Source of the DNA: Niebla homalea
Taxonomy: Eukaryota; Ascomycota; Lecanoromycetes; Lecanorales; Ramalinaceae
NCBI GenBank assembly: GCA_019925105.1
Contig: JAHGAU010000014.1
Coordinates: forward strand, 124,001-188,000
Direction: 5' to 3'
Length of the DNA: 64,000 nt
The translations under genes were made by a program, and so were the position numbers. Under the pieces are notes generated by a model, which was given only the letters and a program-made list of their open reading frames with translations, was not told the DNA's origin and made no database searches. Each line of letters begins with the position of its first letter. Position 1 is the first letter of the stretch. Positions 1 to 64,000 of this stretch are shown here, piece after piece.

Positions 1-1709
1 ATATTCGATGCGCTAAGATGTATTGAAAAGCCTTTAAGCAGCTGAGCCTCAGAAGGCTGCCTGAGGCCCCTTGGCCTATTGGCGCTAACGTGTGGCTTTA
101 AGGGCCTCTCTCCAGGCACTTCAACGCTGAGCTAAGATTTTTGATACGGTACAGAGCTTAGTGCATCAATAATACTGATCAAAATTAAAAACGAGTCTTA
201 GCGTACTCCAGGACTTTTAGTGTGGACATCCGTATCACACCAAGAAGAAGATTGGACTTTTGGATGAAGTAGACGTCGGTGGTACACAATAAGAGGCGAA
301 ATGGCGGTAGGCGAGAATCATGCGCTTCATACCACTAACGTATTACCCCGGCTATAACCAAACAATCGGATATTCTCTCGCATCCTCAGAGTGTAATTGG
401 GGTAGGATTAGCTAGTGCAGGCATGGTGGTAGTGTTGCGGGCATGGAGGGTCACTGAGCCGTCATATGAGCGGTGCCAAGGCACTCTCATGACACGTGTA
501 TATTTCATCACCTTGCCGTACATCCCAGACTAGCTGGGTGTTTCCTGCAGGCATCATAATAGATCATACTCAATTCAGATCCCATCACACTCATGCGTCC
601 ACGCGTGTGACAGACTGTTGTCCTCTTAAGTCCCCAGAATGCTCCCATATTACCGTTTGCGAACATTGTTCCCTCCCCTCACGTGTAGTATTGGGTTTCG
701 GCTGCTTCAACCATCAAACCGCCAGACCCCTCCACCTCCCACTTCCCCTTCCCCATCGCGCTCATCTTCCACTATCTGGGAAGACAAGCACACGGGGAAT
801 GAAGCCCGTTTCGTCTTGCGCCATGCAGCGAGCAACCGTAGCAGGGTGTTGGAAGAGCAACTTGGTCGGCGCCAATGGCTATCGCGATGGGGGAGCATGT
901 TCCGTTCCAGCTGAAGTTGCCGGCTTAGAGGTATCATAGATGGAGCCGGGGGTAGGCATGGCGAGGATGCTGTAGGCTTTCTGTGTCGGCACTGTAGGCT
1001 TGGATGTATGAGAAGCAGAAATACCTGGTGTGCCTTTTGTCTGTTGCGGCTGTACCTATTGTAGCTTTATCTGGTGCGACCTTCTCTTGAGAGAGTTCCT
1101 CTGTTGGAAACCTCGCCGGTGTTGGGATTACTGGCTTCTGATGGCCTTCTCCGCCGAGTCCCGTGGCTGAGGAGGGTCGCAGATAGCTCCAGGAGTGGGC
1201 GTGGAGAGCATGTTTTAGGAGTGAGGTATTGATTAGGAACTATCTTTAGGTGACATTTTTGCTGATGAATGACCGCTCAGTATAGCCAAAAAGGCCCAGG
1301 AATGTCTTCGAAGACCCAATGGACCTATCTACATGTTTCGTGAAAGATTCAAACGGAGACGGGTTTACTGAGGACGAACATAATTTCTACCGCCGTATTG
1401 CATCATGTAAGCTACAACGTAGAATGTAACAATTGACTGTGATTTACTTTGAGACCCGATTCGAGATTCTGAGAGATTCATTGTTGCAGGTTAAGGCAGT
1501 GCATGTTCTTTTTTACGAACTTGTCCATCTGCGCAGAGTTCGTTTTCATCCCTCGAGTACTCTGTATATCGATCTACAGCAATCAAGAAGTGAGATTGGC
1601 GCTCAGGCTGAAATGTGAGTCTAGCCAAGTCTCTTGCCGTCTTGCTTTTACATGACCTTGAATCGCATGAATGTGTGCCGCAAAATTCCTCCGCCACGTT
1701 ACCAGAAGG
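1..1709. other. No recognisable gene (left edge)
   Basis: Base composition is ordinary and there is no RIP-type AT enrichment. Short open frames exist on both strands (the longest about 147 codons near 496-939), but they overlap each other, carry no recognisable motif and are low-complexity Pro/Ser-rich or mixed. I see no gene, tRNA or repeat that I can support here. Confidence 0.5.
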
Positions 1710-2671
1710 TCAGGTAATCGCGACTGCGTCATTCAGATCATTTCCTGCAACAAAGGACGTCATCTCCCTGATCATCCAGTCACCCAAAGCTTTCGGCTGG
1801 CTCAAAAACGGACTGTGACTGGTGTCAAAGTTCTGCGTCCTCCAAGTGGCCCCCGACTGCGCCAGAAACGCGTTCTGTGCGACTAGGGGGATGCTGTGAT
1901 CCATCAGGGTGTGCGCATAGGAGCGTCGCCCCTCGTAGAAAGGTTCTGCCCATGCGGGTGGACCTCCCGGCGTGGAAAGGGCACTCCTCGACTCGTTCCT
2001 CAGCTCGCGCACGGCAAGTCTGGCTATATCTGCTTGGACATCGTGATAGAATACCTCAGTTGGATTGGATACGAACAGTTGTCCGTCAGTCTGAAGGTAT
2101 GGATAAGCTCGTATCTCTGGTATTACTCAAAACTTCACTGGAACATGGAGGAGTACCGGGTGAGCAACTTGGAGAGGAGTATACGCACGAATTCGACGAC
2201 CCAGTCATCAAAGCGCTGGCCCGGTAGCGAACCAAGAAGAGACTGACCCTCCGTGGCCACGAGGGCGCAGATGAAGATTAAGCCGACGATCCCTCCGGAC
2301 TTGCCTACGGCCCTCCGCTCTGCTTTGCTCAATCCCCTTCCTGCAGTAGCGCCGGGCAAGCCTCCATAGGAGTGCATCACGAGCACGACGTCTTCACCCC
2401 GGTCAATAAGGGGCATGAGAACATCTTCTCGGACGGCAGTAGCATCCAGGGCCGCTGTCTGTACATTAGGATCCACTGCTGCGACACTTGGATTCCGCCG
2501 TGACACTGTTTGATAGCCAGCAAGTCTCAGATACGCGATCAACTCGGTGTAATGGACAGGGGAATGCCACGCTCCAGGCACCAGAGCGATTACCGGCCAG
2601 GCAGAGATTGGAAAGATGAGGAGAGAGGCGAGGATGAGGTAAAAGAAGCGAGAATGCTTCGGGAACGTCAT
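1710..2671 (-). CDS. Alpha/beta hydrolase with signal peptide
   Basis: Predicted secreted or membrane-anchored alpha/beta-fold hydrolase of the small esterase-like type (AB hydrolase-1/6 superfamily); substrate unknown. Two exons, complement(2189..2671) and complement(1710..2090), joined in phase 0 across a 98-bp intron (gtgcgt...ttcag), give 287 residues. Residues 1-25 are a hydrophobic signal-like segment. VPGAWHSP follows at about 31-38, the usual oxyanion-loop start of this family. The nucleophile elbow is HSYGG with Ser101, and the likely catalytic His is in the FDTSHSPF stretch near residue 253. I chose the Met at 2671 because it starts the signal peptide; an upstream in-frame Met at 2707 would add 12 residues. 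It is paralogous to the hydrolase at 12,677-13,513 and shares its intron position. It lies only about 440 bp from a retrotransposon insertion. No lesions seen. Confidence 0.85.
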
Positions 2672-3109
2672 GGCTGATCCTTTTTGGTACCGAGGCCAGC
2701 ATAGCAAGCCGGTGAATTGGACGAGAATGGCCTACCTTTATATCAGTATGTGAGCTGAGGAAAATAGGAGGGGGGTTACATTGTGCTAGAGCGGATCCTG
2801 GGCACATTCTATTATCTAAATTTTGAGCCATAGCAGTGACCACATAATAATTAGACATTCTGAGCATTGGAGCCTTCTCATTGTAACCTGTCACGTCTGT
2901 CTCGCGCGCAGCGCTCTACGCGATCATTGTTGAGACCTGCAGCTGCAGAGAGCAAGCGCGTATACATACATGCAGCCCCTGAAGCTGAAATTTTCTCGGA
3001 ATGACCACTTGGTTGGGCTGAAAGTGGCCTTTTATCCGAGGGAGTGGGAGCAAATGACTTTGTTGAAAGTGGAGGTGATTCCAGGACTATTGGCACATCT
3101 CGAAGATGT

Positions 3110-3114
3110 CATTA
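3110..3114. repeat. Target site duplication, left copy (CATTA)
   Basis: The five bases CATTA directly precede the left LTR and recur directly after the right LTR at 8728-8732. Five-base duplications are usual for LTR retrotransposon integration. Confidence 0.85.
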
Positions 3115-3334
3115 TGTTAGACGTAAGGACGCATAAGAGTGGATGATATATATATATATTGCATATCATTTATCTAGGAAACATAATGCTATCTGTATGA
3201 AATACTTAAGTGGTATAAGATATACGGCCAGGTAATAATATCTATACGCGTTATAATAATATTTTAATATTATTATATAACGGCTTAATAATATTTTATG
3301 CAATATTATTATTATATTTATATTTAAGCTAATA
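3115..3334. repeat. Left LTR of the Copia element
   Basis: The 220-bp repeat starts TGTTAGACGTAAGGACG. Its outer half keeps mixed composition up to about position 3225. Its inner part is converted to A/T at positions where the right LTR still has C or G. Confidence 0.88.
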
Positions 3335-5576
3335 TACCCCCTTAAGATTATAATATTATTATAGTAATAATATAGATCCTAAATACTCTTATTATAATTA
3401 TTTCTTAATTATTAATATACCGTAATTATTATAAATAAAAAATATAATTTAAATTTAACGTTTAAGAAATTAAAAAATTAAAAAAATCAATAACCTTAAG
3501 AATAATAATAATAATAAAACCTTTATATTTTAAGTTACTCCGGAGCTTTATATATACTTAATTAAGCTTTAAGTATTAATTTAAATAATCTTTTTAAGTA
3601 ATTATTATTAAATATACGCTAAGAAAAGTTAAAATTAATAAAATCGTAAAAATAAATAAATTTAAAAAGATTATCGTATACTTAATTTATAGTCGTAATT
3701 TTTTAAGAGTTAAATCTCTTAAAAATAACGTTTCCGGGGTTTTATTAAGTTATATTATAATATAAGGTTTTAAGGTTTATTATTTTTAAGATTTAAGAGT
3801 TTTATAAATTCTTTATATTTTTATAATAATAAGGTTTTTATAAGGCCGTCCGTTAATATTTTTACTATAAATATATACTTAATATTAATCGTTTTCTTCT
3901 GGTATTTTTATCGTAATTAATAATAATATATATTTATATAATAAAGTTTTATAGTAAACTAAAAGTTTATCCCTTAAATTATACGGATTATTTAAGTATT
4001 ATTATACTTAATCTTTAATAAGTAAAATAGGTTTAATATAATTAACTTAAAGAAATAATTTTATTATATTAACTTTTTTATTATAAGGGTAAAATTAAAA
4101 AGCTCGGCTTTAATAAAGCTTATTATTATTATTTTTTACTTTATTATTTTTTAATTAATTAAGTTTTTAAAAAACTTAAAAATATAGTTTTATAAGTTAT
4201 ATCGTATTTTAAGATTATTAATAAATAACGTATTTAAAGATATTATAAAAATAATATATAAATTAATAATTTTTCCGTTATATATAATAGTATAATACTT
4301 AATATATATAAGGTATTATAATACCCTTATAACTGCTTTTAAGTATTATTTTAACGGATTTATAAGGAACTTAAATAACTTAAACGTTAAATACGTAATA
4401 TCCGTCCTTATAATAATGGTTATAAAGTTAATAAAGCCGATAAATTATTAATATATATAAATCTCTTAAGGTAAAACTTACCCGGTATTTTTAATAAGAA
4501 GTTCGGTATTCCGTAAAAGTATTTTAAGAATACGACTTATTATAATATTAAATTTTACTATAAGCTTATCGATATAATTATTTTAATATAAACGGATTTC
4601 TTAACTTAATTAATTTTATATTATTTTTATATTTAAGAATTATTTTATTTTATTTAAGTTTTTATTTTATAAACCTTAAAGAATTTACTTTAAAAGTTAT
4701 TTACTTTTTAATTATATTTATTATCGTAAATAATAACGATATTATTTATAAAGAAGAAAACCATTATATAATTATTAATAAAGAAATATTTAATTTCCGG
4801 GATTTACTTTAAGCCTAAATCTATTAAGGTTTTTAAGAGATTTTTAAATTATAAAATTAATAATTATTTAAGCTTATATAAAGCTTAAAATAAAAGGAGT
4901 AAGTTTTTATTCCTATATTCTTTTAATAATTTAATATATATAAGTTTATTTATCTCGTTATTTATAAATATATTAATAACGTTTTATTATTTTATATTTA
5001 AATTAAATATAATTATTATAGTTATAAGTATTTTAAGAACTTTAATTATTAAAGTAATAGCAAATATATCTTAATCGGTCTTTTATAAATTACCTTTTAT
5101 ATAAAGTCTCGCTTTATACTTAATAAGATACTTTTTATTATTAAATTTATATTTAAATATTTAAGTAATAAGTATTAATATTTTATCCGCTTTTTTTATA
5201 TGCTTAAGTAAGACCTCTTTTTATATACTTTTTTCTTTAAGAACTTTAAGCTTTATTTTAATTATTAACTTAAAACCCGTAGCGTATAAGTATTTAAGTA
5301 TATAATAATAGTATTTTAGCTTAATAAGTAAAGTATTACGGTGGAATATATTTACTTTTAATAGAGAAAAAAATAATTTCTTATTTTTTTTATATAATTT
5401 ATAGGATAATAAAAACGTAATAAAGGCTATATAATATAATAGCTTTAATTTATTTATAATTAAAGTAAAGGTTATAATATAGTTCGCTTTCTTTATATTT
5501 CTTATAACTCTTTTTCCTTTAATAATATTATTTATATTAAAGTTGGATTTATTATTATTTTTCTTTTTCTACTTTA

Positions 5577-5640
5577 AAGTTAATAGAATTAATAGAGTTA
5601 ATAAAGTTAATAAAGTTAATAAAGCTAATAAAGTTAATGG
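5577..5640. repeat. 9-bp tandem repeat inside the Copia element
   Basis: About six imperfect copies of the unit GTTAATAAA or GTTAATAGA lie in a row. They fall just downstream of the integrase relic in the element's reading direction, where Copia polyproteins have a variable linker before reverse transcriptase. A short open frame across it (Val-Asn-Lys repeats on the plus strand) is a by-product of the repeat. Confidence 0.7.
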
Positions 5641-5949
5641 TGGATTTAATAATAAAGTTAATAATTTATTACCGTTACCGTTACCGTTATTATCTCCTTT
5701 ATTTTTTCCGTTATTATCCTTAAATGCCGTATTATAATTTATTAATATTAAAGTCGGTAAGGATAGATAATTTTCTTATTGTTCTTTTTCTTTTCTTTTT
5801 TATATAAGGTTAATAATATTATTTATAAATTCCTTTTTTTCTTTATTATTTAATAATAACTTAATAATAATATAAAATATATTTATTTCTGGGATATTAA
5901 TTAAATAAAAGAATAATTCTTTTTTAAGTTAAGTTAAATCAATTTTATT

Positions 5950-6150
5950 AATTTTATAAAATTTATTTTCTTTAAAGAAAACGTCCCTTATATAAATTAT
6001 TTTCTTTTAATTAAGTATTTATATATTATAAATATTAATATTATTATAATTAATAAAGAAATTAATATATATTTTTATTATTAATTTCTTTTTCTTAAGG
6101 ATTAATTTATTAAGTAAATAGGCTTTATAACCGTACTATTTAAGGTATTA
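5950..6150 (-). pseudogene. Copia integrase C-terminal relic
   Basis: On the minus strand this stretch translates, with RIP-type stops, to YGYKAYLLNK followed about 45 residues later by YIRDVFFKEN. Copia integrases commonly carry here a VYGCKAY...KLxxR...GYxxxxIYRIW...RDVxFxE pattern. The changes fit G-to-A and C-to-T transitions. It establishes the family and orientation of the surrounding element. It is not functional. Confidence 0.75.
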
Positions 6151-8507
6151 AAGATTTAACTTTAAACCGATAACCTTTTTAAATAATATAGCTTATAAAT
6201 ACTTTCTTATTAATATCCGATTTATAAGGAAACCGGCCGTTTATACGATTTATAACCATAAGAATTAAGGAAGTTTTACTTATAGCCTTATAGCCCTTAT
6301 TTTTATAGTTAATAGATTACCTTTTTATTCTAAATAACTATTTTATACGGCGGTATATAATATTAATAACTTAAAAATAATATTAAGTTTATTAATAAAA
6401 TTATTAAATTTAGATCTTAAGGATTTCTTTCCGTTTAATCGAATAAAGGTTATATTATAGTAATATTATATTTTAATCGTTTTAATAATCTTCCGTAGGA
6501 TATTTATTACTTTAAACTTATATTTATAAATATATATTATTTAGAAATCGTATTTAAAGTAAATAATATATAATATTTATTAATCCTGGTTTATCGTTAT
6601 ACTTATTTATATAAGGTTATAAATAATTTAAAAGAAAGGCTTTATTAATATTTTTACTTTATATAAGGATCTCGATACGATCCGGTAAGTTTTTAATAAA
6701 ATATAATTCTTATAATTACTTATATTTAAAGCTTTAATATTATTAATAATCTTTACCCCCTTAATTACTTACTAAAAATACTATATTACTTCATTAATAA
6801 CGTATATAAGGAGTTAATATTATTAACTTATAATTACTGATTTAACGATGGGTTTACCGGTTATAAATATCGTATTAAGTTATTTAATATTATTTTTAAG
6901 TATATAATATTTATTAATCCTTTTGACCAGTATTCTTATTTATCTATTATTATAAAGGTAATAACGTTTAATATTAAAGTAAATACCCTTATTTATAAGG
7001 ATAATATTAAATACGACGTTAATTATAAAGTTAAGTATATACGTAACGTTATAAAGTATAATAAAATTATTACCTTTAAGGGTATTAATATTTATTTCGA
7101 TTTTTCTATAAGTAATAACTTTAAGATTATTATTATTAACGATAATAATATCGTTCTTTCTATTTATTTCTTTAATAAACCGGTTTTTTATTGTTTTATT
7201 ATAAATATAAAAGCTTAAGCTATAATTTAAAATCCATAATAATTATAATATATAAGATTCTTATTTTATATTAAATATATTAAAGTTATTATTATTATTT
7301 TAATCCGGTATAAATAAATTATTTTATTTAAACTTAAAGTTTCTAGATTTCTTAAGAACTTAATTAATTCTTTTTTTTTTATTTTAATATCCTTAAGTTT
7401 ATTATTTATTCGTTTTTTAAGTATAAAATCGGGTTTAAAGTTAATAAATTAACCAGGTTGATTTATATATAGGTAATTATATTTATTAAATTAATATTTA
7501 ATACCGTAAAGGTATTCTTTTAATTTAATATTTTTATTTTTAAATATAGGCTTATTATTTTTTTTAATATTATCTTAATTTTCATTAATAGTAAAAATTA
7601 AGTAAAACGGAGTTAATTTCTTTATATTATTATACCGTATATAATTTTGAAATTACTCCTTAAGATTAATAAGAGCTATTAAAAAGTCAGTTAAATTATT
7701 TATACCAAACTTATAAAGCTATATTAATATAAAAGCCTATTTTTTAATTATATTAATAAAATTATAATATACCCGTTTTATATTTAATACTTTAAAGATA
7801 TTATTACTTTTAGCTTTTATAAGTATTTAAGTATATTTATTAAATTATAATTTAATATTTTAATGAAAATTAAATCCCGTTATAATTTTATAATATTCTT
7901 TCTTTACCGTTAAAGAATAAGCGGAATTTAAAGGTATAAGCTTAATTTTAAGAGTATATAAGTAATTCTATAGGTAATAATCTACGTCCTTAAGGTAAAT
8001 AAGGTTCGTTTTATTAATTATTAAGTATATATAATCGTTAATTTTAATAAAAAACGTATATTACTTTTTCTATTTTTATAATTTTAACTTTTATATTTAT
8101 AAATTATTTTTATAAATTATTAATACTTTTAAGTTAATAGCTTTATCCGTTATAAGGACGGGTTATATTAATTTTAATAATTTATTTAAGCTTATTAATT
8201 TTATTATAAGAATAAGGTTAATAAGCTCTTAAACGTAATATTTAATAACCTTATTTTTAATAACGGTAAATTATAAGTTTTAATCTTTTAAAATAATAAG
8301 TTTAACTTTATATAAGCTTATTTTAAGGTTATAAAGGAATAATAAATAATAGGCTTATTATACTTTTTAATTCCTTTTTTATTTTTAATTTATATATAAT
8401 ATATTAACCTTAAGGACTTAATTTAAGTTTTTCTAAATAATTAATTACGCCTTTAAATTAATTAATAAATAAGTAACTATAATAATATATAATATCGGGT
8501 TTATAAT

Positions 8508-8727
8508 TATTAAATATAAGGACGTATAAGAATAAATAATATATATATATATTATATATTATTTATTTAGGAAGCATAATGCTATCTATATAAAATACCT
8601 AAATAATATAAGATATACGGCCAGGTAATAATATCTATACGCGTTATAATAGTGTCTTGGCACCGTCGCATGACGGCTTAGTGACACTCCATGCAATACC
8701 ACCACCATGCCTGCACCCAGGCTGACA
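8508..8727. repeat. Right LTR of the Copia element
   Basis: The 220-bp partner of the left LTR. It starts TATTAAATATAAGGACG (RIP-altered) and ends in an unaltered GGCTGACA. Here the inner half is mutated and the outer part from about 8615 on is native, the mirror image of the left LTR. Confidence 0.88.
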
Positions 8728-8732
8728 CATTA
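8728..8732. repeat. Target site duplication, right copy (CATTA)
   Basis: CATTA follows the CTGACA end of the right LTR and matches the five bases before the left LTR. Confidence 0.85.
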
Positions 8733-8839
8733 TGAAGAGCATGCATAGCCTTGTGAGAAGTTCCTCCCAAGAAGAGTCGCCGCGGCCAAGTAGAAGCCGG
8801 AGCCAGGAGCCGACTTGACACTAGGATCTTCAAAGCCAC

Positions 8840-9736
8840 TCATGTCAGTGGGCATCGTTTTCTAGCAATACACACAACCTTTGGTGTGCAGATGACAACG
8901 CCAAGTTTGGACTCTTCGTACGTATCGCGCACTTTTTGTAGCGCGTGTTTGCCTTCCTCACCACCACCACCACCGTCATGAGTCATCCCTTGTGCCACCT
9001 CATCATCTTTGCCCAGGTGATTGTCAAAGAAGGCTCTGGCCAGCTCCGCCTTCTCATCGAACATTAACAGCTCCGCTCGCTCGAGCCCAGCATCTTGCAT
9101 GATCTGGGGAAGCTTGCAGACCCAAGAACCAATCTTGTTTAGCCTTTGTACATATTCATCTATAGCTGGTGTTACTTTCGCTGCGTCGCTGTTCTCAACT
9201 CGCTTAACAAAGGAGCTCGCTACGTCCAGCTCATCCCACTGAATCCACCCCCCGGGCTTCAATAGCTTGGCCAATTGCTGTATGACTAGCCGAGCATCGT
9301 CCTCGTGCCGGATGATCGCGAAGATCAATCTCACGTGGACGGCCTCGCTAGCATCCCACATGTACTCGGGTGGATCTTTGAAGATATCCCACTGCGATAG
9401 ATTCAAGTTCTGCGGTAGCCATGGGTTGGGCGGGCATTGGGCGAGACTAATGTCAGAAGCTTCAACGCGGGCATGTGGTAGCCTTTGAGCTACCTGGCGG
9501 GCCCAGATCGCGGTACCACAAGCTACGTCTGTGATGACCGGTGTTGAGGAGTGGACATAGGCTCTTCCGAGCGGTTCCGGATCTGGTGGCTTGAGACTTT
9601 CGAGAATGGTGGGATGAAGGTGAAAGCCCAGAGTCTCCTGCCAAAGATAGTGCTGCCCATCGAGGCGGGAAGCGGCTTTGAAATCTCGTCCCAAGGCGTA
9701 AGTGTCCGAGGACTGCCCGTCCGTTACTTCCTTCAT
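8840..9736 (-). CDS. SAM-dependent methyltransferase (GliN-like class I)
   Basis: Intronless 298-residue class I S-adenosylmethionine methyltransferase, probably cytosolic. The glycine-rich SAM-binding motif I reads ITDVACGTAIWA around residues 68-79. A post-I acidic residue follows in VEASDIS, and motif IV/post-motif sequence LLKPGGWIQWDELD lies near 155-170. The N-terminus (DTYALGRDF, HYLWQETLGF) resembles fungal methyltransferases annotated as gliotoxin N-methyltransferase-like, which act in secondary metabolism. The C-terminal part has a short Gly-rich tract and is less conserved. It starts about 110 bp from the Copia element and is the first gene of the accessory block. Methyl acceptor unknown; N- or O-methylation cannot be told apart from sequence. 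No lesions seen. Confidence 0.85.
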   Translation of the reverse strand: MKEVTDGQSSDTYALGRDFKAASRLDGQHYLWQETLGFHLHPTILESLKPPDPEPLGRAYVHSSTPVITDVACGTAIWARQVAQRLPHARVEASDISLAQCPPNPWLPQNLNLSQWDIFKDPPEYMWDASEAVHVRLIFAIIRHEDDARLVIQQLAKLLKPGGWIQWDELDVASSFVKRVENSDAAKVTPAIDEYVQRLNKIGSWVCKLPQIMQDAGLERAELLMFDEKAELARAFFDNHLGKDDEVAQGMTHDGGGGGEEGKHALQKVRDTYEESKLGVVICTPKVVCIARKRCPLT

Positions 9737-10085
9737 CTAGGGTGTCAAGACGTCGTGCGATTGTTGAATTCTTTTTGATTAGACTTATTGTATTTGGTAT
9801 GGGCAAGCTGTGTGAGGTGTCAGGATAGTCGAGGTCAACTTATCAAGATGACGCAGTGGTGAAGTCTTCGGGTTACATCGTCCATCAAGCTCCGCTTACA
9901 TGGTCTTTGCACGAGGATCGGACTAGTTGAGGTCTAACAACCCCGCTCAAAGCTCGGACATGGTCTGATGGTATACGACGAGGTTCATTACGAAGGGCAG
10001 TCAAGTACCAAGTATAGATCGAGACCTGGATCTACGAAGAAGCCATCTAAATTTTGGGGTCCATCTATGGATATGGCAGTACATC

Positions 10086-11504
10086 TTACACTCTGTTCCA
10101 ATCCACCTCTACTTCATTGCGCACATTGATACCATTACTTGGCATGTGTGCAGAGTTGGCTTGACTAGCCTTACTCACGGGCTCTGTTTTGCCTCCAGAA
10201 ACAATGGTAGACCTCGACAATTCATAACCCTCTTGTCCGTCTTGTGCCTGCTCAGATAACTGAACGAACCTATTCTTACTCTCTGTGTGACTTGAGATGT
10301 TCCCGAATCGTCGTGGACCAGAAGAAGCGCTACCTTCCTTCTTCTGTGATGAGCCGGAGGCATAACTGTTCGAGGGGTTGGGTGATCCAGTAAGAATCAT
10401 TGAGAGAATGGGTCGGAGTGATGGGAGGCAGGCTGCTCTTGTCAGTCACGAATCCGGGAAATGAACACAAGTCGCAAACACACCTGCAAAGATTGCCATG
10501 TTACTTTCTGCCTCTGTCCAGACGCCCACATAAGCGAAGTTCCAATCCAAGTCGGGAGACTTGAGGTCGGTATTCACGAGTGTGGCAAGCCGCAGAATGG
10601 AAATGATGATGACACTGTGGCCGAAGATCAACAGTGATCTTCCATGCGGCAATATTCAAACCTACACGCCCCCAGTCGCAAACATGGCTGCGATCGCAGT
10701 CTTCTGCGATCGACTCCGATGGAGTTTCCAAACGTACGGCAGGGGCAGTACAACGATGGCGGCATCGGTCATAATGTTCGGTACACAATTTCCCAGGAAG
10801 AAAGCGTAATCATCAATCTTGCAGTCTGGTTTCAGCGCTCTGTTCCAAAAGCCTTCAACTGGCGTGCACTGGAAAATGGTAAGGAATAGCTAGACACGTC
10901 GTCAGCAGCTACTTGCACGTCGCTCGGTACGGATGGGCCCCTTACGACTGCCAAGCCCCAGAGTGTGGTGACGCCAGCGAGAATATATACAGGTAGGCGA
11001 ATTGATCTTGTGAAAAGTCTGCAATAGAATGCCAAGATGGAATATTTGACCAAGCAGAGCACTGTGAGGTATAAGATCTCGCCAACAAAGAGATTCTTGA
11101 AGAAGTGGGTGACGAAGATGTTGAGATTGAGCACTTCATAGTGCAGTCCGTAGCCCTGACGTAGCCCTAATATCCCACATTATAAGTCGGATGTTTCTCG
11201 TTGGTCAGCAGGTCAGAGAACTCACAGACCAGGGTGCTAACAAGGAATCCTGTGGTGGTGGCCTGAGTTGAGCGTTCAGCGACCGGCGCAAAATGATAGT
11301 CCCCAGATAGTACCTTACCAAAGCCGCAACAATGAGCCAGTCATCGAGGCGAACCCCAGACTTCAAGAGCTTCCTGCACCACAGTCTCAGACCCACGGCT
11401 AAGAGAGCCAGAACGTAGGTTATGATCGAAGAAGCGTATAGCTGAGGTTGGCGAGATGCGTGGATATCGTAGGACGGCGGTGACACTGATGGTGAGGCAG
11501 ACAT
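10086..11504 (-). CDS. Fungal rhodopsin-fold (PTH11-like) integral membrane protein
   Basis: Seven-helix membrane protein of the fungal rhodopsin-domain family (PTH11/SAT4-like), 378 residues from six exons: complement(11319..11504), (11226..11250), (10946..11166), (10666..10889), (10484..10614), (10086..10435). All junctions keep one frame. Family signs are the first helix (SIITYVLALLAVGLRLWCR), RLDDWLI after it, GYGLHYEV, FVGEILYLTVLCLVKYSIL, then FQCTPVEGFW and WNFAYVGVWTEAESNMAIFAA with CLPSLRP. A Ser/Gln-rich cytoplasmic tail of about 100 residues ends in DWNRV. Members are thought to be plasma-membrane sensors and are often found beside metabolite clusters. Exon 2 is only 25 nt. The last acceptor was chosen as ..agag because it alone keeps the frame. 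No lesions. Confidence 0.85.
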
Positions 11505-12676
11505 GGTCGAGCAGTATGCTCAAGTGTCCTGACTCATCAAGGCAGGCGTGATCAAGTTGGTTCTTATTCCAAGATCCTGAGGGCATGTAATGTCCACTCT
11601 CGTCGGCATAGCATGTCCACACGTCCCAGAGCAGTATCAGCCAGCTCCGTATCAGCCAGCTTCATGCAAGCAAGCTGCGTTTGAGCGGCAAGCGATTGGA
11701 AACATAAGACAAAGCTGAAACGCGTGATGCTGGACATCTTCTAGTAGGAGGGAAATTAGGTGTCATGGAAAACACTGCTGATAGCTGGATGGTGTCACAG
11801 GCGCATCCTTCATTCTCGTTGCATGCATTATATGCAGCTTACCACCCGCGCCAGTGAGAAATGTTTTCTTTCTGGTGAGTTTTTGTGGCGTCCCACTGCA
11901 TACGGAGGATGGCACGAAAAATCCAAAATCTGCAGCTACCGTTATCAATCCTGGGCTGTAATCTGATTGTATCAAGTAAATTACAAATAGCTCCAGGCGC
12001 AATTCGCTAGCGGATTAAGCCTTTACATTCCAGCAGCTACAGGGACGTGGGGAGTACCCTCTGAGGAGCAAAAAAGAATACCGTAGATTTTTTAGATACA
12101 AAGCCGAGAAGATAACGGAAGATCCGTAACAAGAATGATAGTCATGCATAGGTATGCAGGATCATGTAGCCTGTTCCAGTTGTGTGATCCATCAAAGGTA
12201 GGCAACGGACAGGCTAATCCAAGAGCTGTTCTGGCTTCACCCGCGGTCCGATGCAGGATCAGTCAATGTCTCCACTTCGCCGCAAGGCGTCGTCGCTTCT
12301 ACGTAGGACTTCCGATCAGGGCCATGCCTGCCAAAATTTTGGGCAGCCACAGTCGCGATGGGTGTATCTTTCTTGCTGCTTTTGTCTTTGCTCCTCGAAT
12401 ATTGCGGCGTCTTGTTTCATTTCATTGGTGAGATATTGAATCTCACATGCTGACCTGCTTGACTTACAATGGCAGCAGCAATCCTGAAGCCTGCTACTGC
12501 ACTAGTCGCGGTGGCAGGAGGGTCACCCATTTACGGCTCAGCTCTATTCGCAAGCCCAAATATTTCGCGTATGAAAATGAAGTCTCACCGATCATTACTC
12601 CCCAGCATTCGGCGCCCTTGGTTCCCATCCTTCGATTGCTTGAGACCTTGCACAGCTTAATTCTGTCCCAACCACA
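11505..12676. other. Intergenic, no gene seen
   Basis: A 1.2-kb divergent spacer between the membrane protein (-) and the hydrolase (+). Short frames on both strands show no motif or coherent splice pattern. It presumably carries both promoters, but I could not identify a specific element. Confidence 0.5.
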
Positions 12677-13513
12677 ATGGGCTGGACATTTCCCTCGATC
12701 CTTATCATTCCTGGAGCTTGGCATCCCAGTGGCCTCTACAAAGGTCTAGCCGATGCACTTGAACAGACAGGTTTTCCCACCATCATCGCCGAATTACCCA
12801 GCCTGAACTCTTCCGACCCTGAAAATGCTACTTGTCTTGCAGATGCTGACTCAATTCGTGAGACGCTTTCTACTCTGATCGATGAGGGGGGAAAAGATGT
12901 GATCCTCCTCGCACATTCTTATGGAGGTATACCATGCGGAGCTGCTGCTCAAGGGTTCTCCAGCCAAAAAGAAGGAAAGTTGTCCGGGGTGGTTGGGCTT
13001 ATATATCTGGTTGGTTTCATTGTGCCTGAGGGGCAGAGTATTGTTGCATACCTAGGCGGTAAAAACGCGCCGTACGTGGTTGAAGACAACGTCAGTAGCA
13101 CTGTCTACCCCCAATTGCCCTTTTGATTGTGAGCTGATTACAGTTTTCTTTGAGAGTAGCCTACAAAACATCTTTCAACGGTCGCAGACCCCAGAAATGT
13201 ACTCTTCAATGACCTAGACCCTGAGACCGCCGCTCGAATGGAAGACGCCCTTCTCCCGCACGCCCTGGCAGCCTTCTCGAGCTCTATCACACGATCAGCG
13301 TGGGCTGAAACAGCTCTTGATGGAAGAAGAGCGTTCGTAAAGTGTGCCCAAGATCAAGCGCTTCCACCATTCCTACAAGACATGTTTGTGGAGCGCAGTG
13401 GCGTTCACTGGCTCGTCAGAGACCTGAATGCATCGCACAGTGCCTTTGTGAGCAAGTCGAAAGAGGTAGTCAAGCTGGTTTCCGGGATCTGGAAGATTTG
13501 GGCTCAGCAATGA
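12677..13513 (+). CDS. Alpha/beta hydrolase (intracellular paralogue)
   Basis: Alpha/beta-fold hydrolase of 255 residues, exons 12677..13090 and 13160..13513 joined in phase 0 across a 69-bp intron (gtcagt...gagtag, with a possible branch site GCTGATTA). It begins MGWTFPSILIIPGAWHP with no signal peptide, unlike its paralogue at 1.7 kb. The nucleophile elbow is HSYGG (Ser81). The candidate catalytic His is His231 in LNASHSAF. EGQS before the intron and FNDLDPETAARM after it match the paralogue's layout (EGQS..., FYHDVQADIARLAV). Proteins of this type in metabolite clusters act as esterases, thioesterases or cyclases, and the sequence does not decide between these. It is the last intact gene before the decayed core of the cluster. 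Confidence 0.87.
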
Positions 13514-13884
13514 GTTTTTGAAGATGGGCTCACTCTTGTCGGCCACTCATTATCAAGCGAGCTGTTTGAATCAATGGTTCGTTCTTGGTGGAGGAGTGAG
13601 CAGATATCTCCAGGCCAAGACAAGGCATCGATCAAGCTCTCATGAAATCGTTGAATTCTCCTTATTCACACAAGATAGCGGCGACGAGTCTAAGCCTCAT
13701 GCAACGTTCAGATCAAGGCCCAATTTTCAAACCCGCCTTATGAAACACTTCAAATCCTTGAGGCGATCTCTTGCTAATTGAAGTTCTGCGTCTCCTTTGC
13801 AAGCGACGAAACGGAGATAATCCCCCAGTGCAGGTGCATCCACGTTCCCAAATGATGCTGCTGCCTCGTCAGCTATGATTGACG

Positions 13885-15450
13885 TTATAAAGGTGATTGA
13901 AAGATATCATCAAGGTGCGACTGACCACTGACAGGTATCGAAACAACACCGATTTCCTGGATCAAAAGCCAGCAGATTCTCCAGTCGCGCGGCCGGTCTT
14001 CCAAGCCTGGTGGGAAGGGTAGTCTGGAGGCGGTCTGATTTTGTTGACATCGACCAGCACATAATGCGCTCCCGAGGGCAAGACATACTGGCAGAAAACC
14101 TTCAGTCGACTGTCGCTCCATTCGCAAAGCTGCCACAGAGAAGAGCCTTACCGGCAGCCCCAAAGCTTCAAATGTCTGACAGAGTAGATCGATCTTCCTT
14201 TTTATGTTCTGACGGTAGTCCTGCCAAAACCCGTTCCTTTCTGCTTGCTGTAATCCAAGGGCCGCTGCCGTTTGCGCGGGACCAGCGGTCGTGTAGCTGA
14301 GGACAATATGGGTATTCTGGACGTGCCTGATCAACGAGCCATCCCCGATTGCATAACCCACTCGCCAACCCGTGGCGTTGAAAGACTTGCGAATGGATCC
14401 GACAGTGATGGTGTGGCGCGCGATTTCAGCTCCCATCGTCGCCATCCGGTGAAAGGACTCGCCGTAGGAGGAGGTGCTCATAGACCACGTCAGAAAGGAT
14501 AATCAGACCGTGTTTGACACAGAGCTCGCCCAACGATCGCAACTCGTCTGCGGAGAAGACCTTGCCCAAAGGATTGTGACTAGTGACATTCCCACTTCAG
14601 CAACAAGAAACATCATGAGATGTCCGACCATCTGAGACTCACGGTGTATTGACGACCTGTTGGCGGATAGCATTGATCAGTAGGTTTCTTTTGGACTGGC
14701 AAGGTGCATCCCCGGCCACTTCCATGCAAGGGATTAGGGCGGGTGAGACCGGAACTGATCAGCATCCTTGTCTTGGGGGTTAACAGGCCTTCGATCTCCT
14801 CAACATCAAAAGTCCAATTGTCCGCGATTACGACCCTCGACTCAGCTCCTTTTGGTGGCTTCAAGCGAGCTCTCCGAAGCATGCCGCCTAGAAACCTGGT
14901 TTGAAGCTCGTATCTATCATTTCAATAAATGTGTGGTGTCAACCTTCGGTCTGGGAGGACCTTACAGATCAAAGGCAGGCTCCATCACGATGACCTCGTC
15001 GCCTTGCTCAATGAAGGCGGTGAAAATGCTCAGGATTGCCTCGGTTCCCCCCGAATGGACGGAGACTTCTTGAGCGGGATGGATTTCTCGGCCATAGAGG
15101 GTCGAATGGGTCTGCGCCAGTTGGTTCCTGAAGAAAGGAATTCCCTAATACCAACGCGGAGTTGATGTGCATCAGCGACTGCTCCCCTCATTCCGGGCAG
15201 GATTCGAAGGAAATGGGCGCGCTCCACAGCTGTTGTCCCATACTGGTTGCACTCTACCATCTCCAAAGCAAAGAATTCCGGGGGGTTTTCTTGACTTCAA
15301 GTCATATGCGTGTCAGCCCAGTAAGGTTGTTGCAGCCCCAACGCCAAGAGCGAATGACTTACGCTGATCCCTCCCCCAACTTTGCAATGGGCTGGCACTG
15401 TGAGGTGTTTGAGTTGACTGCCACCCACTCCCTAAGATGCAGTCGTGTCG
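13885..15450 (-). pseudogene. Class I aminotransferase (kynurenine aminotransferase-like), frameshifted
   Basis: Remnant of a PLP-dependent class I/II aminotransferase. Pieces in order on the minus strand: KLGEG and NPPEFF (N-terminal substrate region), QLAQTHSTLYGREIHP, VSVHSGGTEAIL, GDEVIVMEPAFDLYE, NTPHNPLGKVFS, LIILSDVVYEHL, TITVGSIRKSFNATGWRVG (Lys is the predicted PLP Schiff-base residue), LPSGAHYVLVDVNKI and ICWLLIQEIGVVSIP. Introns that restore frame were found at 'AFDL|YE' and at 'NTP|HNP'. Three places need a one- or two-base shift to join conserved sequence: near 15,145, near 14,480 and near 14,010. A further misfit of about 100 bp lies near 14,700. Too many lesions for a working enzyme unless the sequence has errors. 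The true start is not fixed. It sits beside the repeat precursor on the same strand. Confidence 0.8.
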
Positions 15451-16036
15451 TCGGTCAGCAGATGCCCAGAAGCTACAGTGGAACGCCTCATGATGTCTAG
15501 GAGAAAGGAAGCAGACCAGACACTATTTTTCACAGGCTCAAGTCTCAATGTTCCACCCTTTGCAATATTCAGAGTTGAAGTGTGGCCATCTGCTGTAGCC
15601 TCCATTGCTTGTGATGACCAGGAAGGGGTGACCAAGCTGGCCGTTGCTCGAAAGTACCTGACGAGGGCATTGATTCTACTCTCCATGGCCCTAAATTATT
15701 GTCCAAGCGTAAGCAAGGCCCAAGCTGTTCATAGATCCCTGATGATGGTTCCTTATCTAAGTTCGAGGCGGGGGCCCGTGCCGAGAACCTTGGCTACGCT
15801 GTGTGGATGAGATGGAACCCAACCCACGCCTTCTAGTGTCACACTCAATGCTCAGCTCGGGCAAAAAGACCTTCACTGACTGATTTGCCAGAAGTGGTAA
15901 CGAGGCTTGAGAAGTTACAATCACATATGCTGTGGTACAGGACATGAATTCTGTTGTAAGTCGTAACGCTATCTGCCTTAGCCTAAAGCTTCTTCGCTCA
16001 CACATATGATCTCCCTTTGAGCCCCAATTTGATTGT
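15451..16036. other. No gene seen between aminotransferase relic and precursor
   Basis: About 0.6 kb with overlapping short frames on both strands. I could not relate any to a family. It may hold the promoter of the minus-strand aminotransferase and the 3' end of the precursor transcript. Confidence 0.45.
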
Positions 16037-16401
16037 CTAATAGGCATCAGGGTAAGCAATAGCTTCAGCCTTGGGCACCGCCTCCCTCTTGTACGAATCC
16101 GGATAAGCTATTGTATCTGCCTCGGCATCTCGTTTGTAGGAATTGGGGTATGCAATGGCACCAGCTTCGGCTTCTGCCTTCGCATCTCTTTTGTAGGAGT
16201 CGGGGTAAGCGATGGCGTTTGCCTCCGCTGCTGCCTCTCATTTATAAGAGTCTGGGTATGCTATCGGCTCGTTCTTCGGAGCTTCATTTACTGTGAGCTC
16301 TTTTTCCTTGAGAGTTCATCCGTGCTGGGATACCCACGTATTGCCATTGAAATCGCCCCGCGACCGAGAGATGCGACGGCGAGGGCTCTAAAGTAGTGCA
16401 T
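16037..16401 (-). pseudogene. Kex2-type repeat precursor peptide (putative RiPP precursor), one internal TGA
   Basis: Small secreted precursor, 105 codons from exons complement(16338..16401) and complement(16037..16290). The 47-bp intron (gtgggt...ctcacag) restores frame. It starts MHYFRALAVASLGRGAISMA, a likely signal peptide. Five repeats follow: EPIAYPDSYK, then ANAIAYPDSYKR, GAIAYPNSYKR, DTIAYPDSYKR and, last before the stop, EAIAYPDAY. Repeats are parted by Lys-Arg (Kex2 site) and by Glu/Asp-Ala-rich spacers (Ste13-like trimming). This is the architecture of fungal RiPP precursors (ustiloxin, asperipin, phomopsin). The Tyr pair in each core would suit UstYa-type oxidative cyclisation; that is inference. 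Codon 39 (16238-16240) is TGA where the repeats predict CGA (Arg of Lys-Arg), a C-to-T change truncating after repeat 1. An alpha-pheromone precursor is less likely: no Trp or Cys in the cores. The name rests on architecture, not on a search. Confidence 0.75.
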
Positions 16402-17050
16402 GTTTGGAATGGTGATGGATCTCGCTGGTTATTGATGTGATGGTGTGACAGTCCCTTCTTGGTAACGAGTATTTTCAGCTGGGACCTGAATAACAGGGCA
16501 GCGCAGACGGCCTCTAACAGTAAAGGACGAAATAGTGTGCAACTTCATCCAAAGGTTCGTCTTACTGACCGCGTGGCGCGGCATGATGCGTCCATATGCA
16601 TACCACAGCTCGGACATCTCAAATGCGAGCAAAGTCATCGAGCGTTTGCGAGCGCCTCACTAGCTGGATGACCACACACCAATGTCAGATTGCATGAGGC
16701 TATGACGTCCCTCTACATTCGATGGGCTGATCGATCGGTGTAAAAGAGGGACATTGACTAATCGATTGTTACATCGGAGGTTCGGCCATTTCGTATAGTC
16801 AGTCAGTCACATATTGCAGGTGGAGTGCACTGTGCATGAGTGCTGCAACAGGGACCATGCTCGATAGGGACCGCAGAGACGAGCCTCGCAAATCGAGGAC
16901 ACGAGTTCATGCAAGGTCGAACTCTGCAGATTAACCAGGTCTGACCTTCGAACAGCGGCTGCGCGCCTTGTCGTCTAAATATCTTGCTTGTATTCTCGAT
17001 GGCTGGACACCAGACGACCTTCCATTGCTGGTGCTGGAGCAGACATCACC
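16402..17050. other. Divergent spacer between precursor and UstYa-like gene
   Basis: A 0.65-kb region between the minus-strand precursor and the plus-strand UstYa-like start, presumably a shared promoter. Short frames lack motifs. I looked for a second repeat precursor here and found none. Confidence 0.45.
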
Positions 17051-17400
17051 ATGGCGGAAGAGCAAGAACCGTTTCTCGAGAAGATCGTCAAGATGAACCA
17101 CGGAATAGAACAATATCCCAAATCTGGAATTGGTTGGCAAACCACCGGCGTATGGTGGTGGCTCACGCAGTGCTTCTGATAGCCTACACCTTAAGCTGTC
17201 TGGCCATTGTACGCTCTCAAAATTGTTTGACTGATTGTCACGTGTCATTCACCGTTCTTGCAAAAGAGCTTTGCTGTTGCCCATCTTGTGAAAGTTCTGC
17301 ACGACGTCTTCACAAATCCACTTCCTTAGACTTGAGATTTCCTACAAGTGACGGGCTCGACGGGTCACTCGCTTATTCTGACAAAGCGCTATAGTGACGG
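17051..17400 (+). pseudogene. UstYa-like (DUF3328) membrane protein N-terminus, frameshifted
   Basis: Probable remnant of a UstYa-family protein, the copper-dependent type of oxidase that cyclises dikaritin RiPP cores. The start MAEEQEPFLEK resembles the acidic EEPFL-type head of this family. After a frame change near 17,120-17,150 comes NHRRMVVAHAVLLIAYTLSCL, a basic flank and single membrane helix like that of UstYa proteins (R-W-HA-LL-YT). I could not find the diagnostic HxxHC pair downstream. The following 200 bp has stops in all frames, so the catalytic part is lost, too altered to read, or split by introns I did not resolve. Recognition therefore rests on the N-terminus and on the position next to the repeat precursor. 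An unrelated single-pass protein is possible. Confidence 0.42.
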
Positions 17401-17646
17401 ATGGATCAACTACTGAGTGAGCTGCAGGTGATCGGGTGAGCGTCTTTCTTGGCGTGCCCATGAAAATGATACCTCTATACCTCGCTCAATTGTGTGCTGT
17501 GAGTATGCAGGGTGGTATGCTTGAGATACCGCCGCTTTAAGGGAGCTAAGCTCGTTACGAGTCATGACGGTATTATTCTTGGGCCAATACGTAACATTGA
17601 TTCTCGACTCCAGCACGCCTCTTTTGGGTAGCACCACAGCCCAAGA
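17401..17646. other. Short spacer, no gene seen
   Basis: About 250 bp before the O-methyltransferase relic. A 75-codon minus-strand frame covers it but has no family features. Confidence 0.4.
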
Positions 17647-19166
17647 ATGGCCCGCAATCGAATCCTAGAGCTTGCATCTCTCATAGCTGCTAGCACTCCG
17701 ATCCTTGATGAAGAATTTCGTTCACAAGGCTATCAACGCCCTCGTTTGAATCTGGATATGCTGATTCCCCTTTGCCGAAAGGAAAGGCGAGTAGCCTGCG
17801 CCTGTCCTTACTCGAAGCTACGGATGAGCTGTACTCTCTCTTACTTGATCCAATTGGGATATTGACAACGCCTGCGGTACGTATGCCCATGATCACTGAC
17901 ACGAACGATCTGTCGATAGTGACAGAGACCGGCTGGACTGTCTAGCACAACTCACTGCTGAGTTTGCAAGCCATATCGCGGCTCAACGTAGCGGAGTGCT
18001 TTCACGAGAACAAGGATGAGGCAACTTTGCGAGAAATTGCTGCTTGTTCCGGAGTCGAAGAATCTATCGTCCGCCGGCTCTTGCGCCATGCCATGACCTG
18101 CCGGATATCTTGTGAGCCAAGGGAAGGGGTCGTTGCTCATACGGCAGCTTCGAGAGCGTTTGTGAGGGACCCGCGCTTGAGACAGTGGGTCTGTATGGTC
18201 ACCGAGGAGATGTGGCCAGCAGCAAGCAAAGTACCGTCTTGACTAAAAAGCCCTTGATCGTGGCGGTCAAATCAGTGCTGAAATATTAGTCCAGACTGTG
18301 GATGCATTACTCAGATGGCCCGCTTCGGAGGAGCCACATCATTCAGTCATTCCTTAACGTTTTTGACGAGCCCTGCACCGAGGCTGACAATGCTGTAGGT
18401 ATAACATGGCATTTGGTATCGAAGGATCTCTTTTTGACCACCTTAGGAAGGACCCTCTGAGACAAATGCACTACGCAGATGCCATGTCCTGGTTTGCAGA
18501 ACAGCCTGACCTGGATCCTTCTCATATAGTTGATGCGTACGAATGGAGTAAAAGCTTGGCCGTGCAACGGTGGTTGATGTTGGAGGCTCCCGTGGATCCA
18601 TTTGTGTTGCAATTGCTCGGAATCTTCCCCTTGTTCACTGCGTAGTCCAAGATAAGCCTAGTGTTATAGAGGCTGGACGCAAGAAATTATCGTCCTCGAT
18701 GGAGGGTAGAGTCCGTTTTGCGGCACATGATTTCTTCGAAGATCAGCCTGTCATAGGTGCGTCGGTGTACATCTTGCGATGGATACTGCACGATTAGCCA
18801 GATTCATATGCTGTCAAAATTCTCCGCGCTTTAATGCCTGCCTGCTATCATACACGGAGGTTCCATCTTGACTTGTGAGCATGTTTCTATCCTCTGGGGG
18901 GATACTGTCCTGCTATCAAGAGCGCGGGGCGCGTTGAGTAATTTGCTCCACGTTCGGGAAGCGACAGCTGAATGATTTCGAAAAGCACCATGGACTTGGC
19001 AATGCTGGAGTTCCACAACAGCAAGGAACGTAATATTGAGGATTAGAAGGCTTTGCTAAGAAGGGCAGACGTTGAATTCAAGTTGTCAAGCGTCATTCAG
19101 CCACCAGATTCCAGACTCGCCGTTATTGAGGTCATATGGAGCGACAAATCTCAGGATGAGAAATAA
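17647..19166 (+). pseudogene. O-methyltransferase (plant/fungal COMT type), broken
   Basis: Remnant of a SAM-dependent O-methyltransferase of the type common in fungal metabolite clusters. It starts MARNRILELASLIAAST. Then come TDELYSLLLDPIGILTTPA, an intron (17877-17945, gtacgt...tctag), HNSLLSLQAI, REIAACSGVEESIVRRLLRH, VVAHTAASRAFVRDPRL, EEMWPAASK, a second intron (gtaccg...gtccag), TVDALLRWPASEEP, GSLFDHLRKDPLRQ, MSWFAEQPDLDPSH, the SAM motif VVDVGGSRGSICVAIA, and YILRWILHD. Lesions: a frame change near 17,760; several stops at about 18,350-18,400; a frame change near 18,555 just before the SAM motif; and TAG at 18795-18797 where family members have Trp (ILHDWPD). It ends about VIEVIWSDKSQDEK. 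The SAM motif itself is well kept, so loss looks recent. Confidence 0.82.
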
Positions 19167-19473
19167 TAATCCCCGATGGACGTAGACCCAAGCTGGGCAG
19201 AGCCAAGTGCGTAGTGGTTTTGGCTCAAGATTGGAACTAAGCCTGTGATGCGAAAACGAATCGGAAGATTACCCAAGCAATGGCACTCAGCCATCTCGTA
19301 TGAGAGCATGTTAGCCTCGTAGTTCCAAGTATTAGAGCCTAGGATGGATGATCAATGTGAATCGGGGGCCATGCTTTCAGCTAGCGTCCTGTAGGCTTTT
19401 CACTCCGCACAAATGCACTTCGGAGCCTAAGAATCGTCCACTCCTCTGCGTGAAACATTCTTCAGAATACCTG

Positions 19474-21039
19474 ATGAGATTGTCAACCATGAACGTCCTC
19501 CTTTCTCTTCTTACTGCTATGGCTCTGCTCTCTGTGGCTTTCATTGTTCCTTTGATTCCTTCGAAAATTGCGCGCTGGAAGACTTCAACATCCTCTGGAT
19601 GTCTTCCACCCGCCTTGATTGGAAGCAAGGATCCCTTATTTGGATTCGGTCTCCTTGTGCCTTTACTCCAGTCTCTAGTAAGGAACACCCGTAATCAGTC
19701 GATACGTCAACTTTTCCAAACCTATGGAAACACCTTTCAAGCCAAGTCCTGGTCCGGCAGCAAGTACTTTACCATTGAGCCGAGGAACCTTCAAGCAATC
19801 TTTGCTACAGATTTTTCGAGCTGGGGCGTTGAGCCCATGAGGCTGTTTGCTTTCGAGCCATTTGTTGGCAAAGGCATCATGTGTGTCGATGGAGCACACT
19901 GGGAGCTTTCAAGAGCCTTGATTAAGCCTACCTTCGCGAGGGTACAGATTGCGGACCTGCATCTCGCGGCGTACTCAAAGCACGTTGACAGATTGTTAGA
20001 TCTGTTACCTACAGATGCAGCGCCATTGGACTTACAACCACTATTCGCGAGCCTTGCTTTGGATGCCTCCACCGAATTCCTTTTTGGAGAATCCGTGGGA
20101 TCGCTCTCTCCTGAAACACAATCGCAGGGAGCATGTGACTTCCTCGAGGCCTATAATTATGGGCAAATGGTAGTTGGGAGAAGGTTGCAGCTTCCACCAT
20201 GGAATTTCCTTACTATTGATGATAGGTTTCAAAATGCATGCTTGGTGGCGCACCGGTTTGTTGATGGGTATATTGCCAGGAGTCGAGCAATGGTTCGAGT
20301 CGGTGATACCAACCATGAAGTGGGTGGAGATAAGCCTAGAAGATACGTCTTAGCCCAGGAAATGATCAAGGACTCCGAGGATGAATCCATGGTTCGCAAT
20401 CAGCTCCTGAACGTTTTCCTGCCCGCACACGAGGCTGCTGGCGTTGCTTTGACGAACATCTTCTTCAACTTGGCTCGTCACCCGAAGACTTATTCAAGGC
20501 TTCGAAGAGCAATCTGCGATGCCGAGCGTCTTACTTTAGGTGGAAACATCTGGACTTTCGAAGGACTCAAAGGCATCAAGTACCTCCAGTACGTGATCAG
20601 TGAGACCTTTCGCCTCAATCCTGCTATAGGTACGAATGCTCGGAAGGCTCTTCGTGATACCATCTTGCCTACAGGAGGAGGGCCGCCATACGGCTTCGGT
20701 TCATCCCCAATTCACATCTGTAAAGGAGACACTGTAAGCACAAGTTTTTATGCTCTCCACCGACGTCAAGATATTTATGGCGAGGATGCCAACCACTTTA
20801 GACCCGAACGCTGGGAGAGTCTTCGCCCAAGTCCCTGGACATATCAGACGTTCGGAGGTGGACCACGTCATTGTCCCGGTCAGCAGCTTGCCCTAACGGA
20901 GGTAGCCTTTACAACAGCGAAAATCGTGAAGAATTTCAAGTCAATCGAGAATCGAGACCCAGTAATGGAATTCGTTGAGGACTTCAAGATTACGACTCAG
21001 AGTAGAAACGGTGCGAAAGTCAGCCTCGTTGTGGCTTGA
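19474..21039 (+). CDS. Cytochrome P450 (CYP52-like), atypical I-helix
   Basis: Intronless P450 monooxygenase of 521 residues from the Met at 19474, which begins the membrane anchor (MNVLLSLLTAMALLSVAFIV). An upstream in-frame Met at 19348 would add 42 residues before the anchor, which is unusual. Haem motif FGGGPRHCPG, with Cys467 as thiolate ligand. ExxR is ETFR at 377-380. FRPERW is the PERF region. Overall pattern (FAFEPFVGKGIMCVDGAHWELSRALIKPTFAR) is that of the CYP52/CYP63-like clan, whose best-known members hydroxylate alkanes and fatty acids. The I-helix reads FLPAHEAAGVAL (about 316-327), where (A/G)Gx(D/E)T(T/S) is expected: the acid is present as Glu, but the oxygen-activating Thr is replaced by Ala. 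The enzyme may work by a modified mechanism or be losing activity. No stop or frameshift. Confidence 0.9.
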   Translation: MRLSTMNVLLSLLTAMALLSVAFIVPLIPSKIARWKTSTSSGCLPPALIGSKDPLFGFGLLVPLLQSLVRNTRNQSIRQLFQTYGNTFQAKSWSGSKYFTIEPRNLQAIFATDFSSWGVEPMRLFAFEPFVGKGIMCVDGAHWELSRALIKPTFARVQIADLHLAAYSKHVDRLLDLLPTDAAPLDLQPLFASLALDASTEFLFGESVGSLSPETQSQGACDFLEAYNYGQMVVGRRLQLPPWNFLTIDDRFQNACLVAHRFVDGYIARSRAMVRVGDTNHEVGGDKPRRYVLAQEMIKDSEDESMVRNQLLNVFLPAHEAAGVALTNIFFNLARHPKTYSRLRRAICDAERLTLGGNIWTFEGLKGIKYLQYVISETFRLNPAIGTNARKALRDTILPTGGGPPYGFGSSPIHICKGDTVSTSFYALHRRQDIYGEDANHFRPERWESLRPSPWTYQTFGGGPRHCPGQQLALTEVAFTTAKIVKNFKSIENRDPVMEFVEDFKITTQSRNGAKVSLVVA

Positions 21040-22663
21040 CACAAGAACGACGAAATCATCTGTCTTTTGGCTATGCAGGCGGAGCGAGTGGGCGAGCAGG
21101 ATGGATGAATTTCCTCACTGCATGAGGGACAACTGCGAAGGTTTGATCATTGTACATCAGCGCTGATACTGTCTTTCGCTCTTCTCCAACAAATTAAGAT
21201 CCACTTTCGTAGTTATTTCACCCAGACCCTTATACAACCCACACTGCCTGCCACTATATAACAACGAGAACACACCATCTGCTCACGCCATTGCCTTCCT
21301 CCCCACCCTCCTCTCACCCCTCATTGTCCAGGCTTCCTCCCCACTACCACCACCTTCGACACGCACCTCACCCATTCCCTCTCCCGCAAAGTATTGCCAA
21401 AAGTCTCGAACTTAATTATACACTACCAGTTTATAAGCGATGTTTGAAAATAGTGTTAATACTCAAAAACAACTCATAGTCAATGATTCTAAGAAAATCT
21501 ATATTCTTCAAATGTCACGATATGGATCATAAAAGGCTTCAGGTATCAAAACGACAGTGGGCGATGCTATAGTGCGAAATGGTACATCAGAAATACCATC
21601 TGTGAGAGATCCTGCTTGGGCTCCGCCGGAATTTACTTCGCCATCTTCTTCTCTTGCCACGCCTAAATCGTAGCCGAGTATTGTATTGACGCAATTTTTG
21701 CTACATGATTGACGAATTGGATCAAGCAAGAAGGTGCTGCGACTCCTTCTACCAAAAGCAACAAGGCCCACGCGAAGTCTTTGGTAGATTTTGCACTTGA
21801 AGAAACCCAGCCACTATTTCCGAGACACTAGACTATACATATGCAGACACGGGCTTGACTGTGAACGAATGAATAACACATGGGGGAGCGGCAATATGCC
21901 GTGCTTCGCCATTTGCGTTCTGACAAAGCGAACGTGGACTCAACAGCTTCCAATCTTGGGAACAGGAAACGTATTGTAGTGGACATCTACGGTTGCAGCG
22001 TGCCAGTCAGTATCCACTGCATACCTCGTCATATTCCCAGGATGATGGATCCTACGCCCTGACTATTCGCACACGCGTATAATTAGTCCAGTGGAACATC
22101 TTGGTCTCAACTGAGGGATTCGCCTTCCAGGACGGGATAGTGTATCATATTTGGCCGGTGCGGTCCAGAAGCGAGGGGATGAGGGGACGGGAGGAGAAAA
22201 GGCCGCAGGGAAGGTGCGTCATCAGATCTGAATTTCAAGATCGAAACGACGAGGATGGAGCCTCATTCGTGGAAGAGCGATGATACGTTACGAACGGATG
22301 AACGTGTTGAGCGGCAGGGGGAGGAGCTTCAGGAGGAAGACGCTCCCATGCGAAGGGAGGGCTCAATTGAGGGAGATAGGAGCCGGAGGCTCCAGGAATT
22401 GAGAGAAGGAGTCTTGGAAGATGAGGGGAAATACGATGCGGAGACTGCGACCAGCTTGGGTAGTGAAGATTAGATGATGTTAATGAAGCGTACTTGTCGA
22501 GGTGATGAATTTGCTGTGGGGAGACATGAGAGGTTGCTGCTCGTGAGACACAGTGATTGCAACAACGTAGTTCAGGCAGCGCGCTATTCGTGTGCCTCGC
22601 TGAGCATCAACAAAGGCTCCGAAGACTGCGACAAGCAACATGATTGGAAAGCTAGAAGCGACT
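21040..22663. other. Intergenic, no intact gene; possible hydrolase scrap
   Basis: 1.6 kb between the P450 and the cupin gene, which converge. A minus-strand frame at 21508-21771 ends SPTVVLIPEAFYDPYRDI. That resembles the first strand and oxyanion loop of the alpha/beta hydrolases in this window (VxxPGAxxxP), but nothing of the rest follows, so it is at most a scrap. Pyrimidine-rich sequence lies at 21,290-21,400. Plus-strand frames at 22,255-22,473 are Glu/Arg-rich low complexity. Confidence 0.4.
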
Positions 22664-23642
22664 TCATGCCATCTTTGCCTTACGATCGGCAAAACGCCGC
22701 TGCAGTGGGGATGTCTCCATCTTCCGACATGCCAGCTCCCAATCCGTAGTCCATTTTGGGTAAAACGGTTGGTAGCCCAGCAGTCCGCCTATCCATCTGC
22801 CAACCACAATGCCTCCCGCCCTGGACAGATATTTTCCGAGGGGTATCCAGTTTGGTAGGGCCAGGTACGATGCGCCAGCGTCGAACATCTGAGGATAATC
22901 ACATGCGTATTAGCCTATGGAAGGAGGACACGAGAGATTCTCAGATACGAAGACTGTCCATCGGCGTCTTGGGACGATATCGCCACGGAATCGTCTCTTG
23001 TGTCTTAGAGTGAAGGGACCGTGCAGGGAAGAACAAGTAAAGAAAATGAACGCAAAAACTCACACACATGACCTGAATCAAATCCATTTTACCTCCGCGC
23101 ACATTAATGTCATCTTGATACCCATACCAGTTCTGGAAGAACACAGTATCGAGCTTCAAGGTCTCCCCAGCCTCTTCGGCCGAGAGCAAGAACCTGCATC
23201 TCTTCCCCTGCACCTTCCCCTTGTTTCCATCATCTAAGACGGGATATATACCATGGTACGTCCACGGCTTCACAACCACCTCACCATCTTCCGGTCTGAT
23301 GATCCTCTCCCCTGCACCTTCGACATCAAGCCCAAGCCAGCCTTCAAGGACTTGGATGTATTCTTCCTGATAGGGGTGGAAGTGGCGGGGCGGTCGCTGA
23401 GCAGATAAGGCAATGAGGTGGGGGTGAGCGAGGTCAACGTTGACTTCGAAAGCGAAGGCAAGGGTACGGTTGGATTGGATTCTGGGTATTAGGGGGGAAG
23501 AAGTTGGGAGGGGCGTGGTGGTCAGGGCGCCGTCGAAGCTGTTGCTGGGTAAGCGGGTTATGTTCTTCTTGAAAAAGACGGGGAGTGTGGTAGGGAGGGA
23601 CGGCTTGAGCAGGGAGAAGAAGGAGGGCCGAAGCATACTCAC
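22664..23642 (-). CDS. Cupin-domain protein with C-terminal membrane-type segment
   Basis: Cupin (RmlC-like) protein of 267 residues, exons complement(23064..23642) and complement(22664..22888). The 175-bp intron (gtgagt...cctcag) joins QVMC to MFDAG in phase 0. The cupin metal-site motif is recognisable as RHFHPYQEEYIQVLEG (residues 86-101, two His and a Glu). The second part of the barrel is around RPEDGEVVVKPWTYHG. The exon 2 sequence (FDAGASYLALP, VVGRWIGGLLGYQPFYPKWTTDW) is characteristic of a group of fungal cupin proteins of unknown reaction seen near metabolite genes. No catalytic assignment is justified; cupins in such clusters can be isomerases, cyclases or dioxygenases. No lesions. 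It is tail-to-tail with the P450. Confidence 0.82.
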
Positions 23643-24212
23643 GAGACGATAGGGGGATCCATGGCTGGATGATTGGAAGGCGCGGGTGTATTAGCTGCTG
23701 ATTTTAAGAGGATATATCATGAGTACCTGTTTCTCTGAAGACTCGGTTGTTCTTAACTGCCGGGGCTGCAGAGCGTGCGAAGAGGGTGGGTTGTGGTAGC
23801 ACAATTCTTCAAATGTGGATACGGCGTCTTGCCTGAAGCGTTCAATTGCATGAGCAGTACATTGAAATATACTTGGAAGCATGTCACCCCCCCCAAAAAC
23901 CCACCTGCCTTTATTTGAGTACATTTTATACAGTGCTCGCGGACGGTGAAGGTATGACAAATGTTGCATATACCTACGGTGAACACTTCATAGATATGAC
24001 GCGATCATCGCTCAGCACATGCGAAATATCGTGACCAAGACAATCACTCGAAGTGGTTGGCAATGGTCAGAGATGGCTGCAAAAGCTCGCATTTGCTGTA
24101 TGTAAGTCGCTGACATACTTGAGCTATGTATGCGCTGGCTGGAACCAAGCCCCACATGTGCATGGCACATGTACCAGACCAATTACTAGATGATGACTGG
24201 AGAGCTTTGCTC
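23643..24212. other. Intergenic, no gene seen
   Basis: About 0.57 kb between two minus-strand genes, holding the 3' end of the SDR transcript and the cupin promoter. Short frames on both strands have no motif. A run of ten C lies at about 23,887-23,896. Confidence 0.5.
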
Positions 24213-25313
24213 CTATTTTGGCGCTAAAGTCTTCAGTGCAGTGTCCTTCTCTGTTACGCCTGCCCATTCCGCACTTTTCATCCATACCTTCCGCTGCATC
24301 TCCTCATTCTGGCTATCTGGCGAGCTGCTATCCTTCTTCAGCATGGTGAAATAGCCGCGTTCTCCAGGGTATGCCTTGTTGGTAGCAAGTTTAACGACAT
24401 CTGCGCCCGCCTCAGCCGACGTGCGCATGGTTGGATCCATAAAACGAAGGAGGAAGCGAAAAGGTCGGATGATGAATATGGACATGTAGTAGAGCATGTT
24501 TGGGGTGTTGGTCCTCAAAGCGCGCGAATCTGATAGGTTTCCGGGGTTGATGGCGACGGCCGTGATTTTGCTCAGATTTTGATCCTACGGTTTAAATTGA
24601 TTTGATTAGCGGGCCGCTGTAGTATTCAAACCAGTAAATGACTGGAAGTTGGGGGAGCAGGCAACTCATACCTTCTCAAGGCAGCGATTCAGCGCGTACA
24701 TCCACATGACAGTCGCCAGCTTTGAATTTGCATATCTCTGGAAGCCGCGCCCGAGATATTCGGAGGCTGGTTCCTTCAAAGCATCGGGCTTGACGAGCAA
24801 GTCTAGATTCTGCGGCAAGCCGGGAGGATACTTCTCCAAACCGTTTTTGCCAGGCCAGTGGGCATCAGTAGAGAAGAGCACGATCCGGCCTCCCTGAGAT
24901 TGGAAGTTGCCGAGTAGTTGGAGCACTAAAACCACATGAGCCAAGTGCGACACCTGAAAGCTCTGCTCATAGCCGTCGACGCTCCATTGGGCCTCGCTAT
25001 TCAAGTTCCAGTGGTAGGCATTGCAGACGATAGCACCGAGAGGAGCAATCTTCGCGGCTGAAATGTCGGCAGCGATGGAGCGGGCGAATTCGCCCACCTT
25101 GGATAAGTTGGCTAGGTCAAGTTGACGTATGTAGGCTCTTGCACGAGGAAACTTGGAAAGAACCTTGCGGAGCGCAGAGGTATGAATGTCATTGTCTGAA
25201 AGGTTGCGAACGGTCAAGACCAAAGTGTGATCGGGGTATGTGGTCAGCAAGTGCTCGATGGCAGGGATGGCCAGAGAGCTATTGGCACCAGTGAAGATGA
25301 TTGTACCGGCCAT
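24213..25313 (-). CDS. Short-chain dehydrogenase/reductase
   Basis: NAD(P)-dependent SDR of 337 residues, exons complement(24672..25313) and complement(24213..24584), joined in phase 0 over an 87-bp intron (gtatga...ccgtag). The Rossmann nucleotide site is TGANSSLA at residues 8-15, a variant of TGxxxGxG lacking the later glycines. The catalytic set is Ser148 in LFSTD, Tyr194 and Lys198 in YANSK, and INPGNL follows at the start of exon 2. The size and C-terminus (substrate-binding half with FRFLLRFMDPT) resemble the retinol dehydrogenase/protochlorophyllide reductase-like group, frequent as tailoring reductases. Substrate unknown. The modified glycine motif could lower cofactor affinity or reflect a subgroup habit. 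No lesions. Confidence 0.86.
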
Positions 25314-26437
25314 GGCTGGATAATATTAATCAATGTGAGTCGAGGAGAGAAGTGGGAGGAAACAGTCAGACAACTGTAATAAAGAATTTGATTTAGTGTC
25401 AGAGATTTGTCATGCACGAGCTCTCAACACTCAAGTGTACTAATAATATGCGGGTGTCATGACAACAGTGTTATGGACGGGATGATGCGACTGATAGTTG
25501 TAGTCGAAGAGAAGCAATGTAACACAGGGATGGGAAGGATGGAGTTGATGTATTAAACGATAATCTTTCAGAAAATGCTAACATGCCTCGATTTTGAAAA
25601 TTGAATGAGGTTGAATGAAATACATGGCCTTTTGATACAATCATAGGAATAAAAGCTTATTTGGGAAATTGCCTAAATACTCTTCGACTCCGTCGCGGGC
25701 ACCACGGGACGGATGGAATTAGGCCTGGGCCTTCCTCAATTCTGCAGCAAAGAAATGCCTCACTGCGGGGTTCTTATCGAGCGGGGGTATTTCGATCCTG
25801 GACAAATAGTGCATGAGCTGAACAGTCAGCAATCATTGGTGAGCAAGTAGGCTGCCTGCCGGTTGTTGTTGCTGCACCCTATCACACCTACAACAGGGTT
25901 TGTTTCAAATGGCGCACATATGCAGGTAAGAAGACCTGTACCGGCTCAGTAGGCTGAGAGCTCTGCCGTTGCGAGGCAGCCTTGGGCGTCGAGCTCTCCA
26001 ATTTGAGCGCATATTCCTACCTTATGAGATCTCCTAATGCTCTGACTCAGCCTTTTGTATTAAGAGTCTCGAGCAGTCCTTGAGTGTATGCATGATTCGA
26101 CGCCATGCCTGCTGTCATGTGGCAGAGCCATCATTTTGATCTGTTAATGCAGTTAATGAGTGGGCGGTGTTACCCTGTTCTGTTCAACTCTCCGTCAGCG
26201 CAGGTTTTTCCCGCAACCATCACTTGTTGGTGGGCAGCACAAATACCTTTACTACGTAATACTCGTGGATGATCACATCTTGGAGATGTGCTGTCATGCT
26301 CCGCCGCGCCCATGCGCCGATTCGAGATGCAAGCATGGCTTGCGATTGGGGTGCGGCGTAGAGCCAGAGAATTGTATATAAATGCTGCGATTTACAGGTA
26401 ACATGAGCAAGCTGGCATCGTCGGGTCTCCAGCAAGT
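25314..26437. other. Intergenic promoter region, no gene seen
   Basis: 1.1 kb between the SDR (-) and the FAD oxidase (+), transcribed away from each other. No frame with a motif. It probably holds both promoters; a TATA-like TATATAAATG lies at 26,375-26,384, about 55 bp before the FAD oxidase start. Confidence 0.5.
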
Positions 26438-28240
26438 ATGGGGCATCTAATGAGACATCCTCTTGTATTCATGTTCTTCTGGACCTCTAGTATCATTGCC
26501 ACTTTCAACAACACCTACAATTCCACTACGACTGCGTGCCTCCAGCTCCAAGGCAGCTTGAAGAATGTCACAATTGTGCCTTCAGAGAGCCAGTATCAGT
26601 TGTTGAGCCAGGAGAACTGGTAACTTTATCCACATGTCCGATTCTCCTCAAAGTCACCAGCTTATATTGGCAGGTCTGAAACCTGCTGGAAAACGCCTAC
26701 CTGCATCGTCCAGCCCGTTGATAACTCGGAGATTCAGAGCACGGTCCACATCCTTACCAAATTCAACGTCAAATTTGCCATTCGTTCTGGAGGCCATTCT
26801 CCCTCGCCCTTTGCAGCAAATATCGACAGTGGCGTATTGCTCGACCTGTCAAAGTTCAATCAAGCCATTTATGACGCGCCGAATAATGTGGTCAAGGTCG
26901 GCACAGGAATGAGATGGGGGGATGTGTATCAAGTTCTAGATCACCACAACGTCACTGCTGTCGGTGGGAGAGTATTGGATGTCGGTATTGGAGGCCTTGT
27001 ACTTGGGAGTAAGTATCCTTGAGCTAATCAAACGTTGAAGCTCAAAGACTGAAGTCTCTAGGCGGGCTATCATACCTCTCAGATCTCTATGGACTGGCAT
27101 GCGACAACGTTGTCGACTTTGAAGTAGGACCCGACCCTTTGGTGAGGTGGGCTTCTTGTAACATTCTCCAGATCATCCTCGCAGACGCATCGATTGTGAA
27201 TGCCAACGCAGAGACGAACCAAGATCTTTTCCGAGCATTGAAAGGAGGAGCTAACAATTTCGGTATGTCACTCGCAACCCCCAAGCCCCAGTCCTCCGCC
27301 CTTGTCTCACATGTTCACATCCAGGTATCGTTACAAGCTTTACATTATCGACCTACCCTATATCTCAAGTCTGGGGCGGAGTCAAGACCTATTCCCTCAC
27401 CCAGCTCCCTACACTCTTCTCCAGCCTACATGAATATCAGTCAAATCCTAACAAGGATCCTTATGCCAACCTTATGTTCCAAGCATTCACCACCAACGCA
27501 AGTATAGGCGGCGTACTCAACATGGTCTACCTGAAACCTGAGGTCGCGCCTTCTGCATTTGCCCCCTTCTACTCCATTCCCACCACGGAAGACACCACTA
27601 AGCTACAAACCCTCACCCAGATGATGAGCGGACAGCGTTTGCCACCTCTAACACGGTAAAGTCACTCTTAACCATTCCACCACTTCCCCTCCTCCAGGAA
27701 ATCGACCAATGCGCTGACTGACGTTCCCTCTTCGACTAAAACAGTTGGGACTGGTTCGCCACCAGCTCCAAGCCCAGCGCCTCGCTCTACCAAAAGATCG
27801 CCTCAATCATCGTTTCGGCTCCCGAGCTCGCCGACATCGAGTCCGTGGAAGGGGGGGGCATGTCGCTCGGGGTTCAACCCATATCCTCCAGCGTCGTGCA
27901 TGCAGGAGCTGCTCGCGGGGGCAACTCGCTGGGGCTCGAAGCTGTCAATCAAACTTGGTTCGCGCTAGATGTGGGCTGGGACGATGCCAGCAAGGATGAC
28001 AAGGTGCATGGCGCCGTTCAAGCAATTAGAGATAGGATTGCACAGGCGGCAGTGGACGAGGGACAGCATGTGGACTATCTGTTCATGAATGATGCCAATT
28101 ACGATCAAGACGTCATCACCCATTACGGGGCTCAAAGTGTTGGGGCATTGAGAGAGGTGCAGCGGAAATATGATCCCAATTTCGTCTTCCAGAAATTGGT
28201 TTCAGGGGGGTGGAAATTGCCCGGGCCAAATGGAAGATAG
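26438..28240 (+). CDS. Secreted FAD-linked oxidase (berberine bridge enzyme-like)
   Basis: Flavoprotein oxidase of the PCMH/BBE-like family, 498 residues from six exons: 26438..26619, 26674..27008, 27062..27123, 27172..27262, 27325..27655, 27745..28240; all phases agree. A signal peptide (MGHLMRHPLVFMFFWTSSI) suggests passage through the secretory path. FAD is probably linked covalently to His102 in RSGGHSPSP. The second, Cys-type linkage of bicovalent members is not evident: the matching stretch reads VGGRVLDVGIGGLVLGSG. Other signs are DLYGLACDNVVDFE, FRALKGGANNFGIVTSF, and the C-terminal NDANYDQDVI and YDPNFVFQKLVSGGWKLP. Such enzymes oxidise alcohols, amines or C-C/C-N bonds in many fungal pathways. 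It closes the accessory block. No lesion found. Confidence 0.9.
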
Positions 28241-30705
28241 GCGTCAGATTGGATAGATGCTGTGACCACGTTGGAACCAATGCAATGTGCGATCTTGATG
28301 CTTCGCAGTTCCATTGACAGTGAATTGGTCGTCTGTTCATACACAGGGAAAAATCGCGTTTGCAGGCGAGATTGGCCACGATTCTCGATGCAGGGTACCT
28401 CAATACTGGGGCAGCATGTCACATGTACTCTGCACCGCCCTCTGTGTCGCTTTGCGACATACATCAATTGTAGTAGCCGACCAGAGAGCGGCCAATCGCA
28501 GCACACCAGCTCTATGCCTGCAGGACCACCTTTTTCGAGCGACGCAGTACCTTTATTGTCGCGTGTGGGTCATATTCCATTTTCATGCATATCGTGCTGG
28601 TTCCTCAATCCAGCGCCTTGCATGAACACCACCCTTTAGAGCGTGAGCATCCCTTGAGCGGAGCGGGAAGAACATATAGTGTTGTAACGTTTTCTATCGT
28701 AAACATACGAGACTGCACGAGGGCATTGGCTTCCCATAGGCAGGACTGCGAATTACCTGCAAGGCATACCCCAAATTTTTGGTACACACCTGCAAACCGC
28801 AAGGGGAATAGCTTTATAGGGGTGAATCCTGGCCCAAGCCAGAACCCAAGGCTACCGAGGTATCAGGCGTTGCCGTAAAGGGCTTGCTGGGTGCCCCACT
28901 GAAGGGTCTGCTGAAGAGCTTGCTCGTTTCTCAGGTTCTCTAGCCGGATCAAGGTGGTTGTGAGTAGTATCCAGCTGAAGCGTATGGGTATCCGGCATTC
29001 GTCAACTGGGTAATTCGTTCCACCCAACTACCCAACAGTCAAAGTACTTGTCCTCACCCTCACCCTCACCCTCACCCTCACCCTTCAGCAAGCCCTTTAG
29101 CAAACCCTTCACTACGACGCGATGCCTGGTGCCCGCATGGCCCCACCGCAACAGGTCCAAAGTCACCATGATCTGGGTGGAGAACCTGACGGCTGAGCAA
29201 AGTCCCCCCCGCACTTGTGGAGATGCCTGATACCCCATATGCTCCCCTTGCTACCAGCCATGATCACCGCGATTACGTTGGAGACCCTGACCCTTAAGGG
29301 CATGAGGAGGCCGACCTTTAGTATAGGTGTAATTAATAGAAGCTCAATAAAGCCGATTGAGGCAGGTATTACGCAATTTTGGGTGCGCTGTGGTTGGATA
29401 ATGCGATGTTTGTTGGTGATGTGTTTAATATACGCAGGGCCTCAGCGCCAAGGACTCTCATTTAATATGAATACGCTAGTTAGCATATTCAAAATCGATG
29501 TCGGTTCCTTGGCAGTTCGACTCCATCCCGCCCCCCACTGCGCATACCAGAATTTACAGCACTTAAAAGTCCCCTCAGAACTCAAGATCTTTGGACGTTG
29601 GTTTCCACTACATACTTTATATAAATATAACGTTGAGAATACCTTATACTAGTCCATCTTGCGTCCTCAGATATGCTGAAGAAGCTGATCTAAGCGAAAC
29701 ATCATAAGTACTACACAGAAATCTGGAGTAGAAGTAGGGTCGAAATGCCAAGGAAACGACATCGATTCTGAATATGCTAATGGTATCCGAAACTATATTT
29801 ACCCCTTTTGGAACTGACAGCAGCATTGTGGGAAACGTCGAGGGCGAAATGCTCTTTGCGGTATGAACGAGATGGCCTCTCCGGTGATGGTGGCTCAGGC
29901 GAGTCAGCGTCGAAGTACATCATTCCGGAGGCATTGATTCCCCTCTCCTTATACATTAGGCACATGGGGATGCAGCGGGATTGCCTTTGTGTGTTCGAGC
30001 GTGACATTGTGCCTGCTGATCGCGCTCATGGCATGTCTGATTGTGGTAAGGTCGTTCCCATTCTATCCTTGAAACTTGTACTTGATAAGCTCGTGATCAG
30101 GTAACCAAAGTGATCTGGGGAGCATCATCTCTCGAGTTAACGACCTCGATCCTTCTTCCCAAATGTCGGGGCAGGGGATCATGGAGGAATATCAGCTGAC
30201 GGCGGGTACGTGAAGATCAAGTATACTTTGGTTTGGATGCTCTGGGATTCTGCAGACCCGTTGGCATGCAACCTGTTGGGCTGTTATAGCATCAAGAGGA
30301 ACGGTCGAGGAAGGAGAACAGGCTCTTTAGATTAGCATTTCTATTTGGAGAACCCATTGAAGAGATTTTGCGAAGGAACACGAAAGTCGAATGGTACAAA
30401 TTGAGATTCATTGCAAAAGGCACCGAGCTCTTCCTGCTTTCTGACTGTATAAATACTAAAGCCCAGAACCATGTCCCCGGAACATCATCATCCATGCTGG
30501 CTCCCCGGAAGACTGCCAGAAGCTCATACCTCCCTCGAGAAAGATCCAATATGTAGCGGGCATAGAGTACAATGGATACCAACATTATATGTGCCAAGAA
30601 AAAAAGTCGAATGCGTCAAGCGAGCTCCCACAAAAGTCACGTAAGAATTGAAAAATTGGCTTGGCCTGCCAAGCTGCTCTCCAGGAGCGTCTCTGCAATC
30701 CTGGT
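28241..30705. other. Gene-poor spacer between cluster and housekeeping block
   Basis: 2.5 kb in which I find no supported gene. Frames of 60-145 codons occur on both strands and are mutually overlapping. Two pieces near 29,777-30,110 and 30,292-30,597 have normal composition but no motif or consistent splicing. A hexamer repeat and an imperfect inverted repeat are listed separately. Confidence 0.5.
29052..29084. repeat. (CTCACC)n microsatellite
   Basis: Five tandem copies of CTCACC (GGTGAG on the other strand). On the minus strand it would read as Gly-Glu repeats, but no gene is attached. It is not the canonical CCCTAA telomere unit. Confidence 0.85.
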
Positions 30706-32218
30706 TCAGGTACCGACGACAGCATGCCCATTCGCTGACCCAGTGACGTTGATGTGCTCCTTCTTTTCCACATCGCCGTCCGGCTGCTCGACCTTGTCCG
30801 CATGACCATGTGGCATGGTGGAGCCGTTTGTCTGCGGCTTTTCATTTGCTTCGTGGAACGATTCTCCTTCGACAGCAGCATTGTCCGTGATTGGGACCTC
30901 GTCCACCTTTGTCTCGGCAGGCGTGCTGTTAACAGGGTCATCACTTGCAGCAGAGGTATGAATCTCTGTCCTGTCCTCAGCAGCATTCGTCATGCCGTCC
31001 TTCAGAGGGCCCCCACCAGTCAACTTTTTCAATGTGGCCTCTCTGTCTTGCCCCAACTGCGACGCCTCGGTCGTCTCGCCTTCCTCTTTGAGTTGCTCCA
31101 TTATACTCCGCTCTTGACTCTCCTCTTTCCCGCTAACCTTGACGCTGGCCCCTCCTCTCAAGCCCCCAGCTCTTGCTTTCGCATTCCCATTTCCATTCAA
31201 TCCTTCGGTAGATCCGTCCGCAGGAGCACCAGCGTGCCAACTCATCCTCTTCGAACTACTGATCCTCCTCCCCAACCCCTCCCTTGCTCCCCCCAGCGCG
31301 AAGCTGAAACGTTTACTCTCCCTCCTCCTTGGGGGCAGATCTCCCCCATCCAGCCCCAACTGCTTCCTCGTCACATCAATGGGCGTGTGGTCGCGCGTGC
31401 TGCACATGCGATGGCACCACGGCACCCTCACATCATCCATCGGTCCGCTACCCTTTGCCTCTTCCTCTCCTCGCGCGGGGCTCTCAAACAAGAACTCCCC
31501 GCCCACCTGACTATAATCCCCACCCCTAAACATGTTCCGCCCCGCCCTGAGCTCCTGTACAAGGCTCCGCAACGTCAATTTGATCAGGCCGGCGTGCATA
31601 TATGTCGGATTGGCGCCTAGATTCAAAGTGCGTGTCATGCGGAGTATACTGTAGAGTTTTCTATCGGGGTCGGCGTAGATGGGGTATGGGCATTGGGCTG
31701 TGGCAGCGTAGGCGGCGATCATGTCGGGAGCGCCGCAGCCGATGACGAAGAGGGATGTTGGGGCATGGGAAGAGGGGAGGGAGGAGAGCTGGGAAGGGGG
31801 AAGGGCGAGTGATAGGACGCGGAGGTATTCTTGGCATTGCTGCATATTGGACCTCCGTTAGCAGTCCGTTTGGGTACTAGATTTGACGTGGTGAGGCAAC
31901 AAGGGAATAGGAGGTTTGGATTTCACTAGGTAGAGATAAAGAATGCGAGAAGAGAGGAGTGCGACTCACCCCACAGAAGAAGTGCCGTATAAACACGACC
32001 AACACCCTCTTTCCCCTACCCTCTCCATCCGTCACCAGATCCGCAAACCGATGCCTTGTTCCCTCGGCATCGAACACCTCCACTTTCCCAGCCTTGGTCA
32101 GGTCAGTCGTTGAGGGGGGTTTATCATCCACCTTCACATCGCCCTTGACTTCTTCCAGCGGTTTCTCTTTCCCCGCTCGATTCTGCTGCTGTGGTGGCTT
32201 GCCCTGCTTAACCGCCAT
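30706..32218 (-). CDS. AhpC/TSA-like thioredoxin-fold protein with long disordered tail
   Basis: Peroxiredoxin-like 2 (AhpC-TSA_2 type) protein of 460 residues, exons complement(31970..32218) and complement(30706..31839), joined in phase 0 by a 130-bp intron (gtgagt...atgcag). After a charged N-terminus, residues 45-83 give the first strand-loop VLVVFIRHFFCGQC: the CGQC motif (Cys82, Cys85) is the thioredoxin-like active site and is split by the intron. The fold continues through FVIGCGAPDMIAAYAATAQCPYPIYADPDRKLY and TLNLGANPTYMHAG. Residues from about 250 on are Ser/Glu/Gly-rich and probably disordered. A redox role is likely; the partner is unknown. Domain-only homologues are shorter, so the tail is a fungal extension. 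A 51-bp gap separates it from the small gene upstream on the same strand. Confidence 0.83.
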
Positions 32219-32269
32219 AACGTTGCCGCCCGCGGCGCGTTTGCCTAAGGGAGAAAGAAGTTCCCGTCA

Positions 32270-32572
32270 CTATTTGTTCTTCTTGCTCTTTACTTCGCCA
32301 GCTGCGGCAATAGCTGCGGCGACTTGTTCTCGGGTCTGTGGCTGGGATGGGGGAGGGTTGCGCGCACCGTATCTGTCGAAGAGGAGGATGGCGGGGAGTA
32401 ATGTGCAGAGAAGGAAAGCGAGAAGGTATGGAGGGTGAGTGAATAGAGGTAGGCTCTTAAGTGTGGCGAATTTGTCGGCGGTAGGAGATGCGAGGAAGGT
32501 GGATGTTGCTTCTTGAAGTTGCTGTAACGTGTCCATGTAGAGATGGACGGCTGGGTTCAAGCAGAGGAACAA
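32270..32572 (-). CDS. Small single-pass membrane protein, unknown function
   Basis: 100 residues (or 88 from the second Met at 32536, which gives the more natural start MDTLQQLQEATSTFLA). One hydrophobic helix, LLAFLLCTLLPAILLF, is followed by DRYGA, a Pro/Gln linker, REQVAAAIAAA and a basic end KSKKNK. That end resembles a KKxx-type ER retrieval signal, though the spacing is not exact. I do not recognise the family. Its stop lies 51 bp before the start of the AhpC-like gene on the same strand, so the two could share a transcript. The frame is intact and composition is normal for a coding region. Confidence 0.6.
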   Translation of the reverse strand: MFLCLNPAVHLYMDTLQQLQEATSTFLASPTADKFATLKSLPLFTHPPYLLAFLLCTLLPAILLFDRYGARNPPPSQPQTREQVAAAIAAAGEVKSKKNK

Positions 32573-33730
32573 AGGACTAAGTTAAAAGGAGGTAGGAGGC
32601 AGAAGGATGTCAAACGCCGGTCCTGACTATCAAGGTGACACGGCACTAGAGTTTGATTGACTACCGGCAGTAAGATTTGATCGTTGAGCCCAAACGTGGG
32701 TGGTAATATTTTGCAAGAAATGGGAAAAGAGACGTGATCGGATTTGGCCCTGGCCCACCCCGTTTCTTTCGCGTGGGCGCGGTCGGCCAGTCCCAGGCCG
32801 TTTCATCTTTAGTGCATGCCACATTTCGCATTTCGGGGCTTGCGCTTTGCTAAATAGGCAGCCTCTGAGCGTTCAGCGCAACCCCAGTCCAATCAAGATT
32901 CGAAGGCAAGCTCCGGGGGACCGATGTGGTAAAGCGATCTGCAAAGGCCTGCTGGAATAGGAGTTAATGGCCGTTGCTTGCATGCTTGGTTCTTTCGCAT
33001 GCAAGATTTGGTTGTGCATGGCATGGAAGATTTGAGTGGGCTTCATTCAGGCTCTTAGGTCATGAGATGCCTTTATGTGAATGACTGATGGACCACCATC
33101 TTATAATCATGTCTACAAAGCAAGTTGCTTATTGCTCTCATGGCTTCGCTCACGACCGCGTGGTTTAGACTATGATAATATGATATTCTCGAAATGAGTG
33201 TAAGTAGTTGGGTACAAAGACGAGATACTCTGCATAATACATTATGCAAGTCCACATCAGCAGTCAAGCACTATCAAACACAATTTGAGATTGCACGCGA
33301 CTCTCCAGATCCCTGCTACTGCCGCCGCCGGTGATGCATTGCCATCCAAGCATAGTATACGACCGAGGTGCGTACTCTCGTCGAGACTTGAAGTATTCCT
33401 CTTGCAATCACTGCTGCAGCCTGTATATTACATGTCGACTGCATCCTCTCCAACCTCTGCGGTGGTCCCTTCGATTCATAGCTGCTTCGCGCATCGTGAG
33501 CAGCATGGTGGATGGCGAGTTCTGATGGCGCCACGAAGGCACTGCTTGGCCCTGATGGTTCTTGTGCTTAGCACGCTCTGCGAGATGTACAGAAGCCATG
33601 CAGGATGCAAGCAGTCCTTGCTGTCTGCTTAGTCCTGTCATGTTGGGTTTTTGTGGTTCATATGATTCGAAAATGTTCATCAAAAGCACTGCGAGTCCAG
33701 AGTGCAGCAATCCATGTCGCGTCCATCAAC
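32573..33730. other. Intergenic, no gene seen
   Basis: 1.16 kb between two minus-strand genes. Frames up to 115 codons lie on both strands without motifs. It holds the 3' region of the UPF1 transcript and the promoter of the small membrane protein gene. Confidence 0.5.
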
Positions 33731-36700
33731 TCAGTCATAGCTGCCAATGCCGACCTGGCTGTTGAAGGTGGACACGCTGCGAGAGTCGTCTTCCCCATGT
33801 CGACCACCAGACTCAACATACCGTTTCAAACGATCCGACTGGCTGAGACTCGTCTGCTTCGCGTCATTGATGCTCAAACCGGCCAGGCTGACTCCACCCT
33901 TGCCATCAACCGTGCTGGCGGGGCCGTTGATGTCCGACTCGGTAGCTGCTACAGATTCGCCAGCCACACTCTCGGTCCCAGCCCGGCTCTTCCCACCATT
34001 CTGTCGGCGACCATTCAAAGTCGGCCAGGTATCTTGAAAGCCAGAGAACATCTGAGGATAGGTCGATGGCACTCCTACGCCACCCACGGACGACGAATGG
34101 AGGGAGGAAACATCGTCTGGGATATATCCAATGGCAGAGCCAGCATCACTATATTCTGGATGAGCGCCGTTGCGGCCACCATTCATCATGCCGTTATTCA
34201 TGTTCGACGCACGGTGGTAGGATGAAAATTGATAGCGCTGAGGGCCGCGATAGGTCTGCTTGGGTCGGCTGAACTGAAGTAGGGAGATCTGTAGATTGGA
34301 GAGGGGACCCTCAACGAGACAATTGCGCTCCTTGAAGTGGAGCAGTAGGTAGTGCCACAGTGGATGCTTGGAGAGGACTTTGGGGTTCCCCAGAATCACG
34401 AGACCGTACTTTGCACGTGTAAGTGCGACATTGAGACGGCGTGGATCGCTCAAGAATCCAATGCCTTGGTGATCATTGGATCGGACACAGGACAGCACAA
34501 TGAAGTCCTTCTCTCGCCCTTGGAAGGCATCGACTGAAGCAACCTCGATCTCCTTGTAATTCTCCTTCTTGAAGGTCCCATTGGCTTGCATTGAGCTGAC
34601 GACATAGCTGCGTTGACCCTCGTACGGCGTGATAATGCCGATGTCTTCTGGTCGTACGCCGGCCTTGAAGAAGCGGGTGATGATCTTCTCAACATTTGAT
34701 GCTTCCGTACGATTAAGATAAGACGTGCCCGAGGCCGAAATTTCCTCGTTGCCAAGATTAGACCAGAACATCATCGGTGCATCAATGACAGGCCAGGGAA
34801 AGTCGACGTCGCGACGAAGACGTTGTTGCATGGTCACACCGTTCTGCAGGGAGCCCTCATAGAACATGTTGGAAGGGAATTCCGAGAGACAGGGGTGCAT
34901 GCGGTACTGCACGTTAAGTCGGATTGGGGCACATCCCAAAATGACGAGTCGCTCGAATAGAGATTGATTCAATCCTGCCTTGGCAGCCTTCTTGTTCATG
35001 ATGACGGGCCCCAGTTGCTGGTGGTCACCAACGAGCACGACTTGCTTACAACCCAAGACCAAGGGGATCATGCACTCTGGCTCTGCTGACTGAGTCGACT
35101 CGTCAATCAAGACGGTGCGGAATTTGAAACGAGCGAGACGAGGATCCCCGGCACCAACACATGTGCAGCAGATGACATCGGCGTTGGTCAGAATTTCGCG
35201 CTCGGCATTACGAGTCAGCTGCTTGTACTTCTTCTCGTCCTGGCTGGACAATTCGCCCAACTCACTCTTGAGCTGGTTCAATTTGACGAGCTCGGTGTTG
35301 CTGTCGTTCATACGGACCTGCTCATGGAGCGAGAGAAAGCCCACAGGCGAGTCAACATCTTCACGGGACTTGGCTGTGACGCGCACAGTCTTGAGGCCTG
35401 TCCGATGGATTCTCTCGCAAAGTTGATCGACGGCCACGTTGGATGGAGCGCACACAAGGACCTGTCCGCCGTTGATCTTGTTGAGGTGGTAGATGATCGT
35501 GGCCGACGTCACTGTTTTGCCAGTACCCGGAGGACCTTGAATCAAACTCAGTGGCTTTTGGAGAACGCTCTTGACCGCGTTGATTTGACTGCCGTTGAGT
35601 TCTGGGAGCCCGGGTACGCTATATTTCTTGGGCATTTGCGTCTTCATGGGTGCAGCTGCTACTTCATGTCCGAGCAGACGATGGAAGATGTAGCCTGAGA
35701 CACTCATCTCATCCACAGCGAAGGTCTTCATGGCTAATTGCATTCGGTCGAAAGAGGTGGCCTTCCAGACATAATCTGCGCTGAAATTGTGTGTACACTC
35801 CGTCGGTACGCTCTTGTGATCGCCCTTGGCTCGGAGCTCAATGGTGACTTCATCGGACTGGTTGTTTGGGATTTTGATGACATAGCCAACGCCTTCCCAG
35901 GGTGACCGAAGCTCGCCCGTGTATTTGATCCTCATTTCATCTCCAACGGCAAGTTTGACGTCGCCCAACTCAAGCTTGGGCAGAGTGAAGCTTGCGAGAT
36001 GCTTGTTGTTCAGACCAAAATCCCATCGGATGATCAAGCCATCTTGCGATTGCGACTCTTTCAATTTACGATCATAGTCGGCCTCAATCTTGACTAGCGG
36101 CCCAAAGACGTTCTGGTACTGATAGGCGTCGTCGTAATGGAGGAGTACAGGTGCAGGCTCATCGTCTACTCCCGCACCCTTCTCCAGATCTGCCACCGTG
36201 GCCGCATTGTTCTCCTTCCACATCTCCTCCAGTTTGGCAATCATCTGTGGGCTGAGGTGGCGTGCCCTCAACTGCTCTTGATCTGAGGGTGGGGAGACAA
36301 GCCATGTGAGGAAGGATCGATCTTCGATCACGGGTTGCCATTTGGATGTATCCCAATTCATGTCTTTGGAAGATGGCATGGCGGCACAGGGTTGGCGACA
36401 CAGAAGTACAACCACAGTATCGGATTTTGCAGGGATGAATCCCAGCAAGAAGACATTCTTGGTGCCACAGTTGTAGCATTCAAGGACAGTATCACCCAGC
36501 GGAGAGCTTGGATGGAGCTGAACTTCCTTATGGCGAGCGCGGACAAGATGGTTGACAATATGGGAGGTAGATGTGTTGCTCCGAGCACTGCAGAACCACT
36601 TGCTACAGGCTAGACAACGAACAACAGAGCTTGGGTTGTGTATGCCACAGTAACTGATTGACGCAACATGTCAACGAGATGATGCAGCCTCTTCAGGTGT

Positions 36701-37011
36701 GGAATTACTCACGAGCATGCGTGCGGTGGCAACTCTTTCTCTTCCTCTGCATTTGGGCCTTGCTTGCCGTTGGCGCCATCCACGGGCACGCTGACCATGC
36801 TCTCGGTATCGTCATCCTCAAAATTCTCTGTACCCTCATCTTCATCATCATGGCGACGTCTTCTCGGTCCTCCCGTCAGGTTACCTCTACCGTATTCGCG
36901 GTCAAGAATGCTCTCGTCTGGGTCGATTGTAGATAGATCATCCCCAGCATTAATTGTAGAAGCAGAGTCGGATATGAGGTGATTGCCAAGATGAGTGAAA
37001 GCGCCTTCCAT
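33731..37011 (-). CDS. UPF1: UPF1/NAM7 RNA helicase (nonsense-mediated decay)
   Basis: ATP-dependent SF1 RNA helicase at the centre of nonsense-mediated mRNA decay, acting in the cytoplasm with UPF2, UPF3 and release factors. 1,073 residues from exons complement(36713..37011) and complement(33731..36653); the 59-bp intron (gtgagt...aatcag) falls in the Cys/His zinc domain, joining HACS to YCGIHNP. The CH domain continues [19 protein letters not shown] and [10 protein letters not shown]. Helicase signs are Walker A GPPGTGKT (about residue 480), IDESTQ (motif II), [32 protein letters not shown] and ALTRAKYG. The C-terminal 150 residues are Ser/Gly/Asn-rich with few SQ dipeptides. Length matches filamentous fungal UPF1. 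It faces IMP4 divergently over 468 bp. Near-certain identity. Confidence 0.97.
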
Positions 37012-37479
37012 GGCACTGCTGTCTGTTTGTAGCAGGGTAAAAGGCCGGAGTTGGAAGGGCTAAAGGACCAGTGTGGGTATCAGGATCGTACCTTGAGTGG
37101 ATGGAGGTAACAGCACAAAACGTACTACCTCGAGACCACTCGAGCTAGCGTAAAATGAACGTAGACAGAAGGAGTGTTGAGTGAAACTACAAGGAAGGGG
37201 TGATTAGTGACACGCTGTCGGTTGAATAGAGAGTGGAGACAATGTATGCTTCAGGCGGAGTTGTTGTTGTTGCAATCGCAAGGAGCATTTCGGCGTTTCT
37301 TCGGCACCGAAATCCGCCTCGCATTTCGCCCCTCATCTGCTCATCAGCCACAGCCACAGTGAAAATACTCAGAGCTTACAATTTCAGTACTTTCTCTCAT
37401 AGTCCACATTTCGCTGCTCAGTCAAGGAGATTGGATTGGAGGACATCCTCGAGAGCTATAAGCTCCAGGGAGCCTCATC
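37012..37479. promoter_or_regulatory. Bidirectional promoter region of UPF1 and IMP4
   Basis: A 468-bp spacer between two divergently transcribed housekeeping genes. It must contain both promoters and 5' UTRs. No clear TATA box stands out. A plus-strand frame at 37233-37505 covers part of it but is not needed, as the IMP4 start falls at 37480. Confidence 0.6.
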
Positions 37480-38424
37480 ATGATTGTAAGACACCTCCAA
37501 GATGATCTGTGGGCAACAACATTGGAGCTAATATGATCTACTTCAAAGAGAAGACAAGCCCGCCAGCGAAGGGACTACCTCTACCGCCGCGCACTCACCC
37601 TTAGAGAGGCCGAGACCGCTGAGAGGAGATCAAAGCTCAAGGCTTCACTCGCAACTGGAAAGCCTCTTGACCCGTCGATTGCCAACGACAAAGGATTAAG
37701 AGAGGACTACAAGTTCGACGAGACTGCGGAAGCCCATCGAGACATTGATGATGAGTATGCACATCTGTCGGGTATCATTGATCCAAGGCCTCTTGTGACC
37801 ACCTCTCGATCTCCATCAACACGCCTATCCGCTTTTGCCAAAGAGATCCGCTTGATATTACCAACGGCCATTCGACTCAATCGAGGGACATTGATTCTAC
37901 CGAACCTTGTCTCCTCGGCCAACGCTTCCTCCGTCACAGATCTGATCCTCCTCCACGAGCATCGAGGCGTACCGACAGCTCTGACGGTGTCGCACCTACC
38001 TCATGGCCCGACCGCCTCCTTCTCACTACACAACGTCCTTCTTCGACACGATCTTCCCAACTCGAGCAAAGGCACTGTCAGCGAGTCCTACCCTCACTTG
38101 ATATTCGAGAACTTCACTTCCCCGCTTGGCAAGCGAGTGGTACAGATCATGAAGCACCTGTTTCCACCTCGAGAGGCTGCCACTACCAACCAAAAGGTTG
38201 GCAGCAGGATTGTGACATTTAAAAATATCGAGGATAGCATTGAAGTCCGACATCATGTGTTTGTGCGAACTGGCTATCAAAGTGTAGAACTCGCCGAAGT
38301 TGGACCGCGAATGACCATGAGATTGTTCGAAATCAGAGGTGGCACGCTTGAGAACAAGAATGGCGACAACGAGTGGCATCTGAATCAGTATACCAGAACG
38401 AGCAAGAAGAAAGACTACCTGTAA
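37480..38424 (+). CDS. IMP4: IMP4, U3 snoRNP/SSU processome protein
   Basis: Brix-domain protein of the U3 snoRNP needed for 18S rRNA processing in the nucleolus, with MPP10 and IMP3. 293 residues. The first coding exon is only six bases (37480..37485, Met-Ile), then a 63-bp intron (gtaaga...ttcaaag) and exon 37549..38424. This start gives MI-RRQARQRRDYLYRR, the conserved IMP4 head; without it the gene would lack a Met. Then KLKASLATGKPLDPSIA, the Brix domain from about residue 85 (RSPSTRLSAFAKE, LNRG, DLILLHEHRGVP, ISHLPHGPTASFSL-like), YPHLIFENF and VRHHVFVRTGYQSVEL, and the end EWHLNQYTRTSKKKDYL. Length and ends match the family. Confidence 0.95.
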
Positions 38425-38762
38425 TGCAAACGCGCGATTTCCCGGACTGAAGTCTACTCTCAACCACTATGCATCAAATATGTCATGATCGAGCCTGAGA
38501 CCATTGGACTGCCCAGACCTCACTCTCTCATGCAGGGTGACAGATAATGTCCTTAATTTAAGACACGATTAGCGACAGCTGTAGAAAGGATTGGCTCGGG
38601 CGGAGCGGCAAACAAGAATCACATGGGGGCGACGCTCAGTGATCGCGCCAAATTCGCATCCACCACAGACCACCAGATTTGCTTTACCAAGGCTCATGGG
38701 TTCACTTGAGATGGGCTCGATCCTGATGTGTTTTATCAAAGTTTCTGGATGCGAGGGAAGAC
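38425..38762. other. Short intergenic region
   Basis: About 340 bp between two genes on the same strand. A 113-codon plus-strand frame spans part of it without features. Nothing else seen. Confidence 0.5.
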
Positions 38763-39706
38763 TTGATGATCATGAATCCATCAACGTTTCCCAAGTCAAC
38801 CTTACCAGCCACCTCAGCATTCGTCAACCTCACAGAATCAGTCGCAGGAGCGTTGCCGATTCCCATTGCCCCAACTTCACCAGATTTCGCCCAATGCAAT
38901 CGCCAATACGGCAACTTTCCATCTGTACCTGATGTGCTTAGTGCAGTCGGTGAGTGATCTGGACCGGCTTCCTTCATGGGTTGAATGATGCAGGACAGCC
39001 AAATATGTCGATGAGAGGTAGCATACGGCTAATGGGTATTCTTCAAGACCTCATGCCAGACGGAAATGTGCCTCAAATGTATCATATCGACAATCTCGAT
39101 GCGCCGAAGCACTTTCCGCTTACCATTACACATGGTGATGTTGTCATCACAGCCGATGTGACGGGTCCTTTCGACCGTGCGAGCATTCCTGCTCAATATC
39201 TGACCCCTGATGACATACGCGGCATGGCTGGGTACATATCAACAGCGTGCGTCTATACATATCTTAGCGGGCAGGCGAGCTATGGCGGCTTCGTTACCAG
39301 AGGGATCAGCGACTTGAAGGCTCATATCTTAGATACTAATGCTCAAGTCAACCAATATCCATATCCAGTCAGCACAGCATTCATCGTTCTCAGCATCACC
39401 CAGCGTCTTGTTGGCGATCCACAACCGGGCGCCACGGATCCCGTCATACCTACACTGATGCAGACGTGGGAGAATGCGGCAATCACACCAGGTATGAGCC
39501 CTACTCTTCGAGCGGAATACATGCGTCGCTCCCGGATTTTTTTGAGAGCGGCAGGACCGATGGGCATAAGAAGCTCCAGGAAGTGGTGGGACAATTTCGA
39601 TGGAGCACCAGCGAATGCGCTGCCCGCCAATCAGAACACCAACATTTCTTTGAACCAAGCAAATGAGGGAACAAGGGATGCGGACGACAGTGTCGATGTA
39701 GCCTAG
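38763..39706 (+). CDS. Protein of unknown function
   Basis: 299 residues from exons 38763..38949 and 38994..39706, joined by a 44-bp intron (gtgagt...atgcag) that makes AVGQPNMSMRG from the two frames. I do not recognise the family. The protein looks soluble, without signal peptide or membrane helix. Notable stretches are NRQYGNFPSVPDVLSAVGQ, the acidic middle DGNVPQMYHIDNLDAPKHF, VVITADVTGPFDRASIPAQY and RSRIFLRAAGPMGIRSSRKW. The C-terminal 45 residues are Asn/Asp-rich. Several Met codons precede the conserved-looking part (38763, 38766, 38772), so the start is uncertain by a few residues. Composition is ordinary for coding DNA, and the joined frame over 0.9 kb supports a real gene. Confidence 0.65.
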
Positions 39707-40633
39707 AGTAGCACAGTGACCTTCTGGAAATTCAAATGAATGATATTCTAGACCTGCAACCACTGCTACCAACGGTACATCACTGTCAAGATACAGATTA
39801 AGGGCAAAGGACTAAGGAGATTTTCAGCGAGGTATCTCATATCTAATCGATAATGCATACTACCTATTATTACCGGAGGCGAATGATCCACTTCTTTTCT
39901 TTTCTTTTCTCCCCAACAATTATTTCTTCCTCACTCTCATCCGTTTTTAAGCATCACCCTAGAACCCGTGCGAGCCTTTCATCGATACAACGAGAGGTAC
40001 AAAATGCTTTCTGATAGCGGATGGCGATCTGTTTGACTTCGACGCTTATTTACGGCGTTCCTGACCGAGCATCCTGTGGACTGTGATCCTATCGCCTTCC
40101 TCGACTGACTTTTTTCCCGCGCTGAGAGACTGAGCATGGAGAGTCCTCGGCTCCATCCGAATGGACCTGCCGTGCGAGATGCGACCAAATCCAACGCGTG
40201 GGGCCGGAGGGGCAACTTCTTCACATCTTGCCGGCTGCGTTCTTTGCTGTATAATCCCTTCAGTATATGTTTGATCATGCTTTGACCCGCACATTCGCTA
40301 CGCTCTCATTTCTGTGCTATGATTTTAATAATATCTCTATGCTGCGCATGATATTCCTAGCATTCCGCAAAAGCCTCGCCATTGATGATCGTCTCTGTTT
40401 GCAGCAGCGCCAATACTAATTTATAAGAATTTATTTAATAGTCCTTGGTCACAGGCAACAAGGAATCGCTCATTGACCAAAGAAAAGAATTGGGGGGGGT
40501 TTTTTGTTGAGACAATGGCAATGGACCAATAACGCAGCAAGTTGGCACTTGCCATCGCCCTTGGCTTATCCACAGCAGCAGACGGATCTTTTCAACATTC
40601 GGCAACTCTTCCGTACATATCATTGGTACCAGT
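39707..40633. other. Intergenic, no gene seen
   Basis: 0.93 kb. Minus-strand frames at 39,979-40,294 have no motif. A run of G then T at 40,491-40,506 and TTTTCTTTTCTTTTC at about 39,896-39,910 are simple repeats. It holds the promoter of the ThrE-like gene. Confidence 0.5.
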
Positions 40634-43486
40634 ATGGCATCTCCTAACCAAACACCCCACCTCTCGAGCCCAGGCCCTGAGCAAAGCTCTCATGATCATA
40701 GCACCGAGTCGAGCGCTCCACCATCTCGCAGTGGACCGAAAGCACCAAAAGAAAAGCATAGGGTTCAATGGAACCGCGGCGGCGATGTGTTGGACAGCCA
40801 GAACAAGAGAGGGAAATTCGAGCTACCTAGCGATAGTAGTTCGGAGGAAAACACGCGGGGCAAGCCTCCAAACACGTTGCTAGGACAGAGAACTGCCAAA
40901 GGGAAGAAGGCCGTCAAGGCTGGGTTCCAGGTTGGGGACACTTCAGACGAGGACGAAAAGGTGGATCAGAAGCAAAGCGGATTGACTCGAATTAAAACCC
41001 CAATGATGAAAATGAGGCCTGTAACCGGGGATGGCGCAGAAGAGGAGGAAGAGGAAGATGAGGAGGCCGAAGAAAATAAATATCACAATGAGGAGGGCTT
41101 GAGTAATTCGAATGAAGAAGGCAATGATCCAGATCTCATCCGTGTCCTTGCAAGCAAGGCCTTTTCCCAGCAATCAGCACAGCAGCGAGCGGAACGGTTG
41201 TCGAAGAATATCGGCACAAGGTCTGCACCCGGTTCAAGATCAGCAACGCCCGAACGAGAGCGGAAAAGGGAGAGAAAGGCATCAAGACTTACAAAAGTCC
41301 CTGCCCAATCACCACCTGCGTCTCCTCCAGCAAATGAGAAGCAAGCCCCACTAGATCTCAGCGATATCCCGCTGGAGAGGCTGGAATCGAAGCGGCACTA
41401 TGGCATTGAAGACGAGTCCGATGACGAATCCGATGAGCAGGATGGTAACAAGAGACCACACGAGACGACCAAGCGGAGATTTCTTTCTGCTGCTAGACGC
41501 TTAATGCAACACCACACCCAAAGAGATCCGCGGAAACGATTCAAGGTCCAAGACGACCCCGCTCTAAGATCCGGACAGACCACACCAATAGCTGAACGGG
41601 ATCCATATGACTACGTTCCAAGACCAAAGCAGTATCGAGAGGGGGTCCTGGGATCTATCTTGAAGCTCTACGATGAGCAAGGACTCGGGTCGGCGCTTGC
41701 CAATATACCTCAGGGAGCTGACGCCATTAATCGGTCTGCCTATCGTAGCCGGGGCTCTTCGACGTCTCTTCTCGACTTGACAGGTACCACAGGCTCTTCG
41801 ACACAGAGTGCCAACCAGGTTGCTTCACCGGAGTCTTCAAGTACAGCCAGTCCTGGCCGGACTACACCCAAAGACAAACCCCCGAAATGGTACAGTAATC
41901 CCAGACCACACTCGACTGGCTCCATTGCCAATCTCGTCAGCTCCTCGACCTCGCTCGCCCAGCCAAGCACATCCAAGCCCGGCACCAGTATTCGCCCAAC
42001 ACGCCCGAAACTCAAGCAGCGTCCGCTCTCCAGCCAAGCACTGGATACCATACTTGGCCGGCGCAAAGGGTCAGCAGCCGGAGACACCATTCGGATCCAG
42101 GTACACTTGGCAGGCAATCTGCAACGGAAAGCCTTCCTCCTTAGTATTTGCCGTGCTTTGATGGCGTATGGGGCGCCCACGCACAGGCTGGAGGAGTATA
42201 TGCGCATGAGCGCTAGAGTCTTGGAGGTCGATTCTCAATTTCTGTACATGCCCGGCTGTATGATCGTCTCCTTTGGTGACGCTGCCTGGCAGACAACAGA
42301 CGTACGCATTGTTCGCGTCGCTCAGGCGGTCAACCTGGGCAAGCTTTACGATACTCATGCCATCTACAAAGAAGTCATTCACGACATGATTGGCGTAGAA
42401 GAAGCCATCGATCGCCTTGACAAGATCAAAAACCGCCCCAACCGCTTCGGTCCCTGGGTCCTCGTATTGGTCTATGGCCTCGCATCTGCTTGCGTCGGAC
42501 CTTTCGCCTTTGGCGCCCGTCCCATCGATCTCCCTATCGCCTTCATCCTAGGTTGCTTGCTAGGCTTCATGCAATTGATTCTCGCCCCACGCTCCGAACT
42601 CTACGCCAACGTCTTCGAGATCTCCGCGGCGATCCTGACCTCGCTCATCGCCCGCGGCTTCGGCTCGATCAATCACGGCCAAATCTTCTGCTTCTCGGCC
42701 CTGGCCCAATCAGCCATCGCACTCATCCTTCCCGGCTACACTGTCCTCTGCGGTTCGCTGGAGCTGCAATCCAAGAACATCGTGGCCGGGTCGGTGAGGA
42801 TGGTCTACGCCATCATCTACTCATTATTCCTCGGCTTCGGCATCACCGTCGGCACCGCCATCTACGGGGCCATGGACAAGGACGCCACAAGCGCCACCAC
42901 CTGCACAACCACCTGGCCCTTCTGGTGGCAGATCATCTTCGTCTTACCCTTCACCCTGTGTCTAATCATTATCAACCACGGGAAATGGGACAAGATGCCG
43001 CCAATGCTGCTTCTGGCCATCACTGGATATGTCGTCAACCACTACTCCCAACGGGCATTCGCTTCCAACGCCCAGATTGCGCAGACGCTGGGCGCGCTGG
43101 CTATCGGTGTGTGCGCGAATCTCTACTCCAGAATCCGTCACGGCTTAGCCGCCGCTATCCTCCTCCCTGCCATCTTCGTGCAAGTCCCCAGCGGGCTTGC
43201 CGCATCGGGGAGTCTGATTAGCGGTGTCATTTCCGCAGATCAATTGACGAACCGCACAGGCGACGCTACTGCCGGCGGTGTTACGACCGTGAGCAATGGC
43301 AGTGAGGCAGCCGGCAGACTTGGAAGTGGAGCATCGGGAATGGGCGGCGTGGAGGTCAACAGCGCGGTCTTGAATGTGGGGTACAGCATGATTCAGATCG
43401 CGATTGGGATCACGGTGGGGTTGTTCATGAGCGCGTTGGTCGTTTATCCGTTTGGGAAGCGGAGGAGTGGGTTGTTCAGTTTTTAG
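40634..43486 (+). CDS. ThrE/PRM10-like membrane transporter
   Basis: Intronless, 950 residues. The first 430 or so are hydrophilic and probably disordered, with an acidic tract of Glu-rich sequence near residue 140 (EEEEEEDEEAEENKYHNEEG) and Ser/Pro-rich stretches. From about 475 on, RIQVHLAGNLQRKAFLLSICRA, YGAPTHRLEEYM and FLYMPGCMIVSF open a ThrE (DUF1212) domain, followed by about ten hydrophobic helices: GPWVLVLVYGLASACVGPFA, PIAFILGCLLGFMQLIL, and onward to the final MIQIAIGITVGLFMSALVV. This matches fungal proteins related to bacterial threonine/serine exporters and yeast pheromone-regulated PRM10. The substrate and membrane are not known from sequence. A long disordered head before the ThrE domain is common in fungi. 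No lesions. Confidence 0.88.
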   Translation: MASPNQTPHLSSPGPEQSSHDHSTESSAPPSRSGPKAPKEKHRVQWNRGGDVLDSQNKRGKFELPSDSSSEENTRGKPPNTLLGQRTAKGKKAVKAGFQVGDTSDEDEKVDQKQSGLTRIKTPMMKMRPVTGDGAEEEEEEDEEAEENKYHNEEGLSNSNEEGNDPDLIRVLASKAFSQQSAQQRAERLSKNIGTRSAPGSRSATPERERKRERKASRLTKVPAQSPPASPPANEKQAPLDLSDIPLERLESKRHYGIEDESDDESDEQDGNKRPHETTKRRFLSAARRLMQHHTQRDPRKRFKVQDDPALRSGQTTPIAERDPYDYVPRPKQYREGVLGSILKLYDEQGLGSALANIPQGADAINRSAYRSRGSSTSLLDLTGTTGSSTQSANQVASPESSSTASPGRTTPKDKPPKWYSNPRPHSTGSIANLVSSSTSLAQPSTSKPGTSIRPTRPKLKQRPLSSQALDTILGRRKGSAAGDTIRIQVHLAGNLQRKAFLLSICRALMAYGAPTHRLEEYMRMSARVLEVDSQFLYMPGCMIVSFGDAAWQTTDVRIVRVAQAVNLGKLYDTHAIYKEVIHDMIGVEEAIDRLDKIKNRPNRFGPWVLVLVYGLASACVGPFAFGARPIDLPIAFILGCLLGFMQLILAPRSELYANVFEISAAILTSLIARGFGSINHGQIFCFSALAQSAIALILPGYTVLCGSLELQSKNIVAGSVRMVYAIIYSLFLGFGITVGTAIYGAMDKDATSATTCTTTWPFWWQIIFVLPFTLCLIIINHGKWDKMPPMLLLAITGYVVNHYSQRAFASNAQIAQTLGALAIGVCANLYSRIRHGLAAAILLPAIFVQVPSGLAASGSLISGVISADQLTNRTGDATAGGVTTVSNGSEAAGRLGSGASGMGGVEVNSAVLNVGYSMIQIAIGITVGLFMSALVVYPFGKRRSGLFSF

Positions 43487-45829
43487 AGTTCTACATTAAC
43501 GAGATCATGTTTGGATGTAGGAGAAAAAAAGAGCATTTTCAGGACACTTTCCAACCTTGTGTGTAGTGCAATGTCCCATTTGCACGTTGCCTTACCTACC
43601 GTGGCTCTGCAAAGCTCCCTCTCCGATTGTTTTCATCATCTCCTTGCCTCTCCCTGCTCGAATCCCTCGAATACGGTTTCACAGCCCACCCCGCGAATCA
43701 TTGGATCGTCCACCTTCAAATACCTATCCCTGACCCTCACCCATCACACTCTCATACCTCGCCACCACCTGCCCCGCCTCCACAACATTATCCACCACCA
43801 TCAACTCAAGACCGATCCGCTCAGCCAGACCATACCATTGGCACTCCCCAATCGTCTCCCCAACCCTTCCGTCGCCGTGCCCCAGGAATCACTCGTCCGC
43901 CCTGCCATCCCGCACTGACGACTCAATAAACCATTTCATGCGGATAATCATCCCCACGACAAGGCAGGAAAGTCCCTGCAGCAGCCCCATCTCATCCTCC
44001 TCGCTATCCTCCTCCTTTCTCAATTAAACACCACCACCACCACCAACGCCAACTTCGGCGTGTCCGCTCCTCCTCCTCGTCGAAAGTTATATAATAACAT
44101 CTACACCAACCGACCCATGCCCCTGTCCCCACAATCCCCACCTGCGGAGTCTGTCACTACTTCATTATCATCATCATCATCAGTCTTCCCCCATCCCCAC
44201 ACCACCACCGCGCATGTATCAAACCCCCCCCCCTTTTCCCCTTCTTCTTGTCATCACCGCCCCATCATTGATTTATTTATTCACATCAGCATCAGCAGCA
44301 GCAGCACCTCCTTCTCAACGGCGACGGCACGCGACGGCGGGTACTGCCCCTCCCCTGACGTTTCCTGCCCCTTTTTTCCTTTCCAATCCTTTCCTTGTAA
44401 AATCATCCCATCGAATTGTGGTGGGGTAGGGGAACAGCATGATTGGTGATGGTGCTTGGTTGGTGGTTGTTTGGTTGTTTGGTGAAGTAAGCATGACACG
44501 CGTACCCTCCTCCCCCATCCCTTTACCCCCGCCCACACTTTACCTCCTCTCTCTTTACCCCCCACTTTACCCCCTCCCCCTTCCTTTACCCCCATTCCTC
44601 CTCCCCCTTTACCCCTCTCCCTTTACCCCCGCCCCCTTTCCTCCCGCCCCACTTTACTCCCGCCCCCGCCCCCACACACACACCATCTCATGCAGTCAAG
44701 CAGTGGAGGAGGAGGCGTCGTGGTTTATCTTCCCAGGTGCGCGGCGTAGGGATACTGGGGAAAGCGGGGAAGGGGGAGGGTTAGGTCACGTGGTGGCGGG
44801 GTGGTGTTCGTGTTTGGTGTTTGTGTTGGTGTTTGGTGGAGAAGTACTGGCGTGGCGGGGGCAGGGAGGGGGAGTAGGGAGTAGTGGGCAGGGGGGGTGA
44901 GAGTTATGGTAAGGATAGGCAGGCAAGCGGGCAGGCAGGCTGGCAGGCTGCGTTCGCTGGTGAGGTCGAAGTGGTGGTGGTGGTAGGGTGGTGTGGCGTT
45001 GAGGGTGAGGTTTGGTAATCGCTTGCGTCAGGGGGCCCAGCTTGGTTTGGGGGGGGGGATTTGTATGGCAGCGGAGGGGTTATGGGGACGAGAAGACAGG
45101 GGGGTTGTTTTTGTGAATACGGGTCTAAGACACGAATGCTGACATTAGGCTCTGAGCGTGTCAAAGGAGAGAAGTTTTATCGCAGATTGGCGGGATCCAC
45201 ACCCTCCCGTCCTCTCCCCTATCTTGAAGCTCAAATGGACGAATATGCGGGATGCGAGTACTAAAGGATCGACAATCTAGCGGTTCTCGATATCAGGTGT
45301 AAAGGGGTTCAATGAAGGGTCGATATAGACAGGTCGGACAGCTTTCCGTGGCCTCGATCAAGACGCTGCAGAAAGTATGTTGGGATATTTAATGGTTTAC
45401 AGGCGTAAGGAAGCTAGCTTCTTGTGAAGAGGGGCCTTCCGGAGTTTTCAAGGCGTAATATTCTGAATGAGGCAATAGGAGTAACGAGCACTCGGACGAA
45501 GAATGATTATACCCTCCTTGACGGCCTGGTATGTACACACCATCTTGAACCGAAAAATGAACAGAATGGATGAAGGGCTGAAGCCAACAGAAGGGTGGGA
45601 GAACGTTACTCTTGTGAGGCCTTACTATCGGAAGTGCATAAGCAAAGGTACAGCTCTAGAAATTCAATACTGATCTCGTTCACACATGCCGTTTCCCTCG
45701 CCCTTAGTCTGAAATTGATATTGTCAAAGGGTTGGAATCATCATAGCGAAGAGCTCCTGCTCAACCCATCTGCGGAGCATTGCCACTGCTACTCTTCAAT
45801 GCCATTCGAGAACTATAGTTCTTCCACCA
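43487..45829. other. Low-complexity intergenic region
   Basis: 2.3 kb of strongly strand-biased sequence. 43,600-44,700 is pyrimidine-rich on the plus strand, and 44,700-45,100 is G-rich. Several frames of 70-150 codons exist, but they are Pro/Ser/His- or Gly-rich artefacts of composition. No gene supported. Confidence 0.55.
44519..44662. repeat. Irregular TTTACCCC-type repeat array
   Basis: About eight occurrences of TTTAC followed by two to six C-rich bases, with Pro-codon-like CCC runs between. The minus strand therefore has many G3-G6 runs separated by short loops, a strong G-quadruplex candidate. Unit spacing varies from 10 to 20 bp, so this is not a regular satellite. Confidence 0.65.
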
Positions 45830-47347
45830 CTAGCGTCTCTTCTGCCATGGATTTCCATTCAATCTTTCGTTCTCCTTTTTAAGCTCCTTCTTCTCAAGAC
45901 AGATCCTCTTGTTAGCTTTCAACAACGCCTGTCTCTCCAGCTTTTCGCTCATCACTCTATGTCTCCCATGCTTCTCCAGGAAATCTGGAAAACCAAGGTC
46001 GACGTCTTCTTTCTTCTTATCAGAGTCTGGATCTCTGGCGCGCTTGCGCAGCCTGTCTTCCATCGCGTCGACCAAATCCTGGAATTCCGTAGTCCTAGTC
46101 ACTTTCTTCCTTGAGCCTCCCCCCGCCTTCTCTAAGATGTCTCCTAGGGCTGATGGCAATCTTGCCTTGGCGTCTGCCTTCTCTTGCTTCGTCATTTTCC
46201 TATCCTCCCACTTTGGCTTCCAGCTTCCGTCTGGGTTCTTCGGATCCTTATAACGCCAGACTTTGCGGGGGGTGGGGCTTCCACGATCGTGCCTGGGATG
46301 CTTGTATAGCGTAACACTGCTCTGCTGATAGCTACCGGCTGCCTTCTCCTCGCGCTTGTATGGCGGATCGCTGGCGTGCCGACGGCTTCCTCCCTGGATC
46401 CCCTCGTGCTTGTATGACGGCTCGCCAAGGATCTCCTCGTGCTTGTATGACGGCTCGCCAAGGGTCTGCTCGTGCTTGTATAACGGCTCGCTGCAGTGGT
46501 GATGCCTTCCTCCCAAGGCCTCCTCGTGCTCATGCGGGGTGTGTTCAGCATGACCATACTTTTCGTCTTCAGTCTTCCAGAAGGTGTCCTGCGTGTTACC
46601 TTCAAACTTCAAAAAGTCTCCTTCTTCGTAGTGCTCTTGGTATTCATGCTCTTCTTCACCTTTTTCATCGCCTTCCTCCTCCTGTTTGTATCTGTAGTGC
46701 GTTGCTACTTCTTCTTCCTCCTGTTGATGCTTGTAGTATTCTTCCTCTTCTCCTTTGTAGTATTTCTCTTCTTCGTCCTTGTGATACTTCCCTGCTTCTT
46801 CGTCCTTGTAGTCTCCTCCTCTTTCGTACTTCATGTGATGAAGCAAGATCCCTCCACCCTCCTCTTCACTTCCAGGGTTAAAGACATGCTCTTCTTCAAC
46901 TTCAGATTTGATGACGATCTTGGCTGATTCTGCGGTTTCTGGCTTGATTGCAACCGCTCCGTGGTCTCTGACAGGTCCAGGGTCAAATACGTTCTCTGCT
47001 TTAGCTTTGGGACGTAGGACAGTGATGGCACTGGCGAGCGTCTTTGTGGGCTTGCTCAGCGAGAACGAAACGCGAGATCTTTGAGAGGGATTGTACGAAA
47101 TATCATCAACTCGAGTGTCAATACTGTAGTCCTTGCTGTAGTCTCGACTATACTCCTGGCTGTAGTTATGGCCGTAGTCACGGCTGAAGTCATAATTGTA
47201 GTCACTGCTGTAGGACTCTGATGGCTTTTCTCGGACTTGGCGTTTTCTCCCCATAACGTCTGGACTGAAAAGGATGAATTGTGCTGTGAAGTTCCGGTGT
47301 CCTGCTTTTCCCAATGACGATGGTGAGCCAAAAGCTTTATTGAGCAC
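45830..47347 (-). CDS. Low-complexity Tyr/Lys/Glu-rich repeat protein, unknown function
   Basis: 505 residues in one exon. The N-terminal part has Asp/Tyr/Ser repeats (SRDYGHNYSQEYSRDYSKDY). The middle, about residues 165-270, is Glu/Tyr/Lys-rich (KYYKGEEEEYYKHQQEEEE). Then come five degenerate repeats of about 12-20 residues centred on YKHE (PLYKHEQTLGEP, PSYKHEEILGEP, PSYKHEGIQGG, PPYKREEKAAG, TLYKHPRHDRG). The C-terminal third is less repetitive: PRKVWRYKDPKNPDGSWKP, DLVDAMEDRLRKRARD, and a final basic coiled coil from about 470 (EKLERQALLKANKRI to the end). I do not know the family. The basic end could bind nucleic acid or form a coil; that is a guess. It is the last gene before the AT-rich island. 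An inner Met at 47,254 (MGRKRQVREKP) is an alternative start. Confidence 0.62.
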   Translation of the reverse strand: MLNKAFGSPSSLGKAGHRNFTAQFILFSPDVMGRKRQVREKPSESYSSDYNYDFSRDYGHNYSQEYSRDYSKDYSIDTRVDDISYNPSQRSRVSFSLSKPTKTLASAITVLRPKAKAENVFDPGPVRDHGAVAIKPETAESAKIVIKSEVEEEHVFNPGSEEEGGGILLHHMKYERGGDYKDEEAGKYHKDEEEKYYKGEEEEYYKHQQEEEEVATHYRYKQEEEGDEKGEEEHEYQEHYEEGDFLKFEGNTQDTFWKTEDEKYGHAEHTPHEHEEALGGRHHHCSEPLYKHEQTLGEPSYKHEEILGEPSYKHEGIQGGSRRHASDPPYKREEKAAGSYQQSSVTLYKHPRHDRGSPTPRKVWRYKDPKNPDGSWKPKWEDRKMTKQEKADAKARLPSALGDILEKAGGGSRKKVTRTTEFQDLVDAMEDRLRKRARDPDSDKKKEDVDLGFPDFLEKHGRHRVMSEKLERQALLKANKRICLEKKELKKENERLNGNPWQKRR

Positions 47348-48115
47348 GGTAGGAGATCCAGCTAGTCCAGCCTAATCTGTAGCCTTATTCCGGATTCATT
47401 GCCATTAGTCTTATATTCTAGACTTACTCACAGGAGCAGACTGCAGGCCTTGAGTGTTGATTTAACAGCTCTTATGATTTTGAGAGATGTCAGCTGCCAA
47501 AGCTGGCTCAATGCTGTTACAATGACAGCAAATCTCGTCGAAGGGATTCAATGGCACTGAAAAGTAACCCCTTTTGCAGATTTCTTGAAGCCGAACAGCT
47601 TCAAGGGCATTGTTTTTCAATCCAGTGAGCCTCGAAGAGAGATAAGATGGTAGAATGTTCTTGACGGGATTGAAAAGACGAAGAAGGAACGGTCTCTTTA
47701 ATGGGCATGCATGACATAATTCTTGGCATATTCTGGTGAAACGTGACGGACGCGTGACACCTGACCAGGCGCGCTCAAGAAATGACAAAGAAGGAAAGGG
47801 CACGACTTTGCATTCTTGCAAAGAGGTGCAGTACTTGGAACTCAGAGAAGTAAATCACGAGATTGCTGTAATAGCATTCAAACCTTGAACTACTGTAACC
47901 ATCAGTCCAAAACTTAGCTGGGTTGGATGGAAAATTAAACAAGCGAAATATGAAAGCGGCAGTCAATGATTTCATGTTAGCATAGCCGATCGCCAAAGCG
48001 TTTAGCTTACAAATGGGGTATTCATCATAACGTTGTGAAGGATGATGTAATATGCGCAAATGGGTGCAGTGTGCAGGGGGAAGGGTAAGTAAGCCGAATT
48101 ACTTGTATTGAGTCT
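47348..48115. other. Transition to AT-rich island, no gene seen
   Basis: About 0.77 kb with normal composition. Minus-strand frames at 47,462-47,821 and 47,775-48,059 have no motif. Composition drops sharply from about 48,120. Confidence 0.5.
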
Positions 48116-49663
48116 ACCACTATGCTTATCTAATTATACTGTAATAACGACCGTATTTATGTCCATCTTAAGGACCGTTTAATAACCGTATACTTACCGT
48201 ACCTTATATACCGGTATACCTATAATACCGTTAATAAAAGGCCGTTTAATAAGCCTTTATATAATAAGGTTTCCAATATAAAGGCTGCCAAGATAACCGC
48301 GGAATACCCCCGTATATTACTCCCTTTTTAAAGCTATAATGAATTTATAACGGTAATATTATTATTAACTTATTAAATATAATTTAAGCTTTAATTAATT
48401 TATCTTAAAGGGTTATTTTAATAAAAATTTTATTATAATATTTATAAGTTAATTTTTAATATTAATATATTTTATTAAAATAAAGCCTTTTTATACCTTT
48501 TTTTAAATAAAATAATATTAAACGTTAATATACTTAATCCGTAAATAATTCTCCGGGTTCTTAATAAAGGAGATATTACCGTTATCATTATTAAATAGAA
48601 TAATAAACTTATAACCTTTAAAGAATCCGGTTTTATTAATTTACTTTATAAATTAAATATTCGTTTTATATTTTTTAGAAAGAACTATATATTTAACTTC
48701 TACGGTAAAAATAATAACGGTATATTATTTCCGAGTATATTATACGTATATTATATTAATATTTAATATTATAAAGCCGTATAATAACCTTTTATTATTT
48801 TTATTATTAATAAACGTAATATCTATAAAGTATTTAAGTAATCCGCCGTCGGTTACATTAAAAATATAAGCTTAAATTTAATATACTCTTTAAGTATTTA
48901 AGTATTTACATTAAATAGTTTTAATATTAAATAACGGGGTTATTATAAAATTAATTTAATTTTAAGATTAAAAAAGCTAAATTTAAATAAATAATAATTT
49001 AAAAAAATATAAGCTTATTAAAAAGCTATTAATAAATGTATTAATTTATTTATTATTTATTAAGTTAAATTATTTATATATCTTTATATTTATTTATTAA
49101 GATATTAATATTATTATAGCTTATTATATAATATTTTTTAAGGATATTTTTAACGTAGTTTATTTAATTTATAGCTATAATATCGTCGTTTTAAAAAATT
49201 TATATCCCGAAAATTACCTTTAATAAACCTTTTTTAATAAGCTTAAATATTAAAGTTAAATAATCCTTTATTTATTTATAAATCTTTAAGTTTTTAATAA
49301 TAATAATAATTTTATTAATATAAAGGATTATTAAATATATTTCTTGTTTAAACTTCTTAATAAAAACGTATAAATTAACTTAAATAAGGATAAAATTAAA
49401 TTTATAAAATTAGAATTAAAATTATTTAATTTAAATTTTTTTTAATTATTTAAGTTTATAAAAACCTTTAAGTAAACGGAAATATTTACCGGTATTTTAT
49501 TAAGTTATCGGAATACCCTTAAAGATACTTATATAGATTTCTTTATTTAAATTATTATTTAAATATATAATAACAACGTTTAAAAATTATAATTAAAGTC
49601 TATAAATAACTATAAATATTAAAAGTAAATAAAGCAACTTATATTTTAAAGTAAATAAAAAAG
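48116..49663. other. RIP-mutated AT-rich sequence, unidentified
   Basis: 1.5 kb, strongly A/T with stops in every frame. Remaining C and G are mostly in CCGG-, CGG- or CCTTAAGG-like contexts, and CpA/TpG looks scarce, as expected for RIP. It is surely repeat-derived, but I could not match it to either Gypsy copy. TGTATTGAG at about 48,103 could be an element end; this is unproven. Confidence 0.6.
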
Positions 49664-49996
49664 TGTTAGCAGCTAGCGCCACCTCTGCGCCGGCGCTATA
49701 ATAATGCGTTATACTGCTACGCCAAGGTAGGCCGTTAAGCCTTAATAAAGGGCCTTAATAACGGCCTTAATAAGCGTTATTTATAAGCCGTAGCTTAATA
49801 GGCGTAAAGCGGGATAATTATTATGTTTATTTTAAATAAAGGTTATATTTTAATTCTTTCTAAGTTCCTTAAGAATTAATTTTATTATTAATTTACTTAT
49901 TAAAGTAATACTTAAGTATCCAGACTATAACGTTACGTCTTTTATATTTACCTTTATTAATCCCGCTGGCGTATTATTAATGGAGTTAATTTAATA
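49664..49996. repeat. LTR of Gypsy copy A (333 bp)
   Basis: Starts TGTTAGCAGCTAGCGCC and ends TTAATA, where copy B's left LTR shows that the unmutated end is a TCTAA(C/T)A type. It has the same length as both LTRs of copy B and is inverted relative to them. The first 70 bases are much less mutated than the rest. Confidence 0.85.
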
Positions 49997-50734
49997 TTTT
50001 AATTCTTCTTTTTTATTAAGGAAAAAACCCGACGTTACCGTTATAATAGATATTTAATTAACTTAATAAACCTTAGAATAAAAAGGTAATATTTACTTTT
50101 TAATTAAGAACCTTTTTATTATAATTAAGTAAATTAAAACAGCGGAGCGCCATTATAATATTATAACTTAATAAGTTTAACTTTTAAAATTATAATTTAA
50201 AGTTAATTAGTTTAAGGCCGAAAATCGTACTTATTAAAAGTATATATTTAACCGCATTAATACGTAATATAAAAGTTTATGCTCCGGGACTTTCCCCCGC
50301 GTTAACTTTATTATTAAGCTTTATATCGATAACGTATTATTAACGGTTTTTATTTTACCTTATAAAAATAAATTTTTTTATCCGGAAAAACTTAAGTTAT
50401 ATTAAAATAAGTTTAAGGGTAAATATTAAATATAATTTATTAATTTAAAAAAATTATTTATATTTTATCTTAAGTACTTTTTTATTAAAAGAAAAAAGGT
50501 AGTTTTTTATTTAAAGTTTATTTCTTATAAAATCTTTAATTTACCGGACGAAAAAATTAATAAAATAAATTATTAAAAACTTAAAGATAAACTCTTAAAT
50601 TTAATAATTAATCCGGAAAACCGCCGGTTTATTTATTATAAATAATTTAAGGATATTAAGTAATACTTTAATTAAAAAGTAACGTAATTCCGTAATACTT
50701 TAAAGACTATAAAAAAAAACTTATTATTATTATT

Positions 50735-50917
50735 TGTTATGCACCAGGTGGTGATAAGTAATTGCACTGTAAAAGTGGGTGGTAAGTATATAAATGATTA
50801 TCTATATAAGTGCTATATAGGAGTAAATATAAGTATGCGCTAAGCACCGGGTATCCGCTATACCCTTTTAGGCCTTAGTGCCCATAAAGGTTTTAGCAAT
50901 AGCTTTTATATATAATA
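50735..50917. repeat. Left LTR of the nested 2.1-kb element
   Basis: 183-bp repeat starting TGTTATGCACCAGGTGG. It has more C/G-to-T/A changes than its partner, including its end, which reads TATATAATA in place of CACATAACA. Confidence 0.85.
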
Positions 50918-52673
50918 AATATATTAAAAAAGGAAAAATGTTACGCTTACGTAACAACGGCGAAGTCGATAGCCTTATAAATTAAAGCGGCTTTAAAGTT
51001 AGAGAATAAGTATATTTAACGCCGAGGAAATTGAAAAAATAAAAACAATACGGGGTAACGGCGCATTAAGAAAGTATATTAATAGTAAAGTTGAAAAACC
51101 AGTTAAAAAAACCGAAAAACCGTAAGCCGGATAATTATCGCGATTTTACCCGGGAAATAATCGTGGATTTAAGTGTTTTAAAAGAGCTAAATCGCTTAAA
51201 TCCGTAATATCCGGGGTTTAACTGAATAAATATCTTTTCGAGCTTTTAATGGCCATAATAATGGTATTATTCCAGTCCGGGTTGCGAAAGGACCATATAT
51301 TACCTTTTTCGTTATAAAAGTAAGCTTAATTATTTACCTAATATATACCAACGTATTCGTCTTATAGTGAAAGCTTAATCTTATCGTCGGACTTAAGGGT
51401 AAGGTCCGTATTACTATTATTATTACGTAAGTGGTAGATTTTTAAGGGGTCCGGTACGGGGAGTACTTTATAAGTAGCTTTATTAATAAAGCAGTATTTA
51501 TCGCTTTACTTAAATTTATTCTTATTAACCCTATAATTACCGGTAACTTAACGGGGTTAAATATATCTTATAATCTCTTTATTATATTAAGGTCTTATTT
51601 TATTATAGTATTATTATTGCTTATATTAACTTAATTACCGTATACGAACGCTATTAACGAGGTTTTTAAATAAACCGTTTACCGGCCTTTATAGGGTATT
51701 TTTAAAAGGCCCTTTAAACCGGTTAAAGGCCATCTATATTAACTACTTCCAAGTATATTAACCGTTAATATGGTAGTAAAGCATTATTATTTACCTAATA
51801 AAGGCGGTAATACTTATTTAATTAATTATATTTTTCCGGGTAAACTTTATACGTATTAATTACTTTAAAAGCTAATTCTCCGGGATATTAAAACGTTTTT
51901 TAAGTTTAAAATTAAGAGGAGTTAAGGAGGTAATTTATTAAAGCGTTTTATGAATAATAAAGTAAAGCTTAGATATTTATTAATTATAAGTTTCTTTTAA
52001 GAAATTCTTATTGTTTTTAAAAAAATATATAATAATATTTTTAATAATTAAAGATAATAACTTAATTAAGCCGATAATAAAAAGTTTATTAATAAATTTA
52101 TAAATGTTACCGGTATTATTAAAGTGGCTGACTTCCTTAATACGTTAACGATTTATCTTAAAAGTCTATACGATATATAAAGTTTAAGAAACTTATTAAG
52201 GGCCGTACGTTTCTAGGGTATACGGTATATCTTTTTTTCTTTTTAGATTAAATAGCTTATTAATTAAGTAAGGTTCGCGTTATTATTATTATATTAATAA
52301 CTCTTAATAAGTCTTAAAAGTATTTATATGGTTTATTAAGGACTTAATATTATTAATAAGAAATTATTGGCTTATTATTAAAATTCAAATTACTTCAGTA
52401 AAGGAGGAAAGGTCTTATTGCTATAGTAATAACCCTAATACCGGAGCTATTAAAGTTAAAGTTAAAGGAAAGCCTTTCCTACGTATCCTTAATATTATAA
52501 GGATTAAGTAATAGGTGGAATTAATGATTTATTGAATAGCTAATAAAGGGATTAACGTTAAATAAGCGATATTATACTTAATACTTTAGTAAAAGAACTA
52601 AAAGGTAAAAGTATAATAATCGAAAGCTTTATATTAATTATTAAGTAGAAGAACTCGTGCTATTATTACCATT

Positions 52674-52856
52674 TATTATGCACCAGGTGGTAATAAGTAA
52701 ATGCACTGTAAAAGTGGGTGGTAAGTATATGAATGATCATTTATATAAGTGCTATGCAGGAGTAAATATGAGTGTACGCCAAGCACCGGGCATCCGCTAT
52801 ACCCTTTTAGGCCTTAGTGCCCGTAAAGGTCTTGGCAATGGCCTTTGCACATAACA
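52674..52856. repeat. Right LTR of the nested 2.1-kb element
   Basis: 183-bp partner ending CACATAACA. It is the least mutated stretch of the island. A 65-codon open frame at 52657-52854 lies wholly in it and is not a gene. Confidence 0.85.
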
Positions 52857-54099
52857 TTATTAAATAAGTTTTATACTTATATATTCTTTATAAAGCTTTT
52901 ATTAAAACTTAAAATTAAAATCTTTATAATTAATAAAATATTAAGAATTTAAAATAATATTATAACGGTAATAATTATATAGGAAAATAATTTAAAGCGT
53001 ATTATTAATAATAATTAAAAAGCCAATAAGGATAAATCCCTTAAAAATAAAGTATTTAAACTTAATTCTAATAACTTAAAGCCGGTATGTATTTTTATTA
53101 AAATTAATTTTTATAATTAAAAACATAAAATTATATTTAAAAACTCCGACGTTACCCTTAAAGTAAATAAGAACGTTAAATATTATATATATTATAAAAA
53201 AGGCCATTATATATCCGATTACTTTACCGTTTTATAAAATAAAGTCTTAATAATAAACGTAAAATTCCGTAAAAAAAATAACGTATTAAAAAATAATAAA
53301 GTTCCGGTAACGTTTTAAAATCGGAGTTAATAAAGAAATAACTAAAGGTATACCCGGCTTTTATTATTAAGGGCTAAATAAATTTTTAAAATAATCCTTA
53401 ATTATTAAATATATTAATTAATATTAAAACTTAAATAAATTTAACTTTATAAATATATATAATTTAATAAAACTTATAGTTAATTTTTATTATTTTACCG
53501 TAAGCGGCTTTTTTTAATAATAAGTAAATCTTTTATTATAACGCTTATTAATTATAATATTATTTAATTAATAATTAAAAATAATAAAAGCAATATAAAA
53601 TATTCTTTTATATTATTAATTAAAAAGGTTTAAATATAGTCCTTAATCTATTAGTTTTACGCGTTTTATAAATAACGATTAATCCGGCGGCGGATAAATA
53701 ATACTTTAAGGTTAATTTTTATAAGTTATAAATTAATAACGTTTATAATTTTAATTAAAGTTTAACGGAGATTAATAAGGTCTTTATAATCGTTTACGTA
53801 AATATAATAACGGAACGCTTAAAAGTATTATAAATCTTTTAGGGTAATTTAACGTATATAAGTATTATAAAAGACTTTATTAACCGGAATATTTTAAAAG
53901 AGTTAAGTAAATATATAAATATTTTTTTTAATAATATAATTAATACTTTACTTAAATTAAAATAAAAGGATTATATTATTAATTTAAATAGTAAAAAATT
54001 ATTATATAATTTATTTCGGGTAAAGTTAACGGAACTCCGGCGGTATCTTAAGGATATTATAGCCCGGGGTTAAATTTATTATTTAACGTTATCTATAAA

Positions 54100-54442
54100 C
54101 GTTTTAATCCTTTTTATATTTAAAAAAAACGGCGGCCTTTATTTCTATATCGATTATTATAAATTAAATACGGTTATAGTTAAAAATCAATATTTATTAC
54201 TTTTAATTACCGAGATTTTTAATTAATTAAATAATTTTAAATAGTTTATTAAGTTGGATTTTAAGGATATTTATTACCGGTTACGGATTAAGTCCGGCGA
54301 TAAATAGAAAACGGCATTCTATACGTATTATAGTTACTTTAAGTATTTCATTATATTATTTAAGGTAATTAATATTTTAATAATTTTTTAAGTTTATATT
54401 AATTGTATTTTTATTAATTTTATTAATATAACTTATATAATT
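54100..54442 (+). pseudogene. Gypsy reverse transcriptase relic (copy A)
   Basis: Conceptual translation keeps the Gypsy reverse transcriptase order: KKNGGLYFYIDYYKLN (for K-D-G-G-x-R-x-C-V-D-Y-R-x-L-N), VKNQYLLLLITEI (NRYPLPLI), KLDFKDIYYRLRIK (KLDLxxAYHxIRI) and KTAFYTYYSYFKY (WKTAFRTRYGHFEY). Substitutions are nearly all those made by C-to-T or G-to-A change. It stops at the YLDD site. Non-functional. Confidence 0.88.
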
Positions 54443-54731
54443 TAATTGATTGATTGATTTATACTACGGATCTAGCTAAGCTAATTCCGGCGTTCTTTAA
54501 TACTCGGCCATTTAACCTTATTAATAACCGTAAAAAACCCGATATCTATAACGTTAGGAATAAAACCGGTATCTACCTAGTTTTTACTTACGTTTTAAGG
54601 GTTAAAAGTATTTACGGCCGTCTAGAGAGTAAGAATTTATTTATATACTTTTTCTAAGAAAACCTATAATATTATAATTAAATCTACTTAAGGGTTATTT
54701 TTAAATTTATTATTCTTCCGTTACCTTACGG
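54443..54731. other. Unrelated 290-bp fragment between Gypsy copies
   Basis: Begins with an ATTG repeat (ATTGATTGATTGATTT) exactly where copy A homology ends, and runs to the GTTTA target duplication of copy B. It is less AT-rich than either neighbour and contains a 67-codon open frame without recognisable features. It was probably the host sequence of copy B's insertion; its continuation would be expected after 62,389. Confidence 0.55.
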
Positions 54732-54736
54732 GTTTA
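54732..54736. repeat. Target site duplication of Gypsy copy B, left (GTTTA)
   Basis: GTTTA precedes the left LTR of copy B and recurs at 62385-62389 after its right LTR. Confidence 0.82.
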
Positions 54737-55069
54737 TATTAGACTGACTCCGCTGGCGGCACGCCGGCGGGACTAATAAAGGTGGATATAGAAGACGTGA
54801 CGTTACGGTCTAGATACTTGGGTATTACTTTAATAAGTAGATTAATAATAAGATTAATTCTTAAGGAACTTAGAAAGAATTGGGGCATAGTTTTTACTTA
54901 AGGTAAAAATAATAATTACCCCGTTTTACGCTTATTAAATTACGGCTTATAAATAACGTATATTAAGGCCGTTATTAAGGCTTTTTATTAAGTTTTAATA
55001 ATTTACCTTAACGTAATAATATAGCGTATTATTAAAATACCGGCATAAAGATAACGTTAATTATTAATA
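54737..55069. repeat. Left LTR of Gypsy copy B
   Basis: 333 bp. Its outer end (TATTAGACTGACTCC) is nearly native and GC-rich, while its inner end (ATTATTAATA for GCTGCTAACA) is fully converted. Confidence 0.87.
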
Positions 55070-57949
55070 ATTATCTCCTTTTTTATACGTTAATCTTTAG
55101 GGTATAAAGAGATATATTTAAGAAATTAATATAAAGCCGGTTAAGTATAAAGTTTATTAAAAATTTATTATTAAACTTAATAAAAAAAAAATAAAAAGAA
55201 AAGAGTCCTTAGGTATATATATAAGTATAATAATATTTATTTAATAATAATATAATAAGGATATTTTACGTTAATAAATAATTAACGTAATTTATAAAGC
55301 TTATTAAAAACCTTTTTATAAAACTTAATAAGAAAAAATAAATAGGAAAAGAGTTTCTACGGTATTAATTAATAATTATTTAAAGCTTTATTATTAATTT
55401 ATTACGTTATAATAAAGGTAAGTGTTATTATAAAAACGATATATAATTATAATAAAACCTTTATTTTATTTTAAACTTTTTCTCTTTTCTCCTTAATAAT
55501 TTTAATCACTTTTATAAGTATAATATATTAAGGGTCTATATAAATATCTATAAACTAATACGTATATAATTATATACCCTCGTTATTTATATTATTATTA
55601 TAGTAAGTAACGTTAATATTACGTAGGCGTTTTACTTACGTTAATAATCTGTTTATTTTATTTATTAATATTATATATAAGTTAATCGATCTTAAGTAAC
55701 GTAATTTACGCCGATACATCGTTAACGTAAACGTAAATATAATATTAATAATAAGTATAATAACGTTTTATTTTACCTACTTTTTATAGGATAAATTACG
55801 TTACGTACGTAACCCGTTACCTTACTTACGGTATTATTATAAGCGATACCCTTTCCGTTATTTCCCTATAAGCTTCCTTACGCCGTTAAACCGCCGTTAT
55901 TCTAATATATATATAGTTTCCGGATTAATTATAATCCCGGGTAACTTAATAAATACGTAAGCATCCTTCGATTAATATATAATTTATTAAGGCGTAAGCC
56001 CGGTACGTATAAAAGCGTAATGAAATTTTTTGGGATTTTAAAGTTTTCCGGTTAAATATTGGTTAAATATTAATTACCGCCGGTCAGGCGGAATATATAC
56101 TCCGTTAAGTTACTTTAAAAGTTAAAGGGGAAATATTAGTTTTTTAAATTAAAAAAAAAACGCTTACCGTTTACGTTAAAATAGCGGAAAAAAAAGTTAT
56201 TTAATTTAAAGAATAAATAAATAAATTATAATATAATAATAAGATAATAACGTTAACGTTTAATAGCTAAATCGGCTTAATACGGAAGGTTTAAGCTTTT
56301 TATAAAAGTTAATTCCGTTAAGGAGTTATTCCTTATTTTCCGACCTTATATTTAAGGTAAAAAGATAAAACCTTAAGCTTATAATATCCGGTAATTTAAA
56401 AGGTAAAAAAGAGGAGGAAAATATGGGCTTTAATTTATTTAAAAAAAAGGAAAAAGAGGTTATATTTTTTTCAGCGGCGTTATCGGGGGGGTTAACTTTA
56501 ACTTTTAGGAATAATACCTTAAAATTAAATTAAAGAGCCTTTCCGGCAAATAATATTAAGGAAAAGCCTTTAATTAAGGCGGAGAAAAAAATAGAGAAAA
56601 AAAAAAGGAAAAGGATAAAGAAAATATAATATTTTTATATTTATCCTTAACCTCGTTAACCTATTTATAAGGAAAAAAAAACCCGTATTAACGCAGAATT
56701 ATAAATTATTCTTTTATTTTTATATATTAATATTATTAGAGTTTAACGTTAACGTTAAAGTTAATAATATTAAACGTTAAATATTTATAATCTATATATT
56801 ATTAAAAATAATATAACGGATAATATTATTAAAGTTACTAAAGCGTTAACGTAACCTTAATAAATATACTTATTAATCTTTTATTATTTTAATAACTTTA
56901 TTTACTTAATATCCTTAACTTAATAACGTATTAAACGCTTATAATTTAGCGTTTATATTTCTTTGCTTTTAATATTATCGCGGTTATTATTAAAATTATT
57001 TTTATTAATTATAATATTATAATAAAGATAATTATTTCCGTAACGCCGGTTTATCCGCGTATATAATACCCGTAATAAATAAAGTTATTAATTAAAGTTT
57101 AAACTTTAATAATCTTACGGAAGAATAACGTATAAAAGTTAAATAATTATAATATTAATTATATATATAGTTATTAATTATATATATAACCTCCGCCGTT
57201 ATAACGTTATAATCTTATTTACGTTTTTTTTATTCCGTATTATTTTATTATATTATTCCCGTAGTTTTTAAAAATACTTTAAGTCCGTTTTTAATATTTA
57301 TTAATTATATTTAAAGCCTTAATTAATTTATTTAACTTAATATTAAACGCCTTTTTTATTTTTAATCCTATTAATAATTTCTTTAATTACTTATTCCTTT
57401 TTATTATTAATTAATTCGGATATTTATATTATAGTCTTTACCGTTTAATCGTTAACGTAAATATAATAAGGCTTTAAAAAAAAAAATATAAATAATAAAA
57501 TAGATTTAATAAGTAATAAAAAGGAATAAATAATATATTTATATTCCAATTTTATTATTAATTTTAAAAGGTCTTATAAATTAAGGCGTAAACTTTTTAT
57601 TTAATTATTTTAACTTAAGGTTTTTAATATTTAATATTATTAAATTATTAATATTATATAATTTTAACTTATATTTCTTATTATATATTTTTTAAGTTAA
57701 TTTAATAATATAACGTTATTAGTCCGTTAATATTAATTATATTTTATATAATATTTTAATTTTATTTTTTACTATAAGTATTTCTTTTTTTATAAGTTTA
57801 TCCTTAAGTTTAAAATAAATATTTAAATTATAATTATATATTATTATAAAAAGGTTATAGCTTAAAATTAAATATTCTAAATTTATATAAGTAAATTTAA
57901 TTAAAAAAAAAAGTAATTTTATTTAATTTATTTATTTAAAATTAATAAA

Positions 57950-58500
57950 GATCCTTAAATATTATTTAAAATTTTAATTTTAACGCTTTATTTAATTATT
58001 TATTTATAAATAAAAAATAATACTTAATTTACGTTTTATCTTTACGTAATAATATATTAAACCCCAGAATTTATTAATAAATAAAGACCCCCGGTTAATT
58101 ATAATTTTAACCGGCGTATTATAATATAATATAATTTCTTTAAAGAAAAGGTCCGTTAACGTAATAATATCGATTTATTTTATAATAAAGAAATATTTAT
58201 ATATCTTTATATATTTATTTATAATTATTAAAATTAAATTATAAACGTTACCTTTAATTTTATTTACGGGTAAGCCGGTAATAAAGTCCATATTAAGTTC
58301 TTTTTAAGGTATAATTAATTAAAAAAGTAAAGTAAATTTACCGTAAAAGCGATAACGTAATACCTTAATCCTTTAATAAATATTATACGTTTTAATATAA
58401 TTATTAATTTAAACCTTTAAGCCGTTTTAATAATATTTATAGGTTAAGAACTTATAAGTCTTTTCGGCTTTAAAGTGGCCCGTTAACGGGTTATTATAAT
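57950..58500 (-). pseudogene. Gypsy integrase relic (copy B)
   Basis: Minus-strand translation gives NPLTGHFKAEKTYKFL followed by KVLRYRFYGK (zinc-finger region), then ELNMDFITGLPVNK and DKYIKIYRYFFI-like sequence, and RGSLFINKFWGLIYYYVKIK, matching the Gypsy integrase core pattern (MDFIxGLP...VDRxTKM...SDRGxxFxSxFW). Stops and Asp/Arg losses are of the RIP type. Confidence 0.85.
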
Positions 58501-59734
58501 ATTTATTAATTAACTTTTTTCTAACCGTTTTATCCCGGGGGACCTATATACGGCCCTTATAAGTAATAAGGTTATTAAGATTAAGTTTTTAAATATTATT
58601 ATGACCTTAATAAGAATATATTAATATTATATTATTATCCTTAATTTTATATATAAACGTATTGTTAACTTATAAATCCTTAATAAGTAATTTAATCGGT
58701 TTAAATTCTTTAAAAAGCTTTTTAAATAATTATTAAATCTCTTTTTAAAAAATAATAATTTAAATATTTTTTAAAACAAGTAATAATTAATAATTAATAA
58801 TTACCGTCCGCCGGCGCTCCGCCAATTTATCGGATTAAAGTACGAACTTATTCTATAAAATAAATAATAAAATAATATTAAAAAGTGAAACTCCTTTATA
58901 ATTTAAACGTTTTAATAAAGGATTAATAAGGTTTATTTTATTTTAACGATAAAATACTTTAAAATTATAATTAATAAGTTTTAAGGCTTATTTAATTTAA
59001 TACGGGCTTAATACCGGTTATTTTATGAATCTTTAAAGGTTATTATAATTTATTTATATTTAAATAGTTTTAAAGCTTCTTTTTAAATAATACCGTTATT
59101 ATTTAAACGTTATAATAATAATAAGGAGCTCTTAATTATATATTTTATAATTTTATTTAATAAAGGTTATTTTTTTGGATTAATATATAATTAAATATTA
59201 ATAACTTTCCTTAAATTATTAAAATAAAATATTTACGATAATAAAATTGGATATATCGGTTTTTATTTATATTTCCCGTTTTAAGTTAAAATGGCGGAAT
59301 AATAATATATTAATAAATATTTTACGGAGCCGGCGGAACGCTATATTAACCGTATTATTCTATTTTAACGGGTTAGTTTTCTTTTTTTTTTTATTGCCTT
59401 TAAGTAAATTAATTAAAAACTTAACTATCCTTAAATATTTATAAATAAAATAATAATAAAAATTTATAAAGCTTAAAAAAACCTATACTTCCTAGTAAGT
59501 TTTTAAGGTAAATTAATCCTTAATAATTTGGATACGCTTTTAATTTATTTAAATCCCTTTAATAAAAACGATAAACTTTAAGAACTTTATTTAAATAATA
59601 TTAAATTAATATTTCTTAAAATTAATATAAAGCTAGAATTAATAAAGTCACTTAAAAACCTATTAAATATAACGTTAATAATCCGCCGGATTTTTATTAA
59701 ATATTAAAATATTATTTAAATAAATTATATAAGT

Positions 59735-60070
59735 TATATTAATAAGGTTAATAAGGGTATAATTAATATAAGCTTAAAAGGTTATTAAAACGTTAATTAA
59801 CTTAAACGGTATAACGAGATACTTAAAATAACCATAACGCGTATAGAATACCGTCTTTTATTTATCGCCGGACTTAATCCGTAACCGGTAATAAGTATCC
59901 TTAAGGTTTAATTTAATAAATTATTTAAAGTTATTTAACCGGTTAAGAGTCTCGGTAATTAAAGATAATAAGTATCGATTTTTAACTATAACCGTATTTA
60001 ATCTATAGTAATTAATATAAAGATAAAGGCCGCCGTTTTTTTTAAGTATAAAAAGGATTAAGGCGCTTAC
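59735..60070 (-). pseudogene. Gypsy reverse transcriptase relic (copy B)
   Basis: Same motif order as in copy A, on the opposite strand, and extending past the YLDD position as YLNNILIF. The second copy lets the breakpoint in copy A be placed to within a few bases. Confidence 0.85.
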
Positions 60071-62051
60071 GGGTAATATTAAATAATAAATTTAACCTTA
60101 GGCTATAATATCCTTAAGATACCGCCGGAACTCCGTTAACTTTATTTAAGATAAATTATATAAAGAATTATATAATAACTTTTTACTATTTAAGTTAATA
60201 ATGTAATCCCTTTATTTTAATTTAAGTAAAGTATTAATTATATTATTAAAAAAGATATTTATATATTTACTTAATTTTTTTAAGATACTCCGGTTAATAA
60301 AGTCTTTTATAATATTTATATATATTAAATTACTTTAAAAAATTTATAATATTTTTAAGCGCTCCGTTATTACGCTTACGTAAATAATTATAAAGACTTT
60401 ATTAATCTCCGTTAAATTTTAATTGAAGTTATAAACGTTATTAATTTATAATTTATAAGAATTAACTTTAAAGCGTTATTTATCCGCCGCCGGATTAATT
60501 GTTATTTATAAAGTGCGTAAAATTAATAAATTAAAAATTATATTTAAACCTTTTTAATTAATAATATAAAAGAATATTTTATATTATTTTTATTACCCTT
60601 AATTATTAATTAAATAATACTATAATTAATAAATATTATAATAAAAGATCTACTTATTATTAAGAAAAGCCATTTACGGTAAGACGGCGGGAGTTAATTA
60701 TAAATCTTACTAGACTATATATACTTATAAAATTAAATTTACTTAAGCTTTAATATTAATTAATATACTTAATAATTAAGGATTATTTTAAAAATTTATT
60801 TAACCCTTAATAATAAAAGCCGGGTATACTTTTAATTATTTCTTTATTAACTCCGACCTTAAAACGCCGCCGGAACTTTATTATTTTTTAATATATTATT
60901 TTTTTTATGGGATTTTACGCTTATTATTAAAACCTTATTTTATGAAATAATAAGGCAATTAAATATATAATAACTTTTTCCATAATATATATAATACTTA
61001 ATATTTTTATTTACTTTAAGGGCGGTATTAAAATTTTCGGGTATAGTTTTATGCTTTTAACCGTAAGAATCAATTTTAATAAAGGTATATATTAACTTTA
61101 AGCCGTTAAAATTAAATTTAAATACCCTATTTTTAAGGGATTTACCCTTATTGGCTTTCTAATTATTATTAATAATATATTTTAAGTTATTCTTTTATAT
61201 AATTACCGCTATTATAATATTATTCCGGGTTCTTAATACTTTATTAATTATAAGGATTTTAATTTTAAGCTTTAATAAAAGCTTTATAAAGAATATATAA
61301 GTATAAAACTTATTTAATAATAATAATAAGTCCTTTTTTATAATCTTTAAAGTATTACGGAATTACGTTACCTTTTAATTAAAATATTATTTAATATCTT
61401 TAAATTATTTATAATAAGTAAATTAACGGTTTTTTAAATTAATTATTAAATTTAAAAACTTATCCTTAAGCTTTTAATAGCTTATTCTATTAATTTCCTC
61501 GTTTAATAAGTTAAAGATTTTATAAAAGATAAACCTTAAATAAAAAATTATTTTTTTTTTTAATAAAGAAATACTTAAGATAAAACATGAATTATTTCTT
61601 TAAGTTAATAAATTACGTTTAATATTTACTTTTAAACTTATTTTAATATAACTTAAGTTTTTCCGGATAAAAAAACTTATTTTTATGGGGTAAAATAAAA
61701 GCCGCCGGCGGTACGCCGTTAATATAAAGCTTTATAATAAGGTTAATATAAAGGAAAGTCCCAGAATATAAACCTTTATATTATATATTAATATAGCTGG
61801 ATATATACTTTTAATAAGTACAATTTTTAACTTTAAATTAATTAACTTTAAATTATAATTTTAAAAATTAAGTTTATTAAGCTATAATATTATAGCGGCG
61901 TTTTACCGTTTTAATTTACTTAATTATAATAAGGAAGTTCTTAATTAAAAAATGAATATTATTTTTTTATTTTAAGGTTTATTAAGTTAATTAAGTATTT
62001 ATTATAACGATAATATCGGGCCTTCTCCTTAATAAAGAAGAAGAATTAAAA

Positions 62052-62384
62052 TATTAAATTAATTCCGTTAACGGTACGTTAACGGAATTAATAAAGGTAA
62101 ATATAGAAGACGTAACGTTACGGTCTGGATACTTAAGTACCACTTTAATAAGTAAATTGGTAATAAGATTAATTCTTAAGGAACTTAGAAAGAACTGGGG
62201 TATAGCCTTTATTTAAGGTAAAGGTAATAATTACCCTGCTTTACGCTTATTAAACTACGGCTTATAAATAACGTATATTAAGGCCATTACCAAGGCCTTT
62301 TACCAAGTCCTAACGGCCTACCTTAGCGTAGCAGTATAACGCATTACTATAACGCCGGCGCAGAGATAGCGCTAGCTGCTAACA
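62052..62384. repeat. Right LTR of Gypsy copy B
   Basis: 333 bp ending GCTAGCTGCTAACA (native). Here the outer end is native and the inner end converted, again the mirror of the other LTR. Confidence 0.87.
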
Positions 62385-62389
62385 GTTTA
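62385..62389. repeat. Target site duplication of Gypsy copy B, right (GTTTA)
   Basis: Matches 54732-54736. Confidence 0.82.
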
Positions 62390-64000
62390 TTTAATATTAA
62401 AATTTTAAAATTCCGATTATATTATTAAATGTCTTTATTAATATATCTATTATTATTACTTTATTTATATAACTCTGCCGACCGATATAATATCGCTTTT
62501 TATACCGCCCCGGTATTTATAGCCGCTTTAGCCTTTTATTAAGTATAGTTTTTCCGTTATTGCTTTTTACCCCCGGGTCGGCGGTAAGGTTTTTAGTTAA
62601 ATCCTTAATTATTTCCTTTATTTCCTTAGTTAAATTAAACTATAATAATAAGCCCGTAATTATTATAAATTTAACGGCCGCTTTAATACTTTTTTTATTA
62701 ATAAGTATTTAATAATAATCGTTAATCTTTACCTTTTTAATTAATCCCGGTTTAAGCTCCTTAAATAATAAATAGGAGATTAATACGTATATAACGTTTT
62801 ACTTTTATTATTTATATTTATAATTAACGTTAATCCGGTTATTAATATATATAATAAAAAAAAAGTAAATTAAACCGTTTTTATTTATCCGGAATTAAAT
62901 TATTAACGCGTTATTATTTTTCCTTATAATCCCGTAACGCCGGAAATACTTATTAATAACTTTATTGTTATTTAACGCTGGGTATTATCGCCCTTAAAAG
63001 ATTAATTCTTTATATTTACGTTAACGCTTTATTTATTTCTTTTTAATTTATAGGGTAATCGCCGTTAATTTCGCTTTTATAATTTTCTTCTTTTTTATTA
63101 TTTTTACTTTAAATAAAAGTTTATATATTTTTACGTTAACTTTTTAAACGTAAGTTAAATCAGTCTTTTTTTTAATTTACTTTAGTTTAATTTTTATAAA
63201 AAAAATAAATATTTTTTTTACGCTTTTTTATTTAAGGTTTTTTATAATTCTAATAAATATATTCGTTTCTTATTAACGTAATTAAGTTTATACCCTTTTT
63301 AAGCCTTATTTAAGTAATTATTTAATTTAAGGTTAACTTTATTAACAATATAAAGATTTTAGATTCTAGTACCGGGACGGGAATTACTTTATATATTTTA
63401 CTTATTATTCTTAAGTATTAATTTTAAACCTTTTATAATTACCAGATAAGCTTTTTTTTATATTTAGGCATACCCTTAAGTACGTATTAAATAGTTATTA
63501 TATACGTTATTATAAACTTTATAACCGTTTAATAAACGGTTTTAACCTTTTATAAAATAATTCTTTACGTTAACGCCGTAAAATAAATAAGGTCCCTTTT
63601 TTACGAAATTATTTTCTTTTAAACCTTTCTTATATAATCCTTTTTATCCAATTTCTTATTAACTTATAAGCTAAATACTTTAATATTAACTTTTAATTTT
63701 ATCGTTATATTATTTAAGTTTATTATAATTATTATATTATAGAATTTTAAACTTTTTATTATATAAATAAGCTTATACTTATATAAAATAAATTAAGCCT
63801 TATATATCTTTACTTATCGTAAATAAACTTTATAAGTTTATTTTAGCAAAATAAATTTATATAAATAAATATATTATAGGTTAAAAGGTAAATATTATTA
63901 ATAAAGTTTTTTACTTAAACTTTCTATTTTAATTTTATTAAATCTTTAATAAATAAGTTATTAAAAAATGAAAATAAAATTAAGGAAATAAATAACCCTT
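62390..64000. other. RIP-mutated AT-rich sequence to window end, unidentified
   Basis: 1.6 kb of A/T-rich DNA with stops in all frames. It keeps some CCGG and CGGC islands, for example near 62,570-62,590. It presumably belongs to a further repeat that runs off the window. No LTR or domain recognised. Confidence 0.55.

Follow-up and report, generated by a model that had tools for sequence, protein, structure and literature searches.

The window, a stretch of 64,000 nucleotides of the Niebla homalea genome (contig JAHGAU010000014.1, positions 124,001 to 188,000), probably carries a broken copy of a gene cluster for a small dikaritin-like peptide with bridged tyrosines, to which a diverged sister with an open precursor is found nearby. 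The sister lies on the same contig, 26 kb away and just left of the window, with a gene order nearly that of the window cluster. The two are read here as belonging to a family of dikaritin-like RiPP clusters in lichen fungi that has neither the tyrosinase nor the S41 peptidase known from ustiloxin and phomopsin clusters. A dikaritin-like RiPP cluster had been proposed in an earlier note on this DNA, and the proposal is well supported by the two UstYa genes of the sister cluster and by a Trypethelium precursor joined to an aminotransferase and a P450. The features of the window are as follows.

1710..2731, minus strand: second alpha/beta hydrolase, at the sister cluster's right end
3001..8600, no strand: AT-rich block with RIP-like bias, separating the sister cluster from the window cluster
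8840..9736, minus strand: SAM methyltransferase, open over 298 codons (Pfam 3e-06, barely above the cut-off)
10239..11519, minus strand: rhodopsin-like membrane protein (Fung_rhodopsin), in pieces
12677..13513, plus strand: alpha/beta hydrolase, open in two pieces that share a frame (Pfam 8e-11, one piece)
13739..15430, minus strand: lichen-cluster-type class I aminotransferase with several exons (PF00155, tblastn with lichen aminotransferases, and tree)
16037..16401, minus strand: five-core precursor gene, in-frame stop after core 1
17068..17220, plus strand: UstYa N-terminal remnant (weak match to sister UstYa1, E 0.003)
17949..19142, plus strand: O-methyltransferase, broken by frame changes and stops (Pfam 2.5e-15, one piece)
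19336..21039, plus strand: P450 of a lichen family, open over 567 codons (Pfam E 2e-44)
22941..28240, no strand: cupin, SDR and FAD oxidase, neighbours of the cluster whose membership is not supported
22941-23690, minus strand: cupin (Pfam 0.0015, below cut-off)
24213-25325, minus strand: SDR (Pfam 8.5e-4, below cut-off)
26624-28240, plus strand: FAD oxidase (FAD_binding_4, 6e-18)

The secreted precursor with five Tyr-containing cores and Lys-Arg sites described earlier is confirmed in its cores, which occupy 16040-16261 of the minus strand (IAYPDSY three times, IAYPNSY and IAYPDAY), while its signal-like N-terminus sits in another frame. As read, Lys-Arg follows three of the five cores, core 1 is followed by Lys-stop, and the frame ends with core 5. 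The secretory N-terminus and KR-bounded repeats that characterise KEPs are both present, the former as judged by hydropathy only (1.42 for the window precursor, lower than the 2.47 of the sister precursor). An 18-base pattern for AYP[DN]xY was run over the 50.6 Mb genome with the reversed pattern as a control, giving 15 matches against 4. Thirteen of the 15 fall in two tandem arrays (five in the window, eight in the sister cluster) and two are solitary; the core arrays therefore exceed chance. The window precursor frame, with X at every stop, was also searched against 5.8 billion proteins. The same query does recover the sister and Trypethelium precursors in a local control test, and thus no free-standing precursor protein of fitting length is present among its 423 candidates at E up to 10.

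Six gene families are common to the window and sister clusters and are nearly colinear. The sister precursor is open, with eight IAYPDAY cores, Lys-Arg sites and a hydrophobic N-terminus. When its eight repeats are compared pairwise, the core codons differ 85 times, always synonymously, and the five codons preceding the core show 70 synonymous and 33 non-synonymous differences. Its sole Pfam match is to Extensin_1, sub-threshold and of the composition type. Two UstYa genes flank this precursor and both exceed the Pfam UstYa cut-off; UstYa1 carries the motifs HELHC and HVDHC (the second if a splice site assigned by eye is correct) and UstYa2 carries HQLHC and HVSHC, with no match for UstYa2 among solved structures at E up to 1. 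A signal-like leader with KR-separated cores is found in both clusters (open in the sister; five cores with a stop after the first in the window), but a UstYa (DUF3328) gene with both HxxHC motifs stands beside the precursor in the sister only. The sister P450 is of the same family as that of the window, an aromatic ammonia-lyase replaces the window's aminotransferase, and the sister methyltransferase has no Pfam match. A scan for periodic KR repeats beside 30 UstYa matches was confined to about 1.5 kb on each side. The sister cluster is predicted to yield a new chemically modified peptide.

As read, the window copy would be non-functional, because the precursor, UstYa, aminotransferase and O-methyltransferase genes are all broken. 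The view that the window cluster has died but still has open relatives is well supported, the sister precursor being open just outside the window. The P450, class I aminotransferase and hydrolase were correctly recognised in the earlier note (the aminotransferase with PF00155 at 2e-12 in one piece, and with a frame change near 14454-14471), as was the O-methyltransferase, which is itself broken; of the second methyltransferase claimed there, what stands is a SAM methyltransferase just over the Pfam cut-off. The UstYa-like N-terminus is upheld as a weak match to sister UstYa1, but has no Pfam match and no catalytic domain. The HxxHC half has been lost: no HxxHC motif occurs in six frames of 16400-17700, and the UstYa profile has no match anywhere in the window, leaving the N-terminal remnant alone. 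Given this remnant, the window copy once had a UstYa gene. Wholesale RIP was considered as the cause of decay and is unsupported, since the dinucleotide indices in both clusters are those seen in the right flank.

The block 8840..28240 had been taken as one cluster, of which the left part, to about 21039, holds up. Counterparts of the cupin, SDR and FAD oxidase genes are absent from the sister cluster, so the right third (22-28 kb) was dropped and the supported cluster would extend over about 8840-21039. As to the identities proposed for these three, the FAD oxidase is borne out by its FAD_binding_4 match, but the cupin and SDR are not by theirs.

Relatives are found in other lichens. In Trypethelium, gene model P0047 joins a seven-core precursor, an aminotransferase and a P450 in one model, the two enzymes being of the same kinds as in the window cluster. 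The aminotransferase-P450 linkage also occurs in Caloplaca, Viridothelium, Bacidia and Lecanora helva. Horizontal transfer to Trypetheliaceae is suggested by the P450 tree, but not clearly by the aminotransferase tree. A search of viral contigs with the P450 alignment gave 29 pattern matches and no relative, and among the 80 loci kept from bacterial and archaeal genomes only distant P450s at 23-30% identity were seen. Neither of the outcomes that the earlier note had set against its own reading was encountered, namely orthologous loci without a precursor or UstYa gene, or the repeat protein unlinked to tailoring genes.

Three other explanations were weighed. That the repeats arose by chance or from low complexity, in an accidental gene neighbourhood, is hardly credible: several window genes are broken and the sister precursor's one Pfam match is sub-threshold, which speak for it, but the core is conserved at the codon level, the pattern matches are far over the control, and the shared gene order of the sister cluster and P0047 already contradict it. 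Repeats with Lys-Arg sites are common to KEPs of many functions, according to the account of this class in PMC6339444, and a Kex2-processed repeat protein might instead release a signalling or pheromone-like peptide without modification, the metabolic genes being mere neighbours. This is improbable, however, as six gene families surround the precursor in two diverged clusters, the sister precursor is flanked by UstYa genes, and the Trypethelium locus is a third that unites precursor, aminotransferase and P450.

It is somewhat less doubtful, but still unlikely, that the P450 closes the tyrosine bridge in aminotransferase-type clusters, with UstYa doing so in the lyase-type sister only. The P0047 precursor runs directly into the aminotransferase and P450, and the window P450 is open although UstYa is a remnant, both of which are consistent with such a role. 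Against it, the remnant shows that a UstYa was present earlier, the sister combines a P450 from this family with two UstYa genes, and a P450 that is still open within a decayed cluster may reflect recent decay alone.

Under the preferred reading, a dikaritin-like pathway, the precursor would enter the secretory pathway and be split at its Lys-Arg sites by Kex2, and exopeptidases would shorten the fragments to approximately (P/A)IAYP[DN][SA]Y. UstYa-type oxidases may then link the tyrosine side chains to neighbouring residues, and the P450 and methyltransferases may decorate the ring. The enzyme that removes nitrogen, an ammonia-lyase in the sister and an aminotransferase in clusters like that of the window, could, as a guess, modify the N-terminus or provide a cap. 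Counting against this reading are the missing UstYa catalytic part in the window, the lack of a free-standing precursor among the proteins searched, the absence of a nearby tyrosinase or S41 peptidase, the sister methyltransferase that matches no Pfam family and the sub-threshold Extensin_1 match of the sister precursor. A bolder and rather unlikely proposal is a lichen-specific class of ribosomal peptides whose IAYP[DN][SA]Y tyrosine bridge would be closed by a P450 family of its own. An ammonia-lyase or an aminotransferase, the two being interchangeable, would turn the N-terminus into a keto or cinnamoyl-type cap, and the cluster would have moved from one fungal class to another (Lecanoromycetes and Trypetheliales).

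A repeated lichen precursor is here in plain sight, whereas the two conserved clans of a 2025 survey, as presented there, had none (PMC12048977), and the P450 and aminotransferase family that accompanies it is traceable across many lichens. The product sequence and masses are therefore predictable and can be searched for in existing metabolomes. The [M+H]+ values calculated for IAYPDAY are 812.3825 (linear), 810.3668 (one bridge) and 808.3512 (two bridges), those for the same core extended by its preceding Pro are 909.4352, 907.4196 and 905.4039, and each methyl group would add 14.0157. Neighbouring open and decayed clusters, with ammonia-lyase in one and aminotransferase in the other, also provide a natural comparison of tailoring change and decay in fungal RiPPs.

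The asperipin-2a cluster of Aspergillus flavus (FYYTGY core; genes aprA, aprY, aprT and aprR) has no tyrosinase (PMC6514808). The lichen clusters resemble it in having a multi-core precursor with a Tyr-containing core beside UstYa-type genes, also without tyrosinase. They differ in the core, IAYP[DN][SA]Y, and in having a P450, two methyltransferases, a hydrolase, a rhodopsin-like protein and a lyase or aminotransferase; an isoflavone-reductase gene as in asperipin-2a was not recognised, without a dedicated search. A tyrosinase is present in ustiloxin and phomopsin clusters and an S41 peptidase in phomopsin-type clusters. The signal-like N-terminus and KR-flanked core repeats are shared with both, and two UstYa-type genes (in the sister), a methyltransferase, a P450 and a PLP enzyme with ustiloxin (PMC6514808). 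Unlike in these systems, the core is different, the sister has an ammonia-lyase, and no tyrosinase or S41 peptidase is nearby: none of the 11 PF00264 matches in the genome is on contig C14, and the single PF03572 match is on contig C16. The PLP enzyme is a kynurenine-aminotransferase-like class I enzyme, unlike that of ustiloxin. DUF3328 (UstYa-type) genes of lichen fungi form clans R1 and R2 in the survey of Pasinato and Singh (2025, PMC12048977), whose account gives R1 an O-methyltransferase and tyrosinase, R2 less conserved aminotransferases and GNAT acetyltransferases, and neither a repeated precursor. The present clusters share the UstYa-type genes, the O-methyltransferase of R1 and the aminotransferase of R2, but have no tyrosinase next to UstYa as in R1 (PF00264 search), and their repeated core is explicit. 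Finally, a precursor of the secreted type, with KR sites between its repeats, links them to the KEPs, presented in PMC6339444 as a precursor class of many functions; unlike KEPs in general, the precursor here sits inside a tailoring cluster.

An 18-base search for AYP[DN]xY gives 15 matches in the whole genome (50.6 Mb, 52 contigs) versus 4 for the reversed control. Five are in the window (C14:124001-188000), eight form an array at C14:113537-113869, and two are singles (C17, C38). The array belongs to the precursor of a diverged sister cluster, which lies mostly left of the window. The sister gene models are based on open frames and splice sites placed by eye.

Sister cluster genes and the window precursor
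C14:104312-105643, minus strand: methyltransferase, homologue of the window methyltransferase, without Pfam match
C14 about 106-107 kb, minus strand: rhodopsin-like protein
C14 109.3-110.3 kb, plus strand: hydrolase
C14:110693-112732, plus strand: aromatic amino acid ammonia-lyase (PF00221, 8.5e-134)
C14 about 113.37-113.90 kb, plus strand: precursor, open; located outside the window, 26 kb to the left of its precursor
C14 114.4-115.5 kb, plus strand: UstYa1, with HELHC, and HVDHC across a splice site placed by eye
C14:115550-116275, minus strand: UstYa2, with HQLHC and HVSHC
C14:116761-118347, plus strand: P450
C14 about 119.0-120.2 kb, plus strand: O-methyltransferase
C14 about 121.5-122.7 kb, minus strand: second rhodopsin-like protein
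Window 1710-2731, minus strand: second hydrolase
Window 16037-16401, minus strand: window precursor, cores in order IAYPDSY, IAYPDSY, IAYPNSY, IAYPDSY, IAYPDAY

The sister precursor consists of a hydrophobic N-terminus, a predicted intron and eight PIAYPDAY cores, each followed by Lys-Arg, with a period of 45 bases. Its sole Pfam match, Extensin_1, is sub-threshold (45 bits, cut-off 105), and both sister UstYa proteins are above Pfam's UstYa cut-off. The best solved-structure matches of the ammonia-lyase are phenylalanine ammonia-lyases, with aminomutases also among the matches; four loci in the genome match aromatic ammonia-lyases strongly (C17, C12, C14, C2). The second rhodopsin-like protein and second hydrolase (C14:121500-126731, the right end being window 1710-2731) may be left over from a third copy.

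The window copy has decayed. Five repeated tyrosine-containing cores, as the earlier note had read them, are present and of the IAYP[DN][SA]Y type. The Lys-Arg sites it described follow three of the five, but core 1 is followed by an in-frame stop codon and core 5 ends the frame. The signal-like N-terminus sits in a different frame from the cores, for which a short intron might account, and is the least hydrophobic of those compared (1.42, versus 2.47 in the sister and 2.67 in Trypethelium). The aminotransferase changes frame near 14454-14471, and the O-methyltransferase has frame changes and stops. The proposed UstYa-like N-terminus persists as an N-terminal remnant only (17068-17220, E 0.003), and all six frames across 16400-17700 lack an HxxHC motif. 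The reading frames of the P450 (567 codons) and of the methyltransferase (298 codons) are still open. RIP-like bias is restricted to AT-rich blocks; window 3001-8600 and 48001-64000, which separate and flank the clusters, are extremely AT-rich (13-29% GC per kb) and show this bias in their dinucleotides.

When open pieces of the sister side were compared with window 8601-30000 (tblastn, E up to 1e-3), identities were 55-58% for the precursor, 33-55% for the O-methyltransferase, 34% for the methyltransferase, 36-50% for the rhodopsin-like protein and 35% for the hydrolase, with no match in window 22-28 kb. The P450s share 50% identity (52% in a separate comparison), which marks the two copies as old. 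Gene order is nearly kept, with O-methyltransferase and P450 swapped and the precursor on the opposite strand in the window. Nothing in the sister stretch matches the window aminotransferase, and no ammonia-lyase (PF00221; 6 matches genome-wide) is found in the window.

Pairwise comparison of the eight sister repeats gives 85 synonymous and no non-synonymous differences in the seven core codons, in contrast to 70 and 33 in the five codons preceding the core. The corresponding window counts are 42 and 8 in the core and 12 and 32 before it; such pairwise counts are of non-independent events. This contrast indicates that the core peptide itself is the part preserved by selection.

There are 355 P450 relatives, and 16 of the 120 listed have an organism name: Protoblastenia, Wetmoreana, Caloplaca, Viridothelium, Seirophora, Xanthocarpia, Trypethelium, Bacidia, Flavoplaca, Dirinaria, Usnochroma, Agyrium, Pyrenodesmia, Loekoesia, Lecanora and Xylographa, all of which we take to be lichen fungi or close kin (Agyrium is not lichenised). 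A lichen-forming Lecanoromycete is therefore the likely host. By taxonomy look-up, Viridothelium and Trypethelium are Dothideomycetes (Trypetheliales) and Bacidia is in Lecanoromycetes. The gene model of P0047, from Trypethelium subeluteriae, runs from a seven-core precursor (IAYPDSY five times, VAYPDTY, VAYPNSY) through an aminotransferase into a P450, and alone among 240 proteins examined carries the core motif. In P0035 (Caloplaca) an aminotransferase, whose best solved-structure match is yeast BNA3, continues into a P450 in one model. When contig sizes were compared by eye, the 120 listed P450 matches and the 120 listed aminotransferase matches had five lengths in common: Viridothelium virens (308738 nt), Bacidia gigantensis (458027 nt; consecutive tags KY384_000043 and 000044), Lecanora helva (4537881 nt), and contigs of 13288 and 11322 nt, which are weaker because short contigs may match in size by chance (11322 is also listed under differing sources).

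In the P450 tree (all 120 listed matches, window, sister and three outgroups), one clade of 21 rows (support 100) holds the sister, and another of 68 rows (98) unites the window P450 with the sequences from Trypethelium, Caloplaca, Viridothelium, Bacidia and Lecanora helva. P0074 and P0078, the P450s of the 13288 and 11322 nt contigs, fall outside both. In the aminotransferase tree (123 rows), all 12 rows labelled cluster-type by hand, including the long-branched window piece, form one 21-row clade (100) with nine others, set off from most fungal kynurenine aminotransferases; this label requires five changes. P0036 and P0047 are beside P0048 in the P450 tree, where Trypetheliaceae (Dothideomycetes) are nested among Lecanoromycete-type sequences. 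This nesting, less clear in the aminotransferase tree, could reflect transfer between lichen fungi.

The genome has 33 exon-level UstYa matches, and may therefore carry many UstYa-type pathways. At one locus (C8:333698-337084), an unrelated second repeat frame with four FEADGMLAVGNDAESSYATKPKR-type units (25-318 of the locus, minus strand) is near a UstYa gene (C8:334849-335584); a transporter-like frame lies on the opposite side. At C29:424075-428937, roughly 3 kb separate a UstYa match with eight internal stops from a broken member of the same aminotransferase family; the pair may be what is left of a further cluster of this kind.

IAYPDSY, IAYPDAY, AYPDSY, AYPDAY, YPDSYKR, YPDAYKR and AYPNSY occur in no paper of the literature searched (preprints and most subscription journals lie outside it). 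Nothing on lichen RiPP precursors was found closer than a survey that describes 987 RiPP clusters and two conserved clans, with a repeated precursor in neither (PMC12048977). The word 'lichen' is absent from Umemura 2020 (PMC7329392).

The ustiloxin and phomopsin sets differ in having tyrosinase or S41 peptidase, neither of which is near the clusters here: tyrosinase has 11 matches in the genome, none on C14, and S41 peptidase a single one, on C16. A lyase or aminotransferase would putatively act at the N-terminus or on a cap precursor. By analogy with asperipin-2a and ustiloxin (PMC6514808), Kex2 would cut the predicted precursor, with subsequent trimming, UstYa-type proteins would close the peptide oxidatively, and the P450 and methyltransferases would decorate the closed peptide.
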